IMG/VR virus record: IMGVR_UViG_3300024967_000002
Location: 1 to 44,232 of that record
DNA from: a virus
Reading direction: 5' to 3' (one strand)
DNA length: 44,232 bases
A program made the position numbers and the translations under genes. Positions 1 to 44,232 of the stretch are shown here, piece after piece (position 1 is the stretch's first letter; each line of letters begins with the position of its first letter). The notes beneath the pieces are model-generated. The model saw only the letters and a list, made by a program, of their open reading frames with translations. It was not told the DNA's origin and did no database searches.

Positions 1-127
1 CACTGGCGAGCTTTGAGGGCAAGCCAGTAACGATTGACCACCCCGACACTTTTGTTAACCCGGAAAACTGGAAAGAGTTAGCCGTTGGGGTAACTCAAAA
101 CGTGCGCCGCGGCGCCGGTATTGAGGA
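1..127. repeat. Terminal direct repeat, left copy
   Basis: Bases 1-127 are identical to 44106-44232. The reading frame of the prohead protease gene continues through the join, so the repeat marks a circular assembly of a 44,105 bp genome. A 127-base overlap equals a common assembler k-mer size. It is therefore more likely an assembly overlap than a biological terminal redundancy. Confidence 0.95.
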
Positions 128-1082
128 CGACCTTTTGCTTGCTGATTTGTTAGTTACTGACCAGCAGGCGATTGAGGCAGTACGCGCGGGGCTTCGTGAG
201 GTTTCGTGCGGCTATGAGGCTGATTATGAGCAAGTGGCACCCGGAAAAGGGCGCCAGTTAAACATTGTTGGCAATCATGTGGCGCTTGTAGAGCGTGGCC
301 GCGCTGGCCCGCGTTGTTCAATTAAAGATAAGGATTTAGACATGAAACAGAAACCAAAAGGAAAGTTAAGCTTTATTGACAAGCTTAAAAAGTTTTTAGA
401 CAGCGAGGTTGAAGCTGAAAAGCTGGAAAACCAAACCGCTGACGAGGACGAGATGGAAAGCCAAATGCCAGCCGGCAAAGGCGAGCTTGAGGCTGAGGAA
501 AAAACCACAGACGAGGGCGACATTAACGAGCGCTTAGCACGTATTGAGGCAGTGCTGGCCAAGTTGGTGCCAATGGAGGAGGAGGAGCACGAAACCAAGC
601 TTGAGGCTGACGGTTACGACGAGGCCGAGGCTGAGGAGGAGGAAACCACCGACGACGTGCTAGAGGCTGAAACGGCCGAAACCAACGCCGAGGCTAAGGG
701 CGAAGTGCTGACAGGCGACAGCTTGAAAGCAGTGATTGCGCGCGCTGAGATTTTAGCGCCGGGCATCCAAGTGCCAACAGGTGACGCGGCCGGCACAAGC
801 AAAGCGATTGCGGCATTACAGCGCAAGGCATTGGTTACAGCATACGCGACAGCAGACGGCAAAAAAGCAATTGAACCGTTTTTGATGAAACGCGACATTA
901 AGAAATTAACAGGCGACGCTTTAAGCGCGGTATTTGCCGGCGCGGCAGAATTGATGCGCGTAAGCAACAACACCCGCGGCATGCGTATGAGCGCCACCAC
1001 AACGGATTTCGGTAAAGCGACAAGCCCAGCCGATATTAACGCCCGTAATCGGGAACATTGGGCCAAGCAAACCGGCCGCTAA
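1..1082 (+). CDS. Prohead protease/scaffold (DUF2213), 3' part
   Basis: This is the downstream part of a 432-residue protein whose start lies at 43889; the frame runs through base 3 (codon CTG). The N-terminal third is DUF2213-like, with the block GKPVTIDHPDTFV holding a candidate protease histidine. Residues from about 200 on are very rich in Glu, Ala and Lys, as in a scaffold or assembly core, followed by a more ordered tail ending in KQTGR. In this family a maturation protease is fused to a scaffolding region that is cleaved and lost from the prohead. The gene sits directly before the cement and capsid genes, as expected. Catalytic residues are inferred from the family, not proven. Confidence 0.85.
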   Translation, partial: LASFEGKPVTIDHPDTFVNPENWKELAVGVTQNVRRGAGIEDDLLLADLLVTDQQAIEAVRAGLREVSCGYEADYEQVAPGKGRQLNIVGNHVALVERGRAGPRCSIKDKDLDMKQKPKGKLSFIDKLKKFLDSEVEAEKLENQTADEDEMESQMPAGKGELEAEEKTTDEGDINERLARIEAVLAKLVPMEEEEHETKLEADGYDEAEAEEEETTDDVLEAETAETNAEAKGEVLTGDSLKAVIARAEILAPGIQVPTGDAAGTSKAIAALQRKALVTAYATADGKKAIEPFLMKRDIKKLTGDALSAVFAGAAELMRVSNNTRGMRMSATTTDFGKATSPADINARNREHWAKQTGR

Positions 1083-1099
1083 CATAAAGGAAAATTATC

Positions 1100-1591
1100 A
1101 TGGTAGCTTTTTTAACACGCATGCCTTTCGGCATCCCCGGCGACGTAACTCGCCAATCACAAGCCAAGATTGAGGCGCAGGTTTTTAACGCCGCCGCCGC
1201 TTTCTCAGGTTATGGCCTATTTGGCAAGATTGCATCCGGCAAGTTTGTGCCAGTAGGCTCAGGCGACACAGCGGCCGCAGTTTATGGCGTATTAGTTCGC
1301 CCTTATCCAATCACAGGCACAAACGCAAGCGACCCGCTGGGCACCTCAGTGCCACCTACAACGGGCTTGGCTGACGTTTTACGCTCAGGCTATATCAACG
1401 TTAAAAACAACGCAGGCACCCCAGCAGTGGGCGGCCAAGTTTATATCCGCGTTGCAAATGCTGGTACAGGCAAGCCAATTGGCGGCATTGAAGCGGCGGC
1501 AGTAACCGACGAAACCATTGCAGTAACAGGCGCAACTTTCGCAGGTGCGGCAGACGCTAACGGCAACGTTGAAATTGCCTACAACATTTAA
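1100..1591 (+). CDS. Capsid cement/decoration protein
   Basis: A 163-residue protein starting at ATG 1100 behind AAGGAAAA. It is rich in Ala, Gly, Val and Thr with beta-rich character (repeated short strands such as GQVYIRVAN) and has no Cys. It lies between the protease/scaffold gene and the major capsid gene, where phages with a DUF2184-type capsid encode a trimeric cement protein that stabilises the expanded shell (Gp24-like structural cement family). The call rests on gene order and overall sequence character; a general head protein is the alternative. Confidence 0.65.
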   Translation: MVAFLTRMPFGIPGDVTRQSQAKIEAQVFNAAAAFSGYGLFGKIASGKFVPVGSGDTAAAVYGVLVRPYPITGTNASDPLGTSVPPTTGLADVLRSGYINVKNNAGTPAVGGQVYIRVANAGTGKPIGGIEAAAVTDETIAVTGATFAGAADANGNVEIAYNI

Positions 1592-1604
1592 TAAGGGGTA
1601 ACAC

Positions 1605-2591
1605 ATGAAACCGAACCGCATTATCGCGCACGCAACACGCGACGCGCTTATGACTTTTGACAACCGCACTATTGACAGCGCGGGCGTTTTCTTAATTGGC
1701 GAGCTTGAACGCTTAGACCAAAAACTACACATGCCGCTTGCGACAGTTACTTGGTCGCGCGACATTATGCTACGCGAGGACGTAAGCATTGCCGACGAGT
1801 TTTCTAGCTTCACAAACTCAAGCTTTGCGGCCGCTCCGGGCGTGCAAGGCTCAGGCAAAGCATGGGTTGGAAAAGACGCCAACGCTATTACTGGCATTTC
1901 GCTGGACATTGGCAAGACTTCAAACCCATTGCCATTGTGGGCAATGCAATTGGGCTGGACTTTGCCGGAGTTGCAAAGTGCACAGAAATTAGGCCGTCCA
2001 GTTGACCAGCAAAAATTCAGCGGTATGCAATTGAAATACCAAATGGACATTGACGAGCAAGTGTACATTGGCGACACAGCGCTGGGCTTCACTGGCTTGG
2101 TTAACTCAAGCTTGGTTACTAACGTTACCAACGCGACAACCGGCACATGGTCAAGCGCTACCGCTGACCAAATCCTTGCGGACGTTAACGAGTTGCTTAA
2201 CTCAGTATGGACAGCCTCAGCATACGCAGTATGCCCAAGCAAATTGCTGATTGACCCAGTAAATTACAGCCGCTTAGTAAGCAAACTGGTTTCAACCGCT
2301 GGCAATATCTCAATCCTTGAGTTTTTGAAACAAAACAGCTTGTCAAACTCAATCAACGGCAGACCGCTTGATATTCAACCGGTTAAGTGGTTAACTGGAC
2401 GTGGCACAAGCAACACAAACCGCATGGTTGCTTACACGCCTGACGACGACAAAGTGCGCTTTCCATTAGTGCCGTTACAACGCACCCCGCTGGAATACCG
2501 CGACTTGCGCCAGTTGACAACATACTTTGGCCGCTTGGGTGTGGTTGAGTTTGTTTACCCTGAAACACTTGGTTATCGCGATAACATTTAA
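1605..2591 (+). CDS. Major capsid protein (DUF2184)
   Basis: A 328-residue protein with ribosome site AAGGGG before ATG 1605. Recognisable DUF2184-type segments include the N-terminal ARDALMTFDNRTIDSAGVF, the central region with LPLWAMQLGWTLPEL, and the C-terminal block ending in DLRQLTTYFGRLGVVEFVYPE. The protein forms the icosahedral shell with an HK97-type fold, as established for this family. It follows the protease and cement genes and precedes the connector genes. Length is normal for the family and no truncation is seen. Confidence 0.92.
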   Translation: MKPNRIIAHATRDALMTFDNRTIDSAGVFLIGELERLDQKLHMPLATVTWSRDIMLREDVSIADEFSSFTNSSFAAAPGVQGSGKAWVGKDANAITGISLDIGKTSNPLPLWAMQLGWTLPELQSAQKLGRPVDQQKFSGMQLKYQMDIDEQVYIGDTALGFTGLVNSSLVTNVTNATTGTWSSATADQILADVNELLNSVWTASAYAVCPSKLLIDPVNYSRLVSKLVSTAGNISILEFLKQNSLSNSINGRPLDIQPVKWLTGRGTSNTNRMVAYTPDDDKVRFPLVPLQRTPLEYRDLRQLTTYFGRLGVVEFVYPETLGYRDNI

Positions 2592-2602
2592 GGGGAAACG
2601 GC

Positions 2603-2926
2603 ATGGCTATTATTCAAGTAGTAAAAGCGTTTAACCTTAACGTTGATGCGGTAATTACGCATTACCCGGTTGGCAAGCACGAAGTTACCGACGACGTGGC
2701 AAGCCACCATTGGGTGCAACATTTCATTGAGGCAGACGCAACACCGGCCGCAAATGAAAAAACAGCCGAGGAAGTGGCCGCGGAAACCGAGGCAATTGTT
2801 TTGGGCTTGGTAACGGACGAAAAGCCGGTGCCAAACGTTGACACAATCAATGCGGCATTACGTGATGCGGGCTTGCCTACAATCAAGGCCGTTGACCGCG
2901 ACGCAATTTTAAACACAGTAGAGTAA
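2603..2926 (+). CDS. Small head-module protein, function unknown
   Basis: A 107-residue protein behind AAGGGGAAACGGC. The first 50 residues (VDAVITHYPVGKHEVTDDVASHHWVQHF) resemble small phage proteins with a GxHxVxDxxAxHWxV pattern, sometimes called STY1053-like. The middle is an acidic Ala/Glu segment and the C-terminal 40 residues form a separate short helical part. It sits between the capsid and DUF4054 genes, so a head-assembly role is likely. No enzymatic motif is visible. Confidence 0.7.
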   Translation: MAIIQVVKAFNLNVDAVITHYPVGKHEVTDDVASHHWVQHFIEADATPAANEKTAEEVAAETEAIVLGLVTDEKPVPNVDTINAALRDAGLPTIKAVDRDAILNTVE

Positions 2927-2935
2927 GGCAATAAA

Positions 2936-3310
2936 ATGGACATAACCACCTTTCGGCAAGTATTCCCTGAGTTTATAACCACGCCCGACCCGGCAATAGA
3001 GTTTTGGTTAAATTTGGGCAAAAAGCAGTTGCGTGCTGATAGGTGGTTTGACCTACTGGATGACGGGCTGGCGTTATTTACAGCCCACCATTTAGCTATT
3101 GGAGCAAAAGACCAGGCCACCGCTGAGGCTGGGGGCATACCCGGAGCCGTGCAAGGCAACATAACCGCTAAATCAGTGGATAAAGTAAGCGTTAGCTATG
3201 ATGCGAGCCGCGTTACATACGACGACGCAGGGTTTTGGAATATGACAAGCTACGGCTTGCGCTATTGGAATTTATTAATGATGGTTGGCGCCGGTGGCGT
3301 GCAACTATAA
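2936..3310 (+). CDS. Head-tail connector (DUF4054)
   Basis: A 124-residue protein beginning MDITTFRQVFPEF, typical of DUF4054. The family signature continues with a helical middle (FTAHHLAIGAKDQ) and a C-terminal block (SVSYD...DDAGFWNMTSYGLRYW). DUF4054 proteins are adaptor/connector components below the portal in myoviruses, comparable to HK97 gp6. The position straight after the capsid genes supports this. The frame is complete and the stop lies 10 bases before the next start. Confidence 0.85.
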   Translation: MDITTFRQVFPEFITTPDPAIEFWLNLGKKQLRADRWFDLLDDGLALFTAHHLAIGAKDQATAEAGGIPGAVQGNITAKSVDKVSVSYDASRVTYDDAGFWNMTSYGLRYWNLLMMVGAGGVQL

Positions 3311-3320
3311 GGACAACAAC

Positions 3321-3551
3321 ATGCTTACAGTATTATTAACAGCACTATGCTTGGGCGGCGTATTGGTTACGCTTTTTGGCGCGTTTGTGCTTGTAATGCT
3401 GGGCAAAGGCTTGCGGGCGCCGGCAGATACCAGCAACCGCATTAACCGCGTGCGCCTGCTTTGGTTTGTGCTAACGCGGCCGGAGCTTTTTGTTGACGCT
3501 TTCCCGTGGCTTAAAAATGACGAGCTAGACAATGTAAAAGGCGCGCCATGA
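3321..3551 (+). CDS. Small membrane protein in head module
   Basis: A 76-residue protein. ATG 3321 is chosen because AAGGA lies 8 bases upstream; a TTG start 36 bases earlier has no site. Residues 2-28 form one strong membrane segment (LTVLLTALCLGGVLVTLFGAFVL), followed by a basic cytosolic stretch and an acidic end. It overlaps the next gene by 4 bases (ATGA). I do not recognise a family. A membrane protein between connector genes is unusual; lysis timing or host-membrane interaction is possible but speculative. Confidence 0.75.
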   Translation: MLTVLLTALCLGGVLVTLFGAFVLVMLGKGLRAPADTSNRINRVRLLWFVLTRPELFVDAFPWLKNDELDNVKGAP

Positions 3552-4084
3552 AAGGCTTAACCGTTACCAAAGACATATTGGCCGACGTGGTACGGAGCAT
3601 TAACAACTTGGTAAAAAAGGACGTGCTTGTTGGCATACCTGATACCACAACCGAACGCGACGACGGCGAGCCGGTAAACAACGCAACGCTGGGCTACATA
3701 CACGAAAACGGAAGCCCGGCAAAGAATATACCCGCACGGCCTTTTTTGGTGCCGGGCGTGGAGGACGCGCAAGAGCGCATAGAGCAACGGCTTAACAAGG
3801 CCGCAAAAGCCGCACTCGGCAACCAGCGCCGCAAAAGCGACGACGAGCTAGAGGCGGCCGGCATGATTGCCCGTGACAGTGTTAAGCGCAAGATTAACAG
3901 CGGCGAGTTTGAACCGCTGGCCGAGGCAACGTTACGCGCACGCGCGGCAAAAGGCCGCAAAGGTGCACAAGCCGAGCTTGCCAGCCGAGCCGCAGGTAAT
4001 GCGCCAAACAACGACAACGCAAGGCCGCTGATTGACACCGGCCAGCTAAGAAACTCAATTAACTATGTTGTACGCAATAAATAG
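3548..4084 (+). CDS. HK97 gp10-like head-tail/tail completion protein
   Basis: A 178-residue protein starting in an ATGA overlap with the previous gene. The pattern VLVGIPD...NNATLGYIHENGSPAKNIPARPFLVPG followed by a charged helical region and the ending RPLIDTGQLRNSINYVV is typical of the HK97 gp10/phage virion morphogenesis superfamily. Its members close the connector or complete the tail. A terminator-like hairpin follows about 30 bases downstream. Confidence 0.8.
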   Translation: MKGLTVTKDILADVVRSINNLVKKDVLVGIPDTTTERDDGEPVNNATLGYIHENGSPAKNIPARPFLVPGVEDAQERIEQRLNKAAKAALGNQRRKSDDELEAAGMIARDSVKRKINSGEFEPLAEATLRARAAKGRKGAQAELASRAAGNAPNNDNARPLIDTGQLRNSINYVVRNK

Positions 4085-4112
4085 TTAACCTATAAGTTAA
4101 CAAACGCACACA

Positions 4113-4135
4113 AAGCCCCTATACGGGGCTTTTTT
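4113..4135 (+). terminator. Intrinsic terminator-like hairpin inside the late operon
   Basis: AAGCCCC, loop TATAC, GGGGCTT, then a run of six T. It lies between the gp10-like gene and the next structural gene, both on the + strand, so it probably attenuates or is read through rather than ending the operon. A GTTAAC-CTATAA-GTTAAC inverted repeat lies just upstream (4083-4100). Confidence 0.75.
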
Positions 4136-4150
4136 CATTTGGGGCATGCA

Positions 4151-4522
4151 ATGGCATTACTAGACGTTAGCGACTTGCTGACAGACCCGGACTTTGCGGA
4201 CAGCGGGCTTATTTGCTACCGCCGGGAGCAAATAATTGGCACCGACGGCATGGCAACCAATACGGAAAAGCAATTTACCTTTGCCGCCGTAGTAACCAGC
4301 GCCAGCGGTTTTGAATTGAACCGCGAGCCGGACGGTGAATTTATCAATGGCTTAATTACGGTACACACAAAATTTGCTTTGCAGGACGGTGCGGCGGGCT
4401 TGACCGCTGACGAGATACTTTGGCAAGGCAAGCGCTATACCGTTGAAAAAATAGACAATTACACACACTTTGGCCGCGGCTTCATTGCGGCGGTTTGTGC
4501 ATTGAAACCATTATCAGGATAG
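4151..4522 (+). CDS. Probable head-closure/neck protein
   Basis: A 123-residue protein. ATG 4151 follows GGGGCATGCA; an in-frame TTG 12 bases upstream is less likely. It has a beta-rich sequence with an internal TVHTKFAL...DEILWQGKRYTVEKI pattern, reminiscent of small head-closure proteins. It stands between the gp10-like gene and the tail terminator, the usual place for a stopper. No specific family is recognised with certainty. Confidence 0.65.
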   Translation: MALLDVSDLLTDPDFADSGLICYRREQIIGTDGMATNTEKQFTFAAVVTSASGFELNREPDGEFINGLITVHTKFALQDGAAGLTADEILWQGKRYTVEKIDNYTHFGRGFIAAVCALKPLSG

Positions 4523-4526
4523 ACAC

Positions 4527-5102
4527 ATGGCAAACACTAGCGCAACCGGCGGTTACTTATCGCCAAGCGTATTAACGCCGCCGCTTGAGGATGACGCACT
4601 AGACGCCGAGTTTCAAAAGGCCGTCGCAGGCATTACCGGGCTGGCCGGTGCAATGGTGCGGCCGCGCTGGCAACCGGGCAACCCTAAGCAACCGGAGGCA
4701 ACAACGGATTGGTGCGCAATAGGCATTGCAACGCAGACACCGGACGCGACGCCGCACATACAGCACACGGGTGCCGGCAACGGCAAGGACACGCTAAAAC
4801 GCCATGAGGCAATCAAATTGCTTTGCACGTTTTACGGGCCAAACAGCAAGCGCAATGCGGCAACCATGCGCGACGGCATACAAATGCCGCAAAACATGGA
4901 TTTGCTGGCACTGGTAAACATTGGCCTCGTTAACGTGGGCGAAATTCAAGCAGTGCCGGAGTTAGTTAACCAGCAATGGATTAAGCGTTACGACTTACCG
5001 CTTATGTTTAACCGCCAAATTGTGCGCGATTACAGCGTGCTTAACATTCTTTCAGCAGACCCCATTCTTATCTCTGATGAGATTGGAATTATTACAAACT
5101 AA
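4527..5102 (+). CDS. Neck/tail terminator protein (gp12-like)
   Basis: A 191-residue protein that starts 4 bases after the previous stop. Features are a [10 protein letters not shown] region, the beta-strand block [14 protein letters not shown], and an ending with [23 protein letters not shown]. These match the phage neck terminator (LIC_12616-like) family. It caps the tail tube and sheath and joins them to the head. The adjacent sheath and tube genes support the role. Confidence 0.8.
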
Positions 5103-5119
5103 TCATTGGAGTTATAGAA

Positions 5120-6610
5120 ATGACAACATTAGGCTTACCAATAAGCGATATTGTTAACGTGCAAGTGGTGCTTACACCATTGGCCGCGCAAACCCGCAAC
5201 TTTGGCTCGTTGCTGATTTTGGGCGACAGCAACGTTATTGATACAACCGAGCGCTTGCGCTTATACACAACCCTTGACGCAATCGCTGAGGACTTCGGCA
5301 CTAATGCGCCTGAGTACAAAGCGGCCGCGCTTTACTACGGCCAAACCCCGCAACCAAGCGTTTGCTACGTGGGCAAATGGGCACAATCAGCAACCAGCGG
5401 CCTATTGCGTGGCGGCGTACTGAGCGCCTCACAGCAATTGCTTACAAACTTTTCAGCAATCACAGACGGCGGCGCAAAAATTACAATTGACGGCGGTGCT
5501 GAGCAAGTGCTTAGCGCGTTGGACTTTACCGGAGTTGCAAATCTTAATGCAGTGGCGGCAGTGCTTGACGCGGCTATTACAGGCGCAACCGTGGTTTGGG
5601 ATGCGGCAAACGCCCGCTTTTTAATTACAAGCTCCTCAACCGGCGCAACTTCAACCGTAAGCTTTGCAAGCGCACCGTCAACCGGCACCGACATTACTAA
5701 CGTTTTCCGCATTGGCGCAGATGATGATGGCTACCGCGTGGACGGCGTTGTTGCTGAGGCTTTGGTTGACGCAGTACAAACGCTAACTAATATGTCAAGC
5801 GATTGGTACGGCTTATATGTAGCAAGCGACCCGGTGCCAACCAATGACGAAGTGCTGGCAGTTGCGGCATATATTGAGGGCTCCGGCTTATCTCGCATTT
5901 ACGGCGTTACTACGCAAAACACTAGCGTGCTTGATAGCGTGGTTACAAGCGACATTGCAAGCCAATTAAAAGCGCTGGGTTACAAACGCACCTTTGTGCA
6001 ATATTCAAGCACAAACGCCCACGCCGCCGCCTCAATCTTTGGCCGCGCATTTACGGTTAATTTTGACGGTAGCAACACAACGCTAACAATCAAATTCAAG
6101 CAAGAGCCGGGCGTTGCCGCTGAAACATTGACCTCAAGCCAAGCCGCTACATTGCGAGATAAAAATTGCAACGTATTTGTGCGCTATAACAACGACACCT
6201 CAATTATTCAAGAGGGCGTCATGGTTAACGGCTATTTCTTTGACGAGGTACACGGCACTGATTGGTTGCAAAACGACGTACAAACCGCAGTTTGGAACCT
6301 GCTTTATACAAGCCCAACCAAAGTGCCGCAAACCGACGCCGGCGTTAACCAAATCTTAACCACAATCAACCAACGTTTAGAGCAAGCGGTTGTTAACGGC
6401 TTAGTGGCGCCGGGCGTTTGGAACGCTCCGGGCTTTGGTGCACTTAACCAAGGCGATACGCTGAGCACGGGTTATTACACTTATGCGCCAGCGGTTGCAA
6501 CACAATCACAAGCCGACCGTGAGGCACGCAAGGCGCCAGTAATTCAATGCGCTATCAAGTTGGCAGGTGCCGTGCACTTTGTTGATTGCATTATTAACGT
6601 TAACCGCTAA
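5120..6610 (+). CDS. Tail sheath protein (DUF3383)
   Basis: A 496-residue protein with DUF3383 hallmarks: N-terminal [22 protein letters not shown], the Rossmann-like central domain ([26 protein letters not shown]), and the C-terminal region with [25 protein letters not shown] that forms the conserved core. It builds the contractile sheath, which makes this a myovirus. Full family length. A GGAG-type site precedes ATG 5120. Confidence 0.94.
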
Positions 6611-6620
6611 GGATTAAAAA

Positions 6621-7061
6621 ATGGCTACATATTCATTTATAGACGTACAGGCAACGCTTGTTGGCCCAACCGGCGTTATTAACCTCGGTTATGGCGCGGC
6701 TAATAGCGAGGAGGGCATTAGCGTTGCCGCTGGCGGTGACAAAAACACAATGATGATTGGCGCGGACGGCGAGGGCATGCATAGCTTGCACGCTGACAAA
6801 TCCGGCCAAATCACGGTGCGATTGCTTAAAACTTCGCCTCAAAATGCGAAGTTGCAAGCCATGTATGACGCGCAAACTATCGCCAGCCAACTACACGGCC
6901 AAAACGTTATCACAGTAACAAACAGCAAAAGCGGCGACGTAACCGTTGCCCGCGAGTGCGCGTTTAAGAAAAAGCCCGACCTGAATTACCGCAAAGACGG
7001 CGATATTGTTGAGTGGGTTTGGGATGCAATCAAGATTGACACAATTTTGGGCACGTTTTAA
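6621..7061 (+). CDS. Tail tube protein (DUF3277)
   Basis: A 146-residue protein behind AAGGATTAAAAA. The pattern YSFIDVQATLVGP at the N terminus and the ending KKPDLNYRKDGDIVEWVWDAIKID are typical of DUF3277, the tube partner of DUF3383 sheaths. It polymerises as hexameric rings inside the sheath. Sheath-tube order is the standard one. Confidence 0.9.
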   Translation: MATYSFIDVQATLVGPTGVINLGYGAANSEEGISVAAGGDKNTMMIGADGEGMHSLHADKSGQITVRLLKTSPQNAKLQAMYDAQTIASQLHGQNVITVTNSKSGDVTVARECAFKKKPDLNYRKDGDIVEWVWDAIKIDTILGTF

Positions 7062-7072
7062 GGGAGTAGGGC

Positions 7073-7510
7073 ATGGTTGAATTTGAGTTAAGCGGTAATA
7101 ACTACCGCGCTGGCAAAATGGACGCTTTCAAGCAATTTCACGTAAGCCGCAAGATTGCGCCCATTGTGCCAACCCTGATACCAATTTTTGTGCGCTTATC
7201 GCAAGACAAAAAGCTTACCGAGGACTTGGGCGCGTTTAGCGAATTGCTAGGCCCATTTGCCGAGGGATTGGCCGGCATGAGCGACGAGGACAGCGAGTAC
7301 ATTATTGCAACGTGCTTGGCGGTTGTTAGCCGTGAAAATAACGGCAATTGGGCGGCGGTTTGGAATAAGGGCGCCAACGCTTGCATGTTTGACGACATGG
7401 ACTTGGGCGTGATGATACAAATTGTTATCAAGGTCGTGCAGGATAGTTTAGGCCCTTTTATTCAAGGCCTGCTTATGAGCCAAGCGGGCACAGCGAATTT
7501 GGCGGCATAA
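7073..7510 (+). CDS. Tail assembly chaperone, short form
   Basis: A 145-residue helical, acidic protein with GGGAGTAGGGC before ATG 7073. It is located between tube and tape measure genes, where myo- and siphoviruses encode the gpG-type chaperone that coats the tape measure. Near its end (7453-7459) the frame contains C CCT TTT, a canonical -1 slippery heptamer. The -1 frame is open from 7447 and leads into the downstream DUF6889-like segment. The zero-frame product ends in GTANLAA. Confidence 0.85.
   Translation: MVEFELSGNNYRAGKMDAFKQFHVSRKIAPIVPTLIPIFVRLSQDKKLTEDLGAFSELLGPFAEGLAGMSDEDSEYIIATCLAVVSRENNGNWAAVWNKGANACMFDDMDLGVMIQIVIKVVQDSLGPFIQGLLMSQAGTANLAA
7453..7459 (+). promoter_or_regulatory. 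Programmed -1 frameshift site CCCTTTT
   Basis: In the chaperone frame the codons read C CCT TTT, fitting X XXY YYZ with X=C and Y=T. After slipping back one base both tRNAs re-pair on CCC and TTT. The -1 frame then has no stop until 7704. A possible downstream stem pairs GGGCA (7486-7490) with TGCCC (7523-7527); this part is weak. Confidence 0.8.
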
Positions 7511-7704
7511 CGTGGCAATCCTTGCCCAGCGGCGAGGATTGGTTACTGGCTCCCGTCATTGCAGGGCTTTGCAAGTATGAAAGCCTCAAAGACGGCTCGC
7601 TTGACCTTTGCGACATTGGCTTAATGAACGACGCTTTAGCCGTCAAGGCCGATAACGAAACAATCGCAAGGCAATTTATAGAACGGAAAAATAGCAATGG
7701 CTGA
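7459..7704 (+). CDS. Frameshifted extension of tail chaperone (DUF6889-like)
   Basis: This is the -1 frame part, 81 residues, joined to 129 residues of the chaperone to give about 210 residues. The core GITWQSLPSGEDWLLAPVIAGLCKYESL...NDALAV resembles DUF6889. A TTG at 7522 could be an independent start, but there is no ribosome site before it and the family-like sequence begins upstream of it. Frameshift expression, as for lambda G/GT, fits better. It ends inside the start of the tape measure gene (8-base overlap). Confidence 0.78.
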   Translation, partial: YSRPAYEPSGHSEFGGITWQSLPSGEDWLLAPVIAGLCKYESLKDGSLDLCDIGLMNDALAVKADNETIARQFIERKNSNG

Positions 7705-9307
7705 TACCGCAATCATTAAGGAATTTTTAGTAAAGCTTGGCTTTGCTCAGGACGAGCGCGGCTTAAAAAAATTCACTGACGGCGTAACCGGTGCAACCAA
7801 AAACGTTGTTAAGTTGGTGGCCGCAATACAAGGCGCGGCGCTGACTATTGGCGCGGGTGTTTCAGCTTTTGCCAGTAACCTTGAGCGCATGTATTTTGCC
7901 GCGATTAAGACCGGGGCAAGCGCTAAGAATTTACAGGCTTTCGGCAATGCCGCGGCCAACTTTGGTGCGCAAAGCGAGGAGGCGTTGCAAAGCGTACAAA
8001 GCCTTGCGCGTTTTATGCGCGAAACGCCCGGCAGTGAGGGCTTTTTAAAGGCGCTGGGCGTTGATACCCGCGACGTAAACGGCAAGCTCCGAGATACAAC
8101 CGACATTATGGTTGACTTGGGCAAGGCCATGCAAAACAAGCCTTATTACATGGCTAAACAGTATGGCGACATGCTGGGCATTAGCGAGGATATGTTGCGC
8201 GCCATGCTTAACGGCGACTTTGCGCGCGAAGTTGAAAAGCAACGCGCATTACTAAAAGACAGCGGCTTTGACAAGGCCGCCGAGGCCAGCCATAAATTTA
8301 TGGTTGGATTGCGCGAGCTACAAACGCAACTTATGATTTTTGCGGTTGAGGTGCAAAAAGCGCTAATTGAAAAGCTCGGCATGAGCATGGAGCAAATCAG
8401 CACTTGGGTGCGTGAAAACATGCCCGTGATTGCCAAGCGCGTTGCTGACGTTTTAATTACCGTGGTAAACGTTGCCGAAACGCTGGCGCCGGCTATTGGC
8501 TGGCTAATTGATAAATTCATGCAAATGGACAAGGCAACCGACGGTTGGAGCACCAAGTTAATTGTGCTGGCCGGTGCATTTGCCATGCTGGGCGGCCCTG
8601 CAATTGTGGCCGGCATTTGGGCATTGGCCGCCGCATTTGGCGCGTTGTCATTGCCTATATTGGCCATTGCCGCCGCTGGCTTTGCCGGCTGGAAAATTGG
8701 CGAATGGATTAACGGCAAGCTTAACGGCGACCCGGCAACCGGCGGCACCGCAGGCGGCAAACAAGCCCAAAGTGGCAAAATCCGCAAGCCCGGCAATACC
8801 CTTGACCCGGTTAATTTCTTTATGGGCATGGGTTGGAGCAAAGAGCAAGCGGCGGGCATTGTCGCCAACTTGAAACACGAAAGCGCGCTTGACCCTAACG
8901 CAGTGGGCGACGGTGGCAGAGCTTACGGTATTGCGCAATGGCACCCTGACCGCCAAGCCAACTTTAAAAAGTGGGCGGGCAAGGATATACGCGGCTCAAG
9001 CATGCAAGAGCAATTGGCTTTTGTTAACTATGAGCTAACGCAGGGCGCCGAGCAAAAAGCCGGCAATTTGTTGCGCGCGTCAACCAACGCCCAGCAAGCC
9101 GGTGCGATTGTATCAAGGCATTACGAGCGCCCAGCCCAGCAAGAGGCAGAGGCGTTGAAACGAGCCAATACAGCCGTGCAAATTGCCCAAACAACCAACA
9201 TTAACGTTGCAGGCGGCGACGCTATGGCAACCGGCCGCGCGGTGGCTGGCGAGCAAGAGCGCGTCAATGCATCATTAACCCGTAACTTACAAGTGGCGTA
9301 TAACTAA
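7697..9307 (+). CDS. Tail tape measure protein with tail-lysozyme domain
   Basis: A 536-residue protein. The N-terminal half is helical with a hydrophobic stretch at about residues 36-58. A second, long hydrophobic region lies at about 285-335. From about residue 372 there is a phage tail lysozyme domain: FFMGMGWSKEQAAGIVANL, KHESALDP with a catalytic-type Glu, and AYGIAQWHPDR. The domain would cut peptidoglycan during DNA entry. The length is short for a tape measure and suggests a short tail. The gene follows the chaperone pair as expected. Confidence 0.88.
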   Translation: MADTAIIKEFLVKLGFAQDERGLKKFTDGVTGATKNVVKLVAAIQGAALTIGAGVSAFASNLERMYFAAIKTGASAKNLQAFGNAAANFGAQSEEALQSVQSLARFMRETPGSEGFLKALGVDTRDVNGKLRDTTDIMVDLGKAMQNKPYYMAKQYGDMLGISEDMLRAMLNGDFAREVEKQRALLKDSGFDKAAEASHKFMVGLRELQTQLMIFAVEVQKALIEKLGMSMEQISTWVRENMPVIAKRVADVLITVVNVAETLAPAIGWLIDKFMQMDKATDGWSTKLIVLAGAFAMLGGPAIVAGIWALAAAFGALSLPILAIAAAGFAGWKIGEWINGKLNGDPATGGTAGGKQAQSGKIRKPGNTLDPVNFFMGMGWSKEQAAGIVANLKHESALDPNAVGDGGRAYGIAQWHPDRQANFKKWAGKDIRGSSMQEQLAFVNYELTQGAEQKAGNLLRASTNAQQAGAIVSRHYERPAQQEAEALKRANTAVQIAQTTNINVAGGDAMATGRAVAGEQERVNASLTRNLQVAYN

Positions 9308-9931
9308 ATGGCACTCTTAGACTTTTTGCAAATATCGCCCAAGAGCGCCATTGGTGACATTGAAATAATGGCAAGCCTTGAGGAAGTTTACAGCGACGCC
9401 TTGCAGACGACCGACCACCCGGTTGAGCAAGGCGCCGACATTACCGACCACAGCTTTAAACGGCCAAGCGAAGTTGTTATAAGGTGCGGCTGGACAAATA
9501 GCAGTTTCACGGCGCTATCCGGTGCGGTTGAGGCGTTGTTTTCCGGCGGCGGGTTAAGTGCCGCGGATTATGTAAGCGGCGTTTACAGCCAATTACTTGC
9601 TTTGCAGGAAAGCCGCCAGCCTTTTAATGTGACGACCGGCAAGCGCCAGTACACAAACATGCTTATTCAAAGCTTGCGCGTGGACACTGATAACAAAACC
9701 AGTAACGCGCTAATGGTAACGGCTACCTGCAAGCAAATCATTATTGTAAACACGCAGGCAACTACATTGCCGCCGCGCGAGCAACAAGCCGAGCCTGCCA
9801 AAACCGCCGAAGTGCAAAAGACCGGCGTTAAGCAAACCAAAACACGCACCCCGTCGCCGGGCGGTGCAGTGCCGCCAGTTCAAGCAGGCGGTGGCACTTT
9901 TAGAGGCAACGGCGCGAGCGGAGGTTGGTAA
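9308..9931 (+). CDS. Baseplate Dit-like protein
   Basis: A 207-residue protein starting immediately after the tape measure stop. Residues 1-150 form a beta-rich domain (GDIEIMASLEEVYSDALQTTDHPVEQGADITDHSFKR is diagnostic) of the Dit-like N-terminal type that attaches the baseplate to the tube. The last 50 residues are a Pro/Gly/Thr-rich, probably disordered tail ending GASGGW. It is directly followed by plug and hub genes. Confidence 0.82.
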   Translation: MALLDFLQISPKSAIGDIEIMASLEEVYSDALQTTDHPVEQGADITDHSFKRPSEVVIRCGWTNSSFTALSGAVEALFSGGGLSAADYVSGVYSQLLALQESRQPFNVTTGKRQYTNMLIQSLRVDTDNKTSNALMVTATCKQIIIVNTQATTLPPREQQAEPAKTAEVQKTGVKQTKTRTPSPGGAVPPVQAGGGTFRGNGASGGW

Positions 9932-10246
9932 ATGGCAAAATTCTTTGAAATACCGTTAACCCCAACCCCGCAACTTTTTACGGTGCAATTAAGCGGTGTT
10001 GATTACAACATATTGCTGGCTTACCGCGATATTGACGAGGGCGGGTGGTTTATTGACATTGCCGACGTTAACAGTTTACCAATTGTTAACGGCATACCGC
10101 TTGTTACCGGCACCAACCTGCTTGAGCAATACGCGCACTTGGGTTTTGGTGGGCGCATGTGGGTGCAAACGGCAAACGACCCTAACGCACCGCCGACATT
10201 TTTAAACTTGGGCACTGAGGCCTTTTTATATTGGGTAACTGACTAA
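9932..10246 (+). CDS. Baseplate plug protein (Pam3 gp18-like)
   Basis: A 104-residue beta-rich protein with the conserved features FEIPLTPTPQLFTVQLSG, GGWFIDI and a terminal leucine/tyrosine-rich strand. This matches the small plug domain described in cyanophage Pam3 baseplates, which seals the tube lumen before infection. Gene order Dit, plug, hub, spike supports it. Start and stop abut the neighbours without gaps. Confidence 0.8.
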   Translation: MAKFFEIPLTPTPQLFTVQLSGVDYNILLAYRDIDEGGWFIDIADVNSLPIVNGIPLVTGTNLLEQYAHLGFGGRMWVQTANDPNAPPTFLNLGTEAFLYWVTD

Positions 10247-11224
10247 ATGAGCGTAGCGCAATATATCCGCAAGGCAAGCTTGATTGTTGGCCAAAATGAG
10301 GCCAGCAGGGGCGCCATTGATTTATCAGAATTGCGCTTTCGGTTTTCAGTGCGTCGCGGTGATATTCAGACGCCAAACAGTGCCGACATTAGGGTTTACA
10401 ACGTAAGCGAGCAAACAGCGCAAGCGGTGCAAAACGAGTTTACCCGCGTTGTACTGCAAGCCGGGTATGAAGGCAATTTTGCCGTGATTTTTGACGGACA
10501 AATTAAACAGGTGCGCCGCGGCCGTGAAACGCAAACGGACACTTACATTGATATTACCGCGGCAGACGGTGACAGCGCTTACAACTACGCTATGAGCGTT
10601 TTTTCATTGGCGGCAGGCTCAACGCCAGCCAATGCGGTTGAGGCCGTGTTGCAGGACATGGGCAATTACAGCGTAACAGGCGGCTATATCCCGGCCTTAC
10701 CCGGTGCGCCGTTGCCGCGGGGCAAAGCAGTGTATGGCATGAGCCGCGACAAAATGCGCGAGATTGCCAAAAACACGCAAACCAGTTGGAGCATACAAGA
10801 CGGCAAGCTAAACATGATACCGATTACCGCTTATGTGCCGGGTGAAATTCCGGTAATTACGGCGGCAACCGGCATGATTGGCTTGCCTGAGCAAACGCAA
10901 AACGGCATCAAGCTTAAAACCCTGCTAAACCCCAACATCAAAATTGGCCAAGCGGTAAAACTTGATAACGAAAGCATTAACCGCTTGCGCTACGACTTGG
11001 CGCTAGGGCAAGGCGCGGTAAACGAAAGCATAGCGATACAGGCAAAGACCAACAACGACGGGCTTTATTACGTGATGATTGCCGACCACAACGGCGACAC
11101 CCGCGGCAATGAGTGGTATTCAAGCCTTATTTGCTTGGCTATTGATGCAACCGTGACGCCGCTATTTGCGCCGCAATTCCCGATTGGCCAAGAGTACGTC
11201 AACAGCATTAAGAAATACGGTTAA
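10247..11224 (+). CDS. Baseplate hub protein
   Basis: A 325-residue protein, gp27/gpD-like by position and by beta-rich hub domains: FRFSVRRGDIQTPNSADIRVYNVS at the N terminus, then TYIDITAADGDSAYNYAMS, and a C-terminal domain with GIKLKTLLNPNIKIGQAVKLD. It would form the trimeric hub carrying the spike. Its stop codon overlaps the stop of the convergent minus-strand gene in the shared bases TTAA (11221-11224). Confidence 0.82.
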   Translation: MSVAQYIRKASLIVGQNEASRGAIDLSELRFRFSVRRGDIQTPNSADIRVYNVSEQTAQAVQNEFTRVVLQAGYEGNFAVIFDGQIKQVRRGRETQTDTYIDITAADGDSAYNYAMSVFSLAAGSTPANAVEAVLQDMGNYSVTGGYIPALPGAPLPRGKAVYGMSRDKMREIAKNTQTSWSIQDGKLNMIPITAYVPGEIPVITAATGMIGLPEQTQNGIKLKTLLNPNIKIGQAVKLDNESINRLRYDLALGQGAVNESIAIQAKTNNDGLYYVMIADHNGDTRGNEWYSSLICLAIDATVTPLFAPQFPIGQEYVNSIKKYG

Positions 11225-11610
11225 CGCAACGGCTCTATATATTCAGCGGAGCCCTCGCCGTTAACCCGTCCGCGGAAAAATAAGGACTTTGGCCAAACTT
11301 GCCAATCCTCAAACTCGCCGCGGATTACCAGCGTTTTAACTTTCCCCGTAGCGGTTAACCCAGCGCAACCCTCTAAGCGGCTGACGTTTGCGCTTGGGCG
11401 CTCCACGTAGTAACGCATGTGCTCGGCACCGACAATTTGCAATTTGCAAGGCTTGTTGTAATAAACAAGCCGGTCAATAAAAATTTCGCCCACTTCGTCG
11501 CCGGGTTGCATGCGCTTGCCGTATGGCGACATGACATAAGCAAGCTCGCCGCTTTGGGCGCTGGCCAGTGCCGGCAACATTAAGCAAATTATTAATAACA
11601 TTTTTTTCAT
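11221..11610 (-). CDS. Secreted protein of unknown function (moron candidate)
   Basis: A 129-residue protein on the opposite strand to all surrounding tail genes. No + strand gene covers 11225-11626, so it is not a shadow. It has a clear Sec signal peptide (MKKMLLIICLMLPALASA, cleavage after Ala18) and a mature part of about 111 residues with two cysteines that could form a disulphide. The ribosome site TTTAGGAG lies 7 bases before ATG, the same leader type used by the minus-strand early genes. I recognise no family. The placement suggests an accessory gene, perhaps expressed from the prophage to alter the envelope; that is inference. Confidence 0.8.
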   Translation of the reverse strand: MKKMLLIICLMLPALASAQSGELAYVMSPYGKRMQPGDEVGEIFIDRLVYYNKPCKLQIVGAEHMRYYVERPSANVSRLEGCAGLTATGKVKTLVIRGEFEDWQVWPKSLFFRGRVNGEGSAEYIEPLR

Positions 11611-11626
11611 GATTGGCTCCTAAATA

Positions 11627-12325
11627 ATGGATAGACGCGAGCGCTATTACGACCCGGAGGAAATGATGCGGCTTGCTATGGACGGCAAGCAAGCACAGAT
11701 TTGGACGGCACTCCCTTGCATTATCCAAAGCTTTAACCCCACGGCCATGACTTGCGAGGCACAGCCTACCGTTAACGGTATAGTACGCCAACAAGACGGC
11801 ACAAGTAAAGAAATAAAAATGCCATTGTTATTAGATTGCCCGGTGTTTTTCCCCGGTGGCGGTGGCGTAACCCTGACATTTCCCATTAAACCCGGCGACG
11901 AGTGCTTGGTGATATTTGCCAGCCGTTGCATTGATGCATGGTGGCAACAAGGCGGTATTAAAGGGCAGGCTGAGATACGCATGCACGACTTGAGCGACGG
12001 CTTTATTTTTGCCGGCGTGCGCTCCCAGCCGCGGGCATTTCTAGCTAACACCACAAGCGCGCAACTACGCACAGACGACGGCACGGCATACGTTGAGGTT
12101 AACCCAACGAGCAAAAACGTAAACGTCGTGACGCCGGCAAATGTAAACGTAACGGCCGGCGGCGAGGCAGTGGTTACGGCTCCAACAATCAGGCTTGTGG
12201 GTAATGTTGAAATAACCGGCAACTTGAACGTTGGCGGCACAACCATTGGCAACGGCGTAAACCTTAACACTCACGTCCACACAGGCGTACAGACCGGCGG
12301 CGGCAATACAGGGGCACCACTCTAA
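11627..12325 (+). CDS. Membrane-puncturing spike (gp138-like)
   Basis: A 232-residue protein with an OB-like N-terminal domain (residues 25-110, including PGDECLVIFASRCIDAWWQQGG) followed by a beta-helical Thr/Val/Asn-rich shaft. The tip contains THVHTG, an HxH pair suited to metal binding, and the ending GGGNTGAPL. This is the phi92 gp138-type spike arrangement. Start ATG 11627 follows TCCTAAATA without a strong site, perhaps because the minus-strand gene was inserted here. Confidence 0.85.
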   Translation: MDRRERYYDPEEMMRLAMDGKQAQIWTALPCIIQSFNPTAMTCEAQPTVNGIVRQQDGTSKEIKMPLLLDCPVFFPGGGGVTLTFPIKPGDECLVIFASRCIDAWWQQGGIKGQAEIRMHDLSDGFIFAGVRSQPRAFLANTTSAQLRTDDGTAYVEVNPTSKNVNVVTPANVNVTAGGEAVVTAPTIRLVGNVEITGNLNVGGTTIGNGVNLNTHVHTGVQTGGGNTGAPL

Positions 12326-12678
12326 TGCGATACAGAAAACTTGATGCAAACGACGATTACACCATAGGCACCGGTGCGGATTTTTACGTTAATAACGCGG
12401 ACGCAGTGGCGCAAGCAATACTCACCCGCTTGCGCTTATGGCGCGGCGAGTGGTTTTTGGACACAGCCGACGGCACGCCTTGGAGCACTGAGATTTTAGG
12501 CAAGCGCCAGCGGGGCAGAAACCCGGACGCGGCCATTAAGCAACGCATACTCGGCACGCAGGGCGTTAATGAGATTTTGAGCTACAACAGCACATTTGAC
12601 GGCAACACGCGGCGCCTTTCCGTTAACGCGACCGTCGGCACTATTTACGGGCAAGCAACAATAAGCGAGGTACTATAA
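12325..12678 (+). CDS. Baseplate wedge protein (gp25/GPW-like)
   Basis: A 117-residue protein overlapping the spike stop by one base (TAATG). The pattern YTIGTGADFYVNNADAVAQAILTRLRLWRGEWFLD with the later GVNEILSYN is typical of gp25-like or DUF2634-like wedge proteins near the sheath start. It precedes the J-like gene as in P2 and Mu. Confidence 0.8.
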   Translation: MRYRKLDANDDYTIGTGADFYVNNADAVAQAILTRLRLWRGEWFLDTADGTPWSTEILGKRQRGRNPDAAIKQRILGTQGVNEILSYNSTFDGNTRRLSVNATVGTIYGQATISEVL

Positions 12679-12680
12679 AA

Positions 12681-13859
12681 ATGGCATTAACCGCCCCAAC
12701 CATTGACGTAAACGGTATAAGTGCTCCCACGTATGCCGAGGTTTTGGATTACCTGCAAACGCAATACCGAGCGATTTACGGCGCGGACATTTACTTGGGC
12801 AACGACAGCCAAGACGGGCAATTTTTGGCAATCATTGCCAGCGCAATTAACGACAGTAACGCCGCGGCGGTTGCGGTTTACAACGCTTTCAGCCCGGCCA
12901 CAGCGCAAGGAAACGGCCTAAGCTCCAACGTTAAGATTAATGGCATTAGCCGCTTGGTTGCCAGCGCGTCAACCGTTGACTTGCTGATTGTTGGCCAAGT
13001 TGGCTCAATTATCACAAACGGCATTGCGACCGACCAAAACGACACAAACAATTGGATATTACCGGCTACCGTAACAATCCCGCTTGCGGGTGAAATTACC
13101 GTAACGGCCACATGCGCGGACGTAGGCGCAACCATTGCCCAAAGCAACACAATCACAAAAATCAAAACGCCAACATTTGGCTGGCAAAGCGTAAACAACC
13201 CCAGCGACGCAGTGCCGGGCAACCCGGTTGAAAGTGACGCGGAGCTAAGGGTACGGCAAGCGCTGAGCGTTGCGGTGCCGTCGCAAACAATCTTTGAGGG
13301 CATTGTTGGCTCGGTGGCCAACGTTACCGGCGTAACCCGCATTAAAGGCTACGAAAACGACACCGATACAACCGACGCCAACGGCATACCAGCGCACAGC
13401 ATTGCCATTATTGCCGAGGGTGGCGACGCGCAAACAATCTTTGAAACGATAGCGGAAAAGAAAACACCGGGCACCGGCACCTTTGGCACGCTCAGCACAA
13501 CAATTATTGACGCGGTTAATAGCGTGCACATTGTCAAGTTTTCACGGCCAACCATTTTGGACATTAAGGTTGCAATGACAATTGCGCCGCTTGCCGGTTA
13601 CTCGGCCAGCGTTTTGCCATATATCAAAACCGCGGTGCTGGACTTTATCAACGCGCTTGAGATTGGCGAAAACGTGGTTTATTCAAAAATCTACGTGCCG
13701 GCCAACCTGAGCAACAACGCGCTTGGCGGCACCTACAACATAACGGCGCTAACTTTAGCCGTAGGCGCTGGCGCACCGGGCACGGCTGATATTGCAGTTG
13801 CATACAACGAGGCCGCGCAAATTGTTGATACGGACATTGTTATTACGGTGACGCCATGA
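12681..13859 (+). CDS. Baseplate J-like protein
   Basis: A 392-residue protein with the Baseplate_J signature: an N-terminal region with YLGNDSQDGQFLAIIASA, a middle block GWQSVNNPSDAVPGNPVESDAELR, then the IFEGIVGSVANVTGVTRIKGYEN region. It is the P2 gpJ/T4 gp6 equivalent that forms the wedge ring. The stop overlaps the next start by 4 bases (ATGA). Confidence 0.92.
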   Translation: MALTAPTIDVNGISAPTYAEVLDYLQTQYRAIYGADIYLGNDSQDGQFLAIIASAINDSNAAAVAVYNAFSPATAQGNGLSSNVKINGISRLVASASTVDLLIVGQVGSIITNGIATDQNDTNNWILPATVTIPLAGEITVTATCADVGATIAQSNTITKIKTPTFGWQSVNNPSDAVPGNPVESDAELRVRQALSVAVPSQTIFEGIVGSVANVTGVTRIKGYENDTDTTDANGIPAHSIAIIAEGGDAQTIFETIAEKKTPGTGTFGTLSTTIIDAVNSVHIVKFSRPTILDIKVAMTIAPLAGYSASVLPYIKTAVLDFINALEIGENVVYSKIYVPANLSNNALGGTYNITALTLAVGAGAPGTADIAVAYNEAAQIVDTDIVITVTP

Positions 13860-14539
13860 TTGATTACACCCAGCTAATTACAAACGAGCACAACCAGCGG
13901 CCAAAATTTACGGCAATGGTGGCGGCGGTTTCAAACGCTTGGGGCGCCGTTTATGACTTTACCAAGACACTGCCAGCCGAGTTTGACTTGGACAGCGCGG
14001 TTGGCAAGCAATTGGACGTTGTTGGAGAGTGGGCCGGACAAAGCCGCTTAATTGACAACGTTCTTTTGGTTGGTTACTTCAATTTTGACGCAAGCCCGGC
14101 CGCGCTTAATTTTGGCGAGGAGGGTAACGCCTCAATTGGCGGCAGGTTTTACGGCGAGGGCGACCCCATAGACGGCTCAACCTTACTGGCTGACCCGGAA
14201 TACCGCACGATTATTAGGGCGCGCATTGTACGCAATACCGCAAAAGGCCTGACTTCTGATTTTATCAAAGCGTTAACCTTCATATTTAATGCACCGACTA
14301 TTATCGACGACCCAGGCGACATGACGATTGGCGTTTACATTAGCCGACCAATAAGCCTCACTGAGCGCGCAATTATTACGGCTTTGGACATTTTTCCAAG
14401 GCCGGCCGGTGTAAGAATAAGGACGCGAGGCTATTTTTACGGCTCAAGTTTTTTAGGATTTGACGGCCAAGTTGGCGCCGTAACATTTGCCGAGGAGGGT
14501 TATAGCGGCCCCGTCGGTCAACTTTTAGAGGAGTTTTAA
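13856..14539 (+). CDS. Baseplate protein (DUF2612)
   Basis: A 227-residue protein with the DUF2612 pattern: an N-terminal helical part with FDLDSAVGKQLDVVGEWAGQSR, LLADPEYRTIIRARIVRNTAKG, and a C-terminal domain with IDDPGDMTIGVYI. It is equivalent to P2 gpI, which links the wedge to tail fibres. The fibre gene follows with no gap. Confidence 0.88.
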   Translation: MIDYTQLITNEHNQRPKFTAMVAAVSNAWGAVYDFTKTLPAEFDLDSAVGKQLDVVGEWAGQSRLIDNVLLVGYFNFDASPAALNFGEEGNASIGGRFYGEGDPIDGSTLLADPEYRTIIRARIVRNTAKGLTSDFIKALTFIFNAPTIIDDPGDMTIGVYISRPISLTERAIITALDIFPRPAGVRIRTRGYFYGSSFLGFDGQVGAVTFAEEGYSGPVGQLLEEF

Positions 14540-15559
14540 ATGACACAATACAATAAGCCAATTGACTTGCCAGCATGGGCAGAAAGTGGCGACAAGGTAC
14601 AGCCAAGCAACGCGGAAATACAAACCGGCTGGCCGCTTTCAACAGTTCCGCCAAGCCGCCAACGCTTCAATTGGTTACTCAATTGGTTATCTCAAGGCAT
14701 GCGTTACTTTATGCAACGAAGCGTTGCAGAATGGGACGCGACCGAGGATTATCCGCTTTACGGATTTACTCAATTTAACGGCCTAACATATCGCGCTATC
14801 AATGGCACTGGCAACATAAACCAACAGCCGGACACGGCGACAACGTTTTGGGAGCGTTGGGGTTACTCATTCTCGCAAATTCAACCCCGCGTTGACTTGT
14901 TTGTTTCGGTTGCAGTAACTACCGCCGACGTTACGCTTACAGCGGCCCAGTATGAGGCTGGCATTTTAAACATTACTGGCGCTTTAACTGGCAATCGCAC
15001 CGTCATCATGCCAAACATAACGCGACGAATGATTGTAACTAACAACACAACGGGGGCGTTTACCCTTAGCTTAAAAACGGTGGCCGGCGTGGCGGTATCA
15101 ATTGTTCAAGGGTCATCAAATGTTATTTTGCTAGACGGAGCAAACGCCTTATTAACGGTTTTAGACGCCAGCACTATCGTAAAAGGAAAGATACAACTTG
15201 CAACGTCAGCGGAAGCTCAGGCGCTTACTGACGCCTTAAAAGCTATCACACCAGCAACATTGGCTGCCGCGCTTCAAGGTTCCAATCAGTCACTAGCGGC
15301 TTCTGGATACCAAAAATTACCCGGCGGGTTGATTATCCAATGGGGTACGGGTTCGTCAGGGGCTTCCGGCACTACGAATAACTTTCCTATTGCGTTTCCG
15401 AATACAGTTTTCAGTCTAGCACTTGCAGGATTTAACACGGGAGCCGTACTTTATACGCATAACTCATTAAATGTGAATGGTTTTTTTCTACAAAACTGGA
15501 ATACAGCAGGTACCCAACAAGCGGGTCAATCCGCACGATATATTGCAATAGGAAATTAA
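14540..15559 (+). CDS. Tail fibre protein
   Basis: A 339-residue protein. The N-terminal part (to about residue 110) is a baseplate attachment region starting MTQYNKPIDLPAWAESGDK. The middle is a beta-rich shaft with Thr/Asn repeats. The C-terminal 75 residues (GGLIIQWGTGSSGASG to the end) resemble the gp53-like fibre tip that folds near the receptor site. Base composition becomes more AT-rich over the tip, suggesting module exchange. ATG 14540 follows TTTTAGAGGAG. Confidence 0.87.
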   Translation: MTQYNKPIDLPAWAESGDKVQPSNAEIQTGWPLSTVPPSRQRFNWLLNWLSQGMRYFMQRSVAEWDATEDYPLYGFTQFNGLTYRAINGTGNINQQPDTATTFWERWGYSFSQIQPRVDLFVSVAVTTADVTLTAAQYEAGILNITGALTGNRTVIMPNITRRMIVTNNTTGAFTLSLKTVAGVAVSIVQGSSNVILLDGANALLTVLDASTIVKGKIQLATSAEAQALTDALKAITPATLAAALQGSNQSLAASGYQKLPGGLIIQWGTGSSGASGTTNNFPIAFPNTVFSLALAGFNTGAVLYTHNSLNVNGFFLQNWNTAGTQQAGQSARYIAIGN

Positions 15560-15563
15560 TATT

Positions 15564-16031
15564 ATGGCTAAATTTATACTTTTTACTGACAGTATTTTAT
15601 CAGCACGTTATGACGATGAAATTAATACAATTATCCCAAGTGACGCCATAGAAGTTGATGGCGAAACGTTCTTTAAAACCATTAACGAGCAGGACGGGAT
15701 TTGGTCCCTAATAAAAGGAAAAGTTAAAAAAACCCCATTTCCTGAGTTAAGCGCCGAAGTTCAAATGGAAAATGCCGTTGAGGCGGTTCGCATTGGTCTG
15801 CAATCTGCCATTAATGAAAAGGCCAAGGCTCTCGGTTTTAGCGGAGGCAACGCCTTAATGCTTTACGCTGGCTTTGGCAATCCGTTTCAAACATTAGCGC
15901 AAACTTTTGCAACCTGGGAGGCTAGTGTTTGGGTTGAGGCTGAGGCATACAAAGCTCGCGTTATCGCTGGCGAGGTGCCTATGCTAACGCCGGACGAAGC
16001 CGTTGCAATGATGCCAGCAAGCCAGGCTTAA
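15564..16031 (+). CDS. Tail fibre assembly chaperone, probable
   Basis: A 155-residue protein following the fibre gene with 4 bases between. Residues 1-55 may recognise the fibre. The rest is helical (INEKAKALGFSGGNALMLYAGFGNPFQTLAQ...EAEAYKARVIAGEVPMLTPDEAVAMMP), a layout typical of chaperones encoded next to fibres. Its first 200 bases are AT-rich like the fibre tip, so the tip and this region may travel together. Confidence 0.65.
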   Translation: MAKFILFTDSILSARYDDEINTIIPSDAIEVDGETFFKTINEQDGIWSLIKGKVKKTPFPELSAEVQMENAVEAVRIGLQSAINEKAKALGFSGGNALMLYAGFGNPFQTLAQTFATWEASVWVEAEAYKARVIAGEVPMLTPDEAVAMMPASQA

Positions 16032-16036
16032 GCATT

Positions 16037-16258
16037 ATGAAACGTTATTTAAAAAACGTTTTAATTTGGCTCGACCAAGGCGTTAACGTCGTTTTCTTAT
16101 TTGGCGACCCGGACGAAACCATAAGCTCTCGCGCTGGCAAGTATGTCGTGCGCGGGCGCGGTTGGTTTCCATGTCAGTTGTGCAAATTGCTAGACGTTAT
16201 TTTTAGAGAGAAAGACCATTGCAAAAACAGCATTGAGTTAGATAGGGGAGAGAAATGA
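16037..16258 (+). CDS. Conserved small phage protein, unknown
   Basis: A 73-residue protein with the pattern LIWLDQGVNVVFLFGDPDETISSRAGKYV, then a CxxC pair (PCQLCKLLD) and a HC near the end. Small proteins of this type are common between fibre and lysis genes of many phages but have no known role. CxxC plus His/Cys could bind zinc. Its stop overlaps the next start by 4 bases. Confidence 0.75.
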   Translation: MKRYLKNVLIWLDQGVNVVFLFGDPDETISSRAGKYVVRGRGWFPCQLCKLLDVIFREKDHCKNSIELDRGEK

Positions 16259-16761
16259 AGTTTTTAATTTGGGCCATACTTTGGCCCTTTATATTTTTAA
16301 TAGGTATTTTTGCGCGCTTAATCTCGCCATTTGCTTGCATGTTTGTAACCAGGGCGCCTTATTACACGACGGTTAAACGCATGGGCAAGGTTTACGCCTT
16401 GCTTGAGCGCGACCGGCTTGTTTGGTGGCTTACCTGGCTAGACACAGACGACAATGCAACGGACGAGTATTTTTATGGCATGTACGGAGCAACGGCAACC
16501 TGGACACAAGAGCAATACGACGGCTCAAGGGTGCGTCGCTGGCTTTGTCGTGTGCTTTGGTTGCAAAGAAACTCAGCCTATACATTTAATCGCAAAGTTT
16601 TTGGCATATCTCCAAACAGTTGGCTAGCCTGGCAATATAAAGCCGTTAAACCGATTAAGTTTTTATGGTGGACTAAAAACGACATTAATATTGGCTGGAA
16701 ATCTCACAAAGGCATTGACAAGCTACTTTATGCCGGCCGGATTGTCGGCTTAAGGAAATAG
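16255..16761 (+). CDS. DUF7338-like membrane-anchored phage protein
   Basis: A 168-residue protein with one N-terminal membrane segment (residues 2-28, rich in Phe/Ile/Trp) and a cytosolic or periplasmic domain with many Trp and Arg residues (DRLVWWLTWLDTDDNATDEYFYG). It resembles the DUF7338 proteins found before lysis cassettes. The GGGGAGAGAA site and ATGA overlap show coupling to the gene upstream. Function unknown. Confidence 0.72.
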   Translation: MKFLIWAILWPFIFLIGIFARLISPFACMFVTRAPYYTTVKRMGKVYALLERDRLVWWLTWLDTDDNATDEYFYGMYGATATWTQEQYDGSRVRRWLCRVLWLQRNSAYTFNRKVFGISPNSWLAWQYKAVKPIKFLWWTKNDINIGWKSHKGIDKLLYAGRIVGLRK

Positions 16762-16769
16762 CAACAACA

Positions 16770-16792
16770 AGCCGCCGAAAGGCGGTTTTTTT
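16770..16792 (+). terminator. Intrinsic terminator before lysis cassette
   Basis: GCCGCC, loop GAAA, GGCGG, then seven T. It separates the fibre/DUF7338 genes from the lysis genes and may reduce or time lysis gene expression. Confidence 0.85.
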
Positions 16793-16826
16793 ACGTCCAA
16801 TAAAATCAAAAACTGAAAGGGTAAAA

Positions 16827-17120
16827 ATGCCAAATGAGTGGGACGGCACCGAGCGCCGCAAGGAAATGCAACACGTCACAGCTTTATTGCAATCAATACA
16901 ACAATCAATCGAAAACATTAACGGCGCTTTCCCGGACGGACCGGACGAGCATAGGCGCGCACATGAGGCAATGATAAACGCCGCCAGGGAGGAGGCAAAG
17001 TTTTGGTCCGAGCTTAAGTTGGACGTTGCAAAAAAAGGCGTTTGGGGCTTGATTGTGATTATTTTGGGGCTTTGTTTGCTCGGTTTTGCGGCCAAGTTCG
17101 GCCAAATTATCAAAGGATAG
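16827..17120 (+). CDS. Putative holin/antiholin-like single-span protein
   Basis: A 97-residue protein with a soluble N-terminal part starting MPNEWDGTERRKEM, a helical middle and one C-terminal membrane segment (about residues 73-93, VWGLIVIILGLCLLGF). This layout is common for lysis-associated phage proteins encoded next to a holin. It precedes a second small membrane protein and the endolysin. Exact role is uncertain. Confidence 0.62.
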   Translation: MPNEWDGTERRKEMQHVTALLQSIQQSIENINGAFPDGPDEHRRAHEAMINAAREEAKFWSELKLDVAKKGVWGLIVIILGLCLLGFAAKFGQIIKG

Positions 17121-17124
17121 AAAA

Positions 17125-17307
17125 ATGAATTTTGACAGTATTGGAGGGCGGCGCTTTATTTTCGCCGTCGGCTTAACTCTATTGTCCGCATTTTTGCTTT
17201 ATTACGGAAAACTGACGAGCGGAGATTTTACGAGCGTCGTAAATTTCAACGTTATCGCGCTAGTGGCTGGCCATACTGCCGACAAGTTTGCAAAGGCCGA
17301 TAAATGA
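17125..17307 (+). CDS. Putative holin
   Basis: A 60-residue protein. ATG 17125 follows AAAGGATAGAAAA; upstream in-frame starts lie in the preceding gene. It has two membrane segments (about residues 10-27 and 37-53) separated by GKLTSGDFTS, and the opening SIGGRRF seen in small phage holin-like proteins. It overlaps the endolysin start by 4 bases, strong context for a holin. Confidence 0.72.
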   Translation: MNFDSIGGRRFIFAVGLTLLSAFLLYYGKLTSGDFTSVVNFNVIALVAGHTADKFAKADK

Positions 17308-17939
17308 TAACCATAGAACAGCTTGCCAAGGCTATTGGTTGCACGGTTGACCGAGCCGAAAAATGGCACCCATATATCACGGCCGCAATGACTAAATTTG
17401 GCATTGACACCATTAACGAAATGGCCAGCTTCATTGCTCAGCTTTCGCATGAAAGCGCCAAGTTTTCCAAGCTTGAGGAAAATCTAAACTACTCAGCCGA
17501 CGGCTTGGCAAAAACCTGGCCAGGTCGATACAAGGATAAGGCAACCGGCAAGCCAAACCAATTGGCTCAGTTGTTGCACCGTCGCCCGGAGGCAATCGCA
17601 AATAATTGCTATGCCAACCGAATGGGCAACGGCGACCCGTCAACCGGAGACGGCTGGCGCTTTCGTGGCCGAGGACCGACGCAACTCACTGGCCGCAACA
17701 ATTACCTCAAATGTGGACAAGCGATTGGCATTGACCTGGTTGCAAACCCGGACGCGCTATTGCAACCCGAAGCTGGCGCCCTGGCGGCCGGCTGGTTTTG
17801 GCAAGTTAACGGCTTGGACGCGGTTGACGACGACTTTAGCCAACTTCAAGAGACAAAACTTATCAACGGCGGCACAACCGGCTTAGCTGAGCGTGAGGCT
17901 TTATTTAAGCAAGCGCTTGCCGCTTTACAAGGAGCATAA
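17304..17939 (+). CDS. Endolysin, glycoside hydrolase family 19
   Basis: A 211-residue protein with the GH19 (chitinase-like lysozyme) core: QLSHESAKF with Glu50, EENLNYSADGL with Glu59 as second candidate acid, then GWRFRGRGPTQLTGRNNY and a C-terminal NGGTTGLAERE. No signal peptide, so export depends on the holin. It hydrolyses the peptidoglycan glycan strand. Confidence 0.93.
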   Translation: MITIEQLAKAIGCTVDRAEKWHPYITAAMTKFGIDTINEMASFIAQLSHESAKFSKLEENLNYSADGLAKTWPGRYKDKATGKPNQLAQLLHRRPEAIANNCYANRMGNGDPSTGDGWRFRGRGPTQLTGRNNYLKCGQAIGIDLVANPDALLQPEAGALAAGWFWQVNGLDAVDDDFSQLQETKLINGGTTGLAEREALFKQALAALQGA

Positions 17940-17941
17940 AT

Positions 17942-18412
17942 ATGCAACATAAATTTGGATTTTTAGTTTTTATTTATTTCGTCGTTTTCACGGCGCTAAT
18001 GACATTCGTTTTTGCAATTACGGCACATGCTGAGCCGGTTGGTGCGCTTAATCCTGGTGTTACACAAAGCAATATCAAGCAAACTATTTGCGTCCCAGGC
18101 TACACGGCAACCATTCGGCCGTCATCAAGTTATACAAACGCCGTCAAGCGGCAAATGCTTAAAAACTCAAGCGGCATGGCGCTATACGAGTTAGACCATT
18201 TTATTCCGCTAAGTATCGGCGGCGCTCCAAAAGATAAGCAAAATCTTTGGCCGCAACCGTGGGCTGGCACATGCAACGCGAAAGACAAGGACCGACTTGA
18301 AGTTGCACTTAAAACATCGGTATGCAAGGGCAAGCTTACGCTCCTGGACGCGCAAAAGTCAGTTATTGATTGGCGTAAAACATACCGCCAGCAATTTGGG
18401 AGGGCTTGCTAG
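17942..18412 (+). CDS. Secreted HNH-type nuclease, putative
   Basis: A 156-residue protein with a signal peptide or N-terminal anchor (residues 1-30, ending TAHA) and a short HNH-like core YELDHFIPLSIGGAPKD followed by NLWPQPW. Asp85, His86 and Asn101 are the candidate active residues. The mature part has four cysteines. Similar secreted proteins occur in bacteria. Here it lies between endolysin and spanin genes, so it would act in the periplasm or after lysis. The substrate is not known. Confidence 0.75.
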   Translation: MQHKFGFLVFIYFVVFTALMTFVFAITAHAEPVGALNPGVTQSNIKQTICVPGYTATIRPSSSYTNAVKRQMLKNSSGMALYELDHFIPLSIGGAPKDKQNLWPQPWAGTCNAKDKDRLEVALKTSVCKGKLTLLDAQKSVIDWRKTYRQQFGRAC

Positions 18413-18774
18413 TGAAAGAAGTTATAAGCGGAAAATTAAACACCTTTAGCAATGGCCAGGTTGCATTTTATTGCCAAGGTTGCAAGCAAATCCACGCCAT
18501 TAACATTAGCGGCGACCACGGTCCCAAATGGGGATTTAATGGCGACAATGAAAAACCGACATTTACGCCCTCGGTCCTGGTTAAATATAGACACCCCAAA
18601 GGCTATTCAAATGACAATCCGGCGCCTATTGGTTACAACGGTGAATATGTTACTGACGTTTGCCACTCTTTTGTCACTAATGGAAAAATTGAGTATTTAG
18701 GCGACAGCACTCACGACCTGGCCGGACAAACGGTTGAGTTGTCGCCTTTCACATGGGGACATGATGATGATTAA
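18412..18774 (+). CDS. DUF6527 family protein
   Basis: A 120-residue protein. GTG 18412 is preferred because GGAGG lies 8 bases upstream; it shares one base with the preceding stop. Family features are an N-terminal FYCQGCKQIH with CxxC and His, then GDNEKPTFTPSVLV, and a C-terminal HSFVTNGKIEYLGDSTHDLAGQ. Probably a zinc-binding beta-rich fold. DUF6527 genes are common in phage lysis regions but have no established function. Confidence 0.8.
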   Translation: MKEVISGKLNTFSNGQVAFYCQGCKQIHAINISGDHGPKWGFNGDNEKPTFTPSVLVKYRHPKGYSNDNPAPIGYNGEYVTDVCHSFVTNGKIEYLGDSTHDLAGQTVELSPFTWGHDDD

Positions 18775-19342
18775 ATTTTTATCGAATTTAGTGCCGAATG
18801 AGTATGCTCTAATAGCCAAGATAATTGCGGCAACCGTGTTTTTAGGCGTTATCGTGGCCGCGCTCATGTCAGCATATACCTGGGCTTATGATAACGGCGT
18901 GACGGACGAGAAATTGGCTTGGCAACAATCTCAAAACTTATCCTTACAGGACGCGCTTACTAATCTGAAAATTGCCGAGGAAAAAAACCGACTAGCTGAG
19001 CAAGCTCACGCGGCCGCGCTTAACCAGGCCTCTCAAAATTATCAAAAAGGATTAAACGATGAAAAGAAAAAACGCGACGATGTTATTGCTAGTTATCGCG
19101 CTGGCACTCTCAGCTTGCGCGACAAATACGCGACCAATAACGCCGGCAATTGTGAAGCCGTCAGTGCCAAAACTAGCACCTCCGACGGCGGACGTGATGC
19201 AACCCAGGGCGCCAAACTTTCTGAGCCGCTTAGTCAATTTCTTATCGGACTGACGAGCGAAGCCGACGAGGTTGTGCAACAGTTAACAGCCTGCCAGGTC
19301 GAGCTAGTGGCAACGCATAAAGCTTGCGAGACGTTGCAATAA
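18761..19342 (+). CDS. i-spanin (Rz-like)
   Basis: About 193 residues from ATG 18761; two further ATG codons (18764, 18767) directly follow and any may be used, with GGGGAC upstream. There is one N-terminal membrane segment (IAKIIAATVFLGVIVAALMSA) and then a long periplasmic coiled coil (QDALTNLKIAEEKNRLAEQA...). A lipoprotein gene is nested in another frame, the Rz/Rz1 arrangement. It spans the periplasm and fuses the membranes at lysis. Confidence 0.87.
   Translation: MMMIKFLSNLVPNEYALIAKIIAATVFLGVIVAALMSAYTWAYDNGVTDEKLAWQQSQNLSLQDALTNLKIAEEKNRLAEQAHAAALNQASQNYQKGLNDEKKKRDDVIASYRAGTLSLRDKYATNNAGNCEAVSAKTSTSDGGRDATQGAKLSEPLSQFLIGLTSEADEVVQQLTACQVELVATHKACETLQ
19059..19253 (+). CDS. o-spanin lipoprotein (Rz1-like), nested in Rz
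   Basis: A 64-residue protein in the alternative frame inside the i-spanin gene, with AAGGATTAAACG before ATG 19059. The lipobox is LSAC with Cys20. The mature part is proline-rich (PITPAIVKPSVPKLAPPT), typical of Rz1. It is anchored in the outer membrane and partners with the i-spanin. Confidence 0.88.
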   Translation: MKRKNATMLLLVIALALSACATNTRPITPAIVKPSVPKLAPPTADVMQPRAPNFLSRLVNFLSD

Positions 19343-19363
19343 AAAAGCCCGCTAAGTGCGGGC
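19341..19363 (-). terminator. Terminator of the ssb operon
   Basis: On the minus strand GCCCGC, loop ACTTA, GCGGGC is followed by six T. It lies just beyond the ssb stop codon. On the + strand the hairpin has no T run, so it mainly ends leftward transcription. Confidence 0.82.
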
Positions 19364-19373
19364 CTGGTAGGTC

Positions 19374-19856
19374 CTAAAACGGAATATCGTCCTCGAAATC
19401 ATCAAAGCCGGAGCCGGTTGTTGCTGGCGCTGGCTTTCTTTCAGTTGTTGCCGCCTGGCGTGTCGCTTGCTTGGCTGGCGCGTCCTGGTTGTAATCGTCG
19501 CCTCCGCTTTGGCTTTGCCCTCCGCCTTCACGACTACCTAGCATTTGCATGCTATCCGCAACAATCTCGGTCGTGTAACGGTCAACCCCGTCCTTTTCCC
19601 ATTTGCGCGTCTGCAAGCGCCCCTCAATATATACCGGACGGCCTTTTTTAAGGTACTCCCCAGCAATCTCCGCAAGTTTCCGATACATGACAATGTTAAC
19701 AAACTCAACTTTTTCCTGCTTAACTCCGGCCTTGTCTTTGTAACTTTCATTACAAGCAATACTAAAATTACAAACTGCGTCTCCGCTAGTCATAAACTTA
19801 ACTTCCGGGTCGCGGGTTAAGTTCCCAATAAAAATGCATTTATTAACTGATGCCAT
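19374..19856 (-). CDS. ssb: Single-stranded DNA-binding protein
   Basis: A 160-residue protein from the ATG at 19856, with GGAGATTTAACA upstream; an earlier in-frame start 30 bases upstream lies in the HNH gene. It has an OB fold ([18 protein letters not shown] to about residue 110), a Gly/Gln/Ala-rich linker and the acidic tip DDFEDDIPF that binds partner proteins. It serves replication and the phage annealing/exonuclease recombination system. The first 40 bases are AT-rich compared with the rest, see the HNH insertion. Confidence 0.95.
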
Positions 19857-20358
19857 TGTTAAATCTCCATATTTTTTTATTTGCAATTAATCTTATAGTT
19901 GATGTACTAACGCCAAACATATTGGCGATATATCCAGTTTTAAATCCTCTTACTTTATGCCAGCGAATTTTCTCAACTTGATTTTTTGTAAGCTTGGCGC
20001 TTGACGACTTCTCTCCTGATATTAATTTAGCATGCTTGTCTCCGCTAGATAGTCGTCCTTTTTCCTTGCAATCACGCATATTATCTTGACGGGTTCCGAT
20101 AAATAAATGCTCAGGATTTACACATTTACGATTGTCGCATTTATGACAAACGTCCATATCCGAGCTAACAATGCCAAACTTCATAAGAGCTGAAAACCTA
20201 TGCGCATACATTGATTTTCCAAAAACAGAAAATCGGCCATAACCATTGCTTTGCTTTCCTCCAGTCCACTCATGGCAACCGCTTGCAACAACCTCAACCT
20301 TATCCAAAAATCTACTTAATACATCATCTAAATAAACAACATGGTTAACGCTAGCCAT
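19843..20358 (-). CDS. HNH homing endonuclease
   Basis: A 171-residue protein. The HNH zinc finger core is [20 protein letters not shown] with DNMRDC after it (about residues 70-95), preceded by GCHEWTGG and YAHRFSALM. The C-terminal part ([16 protein letters not shown]...[14 protein letters not shown]) is an HTH that would recognise DNA. It is AT-rich compared with neighbours, so recently acquired. Its first five residues, MASVN, are those of SSB, and its last codons overlap the ssb start. Confidence 0.9.
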
Positions 20359-20361
20359 TGC

Positions 20362-20553
20362 CTAATCCTTTTTAATAAATTCAATCTTACCCGCGCGCGG
20401 ATTTGCCGCCTCGGTAACTTTTGGCACGTCCGGCAATAGCCAATCGCGTCCGACTTTTTTCGCTCCCTTAATCCGGCCCTCGGCACATAAAACCCTCACG
20501 CGCCGCTCAGATATGTTGTTAAGTAGCGGAATTGCTTGTTTTACTGAAATCAC
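20362..20553 (-). CDS. Small HTH DNA-binding protein
   Basis: A 63-residue protein starting with GTG, preceded by GGAGG at 6 bases spacing. Residues 1-45 (ISVKQAIPLLNNISERRVRVLCAEGRIKGAKKVGRDWLLP) form a MerR/excisionase-type winged HTH: the AEGRI-GAKK-VGRDWL pattern is characteristic. It could be a regulator or an excisionase, though it is not next to the integrase. It overlaps the preceding gene by 35 bases. Confidence 0.78.
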   Translation of the reverse strand: MISVKQAIPLLNNISERRVRVLCAEGRIKGAKKVGRDWLLPDVPKVTEAANPRAGKIEFIKKD

Positions 20554-20779
20554 TCAAAACCTCCGGCTCTATATATTTACTACTAATCCGCTCTAACTCG
20601 TCGAATGAATTTTGGGCGGCTCTAACAATCTCCAACAAGCTAATCCGGTCGCGCTTGCCCTCACGCTCCACAATAATGCTCGTCGTTATGACGCTGATTT
20701 GCTGAGCCTCCAGGACGACCGCGAGCGCATGCAATACTCGGCGGCCGTTGGTTACGGCGTTGGTTGTTATGTTTTCCAT
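20519..20779 (-). CDS. Hypothetical phage protein
   Basis: An 86-residue protein with GGGGAATGAA before the ATG. It is predicted to be mainly helical (RRVLHALAVVLEAQQISVITTS..., LLEIVRAAQNSFDELERISSKY), with no Cys and no recognised motif. It is part of the leftward ssb operon and coupled to the small gene before it. Confidence 0.65.
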   Translation of the reverse strand: MENITTNAVTNGRRVLHALAVVLEAQQISVITTSIIVEREGKRDRISLLEIVRAAQNSFDELERISSKYIEPEVLSDFSKTSNSAT

Positions 20780-20780
20780 T

Positions 20781-20930
20781 TCATTCCCCTTTGTTTGGTG
20801 TGGTGTCGTATAACGGGTTATCTACAATAATCCACCCGTACCAGCGCTTTGAAAGCATATACATACCTTCACCGCCATTATCAGTAAGTCGCTTTAACTC
20901 ACGTATTGCACTTTCATAACTAAATAGCAT
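20781..20930 (-). CDS. Small hypothetical protein, 49 residues
   Basis: Reads MLFSYESAIRELKRLTDNGG then a Trp/Tyr-rich second half (MLSKRWYGWIIVDNP). Its ATG overlaps the stop of the gene upstream, and its TGA overlaps the ribosome site of the gene downstream, so all are coupled. The frame is short but fills an otherwise empty space in a compact operon. Confidence 0.6.
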   Translation of the reverse strand: MLFSYESAIRELKRLTDNGGEGMYMLSKRWYGWIIVDNPLYDTTPNKGE

Positions 20931-21075
20931 AATGTTGTATCATCTTTCCGCGCATGTAAGCTTGTTGCGCCCATAAAGGCCATTCGTAAAATTTTACTGT
21001 ACGCTTTACGCCTCGACTTGTTTCACTCCTACCAATAGCCTCAAAAGCACGTTTTCCTGCCAATCTTTTAGCCAT
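20920..21075 (-). CDS. Small basic hypothetical protein, 51 residues
   Basis: Reads MAKRLAGKRAFEAIGRSETS and ends KMIQHYAI. It is strongly basic with Trp residues in the middle (KFYEWPLWAQQAY), possibly nucleic-acid binding. It starts after AGGGTTAGGGG and its last bases overlap the next start (ATGCTATTTAG). Confidence 0.6.
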   Translation of the reverse strand: MAKRLAGKRAFEAIGRSETSRGVKRTVKFYEWPLWAQQAYMRGKMIQHYAI

Positions 21076-21078
21076 CCC

Positions 21079-21333
21079 CTAACCCTCACTTTCTTTAGGT
21101 GATTGCGTATCTTCAAATACCCAAATATCATTCCTAGCGTCATAGTATTTTTTGTATTCAAGCGCTGGTTTTTCAGAATAGAAAAAGCTATCTACTGGTT
21201 TAAATTTCATCCCTGCTAACTTTAGAGTTTCAATCAACCTCATAAATCTGTTAATTGTGTTAGCTAAAGGGATATGGCAAACATTAGCTTCTATTTCTGC
21301 CATTTTCATTCCGCTTATATTATATTTAGCCAT
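21079..21333 (-). CDS. Hypothetical phage protein
   Basis: An 84-residue protein, MAKYNISGMKMAEIEANVCH then a helical middle and an ending with many Tyr/Lys and an acidic tail. It is AT-rich and has no recognised domain. It lies between two other unknown genes of the leftward operon with only a few bases between them. Confidence 0.6.
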   Translation of the reverse strand: MAKYNISGMKMAEIEANVCHIPLANTINRFMRLIETLKLAGMKFKPVDSFFYSEKPALEYKKYYDARNDIWVFEDTQSPKESEG

Positions 21334-21338
21334 TACTA

Positions 21339-21647
21339 TTACTCTTTAGGTGCTTGCGTGGATGGGATTATAGCTTTCTCTAAAGTTTCTCTTGTCCAAA
21401 GCTCACCCATAAAAAATGTTCTACCGTCTTTAAAGCTAATGTCACCAAAAGCATCAAAGTTAGCATCTGCTGGTGGCAACTTAACGCTTTGTCCCCCTTC
21501 TATCGGTTCGCTAGGTGCGTCATGCTCGATACTTTTCACTACAGGTGCAGAGTTGATTAGGTCTTCAAATGTAAAGGGCATACCGCAATCATTGTAATTT
21601 TTCAATACTGATAGTAATTTCTGTTTACTTATTAAATCATTGGTCAT
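21339..21647 (-). CDS. Hypothetical phage protein
   Basis: A 102-residue protein. The ATG at 21647 is favoured because GGAG is about 9 bases upstream; an ATG 6 bases earlier is too close to it. The N terminus is helical (LISKQKLLSVLKNYNDCGMPFTFEDLINSAP), the middle is Pro/Glu-rich, and the C terminus has FKDGRTFFMGELWTRETLEKA. No family recognised. Confidence 0.6.
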   Translation of the reverse strand: MTNDLISKQKLLSVLKNYNDCGMPFTFEDLINSAPVVKSIEHDAPSEPIEGGQSVKLPPADANFDAFGDISFKDGRTFFMGELWTRETLEKAIIPSTQAPKE

Positions 21648-21705
21648 TCTCATTACTCCGTTATGGTTGCTACCCCTTGCACGTTTGGCAAAGGGTAGCG
21701 GTTAA

Positions 21706-21978
21706 TTATTCCGCGGAAGTTTCAATTTTCTCAATAGCGGTTTCTGTCTCATAAATAATCGTGTCAAAGCTTTCGACCATTTCTTGGATTGCATCAATAG
21801 CCGCCTGAGCCTTGTCGCCTTTTTCACCCGCTTGGATTGCCTCAGGCATGTTGTCGTAATATTCTTGCTCGTCGTTTTGAATGCCCTCAATTTCCTCCTT
21901 TAATTCATTGGCCGCGCTATTTAGCGCCTCAATTTTTGATTTAAGGGCATTGAGTTGCTTTCTACGGTCGTTATTCAT
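21706..21978 (-). CDS. Coiled-coil phage protein, first gene of ssb operon
   Basis: A 90-residue, highly charged protein with heptad patterns (LNALKSKIEALNSAANELKEEIEGIQNDEQEYYDN...) and a second helix rich in Ala/Glu/Ile. It is the first gene after a strong leftward promoter with an operator. The ribosome site CTTAGGAG is shared with other minus-strand early genes. Function unknown. Confidence 0.7.
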   Translation of the reverse strand: MNNDRRKQLNALKSKIEALNSAANELKEEIEGIQNDEQEYYDNMPEAIQAGEKGDKAQAAIDAIQEMVESFDTIIYETETAIEKIETSAE

Positions 21979-22019
21979 TTTTAAACTCCTAAGTTTCCGC
22001 GTTAATTGCGTATGTGTTC

Positions 22020-22048
22020 ACTATACCTATAGCGGAATAATAAAGCAA
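22020..22048 (-). promoter_or_regulatory. Leftward promoter of ssb operon
   Basis: On the minus strand the -35 is TTGCTT (22043-22048), the spacer is exactly 17 bases and the -10 is TATAGT (22020-22025). The operator palindrome directly abuts the -35 upstream. Confidence 0.82.
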
Positions 22049-22061
22049 TGCATAAATGCAT
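22048..22061. promoter_or_regulatory. ATGCATAAATGCAT operator, ssb-operon promoter
   Basis: Perfect copy (14/14). It shares one base with the -35 of the leftward promoter, so a bound repressor would block RNA polymerase. Confidence 0.8.
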
Positions 22062-22080
22062 AATATATTGCAAATAATAT

Positions 22081-22323
22081 GCTAATACTGGCTAAAAGCC
22101 ACTAGCAACGGCGTTGTAATATACATATATGCATATCATTTTATATTAGCGTCGCTAACTGAAAAACTTAATTAAATCATGGGGTTGGTATATATTAGAG
22201 CGCGAGCCTGGGGGGCATGGGGTCGCAAGTTCGAATCTTGCTGTCCCGACCAAATAAATCAATGACTTACGTCTTTTTATCATTTTTAATATTAGCGAAA
22301 GTATTAGCATATAAGCTAATATT
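22081..22323. other. attP region with repeated TATTAGC arm-type sites
   Basis: This non-coding stretch carries five copies of (G)TATTAGC or its complement: GCTAATACT at 22081, ATATTAGC at 22143, AATATTAGC at 22288, GTATTAGC at 22301 and GCTAATATT at 22315. They flank the tRNA-like core on both sides. This is the layout of integrase arm sites, an inference from position. Confidence 0.6.
22207..22252 (+). other. attP core: 3' half of tRNA-Pro(GGG)
   Basis: From the anticodon loop CTGGGGG (22208-22214) the sequence follows a tRNA exactly: stem GCATG, variable loop GGGTC, T stem GCAAG, T loop TTCGAAT, CTTGC, acceptor TGTCCCG, A, CCA ending at 22252. The 5' half is absent and the bases before the loop do not pair with GCATG. 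It is therefore an attachment core that restores a host tRNA-Pro gene on integration, not a tRNA gene. It lies 70 bases from the integrase stop. Confidence 0.87.
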
Positions 22324-23446
22324 ATTTTTCAGCCATTGGCGGCAATGCCATAACAACCTCGGAGCTTGAAACCTCACGACGTTTGATATATGTGCCAGTC
22401 ATTTGCGCGTCAGTATGGGCCGCAGCGACGCTTAGTTGCTCAATCGTATATCCCGCCTTTTTAGCGTCTGTTAGCGCCTTAGCACGTAAGTCCTTGAGGG
22501 TTGCATTAGCAATTCCGGCTCGTTCGCATGCTCGCGTCCAAGCGGTGCCAACTCCGCGCGTTGCGTATGGCTGACCTTTAATTGTATGAATAACATAAAG
22601 GCCTTTTACTAAGCCGATAGCCTTGGCTCTATCAAGCACAGCCTGGATTGGCGGGCTAATTGGTATTTTGACACTTATGTTGCTAGACTTCTCGGTTTTG
22701 GTTGGCTTGAAGTTTATAAAGCCGTCGCTCACGTCAGACCACTTAAGCAAGCGCACGTCGGTCGTGCGTTGATATAGTAAATACAACAAATCAACATAGC
22801 ATTGCATCATTTCTCCGCTGGGCGTCTTTTTCCCATCCTTGCCAATGGCCAGGGCGTCGCGTATAGCGTGAAATTCTTTATGCTCGATATACCTAGCGCG
22901 GCTAGCCGGACGCTCAACTTGCACCTCGCGGCATGGATTATCTGAGCGGATGCCTTTGCGGCATGCCCAGGCGAAAAAGTCAGAAAATCGAGAGCGGTAT
23001 ATTTGAGCCGTGCGCTGGCCCTCCCATTGGTCGAGAAACTTGGCCACGTCAACCGGCATAATTTGCTCAACATCAAAGTCACTAAATGCCTCAGATATAA
23101 CCTTGCATTTGCGCGATATTTCTTTGGCTCCCTCCTCAAACATGCGGAGGCGTGGCTTATCGGTTGGCTTGTCTTTCTCGCGCTTCTTAAGCACGGCCAG
23201 GCGGTAAGTTTCAAAATAGTCCTTGAAGTCTCCCGCACCGGTGCCGGCCATATTGTGAGTTTGGATAGCATGCGCAAGCTCTCGCGCCTTAAGCTCCCCA
23301 TCATCAACCAGGCAAAGCGAATGCCACTTGGCCACTTTGCCGGTTTTAGGGTTTATGATTGCCTCAGCGCTAAACAGACAAAACCGCTTCCCGCGAATGT
23401 ATATGCGCGAATGGCTGAGGGTCTTATTGGTTTGGCGTTTTCGCAT
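22322..23446 (-). CDS. int: Tyrosine-recombinase integrase
   Basis: A 374-residue protein. Residues 1-60 form an arm-binding type N terminus, 70-165 a core-binding SAM-like domain, and 180-365 the catalytic domain. Visible catalytic residues are Arg227 (LLYQRTTDVRLLKW), a Lys in TKTEKSS near 250-253, Arg321 (LKDLRAK), His344 (AAAHTD) and Tyr353 (GTYIKRR). The His of the usual HxxR box is Lys318 here. The attachment core lies directly beyond its stop. It integrates the phage at tRNA-Pro. Confidence 0.95.
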   Translation of the reverse strand: MRKRQTNKTLSHSRIYIRGKRFCLFSAEAIINPKTGKVAKWHSLCLVDDGELKARELAHAIQTHNMAGTGAGDFKDYFETYRLAVLKKREKDKPTDKPRLRMFEEGAKEISRKCKVISEAFSDFDVEQIMPVDVAKFLDQWEGQRTAQIYRSRFSDFFAWACRKGIRSDNPCREVQVERPASRARYIEHKEFHAIRDALAIGKDGKKTPSGEMMQCYVDLLYLLYQRTTDVRLLKWSDVSDGFINFKPTKTEKSSNISVKIPISPPIQAVLDRAKAIGLVKGLYVIHTIKGQPYATRGVGTAWTRACERAGIANATLKDLRAKALTDAKKAGYTIEQLSVAAAHTDAQMTGTYIKRREVSSSEVVMALPPMAEK

Positions 23447-23693
23447 TTCTAGCTTTCATCATAGCATCGGCCATTTCATAAGACATAGCCGCAACAAGTT
23501 TACAATTATTGCCTTCAAGTCCTGAGTAAGTTAATTCTGCTTGCATTGCCTTGCTTGCAAAAAGGTCTCTCAAGTCAAAGTTATCATAATTTGTAATATT
23601 TTTAACTTCATCGTCATCAAAGCAGCCTTTTTCACAACGACCAACACCGCCATTTACTAAGCAATGCGGGTCTCCTTGTTTGCAAACACTCAT
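23424..23693 (-). CDS. Conserved phage protein, unknown
   Basis: An 89-residue protein. The first 25 residues are Cys-rich (CKQGDPHC...GRCEKGC), suited to metal binding. The rest has FDLRDLFASKAMQAELTYSG...LVAAMSYEMADAMMKAR, a pattern seen in many small phage proteins that lack a function. It overlaps the integrase start by 23 bases. Confidence 0.75.
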   Translation of the reverse strand: MSVCKQGDPHCLVNGGVGRCEKGCFDDDEVKNITNYDNFDLRDLFASKAMQAELTYSGLEGNNCKLVAAMSYEMADAMMKARNAKTPNQ

Positions 23694-23986
23694 TATTTAT
23701 TCACCTTTATTGCATAAACCTGGACAGGCTCAGGGCCAAAATGTGGGTGAGTTATGGTTTTAATTTCATAGCCTAGCCATTTTCGCTCAATTCTTTTCGA
23801 GTGTTCGCTGCGCTTAGGATAGCCAAGCGTCAAAATGATTTTGTCATAATCACGGCCCTCAATGCGTTTTTTCATTCTCGGCGTTATTGCTCGGAACTCC
23901 TCAACCTTCTCGCCGCTTTTAATAGCGTTGAAATATTCACCTTTAAGCGGCAAATATAGTGTTTTGGTAGCTAGCGACTTGCTCAT
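23693..23986 (-). CDS. ASCH-domain-like protein
   Basis: A 97-residue protein with LPLKGEYFNAIKSGEKVEEFRAI at the N terminus, then GRDYDKIILTLGYP and a C-terminal FGPEPVQVYAIKV. This resembles compact ASCH/PUA-like domains that bind RNA or modified nucleotides. It overlaps its neighbours by one and four bases. Role in the phage unknown. Confidence 0.75.
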   Translation of the reverse strand: MSKSLATKTLYLPLKGEYFNAIKSGEKVEEFRAITPRMKKRIEGRDYDKIILTLGYPKRSEHSKRIERKWLGYEIKTITHPHFGPEPVQVYAIKVNK

Positions 23987-24222
23987 TTCCCAGCCCCAAC
24001 CATCTTAACCGCTGGCCGCTCTCTCATTGCGTCTTGCGGCTCTTTTAGAGCGCTAGTGCCGCACTTCTTAGCAACCATTTCCTCCCATGCCTGGGCGGTA
24101 ATAATAACGCCTTTTCGGTCGTGTGGCATATCAACGCCATAGTGACGCTTAAACCAGCGGCATTGTGCCATTGGCATTTCTCGGCCGGTAATTTCGTGCA
24201 ATTGCGTAGGGTTAAGTCTCAC
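23983..24222 (-). CDS. DUF4224 protein
   Basis: A 79-residue protein starting with GTG, preceded by GGAG at 8 bases. The pattern LNPTQLHEITGREMPMAQCRWFKRHYGVDMPHDRKG is typical of DUF4224, a short HTH-like family commonly next to phage integrases. It may bind DNA or assist excision, which is inference. Its GTG overlaps the TGA of the preceding small gene. Confidence 0.8.
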   Translation of the reverse strand: MRLNPTQLHEITGREMPMAQCRWFKRHYGVDMPHDRKGVIITAQAWEEMVAKKCGTSALKEPQDAMRERPAVKMVGAGK

Positions 24223-24377
24223 TTTGTAACTCCTTTTTTAATATTATTGATTGCTGCCTTGCGGCTCGTATAGCAACCTTCACAATAGCCGCGGCGCTTT
24301 CCGTCGCTGGCCGTGATATTTTTAACCGCCGGCCACTTGTGACAGCTTTGGCATAGCTTTTTTACGACTACAGTCAT
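24219..24377 (-). CDS. Zinc-ribbon micro-protein, 52 residues
   Basis: A short frame, MTVVVKKLCQSCHKWPAVK then RRGYCEGCYTSRKAA and a Lys-rich end. Two CxxC pairs spaced by about 22 residues form a zinc ribbon. The start follows the stop of the ATPase gene directly (TAAATG), and the end overlaps the DUF4224 GTG, so it is fully embedded in the operon. Confidence 0.75.
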   Translation of the reverse strand: MTVVVKKLCQSCHKWPAVKNITASDGKRRGYCEGCYTSRKAAINNIKKGVTK

Positions 24378-26132
24378 TTATGCCGCCGCCTCCGTTTTAC
24401 TCATTGCCACGCAATCGCTAATCCAAACGGCTTGCATGCTATCCGGCAATTGAGCCGGGATTGCCTTAAGCGTCCCCATAACAATAACCGTGCTAAGGCT
24501 GGCGCATGTTATATCGTCAAACCAATACAAAGCCTCGCCGCGTCCCTTCAAGTCAAGCACGTCGAAGCGGTCCAGCATAATAATGCCAGCCTTTGAAACG
24601 TGCGCAATCGTCGCCGCAATCATAGCGTCAGCGCGCCATTTTTCACTCTCGGAGCGTAAGCGATACTCTCGGCCCCCAACGATAAGCTCCATGTCCGCAT
24701 CAATTTTAACGGCTGGCCATTCGCTTAAATTTGCCATATTTTCCAAATGCTTGTTAAACGGCGCCAAGGCATCATTAAGCAACTCGGCTGGAATGCCGCT
24801 TGGTGCTAGAGCGTCCGCAACTTCGTCCCAGGCTTTAACGTCTCCGTGGTGTTCTTTTGCGGCCTTAGTCTTTTGCTCCTCGGCCTTATTAGCCGCCAAA
24901 ACTTGCTCTATTTTCTTGGCGTCGTCCGTGTAAAGCTGGCGTTGTGATTTAGCCGTTGCAAGTAACTCCGCTTTTGCGTCAATGTCAGCCAAAAGGCTTT
25001 CCTCGGTTACGCCTTTTGGCTCCGCGGTAACTTCGGCCTCAAGCTCAGCCAGGTTGCGAGCGGCATTATCCGCGGCTTGCAAATCACGCTCTCCATTAGC
25101 GACAGCGCTCTTGAATAGGTCGCGCGCTTTTATATACTCAGGCAAGCGCTCAATATCGTCCTCAGTGCCAACGGCCATGCTCCCAGCCTCTTGCAACTCA
25201 TTGCCAATATTAACAAGCATAACGCCGCAAGCAGGGCATGCACATGCGTTTTGGCTATGCCTTGCTCCTTCGATAGATACAACCTTAAGCTCCCATTCAG
25301 CAAGCTCCGCTTTGTCACGGTTAAGCTTATCTTGAATGCGCGCATATTTACCAGCATGCTCGCGCAACGCTTCTATTTTCTCATTGCGTCTATGCATAAA
25401 TGCATTAGCGTTGACCAAGCTTTGCTCAGTCGCTTTTAGCGCACCCAATTGGCCGCTTAACAATTCAACCAGGTCGTTGGCCTCTTTAACTTTAATCTCG
25501 GCGTTGTCAATCATTGCCTGGTTAAGCTCGTCATGCTTTGGAGCCTCCCAGGTTTCAGCTTTAACGGCGCCGTAAGTTTCGCCGGTAATAGTACGCCAGG
25601 CGGTTTTAGCGTCGCGGGCCTTGGCTTGAGCTTCTTTGTGTGCGGCCTCGAAACCACTAGCAAGGTGCGGGTTTATTTCCTTAATTTCGGTCGCACCAAT
25701 TCCGCGAGACGTAAGCTTTGCGATAATAGCCTGGGGCGTTATTTTAACGCCCATTAGCTTGAATAAAAACGACCGGCGCTCGTTAGCGTCAACACTAGCG
25801 AAACGGCCAGGGTTAAGGCAATACTCCAGCGCAAACGGTAGATTATCCGCGCCAGTTTGTTTGCCCTCCGGCAATAAAATGCCATAGTCGCCCATGTCTC
25901 CGGCCGTGATAATCGCATGGCCAGCGCTCGCGCTATTGTGTAATAGTTTTGCAAAGTCTTTCTTATGTGTAACGCGGTCGCATTGGCTGATTAACGCATG
26001 CTTAACAGCTTCGGCAACGCTAGACTTGCCAGCGCCATTGGCGCCAGCTAGCAATAGGACTGGCTTATTAACCGCAATGCTTGCGCCCTTAATGCCAAGC
26101 ATGTTGCTTATTTCGATATTAGTAATTTTCAT
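24378..26132 (-). CDS. SMC/SbcC-like ATPase
   Basis: A 584-residue protein. Walker A is GANGAGKSS (residues 30-38). A long coiled-coil arm (about 160-450) is interrupted by the zinc-hook motif Cys299-Pro-Ala-Cys302. A signature-like segment RSESEKWRADA precedes the Walker B strand IIMLDRFDVLD (about 516-525). It resembles Rad50/SbcC proteins in miniature and lies in an operon with RecT-like and exonuclease genes, so it likely acts in DNA end processing or recombination. No SbcD-type nuclease gene is adjacent. Confidence 0.85.
   Translation of the reverse strand: MKITNIEISNMLGIKGASIAVNKPVLLLAGANGAGKSSVAEAVKHALISQCDRVTHKKDFAKLLHNSASAGHAIITAGDMGDYGILLPEGKQTGADNLPFALEYCLNPGRFASVDANERRSFLFKLMGVKITPQAIIAKLTSRGIGATEIKEINPHLASGFEAAHKEAQAKARDAKTAWRTITGETYGAVKAETWEAPKHDELNQAMIDNAEIKVKEANDLVELLSGQLGALKATEQSLVNANAFMHRRNEKIEALREHAGKYARIQDKLNRDKAELAEWELKVVSIEGARHSQNACACPACGVMLVNIGNELQEAGSMAVGTEDDIERLPEYIKARDLFKSAVANGERDLQAADNAARNLAELEAEVTAEPKGVTEESLLADIDAKAELLATAKSQRQLYTDDAKKIEQVLAANKAEEQKTKAAKEHHGDVKAWDEVADALAPSGIPAELLNDALAPFNKHLENMANLSEWPAVKIDADMELIVGGREYRLRSESEKWRADAMIAATIAHVSKAGIIMLDRFDVLDLKGRGEALYWFDDITCASLSTVIVMGTLKAIPAQLPDSMQAVWISDCVAMSKTEAAA
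25392..25405. promoter_or_regulatory. ATGCATAAATGCAT copy inside the ATPase gene
   Basis: A perfect 14/14 copy within the coding region (encoding part of NAFMHRR). No promoter is evident next to it. It could be a roadblock or looping site, or fortuitous. Confidence 0.5.
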
Positions 26133-26160
26133 TTTATGCTCCTAAGTTGTTCGTGTGTTA

Positions 26161-26189
26161 ACTATACCGATAGAGATATTGCAATGCAA
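26161..26189 (-). promoter_or_regulatory. Leftward promoter of the ATPase-int segment
   Basis: On the minus strand the -35 is TTGCAT (26184-26189), the spacer 17 bases, the -10 TATAGT (26161-26166), identical to that of the ssb operon. The operator lies 7 bases upstream of the -35. Confidence 0.8.
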
Positions 26190-26196
26190 GAAAAAT

Positions 26197-26210
26197 ATGC
26201 ATAAATGCAT
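26197..26210. promoter_or_regulatory. ATGCATAAATGCAT operator, ATPase promoter
   Basis: A perfect 14/14 copy just upstream of the -35. Its last base is part of the stop codon of the 31-residue frame. Confidence 0.78.
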
Positions 26211-26305
26211 TAATTAAGTCGCAACAACTCACGCGAGCCGTCGCCTTCTTTACGTGTGTTGATATGGCTTAATGTTGCGCGGCCGGTAAAATTAAACTTG
26301 CTCAT
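26210..26305 (-). pseudogene. 31-residue remnant or micro-protein
   Basis: Reads MSKFNFTGRATLSHINTRKEG and ends in SRELLRLN. The ribosome site TTTAGGAG before the ATG is intact. The start resembles longer phage recombination-region proteins that begin with a TGxATLxxxNxRKEG pattern, as I recall them. It stops where the operator and promoter begin, so it may be the surviving head of a gene cut off when this promoter region arrived. A genuine micro-protein is the alternative. Confidence 0.45.
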
Positions 26306-26314
26306 TTAATACTC

Positions 26315-26464
26315 CTAAATTAACCCAGCATATTGACGTGAGACAATCTCGCTTTGGCCTTCGTCTCTATACGATTTATAAATCTCATACGCCTTTAAGC
26401 ACTCCTCGCGCTCTAAATATGGCGAGTGCTTTCTAACCCAGGTAACAATTTCGTCGTCAGTCAT
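26315..26464 (-). CDS. Small acidic hypothetical protein, 49 residues
   Basis: Reads MTDDEIVTWVRKHSPYLERE, then a helical Tyr/Lys segment ending RQYAGLI. It starts with the site CTTAGGAG at 6 bases spacing and follows an intercistronic hairpin. It is charged and helical with no known domain. Confidence 0.65.
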   Translation of the reverse strand: MTDDEIVTWVRKHSPYLEREECLKAYEIYKSYRDEGQSEIVSRQYAGLI

Positions 26465-26479
26465 TTAATACTCCTAAGC

Positions 26480-26493
26480 GGGGCCGAAGCCCC
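26480..26493 (-). other. Intercistronic UUCG hairpin
   Basis: On the minus strand GGGGC-TTCG-GCCCC, a very stable tetraloop stem, lies between the RecT-like stop and the next ribosome site. There is no T run, so it is more likely an mRNA-processing or stability element than a terminator. Confidence 0.6.
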
Positions 26494-26498
26494 TTAAT

Positions 26499-27506
26499 TT
26501 ATTCAACGTTAAGGTTAGGGCGCTCGCGGCGTTGCGTTGCCTCTTGCACTCTATCGGCCTCATTTAACTCGTCTAAAAATATGTCGGCTTGAGATTTAAC
26601 TGGCTCGGCCTCAATAACGGTTTCGTCCGGTTCCGGCGCTGACGGCTCTTGCTCGTCGATAGGCTCCACAACCTTTTCAACTGGCGCGGCTTTCTCTTTT
26701 GCCTTGTCGGTTGCTGACGGCACCTTGCTCGCTTTACCTGGACGGCTTGGCGCGTCGGTCGCTACAAACTGGCCGCTCTCGTCGCGCTCGGTTTCAATAA
26801 CGTCCTGCAACTCCTCGGTCGTTTGTAAGCCCATAAGCAAGTCCGGCGTATGTAATTTTCCAAAGAAGCTCGTCGCACGATAATGCAACATAACCTCCGG
26901 CATGGTTTGCCATTTGCTTCCGTTCTTAGTAATCCAGCCCTCGTCGATTGCCATTTGCATTGACACAATAGGGCCTTTGATAATGTCGCCGGTTGCCTTG
27001 TCTTTCGCCCATGCGTAACAGGTGCGGTGCGTCACTTGTATCGTTTTGTCTTTGCTTTCCTTTTTACCGTTCACCCAGGCAACGGCGTTGTAAGTCACGG
27101 CCTCAGTTTGGCCAGGCTCAGAAAGCTCAAAGCGCAACGGAGAAAAGCGGCCGCTTGCATTGATGCTGGCCGCAACAAACTGAGCGGACCATGAAGGGCG
27201 ACCCTCGACAATGTAAAGGTTTTGCATAACCATAAGCACGTCGGCACCTAAGCGCTGGCTCATGTTTAAGGCAATCACGCAATTTGGAATTGCGCTTGGG
27301 TTGTCCTCAGTGCCTACAACTTTGCCATAGTCCTTAAGCTCTTTTTGAGCGCGGTATTGCACTGGCACCAGGGTCGAGCTTGATAGCATTTTTGCTTGTC
27401 GTTGCATAAGCTCGAAGCTTTGAGAGCTACCGAAGCCAGGCAACACGACGGCTGTATTAGCCTCGCGCATTGATAAATTTTCGCGGATTGTTTCAACGTT
27501 TGACAT
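26499..27506 (-). CDS. RecT-like single-strand annealing protein
   Basis: A 335-residue protein. The core (residues 60-220) contains IPNCVIALNMSQRLGADVLMVMQNLYIVEGRPSWSAQF, a RecT-type pattern, and a second block with KTIQVTHRTCYAWAKDKATGD. The C-terminal 100 residues are acidic and Pro/Glu-rich with no fold. It would anneal complementary strands after resection. The exonuclease gene sits directly upstream in the same operon. The start follows CTTAGGAG. Confidence 0.85.
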   Translation of the reverse strand: MSNVETIRENLSMREANTAVVLPGFGSSQSFELMQRQAKMLSSSTLVPVQYRAQKELKDYGKVVGTEDNPSAIPNCVIALNMSQRLGADVLMVMQNLYIVEGRPSWSAQFVAASINASGRFSPLRFELSEPGQTEAVTYNAVAWVNGKKESKDKTIQVTHRTCYAWAKDKATGDIIKGPIVSMQMAIDEGWITKNGSKWQTMPEVMLHYRATSFFGKLHTPDLLMGLQTTEELQDVIETERDESGQFVATDAPSRPGKASKVPSATDKAKEKAAPVEKVVEPIDEQEPSAPEPDETVIEAEPVKSQADIFLDELNEADRVQEATQRRERPNLNVE

Positions 27507-27515
27507 GACTAGCTC

Positions 27516-28460
27516 CTAAGCTTCAAATAGAAACGGACGGGCGCCCGCTTTTGGTTTTGTAAATTGTTGGTAGATTGCTGGATTAGCGGCTTTGAATGCG
27601 TCCTTATCAAAGCTTTCTCCGTCCTTGTTATTTTTCCATGTTGCTAGTGTTTTGCCGTTATGGCGAAGCTCCTCAGCGTCCGCAAGCATTGCCTTAAGGT
27701 TACTTTCAAATATCGCTTTGTTATCCTCAGCCGCTTTTAAATCAGCGCGAGCCTTGCCAAGTCGCGCATATAAATCAAGCATTGCATTATCAGCCTCGAC
27801 AACTTTGCCTTTGCTTGCACGGCGATAAATCAACTCAGCGTCGCCGGCATTAACTGGCGTCGGCAATTGTTTCGCCTGGACGCCTTGCCATACCTTGCCG
27901 CATTCCTCAACCATGTACTCAACAAGCTCGTCGTTGCGTTGTATAACGTAAATCTCAATGGGGACAGTGCCTTTGGTTAAGAATTGAACAAGCGCGGCCT
28001 CGTTAACGAAGCAAATCGGAATGTCAGCCTGTACGGCACCAGTGACGGCCATTTGAGCCATACATTGCCATAAACGCTCGACCGGCACTTGGTCCGTGCC
28101 AGGCTCGCCCCAGCGGCTTCTATCAAACATACTGAAAGCCTTAGCCTCAACAACGCGAGGCGCGTCGTCAAACGTGGCCAGGCCGTCAAGGTGACAACCA
28201 AACCAACTGAATTGCGGGTGCAACATTGTGTCAGGTGAAAGGACCAGGCTTTGCGGCTTCTCTTGCTCTTGGTAGGCTTGCATAATTGGCGCCTCCAGGA
28301 TATTACCAAGCTGGACGCTTGGCACGTTGTCCAGGTCCGGGCCTTCAATCTCGCCCATTTTCTGCAAGGCAATCTCGACGCCTTTTCCCGTCATGATATA
28401 AGCCGCGTCTGATGCGAATATGCCAGCGTTGCGGCGTTGTCGTTGAGCTTCGGTTATCAT
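27516..28460 (-). CDS. YqaJ-type viral recombination exonuclease
   Basis: A 314-residue protein. The YqaJ core includes RNAGIFASDAAYIMTGKG, then LGNILEAPIMQAYQ, WFGCHLDGLA with the metal-binding Asp, and RVVEAKAF with the Glu-x-Lys of the PD-(D/E)xK fold, followed by a Gln motif (RLWQCMAQMAVTG). The C-terminal third is a helical region. It would digest one strand of double-stranded DNA for the RecT-like partner. It starts in an ATGA overlap with the gene upstream. Confidence 0.9.
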   Translation of the reverse strand: MITEAQRQRRNAGIFASDAAYIMTGKGVEIALQKMGEIEGPDLDNVPSVQLGNILEAPIMQAYQEQEKPQSLVLSPDTMLHPQFSWFGCHLDGLATFDDAPRVVEAKAFSMFDRSRWGEPGTDQVPVERLWQCMAQMAVTGAVQADIPICFVNEAALVQFLTKGTVPIEIYVIQRNDELVEYMVEECGKVWQGVQAKQLPTPVNAGDAELIYRRASKGKVVEADNAMLDLYARLGKARADLKAAEDNKAIFESNLKAMLADAEELRHNGKTLATWKNNKDGESFDKDAFKAANPAIYQQFTKPKAGARPFLFEA

Positions 28461-28624
28461 TGCGAAATCTCCCCATTAAAGCCAGTGCGTCCTTGGCTTG
28501 CCCAATTGGTTGAGATTGCAACCTTGTTGTCGTTGCGGATTGAGTTTTTAACGCGAGCGCGTTGGTGCGCTAAGCTTTCGCCACGTATAGCGCGCATCAT
28601 ATTAATGATTTTGCGGTTTTTCAT
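28457..28624 (-). CDS. Small basic hypothetical protein, 55 residues
   Basis: Reads MKNRKIINMMRAIRGESLAH with a Arg/Asn-rich middle and the ending TGFNGEISQ. It is basic and helical at the N terminus. Its start and stop both lie in ATGA overlaps with neighbours, so translation is coupled to the exonuclease. Confidence 0.65.
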   Translation of the reverse strand: MKNRKIINMMRAIRGESLAHQRARVKNSIRNDNKVAISTNWASQGRTGFNGEISQ

Positions 28625-28770
28625 GCGGCACCTCCTACAAAGTAAGAAGTCAGCAATGCGGCCAAGGCTAGGCCAATTGATAGCAAAAAATAGATATTCT
28701 CTTGCTTTGTGGTTTTAACGCTGGCAATTAAGTCCTTGCGAGATTGCCCAGCTAAGTCGATGTTTTTCAT
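28621..28770 (-). CDS. Small single-span membrane protein, 49 residues
   Basis: Begins MKNIDLAGQSRKDLIASVKT and carries one membrane segment (about residues 26-46, IYFLLSIGLALAALLTSYF). It is the first gene of the recombination operon, with CTTAGGAG 7 bases before the ATG. A membrane peptide at the head of a recombination operon is unexpected; function unknown. Confidence 0.68.
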   Translation of the reverse strand: MKNIDLAGQSRKDLIASVKTTKQENIYFLLSIGLALAALLTSYFVGGAA

Positions 28771-28787
28771 TATTAGCTCCTAAGTTA

Positions 28788-28801
28788 ATGCATAAATGCA
28801 T
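28788..28801. promoter_or_regulatory. ATGCATAAATGCAT operator, recombination promoter (site 1)
   Basis: A perfect 14/14 copy, just downstream of the -10 (28808-28813), across the transcription start region. Confidence 0.8.
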
Positions 28802-28807
28802 AGGAGA

Positions 28808-28836
28808 ATAATATGCGTAAATGTTTAACAAAGCAA
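28808..28836 (-). promoter_or_regulatory. Leftward promoter of the recombination operon
   Basis: On the minus strand -35 TTGCTT (28831-28836), 17-base spacer, -10 TATTAT (28808-28813). Three operator-like elements lie at the start, in the spacer and upstream of the -35. Confidence 0.82.
28813..28826. promoter_or_regulatory. Operator-like element in spacer (site 2)
   Basis: ATGCGTAAATGTTT matches the consensus at 11 of 14 positions and lies between -10 and -35. Confidence 0.5.
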
Positions 28837-28843
28837 CTAAAAA

Positions 28844-28857
28844 ATGCATAAAAGCAT
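28844..28857. promoter_or_regulatory. Operator-like element upstream of -35 (site 3)
   Basis: ATGCATAAAAGCAT matches the consensus at 13 of 14 positions, 7 bases upstream of the -35. Confidence 0.68.
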
Positions 28858-28907
28858 TAAAATAATTCAAAAATGTTTAATATATTTCATAATATATACA
28901 TAAACGA

Positions 28908-29231
28908 TTATTTTATTGGGATTATTTGAGCGCTTGTTTTGTCAATTTTGTTGAAAAAATCAAGCATTTTATTGCGGGCAACATTGCCAGCCTCCAATAA
29001 TATTGGCACATGCTCCGGCTCAACGTTAACCATTTGGGTTTCAGTTTGTCCGTTTGGTAAAACTGCAATATAAGCAAGGGCAACCGGTGCATTTTCACCT
29101 TGATTATTTGCTAGCATTAAGAGTAATTGTTTGATGATTGCCTGGCGTTCGGCAATATTTGCGGCCGCTTCGGCGTCGCATTGACTAAGGTTTGCGCTTT
29201 CTAAGGCTTTCTTTTTTGTCTGAGGTGTCAT
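28908..29231 (-). CDS. Hypothetical protein co-transcribed with repressor
   Basis: A 107-residue protein, helical at the N terminus (LESANLSQCDAEAAANIAERQAIIKQLLLML) with a beta-rich middle (VALAYIAVLPNGQTETQMVNV). It overlaps the end of the repressor gene by 47 bases, so it is expressed in the lysogen. Prophage-expressed genes here often serve immunity or exclusion. No family recognised. Confidence 0.68.
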   Translation of the reverse strand: MTPQTKKKALESANLSQCDAEAAANIAERQAIIKQLLLMLANNQGENAPVALAYIAVLPNGQTETQMVNVEPEHVPILLEAGNVARNKMLDFFNKIDKTSAQIIPIK

Positions 29232-29688
29232 AGCTAAGGGTTTTATTAGAGTTGTTGCTTAATGGACGCTTGGCGGCTTTTAAAGCCTTGCTTTCAATGT
29301 CCGGCGGTAAGACGTTAGATTTAATATTTAAGTTCAACGTTTTTTTACTGTTATCGTCCTGGCATTGCTCAATCGTAAATCTTATAAACTGATATATCCT
29401 ATCTTGCTCAGAGGTTGGCAATTTTTCAACCTCATAAAACAATTCATTAAGATTGTTGACGCTTTTTTTATATCCAACAATAACCCAAGGCTCAACACGG
29501 AAAGCATTAGCAATGTTCTCAATGTTGTCAGCCGTTAGCGCAACCTCCGCCTTAAGTATGCGGCCAATCGTCGGCTGAGTAACGCCGGCCGCGTCAGCGA
29601 GAGCGGCTTGCGTTTGCAACAACATACTGGCGCCCATTAGCTCCCGTATGCTTGCCGCAATGATTTTTCTGAGTTTAGGTTCAAACAT
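29185..29688 (-). CDS. CI-like repressor, XRE HTH
   Basis: A 167-residue protein. An XRE HTH spans about residues 24-62 (TQAALADAAGVTQPTIGRILKAEVALTADNIENIANAF). The C terminus (65-167) has VNNLNELFYEVEKLPTSEQDRIYQFIRF and a basic end. There is no Ser/Lys LexA-type protease domain, so induction would not be by RecA autocleavage. No ribosome site is seen; a promoter ends at the ATG, suggesting leaderless mRNA. It likely binds the ATGCATAAATGCAT operators. Confidence 0.85.
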   Translation of the reverse strand: MFEPKLRKIIAASIRELMGASMLLQTQAALADAAGVTQPTIGRILKAEVALTADNIENIANAFRVEPWVIVGYKKSVNNLNELFYEVEKLPTSEQDRIYQFIRFTIEQCQDDNSKKTLNLNIKSNVLPPDIESKALKAAKRPLSNNSNKTLSYDTSDKKESLRKRKP

Positions 29689-29694
29689 AACGCG

Positions 29695-29723
29695 AATATA
29701 TCACTAAATTATTCATTTGTGCA
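29695..29723 (-). promoter_or_regulatory. Repressor promoter, leaderless transcript
   Basis: On the minus strand -35 TGCACA (29718-29723), 17-base spacer, -10 TATATT (29695-29700). The -10 ends 6 bases before the ATG, placing the start at or beside the A. The -35 overlaps an operator half. Confidence 0.65.
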
Positions 29724-29724
29724 T
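29711..29724. promoter_or_regulatory. Operator-like element at repressor promoter
   Basis: ATTCATTTGTGCAT matches the consensus at 12 of 14 positions and overlaps the repressor -35; it could give autoregulation. Confidence 0.65.
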
Positions 29725-29758
29725 TATTTATTTAATTAAAATATTTTTAACAAAATGA

Positions 29759-29787
29759 TTGCACGAATATGCATTTATGCATAAAAT
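29759..29787 (+). promoter_or_regulatory. Rightward early promoter (PR-like)
   Basis: -35 TTGCAC (29759-29764), 17-base spacer, -10 TAAAAT (29782-29787). The spacer contains the full operator. Confidence 0.82.
29769..29782. promoter_or_regulatory. ATGCATTTATGCAT operator inside PR-like spacer
   Basis: A perfect 14/14 copy that fits between -35 and -10 (its last base is the first of the -10). It is the key site of the lysis-lysogeny switch. Confidence 0.85.
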
Positions 29788-29817
29788 GATTATCACATTT
29801 AAACGAAGGGTCCAAAC

Positions 29818-30069
29818 ATGGAAAAAAACGAAAAGATTTACGACTACCTTAAGCGCAAGCTCAACGCGCCTGAGTTCAACCGAAAGCTCTCAAAAATAGC
29901 AAAAGACTTAAACCTTAATCAATCGACCATTAGCAGATTATCACGCGGCGAAATTCTAAGCCCTGGCCTGGACGTTGTGCAACCGTTACTTGATTATTTC
30001 CTTGCTAGTGAGAAAGTAAAAAAACCACGTATCGCAAAGGCTGAGAAAAATGAGCAAGCTCATAGTTAA
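29818..30069 (+). CDS. Cro-like HTH protein
   Basis: An 83-residue protein divergent from the repressor. HTH at about residues 22-45 (KLSKIAKDLNLNQSTISRLSRGE) and a Lys-rich C terminus. The position on the PR-like transcript fits a Cro role. The site is GAAGGGTCCAAAC before ATG 29818. The following gene starts inside its last 20 bases. Confidence 0.82.
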   Translation: MEKNEKIYDYLKRKLNAPEFNRKLSKIAKDLNLNQSTISRLSRGEILSPGLDVVQPLLDYFLASEKVKKPRIAKAEKNEQAHS

Positions 30070-30763
30070 AGGGTGGGTGGCTTTTCAGCACTATAAGGAC
30101 CGCTCGCCGCCCTGGATTAAGTTGCATAAAACATTATTAGATAATTACGAATATCAATGCTTGCCTCTTGCTAGCAGAGCGCTAGCGCCAATGATTTGGT
30201 TGCTAGCAAGCGAGAATTTAGACGGTAGCATTGACGCTGACCCTCGCAAGTTGGCATTTAGGTTGAGAGCGAGCGTTGACGAGATTATTGCAGGACTTAA
30301 CCCTTTGATTGAAAACGGTTTTCTAACGTCTGATAGCGGTTTGCTAGCGGAGTGCAAGCAAGTTGCTATGCTAGAGACAGAGACAGAGGCATATAAACAA
30401 GAGACAGAGACAAAGACAGAGAGAGAGGCAGAAGCTCCAAAAAAAGAAAAATCAACAAAAGGCTCTCGACTACCTGGCGACATGGTTCTTTCAAATGATT
30501 GGTATTTGGAGGCTATCAAAATCCGTGCTGATTGGTCTAGCGATAAAGCGTTGGCAGTATTTAGCGAATTTTATGATTATTGGATTGCTCAGCCAGGGGA
30601 GAAGGGTCGAAAAACAGATTGGCTTGCAACATGGAGGAATTGGTGCCGACGTGAAAAGGGATTTAATAATAGCCAAGCTCGACCCGCTAAGTTCGACCCG
30701 GTTGCTTTCGTTAATGGTGCAAACGAGGAGGCTCGAAATGTCACAACTATCGACCACGAATAA
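30050..30763 (+). CDS. Replication initiator, O/DnaT-like
   Basis: A 237-residue protein. The N-terminal part (residues 15-110) is a winged-helix type with PPWIKLHKTLLDNYEYQCL and LASENLDGSIDADPRKLAFRL. A charged linker with TETEAYKQETETKTERE separates a C-terminal domain DMVLSNDWYLEAIKIRADWSSDKALAVFSEFYDYW, resembling the DnaT DNA-binding domain. It would load the replication machinery at the phage origin. The P-like gene follows by overlap. Confidence 0.78.
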   Translation: MSKLIVKGWVAFQHYKDRSPPWIKLHKTLLDNYEYQCLPLASRALAPMIWLLASENLDGSIDADPRKLAFRLRASVDEIIAGLNPLIENGFLTSDSGLLAECKQVAMLETETEAYKQETETKTEREAEAPKKEKSTKGSRLPGDMVLSNDWYLEAIKIRADWSSDKALAVFSEFYDYWIAQPGEKGRKTDWLATWRNWCRREKGFNNSQARPAKFDPVAFVNGANEEARNVTTIDHE

Positions 30764-31394
30764 AAACCCGTTCTTAGTGCCAAGGCCTAAAGCTGACGGA
30801 GCGGCCAAGCCTTTGTCTATTATGGACCGATTGTTTAACAAGCTCGACGGGCATTATCCGCATAAGTGGCGCTCAGCGTTCTCAAGTGAAGCCGCAATTC
30901 AAAACTGGCGGGACAGTTGGAGCGAGGGTTTTATTGAGGAGGGATTAAACCCTCACGAAATTAAGCGCGGGATTGTTGCATGCCGTAAGTTATACGATTG
31001 GCCTCCGAGCCTTAAGGAATTTATAAGCGCATGTCGCCCTCCGGTAGATTTTGAGGCGGCATATTTTGAGGCGGTCGTGCAATTGCGTCGCCGTGAAATG
31101 GGCCAGGACGTTTGGAGCAATAAAGCGATTTATTGGGCGGCGGTAAGGATTGGCCAGTTTGACTTAACCGCTATGCCATACGACCGCATTAAGTCACGCT
31201 GGTCGAATGAGTTGACGTTTTCGCTTGCCGCGTTAGATTTGCCGGACGTACCGCCAAGGCTTCAAGCATTGCCAGCGCCAGGTAAAACAACCACAACGCA
31301 AGAGGTTGGCCGGGAGCGTATGAGTGAAATTATGGAGCGATTTTTTTCGTCCAAGGATATGCATAAATGTATAAATGAGGTTGAAAATGAATGA
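30738..31394 (+). CDS. Replication protein P-like
   Basis: A 218-residue protein. ATG 30738 is chosen because GAGGAGG stands 6 bases upstream; longer frames upstream lack a site. The core FNKLDGHYPHKWRSAFSSEAAIQNWRDSWSEGF, the YDWPPSLKEFISACRP block and the AVRIGQFDLTAMPYDRIKSRW block match lambda P-like helicase loaders. It would recruit the host replicative helicase. The C terminus contains an operator-like site. Confidence 0.82.
   Translation: MSQLSTTNKNPFLVPRPKADGAAKPLSIMDRLFNKLDGHYPHKWRSAFSSEAAIQNWRDSWSEGFIEEGLNPHEIKRGIVACRKLYDWPPSLKEFISACRPPVDFEAAYFEAVVQLRRREMGQDVWSNKAIYWAAVRIGQFDLTAMPYDRIKSRWSNELTFSLAALDLPDVPPRLQALPAPGKTTTTQEVGRERMSEIMERFFSSKDMHKCINEVENE
31359..31372. promoter_or_regulatory. 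Operator-like element at the end of the P-like gene
   Basis: ATGCATAAATGTAT, 13 of 14 matches, 15 bases before the start of the small HTH gene. Confidence 0.6.
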
Positions 31395-31605
31395 AATTGA
31401 CTGGCAAAAAGTAACTTTAAGCATTAGAGCAAATTACAAAAATCTATCACAAACAGCCAAAGAGGTTGGGAGTGATTGGGCGCATTTAAATAGATTAGCA
31501 AGAGGCGAGACGAAAGAGCCAAAGTTTTCAGTTGGATTGAAGTTGTTAGACATTCATTTTGACTATTGCAAACAAAATCACAATAAAAACGGAGTTATGA
31601 AATGA
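31387..31605 (+). CDS. Small XRE-like HTH protein
   Basis: A 72-residue protein, ATG 31387 after GAGGTTGAAA. HTH-like segment NLSQTAKEVGSDWAHLNRLARGE. It overlaps the end of the P-like gene and the next gene start. A methyltransferase control protein or another phage regulator are both possible. It is AT-rich like the methyltransferase that follows, so both may have arrived together. Confidence 0.72.
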   Translation: MNEIDWQKVTLSIRANYKNLSQTAKEVGSDWAHLNRLARGETKEPKFSVGLKLLDIHFDYCKQNHNKNGVMK

Positions 31606-32711
31606 AACACAAATTTCCATATAAATGGACACTAAAAGACGCAAACTTTACAAAAGACAAAGGAAAAGTTTTTAGTTGCTTTGCATGTGGGGGGGGGTCA
31701 ACAATGGGGTATAAACTGGCTGGCTTTGATGTTATTGGGTGCAATGAGATTGACCCTAAAATGATTGAAGCCTACCGAGAAAATCATAAACCTAAATATT
31801 CATTTTTAGAGCCAATTCAAACATTCAAGTTGCGAGACGATTTGCCGGCTGAATTATACGACTTGGATATTTTAGACGGTTCGCCTCCATGCTCTAGTTT
31901 TTCAATGGCTGGCAATCGTGGAGACGATTGGGGAAAAGAGAAAAAGTTTAGAGAGGGGCAAGCTGAGCAAGTATTAGACACGCTATTTTTTGACTTTATC
32001 GACTTGGCTGAAAAGCTACAACCTAAAATAGTTGTAGCTGAAAATGTCAAGGGATTATTACTTGGTGACGCTAGAGCATACGTTAATCGAATAAACGAAG
32101 CTTTTGACAAAGCTGGCTATTATGTCCAGCATTTTCTATTTGATGCTTCAAAAATGGGAGTTCCGCAACGCCGAGAGCGCGTTTTTTTCTTGGCTATGCG
32201 CAAGGACTTAGCTGAGCCATTTTTAGAAAGCTTGGATATGTTTACAGTGGCACCGCGCATTAGATTAAATTTTAATGAGCCTGAGATTGCATGTAAAAAT
32301 ATACTAGACGAAAACGCAGAAAGAAAAGAGCTTGGAAATTCAGTTAAAAAAATATATGACCAAAGGCTTGATACTGAGTGGTGTTTAGGTGAAACGGCCG
32401 AGAGAGTTGGAAAGCGTAGCCATTTTAACTATATGGTTATAAATCCTGAGAGAGCTAGCTATACGGTAACAGGTGCAGGAAATTTAATACATAACAACGG
32501 ATATTTAACAGAGCAAGAGTTTTGTGAAATTGGGAGCTATCCTAAAGATTATAATTTTTTGAATAACAAGCCAGAGTATCTTATAGGCATGAGTGTCCCG
32601 CCAGTTATGACCGCTCAAATTGCCTCGCAAATATCAGAGCAATGGCTTGCAAAAATAAATGCGTCTATAAGCACGTCTAACGATATGCATTTATGCATGA
32701 AAGCGGCGTAA
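31602..32711 (+). CDS. DNA (cytosine-5) methyltransferase, solitary
   Basis: A 369-residue protein. Motif I FSCFACGGGSTMG (about 24-36), motif IV GSPPCSSFS with the catalytic Cys, motif VI VVAENVKG, motif VIII PQRRERVFFL and C-terminal motifs IX/X (GMSVPPVMTAQIASQ). No restriction endonuclease gene is beside it, which suggests self-protection against host restriction. Codons 30-32 are GGG GGG GGG, giving a 9-G run that is prone to slippage. It is AT-rich relative to the late genes. Confidence 0.92.
   Translation: MKHKFPYKWTLKDANFTKDKGKVFSCFACGGGSTMGYKLAGFDVIGCNEIDPKMIEAYRENHKPKYSFLEPIQTFKLRDDLPAELYDLDILDGSPPCSSFSMAGNRGDDWGKEKKFREGQAEQVLDTLFFDFIDLAEKLQPKIVVAENVKGLLLGDARAYVNRINEAFDKAGYYVQHFLFDASKMGVPQRRERVFFLAMRKDLAEPFLESLDMFTVAPRIRLNFNEPEIACKNILDENAERKELGNSVKKIYDQRLDTEWCLGETAERVGKRSHFNYMVINPERASYTVTGAGNLIHNNGYLTEQEFCEIGSYPKDYNFLNNKPEYLIGMSVPPVMTAQIASQISEQWLAKINASISTSNDMHLCMKAA
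31689..31697 (+). repeat. Poly-G(9) tract in methyltransferase motif I
   Basis: Nine consecutive G encode Gly30-Gly32 in motif I. Loss or gain of one G would shift the frame at the start of the protein and switch it off. Confidence 0.9.
32685..32698. promoter_or_regulatory. ATGCATTTATGCAT copy at the end of the methyltransferase gene
   Basis: A perfect 14/14 copy 15 bases before the next gene start, encoding part of the final residues (MHLCM). Confidence 0.65.
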
Positions 32712-32712
32712 A

Positions 32713-32946
32713 ATGCAAAGTAGAAAATCATCATTTATAGAAGCTTTGCTTAATACGATTATCGGTTATTTTGTTAGCTTTGCCGGCCAGCTTTTAATCT
32801 ACCCGGCATTTGGTGCGCATTTTACGATTATGGACAATGTTTATATTGGCCTTTTGTTCACAGTTTTATCGCTTGTTAGGAGTTATGTTTTACGTCGTTA
32901 CTTCAACGGCAGGCTTCACAAAATAGCGGTTGAGTTATCGGCGTGA
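32713..32946 (+). CDS. DUF7220-like membrane protein
   Basis: A 77-residue protein with two membrane segments (about 12-33 and 45-63). The pattern FIEALLNTIIGYFVSFAGQLLIYPAFG...NVYIGLLFTVLSLVRSYVLRRYF matches small phage membrane proteins of the DUF7220 type. Function unknown. It overlaps the next gene by 4 bases. Confidence 0.78.
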   Translation: MQSRKSSFIEALLNTIIGYFVSFAGQLLIYPAFGAHFTIMDNVYIGLLFTVLSLVRSYVLRRYFNGRLHKIAVELSA

Positions 32947-33140
32947 CATATAAGACGCCAGTTTTAACGGCCGACCAAATGGCTGAGTTTGTGGCCGCAA
33001 GCCCATACAAAGATTATCGAATTAAGTGCATTGCTTTATTTCGAGAGATACACGGCGACGAGTACGCTGACGCAGTAAAAAACAAAGTTTTAGTAATTTT
33101 TAACGGGAGAAATAAAAATGGAAAACGACAACGAGGTTAA
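32943..33140 (+). CDS. Small hypothetical phage protein
   Basis: A 65-residue protein starting with GTG in a 4-base overlap. LTADQMAEFVAASPYKDYRIKCIALFREIHGDEYADAVKN is a helical pattern like small phage proteins that carry a 'RRxYLxxVExxxGxxxADxL' motif. The last 23 bases overlap the next gene. Role unknown. Confidence 0.68.
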   Translation: MTYKTPVLTADQMAEFVAASPYKDYRIKCIALFREIHGDEYADAVKNKVLVIFNGRNKNGKRQRG

Positions 33141-33513
33141 TTGCAGTATTGCAACACTCAGATTTTTAGACAACAACAAGCACTTGTTTCGGCCTGGCTT
33201 TAGTGCCTGGGTAGCTCAGAATTGGGCGATATACTTGGCATTTGAGCAAGAGGCTTACAAGGTGATTAAAAAAGGCTTTACGCATTACAGCGCCAGGACA
33301 ATTGGCGAGTATTTGCGACATGAGACAAAGACCCGCGAGGACGGGGCGCAATACAAGCTCAACGACCATTTATGGCCGGACATGGCCAGGATCTTTGCAA
33401 TACGACACCCTGAGCATAATGCGCTTTTTGAGTTTCGCGGCTCAAGCCTTCGCTCAGTGCCTAAGCACGTCCAGGATTATACAAAAATGCATAACGAGGA
33501 GCTTGCGGCATGA
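33118..33513 (+). CDS. Conserved phage protein, early operon
   Basis: A 131-residue protein. The pattern FSAWVAQNWAIYLAFEQEAYKVIKKGFTHYSARTIGEYLRHE followed by WPDMARIFAIRHPEHNALFEFR is widespread in phage replication regions, often next to a Holliday-junction type nuclease. Site GGGAGAAATAAA before ATG 33118. No catalytic motif visible. Confidence 0.78.
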   Translation: MENDNEVNCSIATLRFLDNNKHLFRPGFSAWVAQNWAIYLAFEQEAYKVIKKGFTHYSARTIGEYLRHETKTREDGAQYKLNDHLWPDMARIFAIRHPEHNALFEFRGSSLRSVPKHVQDYTKMHNEELAA

Positions 33514-33866
33514 TAACAAACGCTAAAAAAGGCATGTATGCCCTTGGTAGATTAAAAGTTGGCCAAATGAATAAAACAGAGGCCGCCTATGAAATTTATT
33601 TGGAAAACCTAAAGCATAACGGTGAGGTTGCTTGGTACAAATTCGAGGGCATGAAGTTCCGCTTAGCCGATAACGCATTTTACACGCCCGACTTCGCGGT
33701 TATGTTGACGAGCGGAGATATGCAAATGCACGAAGTAAAAGGGTTTTGGCAAGATGATGCCCGCGTGAAAATAAAAGTGGCGGCGGACCTTTACCCATTC
33801 GACTTTATTGCAGTTAAGCCCAAGCCTAAAAAATCCGGCGGCGGTTGGGAAAGAGAGGAATTTTAA
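33510..33866 (+). CDS. DUF1064 nuclease-like protein
   Basis: A 118-residue protein with the DUF1064/PD-(D/E)xK pattern: KTEAAYEIYLENLKHNGEVAWYKFEGMKFRLADN, then YTPDFAVM with the Asp, and MHEVKGFW with Glu-x-Lys, followed by ARVKIKVAADLYP. This suggests a junction-resolving or debranching nuclease acting on replication intermediates. It overlaps the previous gene by 4 bases. Confidence 0.82.
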   Translation: MITNAKKGMYALGRLKVGQMNKTEAAYEIYLENLKHNGEVAWYKFEGMKFRLADNAFYTPDFAVMLTSGDMQMHEVKGFWQDDARVKIKVAADLYPFDFIAVKPKPKKSGGGWEREEF

Positions 33867-34079
33867 ATGGCCGCGCTACCCTCTCAATTTTACAAAGACC
33901 CAAGCGAGCTAGTTGACGCAATACGACGTAACGAGTGCGACGGTTGCGCTAGCGAGTTGGTTGTTAGTTTCAATTATGAAAAGACCCGCTCATGCGAGCG
34001 CGGCAGTAAACACAGCGACAACGGTGGGACACGTTGCAACTTTTACAAAAAAACGGAGGCAAAAAATGGCATTAAGTAA
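33867..34079 (+). CDS. Small Cys-rich phage protein
   Basis: A 70-residue protein with CDGC near residue 25, then RSCERGSKHSD and RCNFYK, giving four Cys and a His that could hold zinc. The N terminus is an acidic helix. It starts at the base after the DUF1064 stop. Function unknown. Confidence 0.72.
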   Translation: MAALPSQFYKDPSELVDAIRRNECDGCASELVVSFNYEKTRSCERGSKHSDNGGTRCNFYKKTEAKNGIK

Positions 34080-34200
34080 TTGGCAGGTTTTCGGTTTAGG
34101 TTTTTTCATTGGAGTTAATTTTGGCATTGTTATCCTAGCGATATTTATTGCCAATAAAAAGCTCGACGATGAAATTGACGAGGTGCTTGGCCGTGAATAA
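34066..34200 (+). CDS. Small single-span membrane protein, 44 residues
   Basis: ATG 34066 follows ACGGAGGCAAAAA. One membrane segment (about residues 8-28, VFGLGFFIGVNFGIVILAIFI) and a short acidic tail. It overlaps the preceding gene by 14 bases and the next gene by 8 bases, in other frames. Confidence 0.72.
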   Translation: MALSNWQVFGLGFFIGVNFGIVILAIFIANKKLDDEIDEVLGRE

Positions 34201-34801
34201 TCCAATATTTCAAAATACAAGCCAAGCGATACATTTCAGCTTTTTAATCGAAGCTTACGAGCCAGGGTCGGAGAGTGCAACCGGCAAAATGATGCGGAGG
34301 CACATGGAGGAAATGGGGTTGGCCACAGGAGAGCGCGAGGAAAGTACGATTGACTTTGGCGGACTTACGGCCCTGGAAATACGCGGACAAGCCGCAATGA
34401 TACGCTCAGCCGTTAACAGCCATTTAAACCAGGTCGAAGCCTGGGCAATTAAGGCCAAATTTGGCACCACTAAGACCGTCGAGAAACTTGGCACCCCCAA
34501 GGCTTATGTGTTTAGTGCTGAGAGAATTGACGCAATGCGCAACATATCCAGGCATATCGCTCCGGTATTTATGCACCACTCAGTTAGCGAAAAATCCGTT
34601 TTGTGGCTAGTGGCCAAGGCATGCGGAGAGATTGAAGCCGTGAGGCCCACGTTTCGAGATATTGAGGAGCTTGGACATGGTAGCAAAAGCACACTTTGCC
34701 GCGTATATCCTCAGCTTAAGAAAATGCTCAAAAGTTTGGAAAATCGCGCAATCGACCAATTAACGCCGTTATTCATACGCGAGGGCATTGTGCCAGGCTA
34801 A
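34193..34801 (+). CDS. Putative late-gene regulator
   Basis: A 202-residue protein; GTG 34193 is preferred since homologous-looking sequence starts there (NNPIFQNTSQAIHFSFLIEA). The middle has STIDFGGLTALEIRGQAAMIRSAV. The C-terminal 70 residues have an HTH/sigma-4-like layout (SVLWLVAKACGEI...TFRDIEELGHGSKSTLCRVYPQLKKMLKSLENRA). Related-looking proteins end the early operon before terminase genes. It may act as an antiterminator or activator of the late promoter. Confidence 0.7.
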   Translation: MNNPIFQNTSQAIHFSFLIEAYEPGSESATGKMMRRHMEEMGLATGEREESTIDFGGLTALEIRGQAAMIRSAVNSHLNQVEAWAIKAKFGTTKTVEKLGTPKAYVFSAERIDAMRNISRHIAPVFMHHSVSEKSVLWLVAKACGEIEAVRPTFRDIEELGHGSKSTLCRVYPQLKKMLKSLENRAIDQLTPLFIREGIVPG

Positions 34802-34806
34802 AGAAT

Positions 34807-34820
34807 ATGCATTTATGTTT
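34807..34820. promoter_or_regulatory. Operator-like element upstream of late promoter (site 1)
   Basis: ATGCATTTATGTTT, 12 of 14 matches, 20 bases before the second site. Confidence 0.6.
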
Positions 34821-34826
34821 TAAAAT

Positions 34827-34840
34827 ATTCATAAATGTAT
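34827..34840. promoter_or_regulatory. Operator-like element at late promoter -35 (site 2)
   Basis: ATTCATAAATGTAT, 12 of 14 matches; its last base is the first base of the -35 TTGACA. Confidence 0.62.
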
Positions 34841-34869
34841 TGACATGCCTGGGACAGAAAGAGTAAATT
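34840..34869 (+). promoter_or_regulatory. Late promoter
   Basis: -35 TTGACA (34840-34845), 18-base spacer, -10 TAAATT (34864-34869). It precedes a 235-base leader and the terminase genes. Two operator-like elements lie immediately upstream. Confidence 0.75.
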
Positions 34870-34898
34870 ATTTCTATTCTAGCGAAAATTGTCACTTA

Positions 34899-34925
34899 AG
34901 CCAGCCTTAACCGGTTGGCTTTTTG
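34899..34925 (+). terminator. Terminator 1 in late leader
   Basis: AGCCAGCC, loop TTAACC, GGTTGGCT followed by TTTTT (one G-T pair). It lies about 30 bases after the late promoter -10. Confidence 0.72.
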
Positions 34926-34943
34926 CATTTTAGCTTAACCGGT

Positions 34944-35021
34944 TTTGTGGCCGCACGGTTTCCATGCCGCCTCCCTCGTTTTCTTTCTCGCTCCTAAGGC
35001 CTTAAGAAAAGCGGCCACAAA
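34944..35021. repeat. 11-bp inverted repeat in late leader
   Basis: TTTGTGGCCGC (34944-34954) is perfectly complementary to GCGGCCACAAA (35011-35021). The 56-base loop is pyrimidine-rich and includes the palindrome TAAGGCCTTA (34995-35004). Not coding. It is a candidate antitermination structure, packaging site or small RNA. Confidence 0.7.
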
Positions 35022-35061
35022 TTCAGCATATTGCTAGTTTGACATGACTGGCAATCTCCTC

Positions 35062-35089
35062 CCCAGGGCTTCGGTCCTGGGTTTTTTTT
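35062..35089 (+). terminator. Terminator 2 in late leader, before terS
   Basis: CCCAGG-gcTTCGgt-CCTGGG followed by eight T, only 14 bases before the terS ATG. A strong terminator here must be read through for late expression. Confidence 0.87.
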
Positions 35090-35103
35090 ACAAGGATTTA
35101 ATT

Positions 35104-35622
35104 ATGACGACCGTAAAAAAGCCGTCAAAAGACGGAAAGAAAAAATTAACACCAAAGCAAGCCGTTTTTGTAAAAGAATATTTAATTGACTTAAATGCTA
35201 CGCAAGCCGCTATCCGTGCGGGTTACAGTGAAAAGACCGCTAAAGAGATTGCGGCGGAAAACTTAACAAAACCTAACATTTCAGAAGCGATACAAGCGGG
35301 CATGGCTGAGCGCTCCAAGCGCACTGAGATAACTGCGGATTATGTGCTTACGACGATTGTCGAGACGATAGAGCGTTGCAAGCAAGAGATTGAGCCGGTG
35401 TATGCCGGACGTGGTGAGGACCGAGAATTTACCGGAGAATTTACATTTGACAGTGGCGCCGTGCTTAAGGGTTGCGAGCTACTTGGCAAACATTTAAAAC
35501 TATTCACGGACAAGGTTGAGCATGCTGGCGCTAATGGCGGGCCTATTCAGTCAGTGACAGCACTAACAAACGACCCAATTGAGGCCGCCAAGGTTTATCA
35601 AAAGCTTATGGGCGGCAAATAA
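35104..35622 (+). CDS. terS: Terminase small subunit
   Basis: A 172-residue protein. ATG 35104 follows AAGGATTTAATT. Terminase_2 pattern: [33 protein letters not shown] with an HTH, then a helical oligomerisation region and a C terminus with [15 protein letters not shown]. It recognises phage DNA for packaging and works with the large subunit. Confidence 0.93.
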
Positions 35623-35626
35623 AACA

Positions 35627-37216
35627 ATGCCAATTCCTTTCGAGTTCGATTTTAGAAAGCCGGATTATGTCCAGGTTTTTAATTGGCGGATTGAGAGATT
35701 GCAAGAGATACGACGCAACCCGGATTTAATGCCGCTATTGCGCACGTATTACCGAGCAAACCCGGCCCAATTTATTATTGACTGGGGCATGACATTCGAC
35801 CCGCGCAACGTTGAGCGCCAGTTGCCGGCAAGCGTTCCTTTTCTGCTATTTCCTAAACAGGAGGAGTGGATTATTTGGTTTATGGAGCGCTGGCAAAACC
35901 AGGAGCCAGGCATTACAGAAAAGACCCGCGACATGGGCATGAGTTGGCTGACGGTTGCACTAGCGGCGACGGTTTGCTTATTCAACGAAGGCGTTGCGGT
36001 TGGCTTCGGCTCTCGCAAAGAGGAGTACGTTGACAAAATTGGCTCCCCAAAGTCTTTGTTTTGGAAAGCCCGCATGTTCGTCGATATGCTCCCGCCGGAA
36101 TTTAAAGGCGGTTGGAATTTAGACAAACACGCACCTCACATGCGCATTGTTTTCCCTGGCACAAACTCAGTGATAACAGGCGAAAGCGGTGACGGTATTG
36201 GCCGCGGTGATAGAGCCAGTTTTTACATTGTGGACGAGAGCGCGTTTTTAGAGCGGCCTCAGTTAGTTGACGCCTCGCTTTCAGCAACAACCAATTGCCG
36301 CCAGGACATTAGTACACCAAACGGCATGGGCAACCCATTTGCTCAAAAGCGACACGGTGGCCGCGTTAAAGTGTTTACGTTTCACTGGCGCGACGACCCG
36401 CGCAAAGATGATGCCTGGTATGCAAAGCAAGTGTTTGAGCTTGACCCGGTAACGGTAGCGCAAGAGATTGACATTAACTATTCAGCCTCAGTTGAGGGCG
36501 TGTTAATTCCGTCCGCCTGGGTGCAATCTGCTATTGGTGCGCACCTTAAGCTTGGTATTGAGCCAACAGGTAAACGACGCGGCGCGCTAGACGTGGCCGA
36601 CGAAGGCGTTGACAAAAACGCATTTGCTGGACGACATGGCATATTGCTCAATTACCTCCAATCATGGAGCGGAAAAGGCGGCGACATTTATGACACCGTT
36701 GTTAAAACGTTCACCATTTGCGACGAGCATGGTTATACAACGTTTGATTATGACGCTGACGGCCTTGGCGCTGGAGTTCGTGGTGACGCGAGGGTGATTA
36801 GTGAAGCGCGCAAAGATGCTGGCTTAAACCTCGTTTATGACGCTCCATTTCGCGGCTCCGGTGCGGTACACGACCCGGACGGCCAAATGGTGAAAGAGCG
36901 CACGAATAAGGACTATTTTGCCAACGCGAAAGCACAGGCATGGTGGGCGCTTCGCATGCGTTTCCAAGCAACACACCGGGCAATTGCCGAAGGCATGGAC
37001 ATTGACCCGGACACAATTATTTCAATCGACCCAGGTTTGCCGGAGTTGTCGTTGCTGACAATGGAATTGTCACAGCCAACTTACACAATCAACCAGGTCG
37101 GCAAAATCGTAATTGACAAAGCTCCCGACGGTACTAAGTCGCCAAACTTGGCCGACGCCGTGATGATTTGCTATCAACCTGCAAGCGGTTCGCTAGACAT
37201 TTGGGAGAATTTATAA
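35627..37216 (+). CDS. terL: Terminase large subunit
   Basis: A 529-residue protein starting ATG 35627, 4 bases after the terS stop. ATPase region with the Walker A-like [13 protein letters not shown] (about 95-110) and Walker [12 protein letters not shown] (about 200). The nuclease half has [28 protein letters not shown] and the C-terminal [11 protein letters not shown] with catalytic-type Asp residues. It drives headful or site-specific packaging. Confidence 0.93.
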
Positions 37217-37227
37217 AAGGTTAGCAA

Positions 37228-37668
37228 ATGAGTAAATCCATGTATCGACGCTTAGTTGGTGACGCTGAGCTTTTACTTGAGCATGACCAAAAGCGTAAGT
37301 TCCACCCTATTGGTTGCGACACTGTTAAAAGCGTTTTCGACCATGAATATGGGCATCAACTTGACCATTTGCTTGGCTTAAGAACAAACCCGGACGTTGT
37401 AGCCTTAAGGGCTGAGTTGCAGAAAAAAGACAACGAGCAACATGCGGCCTGGCGTAAGGAGGGCTTGACCGAGCTTGAGGCCCGAAACAATATGAGGAAC
37501 TACGGTAGCGCGGTAACAAACGAGCTTAGCCGGTATGCTGAGGAAAATATGGCTGATTTTATTGCCGAAGCCTGGGCGGAAGCAAACAACAACCCGGACC
37601 CGCGGCCAACCGCTAAGCGCCTGGCTGAAATTGTAAGGGCAGAATATGCAAAAAAATATCCTAAATGA
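37228..37668 (+). CDS. Zincin-like metallopeptidase protein
   Basis: A 146-residue protein with DHEYGHQLDHLLGL, a full HExxH zinc motif (His39, Glu40, His43), and a downstream acidic helix ADFIAEAWAEA (Glu114, Glu118) that could give the third zinc ligand as in gluzincins. Similar domains are usually fused to MuF or ADP-ribosyltransferase head proteins in other phages; here it stands alone between terL and portal. It might be a head-packaged effector or assembly protease. Activity is inferred. Confidence 0.75.
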   Translation: MSKSMYRRLVGDAELLLEHDQKRKFHPIGCDTVKSVFDHEYGHQLDHLLGLRTNPDVVALRAELQKKDNEQHAAWRKEGLTELEARNNMRNYGSAVTNELSRYAEENMADFIAEAWAEANNNPDPRPTAKRLAEIVRAEYAKKYPK

Positions 37669-37822
37669 TGATGACATGCCGCCTCCTCCGCCGGACGAGA
37701 CGATAATTAATGACATTTACGCCCCAGGCGAGCGCAATCAATTGCTAGCTGACGCCTGGAAAGAGACGCACAACTTGCGCGTAATTCTACAAAACAAACA
37801 GCACGAAAAAAGCGGCAAATAA
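37646..37822 (+). CDS. Small proline-rich protein, 58 residues
   Basis: Begins MQKNILNDDDMPPPPPDETI and ends NKQHEKSGK. Start ATG 37646 follows TAAGGGCAGAAT inside the end of the zincin gene (23-base overlap in another frame). The second half is helical. It fills the gap before the portal gene with a good ribosome site. No family recognised. Confidence 0.68.
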   Translation: MQKNILNDDDMPPPPPDETIINDIYAPGERNQLLADAWKETHNLRVILQNKQHEKSGK

Positions 37823-37832
37823 GGACTTTTAA

Positions 37833-39281
37833 ATGAGTAAGCAACCCACTAGCGAAAGCAAGAGCATAACGGCCAAAGTTGCCGATAGCTTTCAAAACTT
37901 GCTCAGCCGGGTTGGTATTGGTGCAAACAACCAAAGCGCCGGCGGCGAGTATGGCTTCACGCCAGTAACGCGCAACCGCTTGCAAATGGAATTTGCTTAT
38001 CGCTCTAGCTGGATAGCTGGCAAGTGCGTTGATGCCTTTGCCGACGATATGACGCGCGAAGGCATAACGGTGCAATGTGATATTGAGCCGGACAAGCTTG
38101 AGGAGTTGGAGCGCCAGGCTGGACGTTTCAAGATATGGGACGCAGTTAACGACGCAATCAAATGGTCGCGTTTATACGGTGGCTCAATTGGCGTGTTACT
38201 TATCGACGGCCAAAACGTCAGCACCCCATTGCGCAAAGAAACAATCCAAAAGGACCAATTCAAGGGCTTGTTAATCCTGGACCGCTGGACGGTGCAACCT
38301 TCACTTGGCGACCTAGTGACTGAGCTTGGCCCAAATATTGGCATGCCGAAATATTATGAAGTGGTTGCCGACGCTAAAGCGCTAGTCAATCAGAAAATCC
38401 ACTATTCGCGCGTTATTCGATTGGACGGCGTTGAGTTGCCGTATTTCCAAAAGATTGCCGAGAATGGTTGGGGCCAAAGCGTCCTTGAGCGCTTATGGGA
38501 CAGAATGATTGCTTTTGATAGCACGACCCAGGGCGCGGCTCAATTAGTCTATAAGGCTCACTTGCGCACGTACAAAGTTAAGGGTTTACGCTCAATCATT
38601 GCAAGCGGTGGCAAAGCTTTTGACGGCCTGGTTGCCCAGGTTGACGCAATCCGTCGCTTTCAAAGCAATGAAGGCTTAACCCTCATGGATAGTGAGGACG
38701 AGTTTGAAGCGCATCAATATAGCTTTGGCGGATTAAGTGACTTGTTGTTGCAGTTTGGCGAGCAATTAAGCGGTGCCATTGATATTCCATTGGTGCGGCT
38801 ATTTGGCCAAAGCCCGGCGGGTTTGAGTAGCACCGGCGAAAGCGACATTCGCAACTATTACGACAGTATTAAACAGCAACAAGAGCGCAAGCTTAGGTCG
38901 CCAATTGAAACGATTTATAACGTTTTGTATCGCTCGACATTTGGCGAGGCGCCGCCGGACAATATGACGATTAAGTTTAAGCCATTATGGCAACTTGACG
39001 ACACTGAAAAGGCGACGATTGCCACGACGATAACGGACGCGGTGACGAAGGCAAGCGATAGCGGTTTAATCGACCGCCATACAGCACTCAAAGAGCTTAA
39101 GCAATCCAGTGAAATAACTGGAATATTCAGCAACATAACGGACGACGATATTGACGAGGCTGAGGACGAGCCGCCGCCAAACCTATCCGAAACGGAGCCG
39201 AATAATGAAACAACGCAACCCAATGCAAACGAAGCGAGCGGAGCGGATTTACAGCAAGCAACTCGCGCGCCTGGCCAATAA
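37833..39281 (+). CDS. Portal protein (DUF1073)
   Basis: A 482-residue protein of the DUF1073 portal type: AYRSSWIAGKCVDAFADDMTREGI near the N terminus, then AINDAIKWSRLYGGSIGVLLIDGQ-like block, and IPLVRLFGQSPAGLSSTGESDIRNYYDSI. It forms the dodecameric portal through which DNA is packaged. The C-terminal 30 residues are polar and acidic. It overlaps the MuF gene start by 77 bases. Confidence 0.92.
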   Translation: MSKQPTSESKSITAKVADSFQNLLSRVGIGANNQSAGGEYGFTPVTRNRLQMEFAYRSSWIAGKCVDAFADDMTREGITVQCDIEPDKLEELERQAGRFKIWDAVNDAIKWSRLYGGSIGVLLIDGQNVSTPLRKETIQKDQFKGLLILDRWTVQPSLGDLVTELGPNIGMPKYYEVVADAKALVNQKIHYSRVIRLDGVELPYFQKIAENGWGQSVLERLWDRMIAFDSTTQGAAQLVYKAHLRTYKVKGLRSIIASGGKAFDGLVAQVDAIRRFQSNEGLTLMDSEDEFEAHQYSFGGLSDLLLQFGEQLSGAIDIPLVRLFGQSPAGLSSTGESDIRNYYDSIKQQQERKLRSPIETIYNVLYRSTFGEAPPDNMTIKFKPLWQLDDTEKATIATTITDAVTKASDSGLIDRHTALKELKQSSEITGIFSNITDDDIDEAEDEPPPNLSETEPNNETTQPNANEASGADLQQATRAPGQ

Positions 39282-39930
39282 TATTGGGCAGATAATCAAA
39301 GGGTTTGACCCAAAGGATTTAAACCAGGCTAGCGCCTTGCAAGATATGCTCCGGCGCTATGCTGAGGCACTTGGTCCGTGGGCTTCAAAGGTCGCCAGTG
39401 TCATGCTGGCAGACGTTGACACTAGCAACGCAAAAGGCTGGCGCTTCTTAAGCGACCAAGTAAGCAAAGGCATTGCGCGCGAGATTGTGCTTGCTCCGGC
39501 TGGCCAGGTTATGCAAAAGCTCCTTTCTGAGCAAGTTAGTCTCATTAAAAGCCTACCATTGGACGCGGCTAAACGTGTTCACGAATGGACGCTTAAGGGT
39601 ATTGAGGACAGCACTAGAGCCTCCGAAGTAGCCAAGCAAATCATGCGTTCCGGAGAAGTGACAAAGAGCCGAGCAATGACAATCGCGCGGACTGAGGTCG
39701 CTCGCACTGGCTCAACATTAACCGAAGCTAGAGCCAAGCAAATAGGTGCGACGCACTATATTTGGCACACTAGCCACGACGGCGACGTTAGAAAAGACCA
39801 CAAATATTTAGACGGCAAAGTTTTCGCCTGGAATGACCCGCCAATTGCCGACCAGGCAAGCGGAGCGCGGGCAAATCCTGGTTGCATTTTTAATTGCCGT
39901 TGTTGGGCTGAGCCGATTATTAACGATTAA
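39205..39930 (+). CDS. MuF-like minor head protein
   Basis: A 241-residue protein. ATG 39205 follows GGAGCCGAATA. The SPP1 gp7/Mu F domain occupies the C-terminal half: TIARTEVARTGSTLTEARAKQIGATHYIWHTSHDGDVRKDHKYLDGKVF with HD and the final CIFNCRCWAEP cysteines. It attaches at the portal and is packaged in small numbers. No toxin domain is fused, unlike many MuF proteins. Confidence 0.9.
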   Translation: MKQRNPMQTKRAERIYSKQLARLANNIGQIIKGFDPKDLNQASALQDMLRRYAEALGPWASKVASVMLADVDTSNAKGWRFLSDQVSKGIAREIVLAPAGQVMQKLLSEQVSLIKSLPLDAAKRVHEWTLKGIEDSTRASEVAKQIMRSGEVTKSRAMTIARTEVARTGSTLTEARAKQIGATHYIWHTSHDGDVRKDHKYLDGKVFAWNDPPIADQASGARANPGCIFNCRCWAEPIIND

Positions 39931-39943
39931 CAAGGGTAATAAA

Positions 39944-40507
39944 ATGAAAAATATCGAAAAAGGCAACGCGCTAAACATTAGCGACGCAAACATTAGCCAG
40001 GGCGTTGGCCAGGTTGAAAAAGCCGAAGCTCACGGCGTTTATACATTTGAATGTTACGGCGCGGACGGCGAGCTTAAATGGACCGACACCATTGAAAACT
40101 TGGTGCTTACAGCCGGCAAAAACTTTTTGCTAGACAACGGCTTTGCTGGCTCAGCATACACCGCGACATGGTTCTTAGGTTTAATCGACGGCGGCGCGGC
40201 TCCGACAATCAACGCGGCTGACACAGCGGCCTCGCATGCTGGCTGGACAGAAAACCAAGGCTATTCGCAAGCGGCACGGCCAACGGCGGCATGGTCCGCG
40301 GCGGCGGCTGGCGCTAAAGCATTAAGCGCGGCTCTTGCATTCAGTATCAACGCAGTAACGCAAACAATTGCCGGCTCTTTCCTGGCGACAGTATCGACCA
40401 AGGGCGGCACGACCGGCGTTATTTATAGCGCTGGCACGTTCACAGGCGGCAACAAGTCAGTGACAACCGGCGACACGTTAAACGTTTCATATTCAACAAG
40501 TATTTAA
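39944..40507 (+). CDS. Virion protein, head fibre/tail-tube like
   Basis: A 187-residue protein starting ATG 39944 after AAGGGTAATAAA. Pattern VYTFECYGADGELKWTDTIENLVLTAGKNFLLDNGF followed by YTATWFLGLIDGG and a Thr/Gly/Ala-rich beta-sandwich (STKGGTTGVIYSAG). Widespread among phages next to head genes, with no assigned function. Probably a decoration or fibre subunit. Confidence 0.75.
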   Translation: MKNIEKGNALNISDANISQGVGQVEKAEAHGVYTFECYGADGELKWTDTIENLVLTAGKNFLLDNGFAGSAYTATWFLGLIDGGAAPTINAADTAASHAGWTENQGYSQAARPTAAWSAAAAGAKALSAALAFSINAVTQTIAGSFLATVSTKGGTTGVIYSAGTFTGGNKSVTTGDTLNVSYSTSI

Positions 40508-40516
40508 GGGGCTGAC

Positions 40517-40702
40517 ATGGCTAATTTACCAAAAGGCACGAAAGTCCAACAAGTTATCAAGCCGCTAGTGGGCGAGGTTACTGGCTACCAGGTTGACCAG
40601 GAAAGCGGCGAGCTTTTATATTTGGTTGACGTGACTGAGCTGGACGGCGACCACGTTTCTCGCTATTTCAAAGCTGACGAAATTCAACCAATTACTGAGT
40701 AA
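40517..40702 (+). CDS. Small phage protein, 61 residues
   Basis: A beta-rich 61-residue protein, VIKPLVGEVTGYQVDQESGELLYLVDVTE...RYFKADEIQPI, resembling a small SH3/KOW-like barrel. It is preceded by AAGGGG and lies between virion protein genes. Function unknown. Confidence 0.72.
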   Translation: MANLPKGTKVQQVIKPLVGEVTGYQVDQESGELLYLVDVTELDGDHVSRYFKADEIQPITE

Positions 40703-40716
40703 TAAAAAGGTTCATC

Positions 40717-41649
40717 ATGGGCATTAAACACACTCAAGTCACAGGCACGAACGACGCCGGCAAGCAAGTGTCAGTTGACCGCTGGAATGAGGACCATTCA
40801 GTTGTCGGACAGTTTGACATTCCGCTAGACGCAACGCCGACAGCGCCAGCCGCCGACTTCATTGGATTGTTTGGCCAAAAAATTGGCGGCCGCATGATGC
40901 TCTCGCAGATTGGTCCGAGTGGTTTAGATACAAGCTTACAACCAAATCTTGGCGGCAATAAGGTCGCGTTGTGGATGCCGCCAGGCGGCTCGACTACGGT
41001 GCCGGGCGTGTTCGGTATGGCGGCATTGACCGCAACCGGCACGGCAACCGCCAGGACAGTAGCAACAACAAACTTGCTCACACGCATGACGCGGCTTGGC
41101 TTTGTCTCAGCGGCAACCGCGGCGGCCTTAACTGGCGCGCGTGAGGCAGTTCCAAAATACACAACAGGCGCCGGCGCTGGTTTAGGTGGCTTCTTTGCCC
41201 GTTATCGCTTTGGCGTATCTGACGCGGCGGCCGTTGCTGGCGCGCGCATGTTTGTTGGATTACAAGCCAACTCAGCCGCACCGACAAACGTCGAGCCTAA
41301 TACGCTAGTTAACTCAATTGGCGTTTGTCAATTATCAAGTAGCACGAATTTGCAAATGTATTGCGCTGGCGCTTCGGCTGGCGCCAACCTGGTTGACCTG
41401 GGCGTTAACTTTCCGGCCGTGTTTGGCTCAAGTGACGCTTATGAGTTGTCTCTATTTGGAAAGCCTGACGGGACCGTTGGTTGGCGCGTATTGCGTTTAA
41501 ATACTGGCCACGTTGCCGAGGGTGCATTTACAACCGGATTGCCAACAAGCACGACGTTGCTATGTCATCAAGCCTGGCGCACTAACAATGCAACAGCCCT
41601 GGCGGTTGGTTTAGATTTATGCGGCATATACATGGAAACCGACTATTAA
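40717..41649 (+). CDS. Virion fibre/decoration protein
   Basis: A 310-residue protein. The N terminus (MGIKHTQVTGTNDAGKQVSVDRWNEDH) is a short attachment-like segment. The rest has a jelly-roll-like pattern with GGFFARYRFGV, MFVGLQAN and EMSLF-type strands (AYELSLFGKPDGTVGWRVLRLN). It is rich in Ala, Gly and Thr. By position a head or neck fibre subunit. No enzymatic motif. Confidence 0.7.
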   Translation: MGIKHTQVTGTNDAGKQVSVDRWNEDHSVVGQFDIPLDATPTAPAADFIGLFGQKIGGRMMLSQIGPSGLDTSLQPNLGGNKVALWMPPGGSTTVPGVFGMAALTATGTATARTVATTNLLTRMTRLGFVSAATAAALTGAREAVPKYTTGAGAGLGGFFARYRFGVSDAAAVAGARMFVGLQANSAAPTNVEPNTLVNSIGVCQLSSSTNLQMYCAGASAGANLVDLGVNFPAVFGSSDAYELSLFGKPDGTVGWRVLRLNTGHVAEGAFTTGLPTSTTLLCHQAWRTNNATALAVGLDLCGIYMETDY

Positions 41650-41667
41650 TATCTTAAAGGCTTAACT

Positions 41668-43578
41668 ATGTCAGCCCCCATTTTTGACACGGGTATTTTT
41701 GACCCGGCAATATTTGGCGGGACGTCGGAATTATTTGACGGCGCTATTTTTGACGGCGCCATTTTCGACGCAGTTAGCTCCGGCTCAGTAATAAGCGCAA
41801 GCCAAACCGAAGCGACAACCGCAACGGATAGCCAAAACGCAACCGTTACGACGGGCGGCGGCACTGGCTCAGTAACTTATCGCGCGGGCAGTTTGTCGCA
41901 AGCGTACAATTCTGCGGCTGGCGCGGTAACTGTAAACAATGCTATCGGACATGTCGCTGGAGATTTGTTATTAATCGTCATTGATGCCGATAGAAGTGTT
42001 TTAAACTCATACACTTGGCCGGCCGGATTTACGCAGATTTTTGCAACATTTAATAGCGCGCCGGACGGGCAAAACTTTGCGGCGGCTTATAAGTTTGATA
42101 CAGGCTCGGAGCCGTCAACTTACACCATTACACCGTCAGACGCCTACTCAACGCAGGTGTCAGTTACAGCGTGGATAGGTGTGGACGCGACTACTCCTTA
42201 TGCCTTAAGCACAGTCGCCAATAGTACAGCTTACAATAATCCTAATATCTCAATGGCTCTAACAGGCGTTACGGCTATCGCTAATGATGCGCTATTGCTT
42301 ATCGGCACTTTGGATAAGGTTGCCAGTGCTGATACATGGGGATTTAATACGGTTGCAGGATTTACCGTATTGGAAGCTTATGTTAACGCCTGGAATTACC
42401 AATATATTCAGTACAAAACCGGATTAACAGCCGGCGCGACGGGTACGCAAACGGTAATAACTACAGGAGGAAGCACGAACGGGGCCGGCTGGATTGGCTA
42501 CCAATTAGCGCTTCACCCAGCGCCTTCAAGCGGCGGTTCAGTCAGCGCCAGCCAAACGGAAAGTACGACGGCAAGCGAAGCTCAAAGCGTTATTGCAACA
42601 TTGCTGGCCGCGCAAGCTGAGACGGCAACGGCAAGCGAGGCTCAGACAAGCGTCAAGGCAACAACCGGCGCCCAGGCTGAGACAGCAACCGCAACCGATA
42701 CAAATGCAAGCGTTAGCACAACGTCAGCGTCCCAGGGTGAAAGCACGACGGCCACGGATAGCAACACAGCAATTGCAACGATTAACGCAAGCGCCTCAGA
42801 CAGTGCAAGCGCTACCGATACGCAAAGCAGTATCAAAACAACCGCAACAAGCCAGGCAGAAAGTGCAACGGCAACCGACATACAGGACGGCACGGCCGGC
42901 AGTAATAACGCCGCCCAGGTCGATACTTTAACGGCGACCGATACCACTAGCGCCATGGGATTAAATAATGCGGCACAAAGCGAAGCGTTAACGGCAACGG
43001 ACACTCAAAGCTCAGTTAAAGCGACAACGGTCGCCCAGGCTGAAACTGGCACGGCCAGCGACACGCCTAGCGCGATATACACGACGACGGCAACGCAATC
43101 CGAGATAGCAACGGCAACAGATACGCCAAGCGGCTCAGCAGTAAGGGCGGCTAGCGTAACGGAAACGACAGCGGCTAGCGATACAACGGCTCAAGGCTCA
43201 GTATCAAGCGCGGCGTTAACTGAGACAGCAACGGCAACGGACACAACAAACCGGACATTTTCTGCAAATGCTACACAGACAGAAAGCGGAGTGGCGACGG
43301 ATAGCACTAGCGCAAGCGCGCAGTTCATGGCCAGCATTACCGAAGCCTTAACGGCAATTGATTATCCTGGCGCGGTTAAAACTACGCTCACGGCAATTGC
43401 TGAGGCTGGAGTTGCGCTTGATATTACTTATTACGTGACGGGCTTGGTTCCAGACCCGCGCTTTATTGCGCAAGGCGAGGCGTTTGACGGACTTGTTAGC
43501 CTTAAGGTTGACTATTCAACCAACGCAGACGGCGGCGTTTATAGCGTAAGCCATAACTTAACGGATTATTCAGCATGA
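41668..43578 (+). CDS. Repeat-rich fibre protein
   Basis: A 636-residue protein. It opens with short repeats of FDGAIFD type (residues 3-36), then a 230-residue beta-rich domain (about 65-285). Next come about 15 copies of a 20-residue unit (AxQxExxTATDTxSxxxT) to residue about 590, then a short end domain. Almost every residue of the repeat is small or Thr/Ser/Asp, so the shaft is likely an extended fibre. Copies differ, so expansion is not very recent. Confidence 0.8.
   Translation: MSAPIFDTGIFDPAIFGGTSELFDGAIFDGAIFDAVSSGSVISASQTEATTATDSQNATVTTGGGTGSVTYRAGSLSQAYNSAAGAVTVNNAIGHVAGDLLLIVIDADRSVLNSYTWPAGFTQIFATFNSAPDGQNFAAAYKFDTGSEPSTYTITPSDAYSTQVSVTAWIGVDATTPYALSTVANSTAYNNPNISMALTGVTAIANDALLLIGTLDKVASADTWGFNTVAGFTVLEAYVNAWNYQYIQYKTGLTAGATGTQTVITTGGSTNGAGWIGYQLALHPAPSSGGSVSASQTESTTASEAQSVIATLLAAQAETATASEAQTSVKATTGAQAETATATDTNASVSTTSASQGESTTATDSNTAIATINASASDSASATDTQSSIKTTATSQAESATATDIQDGTAGSNNAAQVDTLTATDTTSAMGLNNAAQSEALTATDTQSSVKATTVAQAETGTASDTPSAIYTTTATQSEIATATDTPSGSAVRAASVTETTAASDTTAQGSVSSAALTETATATDTTNRTFSANATQTESGVATDSTSASAQFMASITEALTAIDYPGAVKTTLTAIAEAGVALDITYYVTGLVPDPRFIAQGEAFDGLVSLKVDYSTNADGGVYSVSHNLTDYSA
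42541..43420 (+). repeat. About 15 tandem 60-base repeats coding for TATDT units
   Basis: The repeat unit encodes Q-x-E-x-x-T-A-T-D-T-x-S with linker residues. ACGGCAACGGA and CAGGC(T)GA(A/G)A motifs recur about every 60 bases. Copy number may vary between relatives. Confidence 0.8.
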
Positions 43579-43880
43579 AACTATTAAGCGCCAAGTATGA
43601 CAACGAAAAGGTCGTTGTAACAATGGACTTTTCGCCAAGCCTGGCAACGGGTGAAAGCTTAACCGGCTCGCCAGTAATTACGATAACGACCAATAGCGGA
43701 GTTGATGCAACACCGGAGGCATTGCTTAATGGTGCGGCTCAAATCTCCAGCTCCCAGGTACTAATCCCAATCACGGGCGGGCTAAAAAATTGCTCATATT
43801 TAATCAAAGCGGTTTGCACAACAAGCAACTCAAACAAAAAGCTTGAGGTTGCGGCAATCTTGCCAATTTATCCTCAATAG
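43575..43880 (+). CDS. Fibre adaptor-like protein
   Basis: A 101-residue protein starting in an ATGA overlap. A single beta-sandwich pattern: DFSPSLATGESLTGSPVITITT and SQVLIPITGGLKNCSYLIKAVCTTSNSNKKLEVAAILPI. It resembles small fibre-tail adaptor proteins encoded with head or tail fibres. It probably joins the repeat fibre to the virion. Confidence 0.72.
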   Translation: MKLLSAKYDNEKVVVTMDFSPSLATGESLTGSPVITITTNSGVDATPEALLNGAAQISSSQVLIPITGGLKNCSYLIKAVCTTSNSNKKLEVAAILPIYPQ

Positions 43881-43888
43881 GTGAAACC

Positions 43889-44232
43889 ATGAAAATTAAA
43901 TCGTTTGACCGCATGGAGTTCCTAACAGTTGAGAAGCTAGGCCCAAAGCAAAGCTTAACACCGGAGGGGTTTTTGCTATGCGAAGGCGTCCCAATTGCCC
44001 GCGTTGGCACTCAAATGTATAGCGACAAAGAGGTGCCGCTTGAGGGCGACGCCGACGGGCTTTTGCAGGTTGAGCGCGCCCCGGACGAAGTATTTAAAGA
44101 TGAAACACTGGCGAGCTTTGAGGGCAAGCCAGTAACGATTGACCACCCCGACACTTTTGTTAACCCGGAAAACTGGAAAGAGTTAGCCGTTGGGGTAACT
44201 CAAAACGTGCGCCGCGGCGCCGGTATTGAGGA
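43889..44232 (+). CDS. Prohead protease/scaffold (DUF2213), 5' part
   Basis: Starts MKIKSFDRMEFLTVEKLG at ATG 43889, with AGGTGAAACC upstream. The following ARVGTQMYSDKEVPL...GLLQVERAPDEVFKDETLASFEGKPVTIDHP is characteristic of DUF2213. The frame runs off the window and continues at base 3, giving one 432-residue protein ending at 1082. Confidence 0.88.
   Translation, partial: MKIKSFDRMEFLTVEKLGPKQSLTPEGFLLCEGVPIARVGTQMYSDKEVPLEGDADGLLQVERAPDEVFKDETLASFEGKPVTIDHPDTFVNPENWKELAVGVTQNVRRGAGIE
44106..44232. repeat. Terminal direct repeat, right copy
   Basis: Identical to bases 1-127; see the left copy. Confidence 0.95.

Follow-up and report, generated by a model that had tools for sequence, protein, structure and literature searches.

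A dispersed 14-bp palindromic site, probably the operator of a CI-like repressor, occurs at promoters, inside genes and in the putative attP of a phage genome

The window, which is the whole 44,232-nucleotide stretch of the IMG/VR record analysed here, contains a scattered set of 14-bp sites (ATGCATAAATGCAT and close variants). These are probably the operators, forming a dispersed network, of the CI-like repressor encoded among them (rough probability 0.78). Relatives carry these scattered sites, about a dozen in all, at the same positions, so that a single lysogeny repressor probably governs most of the phage by means of one site type.

Six perfect copies of ATGCATAAATGCAT were recovered, at 22048, 25392, 26197, 28788, 29769 and 32685, exactly as an earlier note on this DNA had given them. 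The near copies that it listed were all present as well (28844 and 31359 with one mismatch; 29711, 34807 and 34827 with two; 28813 with three), but 28813 fell under the threshold of a position matrix and 29711 was weak (11.9 bits, about chance level by sequence), and two good sites had been overlooked, at 22121-22134 (19.1 bits) and 33479-33492 (15.4 bits). Matches with up to three mismatches numbered 32 in the window vs. 8.2 ± 3.0 in dinucleotide shuffles, and none of 100 shuffles reached 32. The matrix scan of the genome that had been proposed, performed with a symmetric matrix, gave 10 sites of at least 15 bits (0.2 expected) and 12 of at least 13 bits (0.4 expected); as the matrix was derived from window sites plus related sites, the shuffles are the relevant comparison. 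All sites above the matrix threshold were confined to 22048-34840, and the structural genes, described before as free of full copies, held no strong site (best score 11.6 bits, at 11926). The hexamer ATGCAT was not enriched singly (21 found vs. 17 expected), the enrichment residing in the paired arrangement.

Relatives (G001-G007) were obtained by a RecE neighbourhood search; searches with CI alone, in the phages collection and in viral contigs, gave no matches, and genome contigs scanned with RecE and with the integrase pointed to no informative host. Sites in G001-G007 were conserved in position: at the PR, recE, SbcC-int, ssb and late promoters, in mid-SbcC, at two gene ends and in the attP arm. 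A reversed-pattern control gave zero matches in the relatives. In one group of relatives the site reads ATCCAT-NN-ATGGAT, and the site is thus an ordinary inverted repeat whose self-palindromic half is incidental. A direct-repeat reading was rejected, no direct or everted arrangement being present in the two genomes tested, and the unusual binding geometry suspected earlier is therefore not upheld.

The earlier note also held that the network controls every main promoter. The ssb, SbcC-int, recombination, PR and late promoters carried sites as follows, and the comparison with related phages that it called for found them kept at the corresponding promoters:
22048-22061: operator, perfect; last base shared with the -35 of the ssb-operon promoter; left member of the attP pair
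22048-22043 (-35, TTGCTT), 22025-22020 (-10, TATAGT), 17-bp spacer: ssb-operon promoter, leftward
26197-26210: operator, perfect; upstream of the SbcC-int promoter
26189-26184 (-35, TTGCAT), 26166-26161 (-10, TATAGT): SbcC-int promoter, leftward
28788-28801: operator, perfect; where transcription from the recE-recT promoter is inferred to start
28836-28831 (-35, TTGCTT), 28813-28808 (-10, TATTAT): recE-recT promoter, leftward
28813-28826: weak site, three mismatches; in the recE-recT promoter spacer
28844-28857: operator, one mismatch; immediately upstream of the recE-recT -35
29711-29724: weak operator-like site; in the CI leader
29769-29782: operator, perfect; within the 17-bp spacer of PR
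29759-29764 (-35, TTGCAC), 29782-29787 (-10, TAAAAT): PR, rightward
34807-34820: operator; upstream of the late promoter
34827-34840: operator; last base shared with the late -35, with the same abutment in G002, G005 and G007
34840-34845 (-35, TTGACA), 34864-34869 (-10, TAAATT), 18-bp spacer: late promoter

A consensus promoter scan gave no excess over shuffles (29 vs. 27.3), with the late promoter alone of the five appearing in it, so that the promoter assignments rest on conserved geometry. In the relatives holding the region, sites at the late and ssb promoters overlapped the -35 by a single base, or by two for ssb in G007, and the geometry of the 22048 site and the ssb promoter was near-identical in G002, G004 and G007. 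The SbcC-int site was flush at the -35 in G002 and G004; the window and G001 have it displaced upstream by ~8 bp. The PR site lay within the 17-bp spacer in both the window and G002. Matching the weak site at 29711, a better one overlapped the CI start in relatives (L125, 5619-5632).

Control of promoters does not describe the whole set, since one site lies in the attP arm and four strong sites lie inside genes, so that the network exceeds a set of promoter operators:
24378-26132, minus strand: SbcC-like ATPase gene
25392-25405: operator, perfect; mid-gene in the SbcC-like ATPase; conserved in G001, G002, G004 and G007
31359-31372: operator; last codons of a lambda-P-like gene, 5' of the next gene start
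32685-32698: operator, perfect; last codons of a cytosine methyltransferase gene, next gene 15 bp on
33479-33492: operator; last codons of a 131-aa gene, next gene 18 bp on; kept in G002-G007

Being mid-ORF (25392) or in the last ORF codons (31359, 32685 and 33479), these sites are away from recognisable promoters. Relatives kept such off-promoter sites at 25392, 31359, 33479 and their counterparts, where the repressor would be expected to bind. The 31359 site was kept in G002, G004 and G005, and G007 has a site at the corresponding position, likewise within the final codons of a gene. For 32685 no counterpart was seen in the relatives, where no homologue of the methyltransferase gene was matched either. 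It is unlikely that the intragenic copies merely reflect chance or the encoded protein, with the promoter copies alone being operators. The methyltransferase-end site is consistent with that explanation, as is the P-end site, which readily arises from the protein sequence (synonymous-codon chance 0.04-0.29, and 0.22-0.29 in two of five genomes) and is weaker in this respect than the mid-SbcC and 131-aa gene end sites. However, these last two stayed while residues changed: the mid-SbcC site encoded NAFMH, NANMH, NAFMD, NALMD or NAYLH and still scored 20-23 bits (synonymous-codon chance 0.006-0.04 per genome, against 0.014-0.045 for the 131-aa gene end), and shuffles gave 0.2 strong sites per window vs. 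the 10 observed.

The site in the attP arm belongs to the following arrangement:
22079-22325: putative attP, with arm-type repeats, core and right-arm repeats; att function inferred from sequence
22121-22134: operator; attP arm, between putative integrase arm-type repeats (GCTAATA/TATTAGC)
22322-23446, minus strand: tyrosine integrase, member of the SbcC-int operon

The putative core is a tRNA gene 3' end (...GTTCGAATCTTGCTGTCCCGACCA, ending ~22252). In four genomes the operators at 22048 and 22121 were exactly 73 bp apart and the spacing of promoter, operators, core and right arm was constant within 1 bp; the DNA between the paired operators was only 37-54% identical to the window. The pair would probably place the ssb promoter, perhaps attP too, under CI control. 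That the repressor (or Cro) directly controls site-specific recombination through this 73-bp pair (~seven helical turns), which encloses a putative integrase arm site, is a tentative and rather doubtful proposal.

Candidate binders are encoded beside PR:
29185-29688, minus strand: CI-like repressor, 167 aa, with an HTH_3 domain and, C-terminally, a segment resembling SPC32H Rep; proposed binder
29818-30069, plus strand: Cro-like HTH protein, 83 aa; possible second binder
28908-29231, minus strand: 107-aa protein with no assigned function, its reading frame overlapping the end of CI; conserved in G002-G006, fragmented in G001

In the GC-rich phages described below, the gene in the corresponding position gave no match to the 107-aa protein. 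In CI, a Pfam scan gave HTH families only and PHROG matches lay mainly over the HTH part; as no peptidase domain was matched, cleavage of the lambda CI type is unlikely. The CI profile matched SPC32H Rep in the PDB (5d50/5d4z, E about 1e-12), its positions 4-111, an HTH-like and C-terminal helical segment, aligning with Rep residues 91-198. From the domain order of Rep, this region should be the dimerisation and tetramerisation part, not the N-terminal DNA-binding part (PMC9986798). The HTH of CI would be the part that binds DNA, since it is the only one found in the protein. The structure that AlphaFold predicted for CI, with a mean pLDDT of 47, was too poor for fold search.

Site and CI family were linked by a DNA search that took no account of proteins, its query being the site plus TTGACA. 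A CI homologue was present in 10 of the 24 loci retrieved, which are partly redundant, vs. 0 of 119 control loci (viral-contig loci with the exact 14-mer, among the matches listed). The exact 14-mer alone was not specific, with at least 119 loci in viral contigs. Seven of the 10 CI-positive loci were distant phages of 58-63% GC, amounting to about three lineages, and the window CI alone detected five of these seven homologues at 27-35% identity. Because the first CI profile held GC-rich members, the test was rerun without them, and a profile from window-group CI only detected all 10. Four GC-rich contigs taken whole (37-49 kb) had two or three sites each; all sites adjoined CI in three of them, and the perfect one did so in the fourth. 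The earlier proposal of one repressor-controlled site type thus gains the association with the CI family, which points to CI and/or Cro as the binder. We consider it quite unlikely that the Cro-like protein is the main binder, the network then lowering early genes in the lytic cycle, although G001 retained the sites with Cro intact and a CI without HTH, and the recognition helices of Cro and CI in the window follow one pattern, Q-x-T-I-x-R (QATISRI for both in G002). The distant phages retrieved by the site showed CI homologues and no detectable homologues of the window Cro, and the late and ssb sites are more simply explained by lysogen silencing. The Cro-like protein may nevertheless use the same sites.

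With CI as the binder, a CI dimer would read the inverted repeat AT(G/C)CAT-NN-ATG(G/C)AT. In the lysogen it would shut five promoters: PR from within the spacer, recE-recT from the transcription start and the vicinity of the -35, and ssb, SbcC-int and late from positions abutting the -35 or just upstream. The intragenic sites (mid-SbcC and the ends of the P, methyltransferase and 131-aa genes) would most likely act as elongation roadblocks or DNA-loop partners, silencing leaky transcription. CI binding, repression and roadblock or looping are all predicted here from the DNA. The operators of ssb and late, centred at about -42, and that of SbcC-int, at about -50, could also activate. Such a dual regulator, with CI or Cro activating ssb and late from about -42 and repressing at the PR and recE sites, would fit the operator centres there, which share a base with the -35 in several genomes and occupy the classical position of sigma-touching activators, e.g. 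lambda CI at OR2; but it is improbable, as activators rarely tolerate the ~8-bp difference in SbcC-int site position between G002/G004 and the window/G001, the late promoter has a consensus -35, and a lysogeny repressor turning on late genes makes little sense. A factor of host or structural kind, such as a nucleoid protein, partition or a methylation guard, might account for sites inside genes and in attP, but is highly improbable given that half-site position 3 changes in the consensus from G to C from one phage group to another and that the site accompanies the CI family across very different GC, where it is nearly confined to the vicinity of CI.

The layout resembles the lambda/434/P22 switch in its divergent CI and Cro-like HTH genes around operators and in the operator in the PR spacer, and the 434 operator is likewise 14 bp long. 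It differs in that the sites reach ssb, integration, late and intragenic places, and in that CI shows no match to a self-cleaving S24 peptidase domain. Dispersed operators of one phage repressor are also represented by the P1 C1 operators, the phiC31 CIB sites and the SPbeta SPBRE elements. The Uetakevirus phages include Salmonella phage SPC32H, to whose Rep (PDB 5d4z, 5d50) CI aligns, as well as epsilon15, phiV10 and SPN1S; their gene neighbourhood is similar to that of the window, with rep, a divergent small gene, replication genes and recE/recT. They carry their own scattered palindrome, TTACC-N5-GGTAA (8-10 perfect copies vs. 0-0.1 expected), near the late, recE, rep/cro, antirepressor and P-end places, which SPC32H-type Rep presumably binds, its sequence and spacing being unlike those of the window operator. 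Rep has an N-terminal domain (the first ~90 residues) absent from CI, which starts at about Rep residue 90 and is thus a relative of part of Rep and not a full-architecture member. A search of the window for a homologue of Ant, the antirepressor tied to release of tetrameric Rep in that family, gave no good match (best tblastn E 0.036).

In Cluster A mycobacteriophages (L5, Bxb1), one repressor acts on many genome-wide stoperators, some off promoters, whose motif drifts with the repressor, and D29 is a lytic phage with a 5'-deleted repressor (PMC6550527, PMC9283540). The window sites are similarly found off promoters and kept in relatives, and the D29 deletion parallels the CI of G001 without its HTH. 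In contrast, stoperators have no symmetry and mostly share one orientation, whereas the window sites are palindromic inverted repeats and fewer (~12); the stoperator repressor is reported to be monomeric (PMC9283540), and that of the window is HTH_3/Rep-like.

Sequence thus makes a probable repressor-operator pair readable in an uncultured phage group, and both partners vary naturally: the half-site shifts from ATGCAT to ATCCAT between groups, and the CI recognition helix changes as well. Phages of the epsilon15/SPC32H/phiV10 type show a similar layout with another palindrome. The conserved operator-like sites within coding sequence and attP offer testable cases of elongation roadblock, looping or recombination control. 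If control through the attP pair is true, a single site type would serve transcription silencing, elongation roadblock and the gating of integration and excision by one regulator.

The window carries an identical 127-bp repeat at both ends (1-127 and 44106-44232), so it is probably a complete temperate-phage genome. The six exact copies of ATGCATAAATGCAT claimed in the earlier note, and its near copies, were all found by sequence search at the positions given there. A symmetric position matrix, built from sites of the window and four related genomes, recovered 12 sites at ≥13 bits (0.4 expected) and 10 at ≥15 bits (0.2 expected); in a scan of the whole window, every site of at least 13 bits fell within 22048-34840. 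The earlier list held for exact and near positions and needed amendment elsewhere: sites above threshold at 22121 and 33479 had been omitted, 28813 scored under the threshold and 29711 was weak. The genes and promoters concerned, with the placement of the sites, were as follows.

22322-23446, minus strand: tyrosine integrase (int)
24378-26132, minus strand: SbcC-like ATPase; site 25392 mid-gene
29185-29688, minus strand: CI-like repressor (CI), 167 aa
29818-30069, plus strand: Cro-like HTH protein (Cro), 83 aa
31359: site in the last codons of the lambda-P-like gene (P), shortly before the next gene's start
32685: site in the last codons of the methyltransferase gene, shortly before the next gene's start
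33479: site in the last codons of a 131-aa gene, shortly before the next gene's start
PR: site within the 17-bp spacer
ssb promoter: site and -35 have one base in common
late promoter: site and -35 have one base in common
SbcC-int promoter: site about 8 bp upstream of the -35
recE-recT promoter: two sites, one at the start and one immediately upstream of the -35

Promoter assignments were based on the geometry of site and promoter and on its conservation in relatives; a consensus promoter scan alone gave no excess. The proposal that the network sits on every main promoter was borne out at these five, and has to be widened for four strong sites (25392, 31359, 32685, 33479), which are intragenic. 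In two relatives (L125 6508-6529; L124, in contig G001, 1713-1734) the recE-promoter operators overlap with an 8-bp shift, giving three consecutive half-sites, the middle one of which could be used by either site. What looks like a layout for Q-type antitermination occupies 34148-35081: a 217-aa protein is followed by the late promoter and then by terminator-like hairpins (34898, 35062) ahead of the terminase gene.

Seven related viral contigs (G001-G007), retrieved by RecE, CI and integrase searches, share the gene order of the window. Degenerate ATSCATWWATGSAT (≤1 mismatch) occurred 5-12 times in each, and its reversed pattern, used as control, zero times. Where the contigs cover them, gene-mapped sites recurred at PR, recE, the SbcC promoter, mid-SbcC, the CI start, the P end, the end of the 131-aa gene, the late promoter and ssb/attP. 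Contigs G002 and G004 used ATCCAT-NN-ATGGAT and mixed forms, and direct or everted half-site arrangements were not found in the two genomes tested; for these reasons the site is an inverted repeat. The unusual binding geometry once suspected from the self-palindromic ATGCAT thus gives way to an inverted repeat, and the self-complementarity of ATGCAT is incidental.

Within genes, the DNA of the mid-SbcC site was kept despite varying residues (NAFMH, NANMH, NAFMD, NALMD, NAYLH). Under synonymous-codon sampling, chances per genome were 0.006-0.04 for this site, 0.014-0.045 for the 131-aa gene end and 0.04-0.29 for the weaker P-end site; given the non-independence of the genomes, they were left unmultiplied.

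Viral contigs scanned for site plus TTGACA, blind to protein content, yielded 25 stretches. A CI homologue was encoded at 10 of the 24 loci examined (three being near relatives of the window) and, among the matches listed, at 0 of 119 control loci with the bare 14-mer; a CI profile from the window group only recovered the same ten. The seven distant loci (58-63% GC) represented about three lineages, and those read showed the order CI, following gene, site-bearing promoter. Four whole contigs held 2-3 sites each (≤2 mismatches), all adjoining CI in three of them; in the GC-rich contig G011 one site adjoins CI and a weaker one lies at 1000. Since the protein-blind loci and the whole contigs place the site with CI, this association ties it to the CI family as putative binder. 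No homologue of the window Cro was detected at the distant site-bearing loci. The CI recognition-helix residue between T-I/V and R was Gly with ATGCAT half-sites (in the window and G007) and, in phages with ATCCAT, Ser, Asn or Gln; this pairing, from only five lineages, offers a lead. At GC-rich locus L156 (8471-9601), ATGCATTAATGCAT sites adjoin a different 232-aa repressor-like protein, LexA/CI-type by eye, and a similar site may there serve an unrelated repressor. A 107-aa gene (28908-29231), kept in relatives, overlaps the CI gene end; its product could modulate CI.

CI has one HTH_3 domain, and a domain/profile search of the protein listed no peptidase domain. Its match to Rep, the repressor of Salmonella phage SPC32H (PDB 5d50/5d4z), covers Rep residues 91-198. 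According to the order of domains given in PMC9986798, this segment should comprise the dimerisation part in the middle of Rep and the tetramerisation part at its C-terminus. CI lacks the N-terminal domain of Rep, and DNA binding is therefore attributed, by inference, to the only HTH found. Four Uetakevirus genomes (phiV10, SPC32H, Tyrion and BUCT711; L174-L177, respectively) held 8-10 perfect copies each of TTACC-N5-GGTAA (0-0.1 expected). These lie around terS, recE, rep/cro and the P end; several form pairs spaced by about 62 bp, close to recE and following the P gene, and together the copies are probably a dispersed operator set of Rep repressors. SPC32H-type phages thus also have a scattered network, but with another palindrome. 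The network likewise resembles the stoperators of mycobacteriophages (PMC6550527, PMC9283540), which are asymmetric, whereas the window sites are inverted repeats.

Around 22048/22121, the elements of the putative attP region (the -10 of the promoter, an operator, an arm-type repeat, the other operator at +73, the core end at +196/197 and, where present, right-arm repeats at +242, +253 and +267) keep their distances across four genomes, varying by no more than 1 bp. Identity to the window between the operators was only 37-54% despite this fixed spacing. A distance of 73 bp is about seven helical turns. The spacing could reflect that of integrase alone, or regulator binding in attP. A 63-aa HTH protein encoded at 20362-20553, in the interval from the ssb gene to its operon promoter, matched excisionase weakly and is a candidate Xis.

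In G001 the CI gene (L124 739-1326) lacks the N-terminal HTH part, and Cro and the operators remain; site retention fits a recent loss of lysogeny, possibly as in D29, which lost it, or use by Cro. In the likeliest mechanism, dimers of CI, which may pair into tetramers, would keep every main promoter silent in the lysogen, gene-internal sites would block elongation or loop, and Cro may use the sites of CI too.
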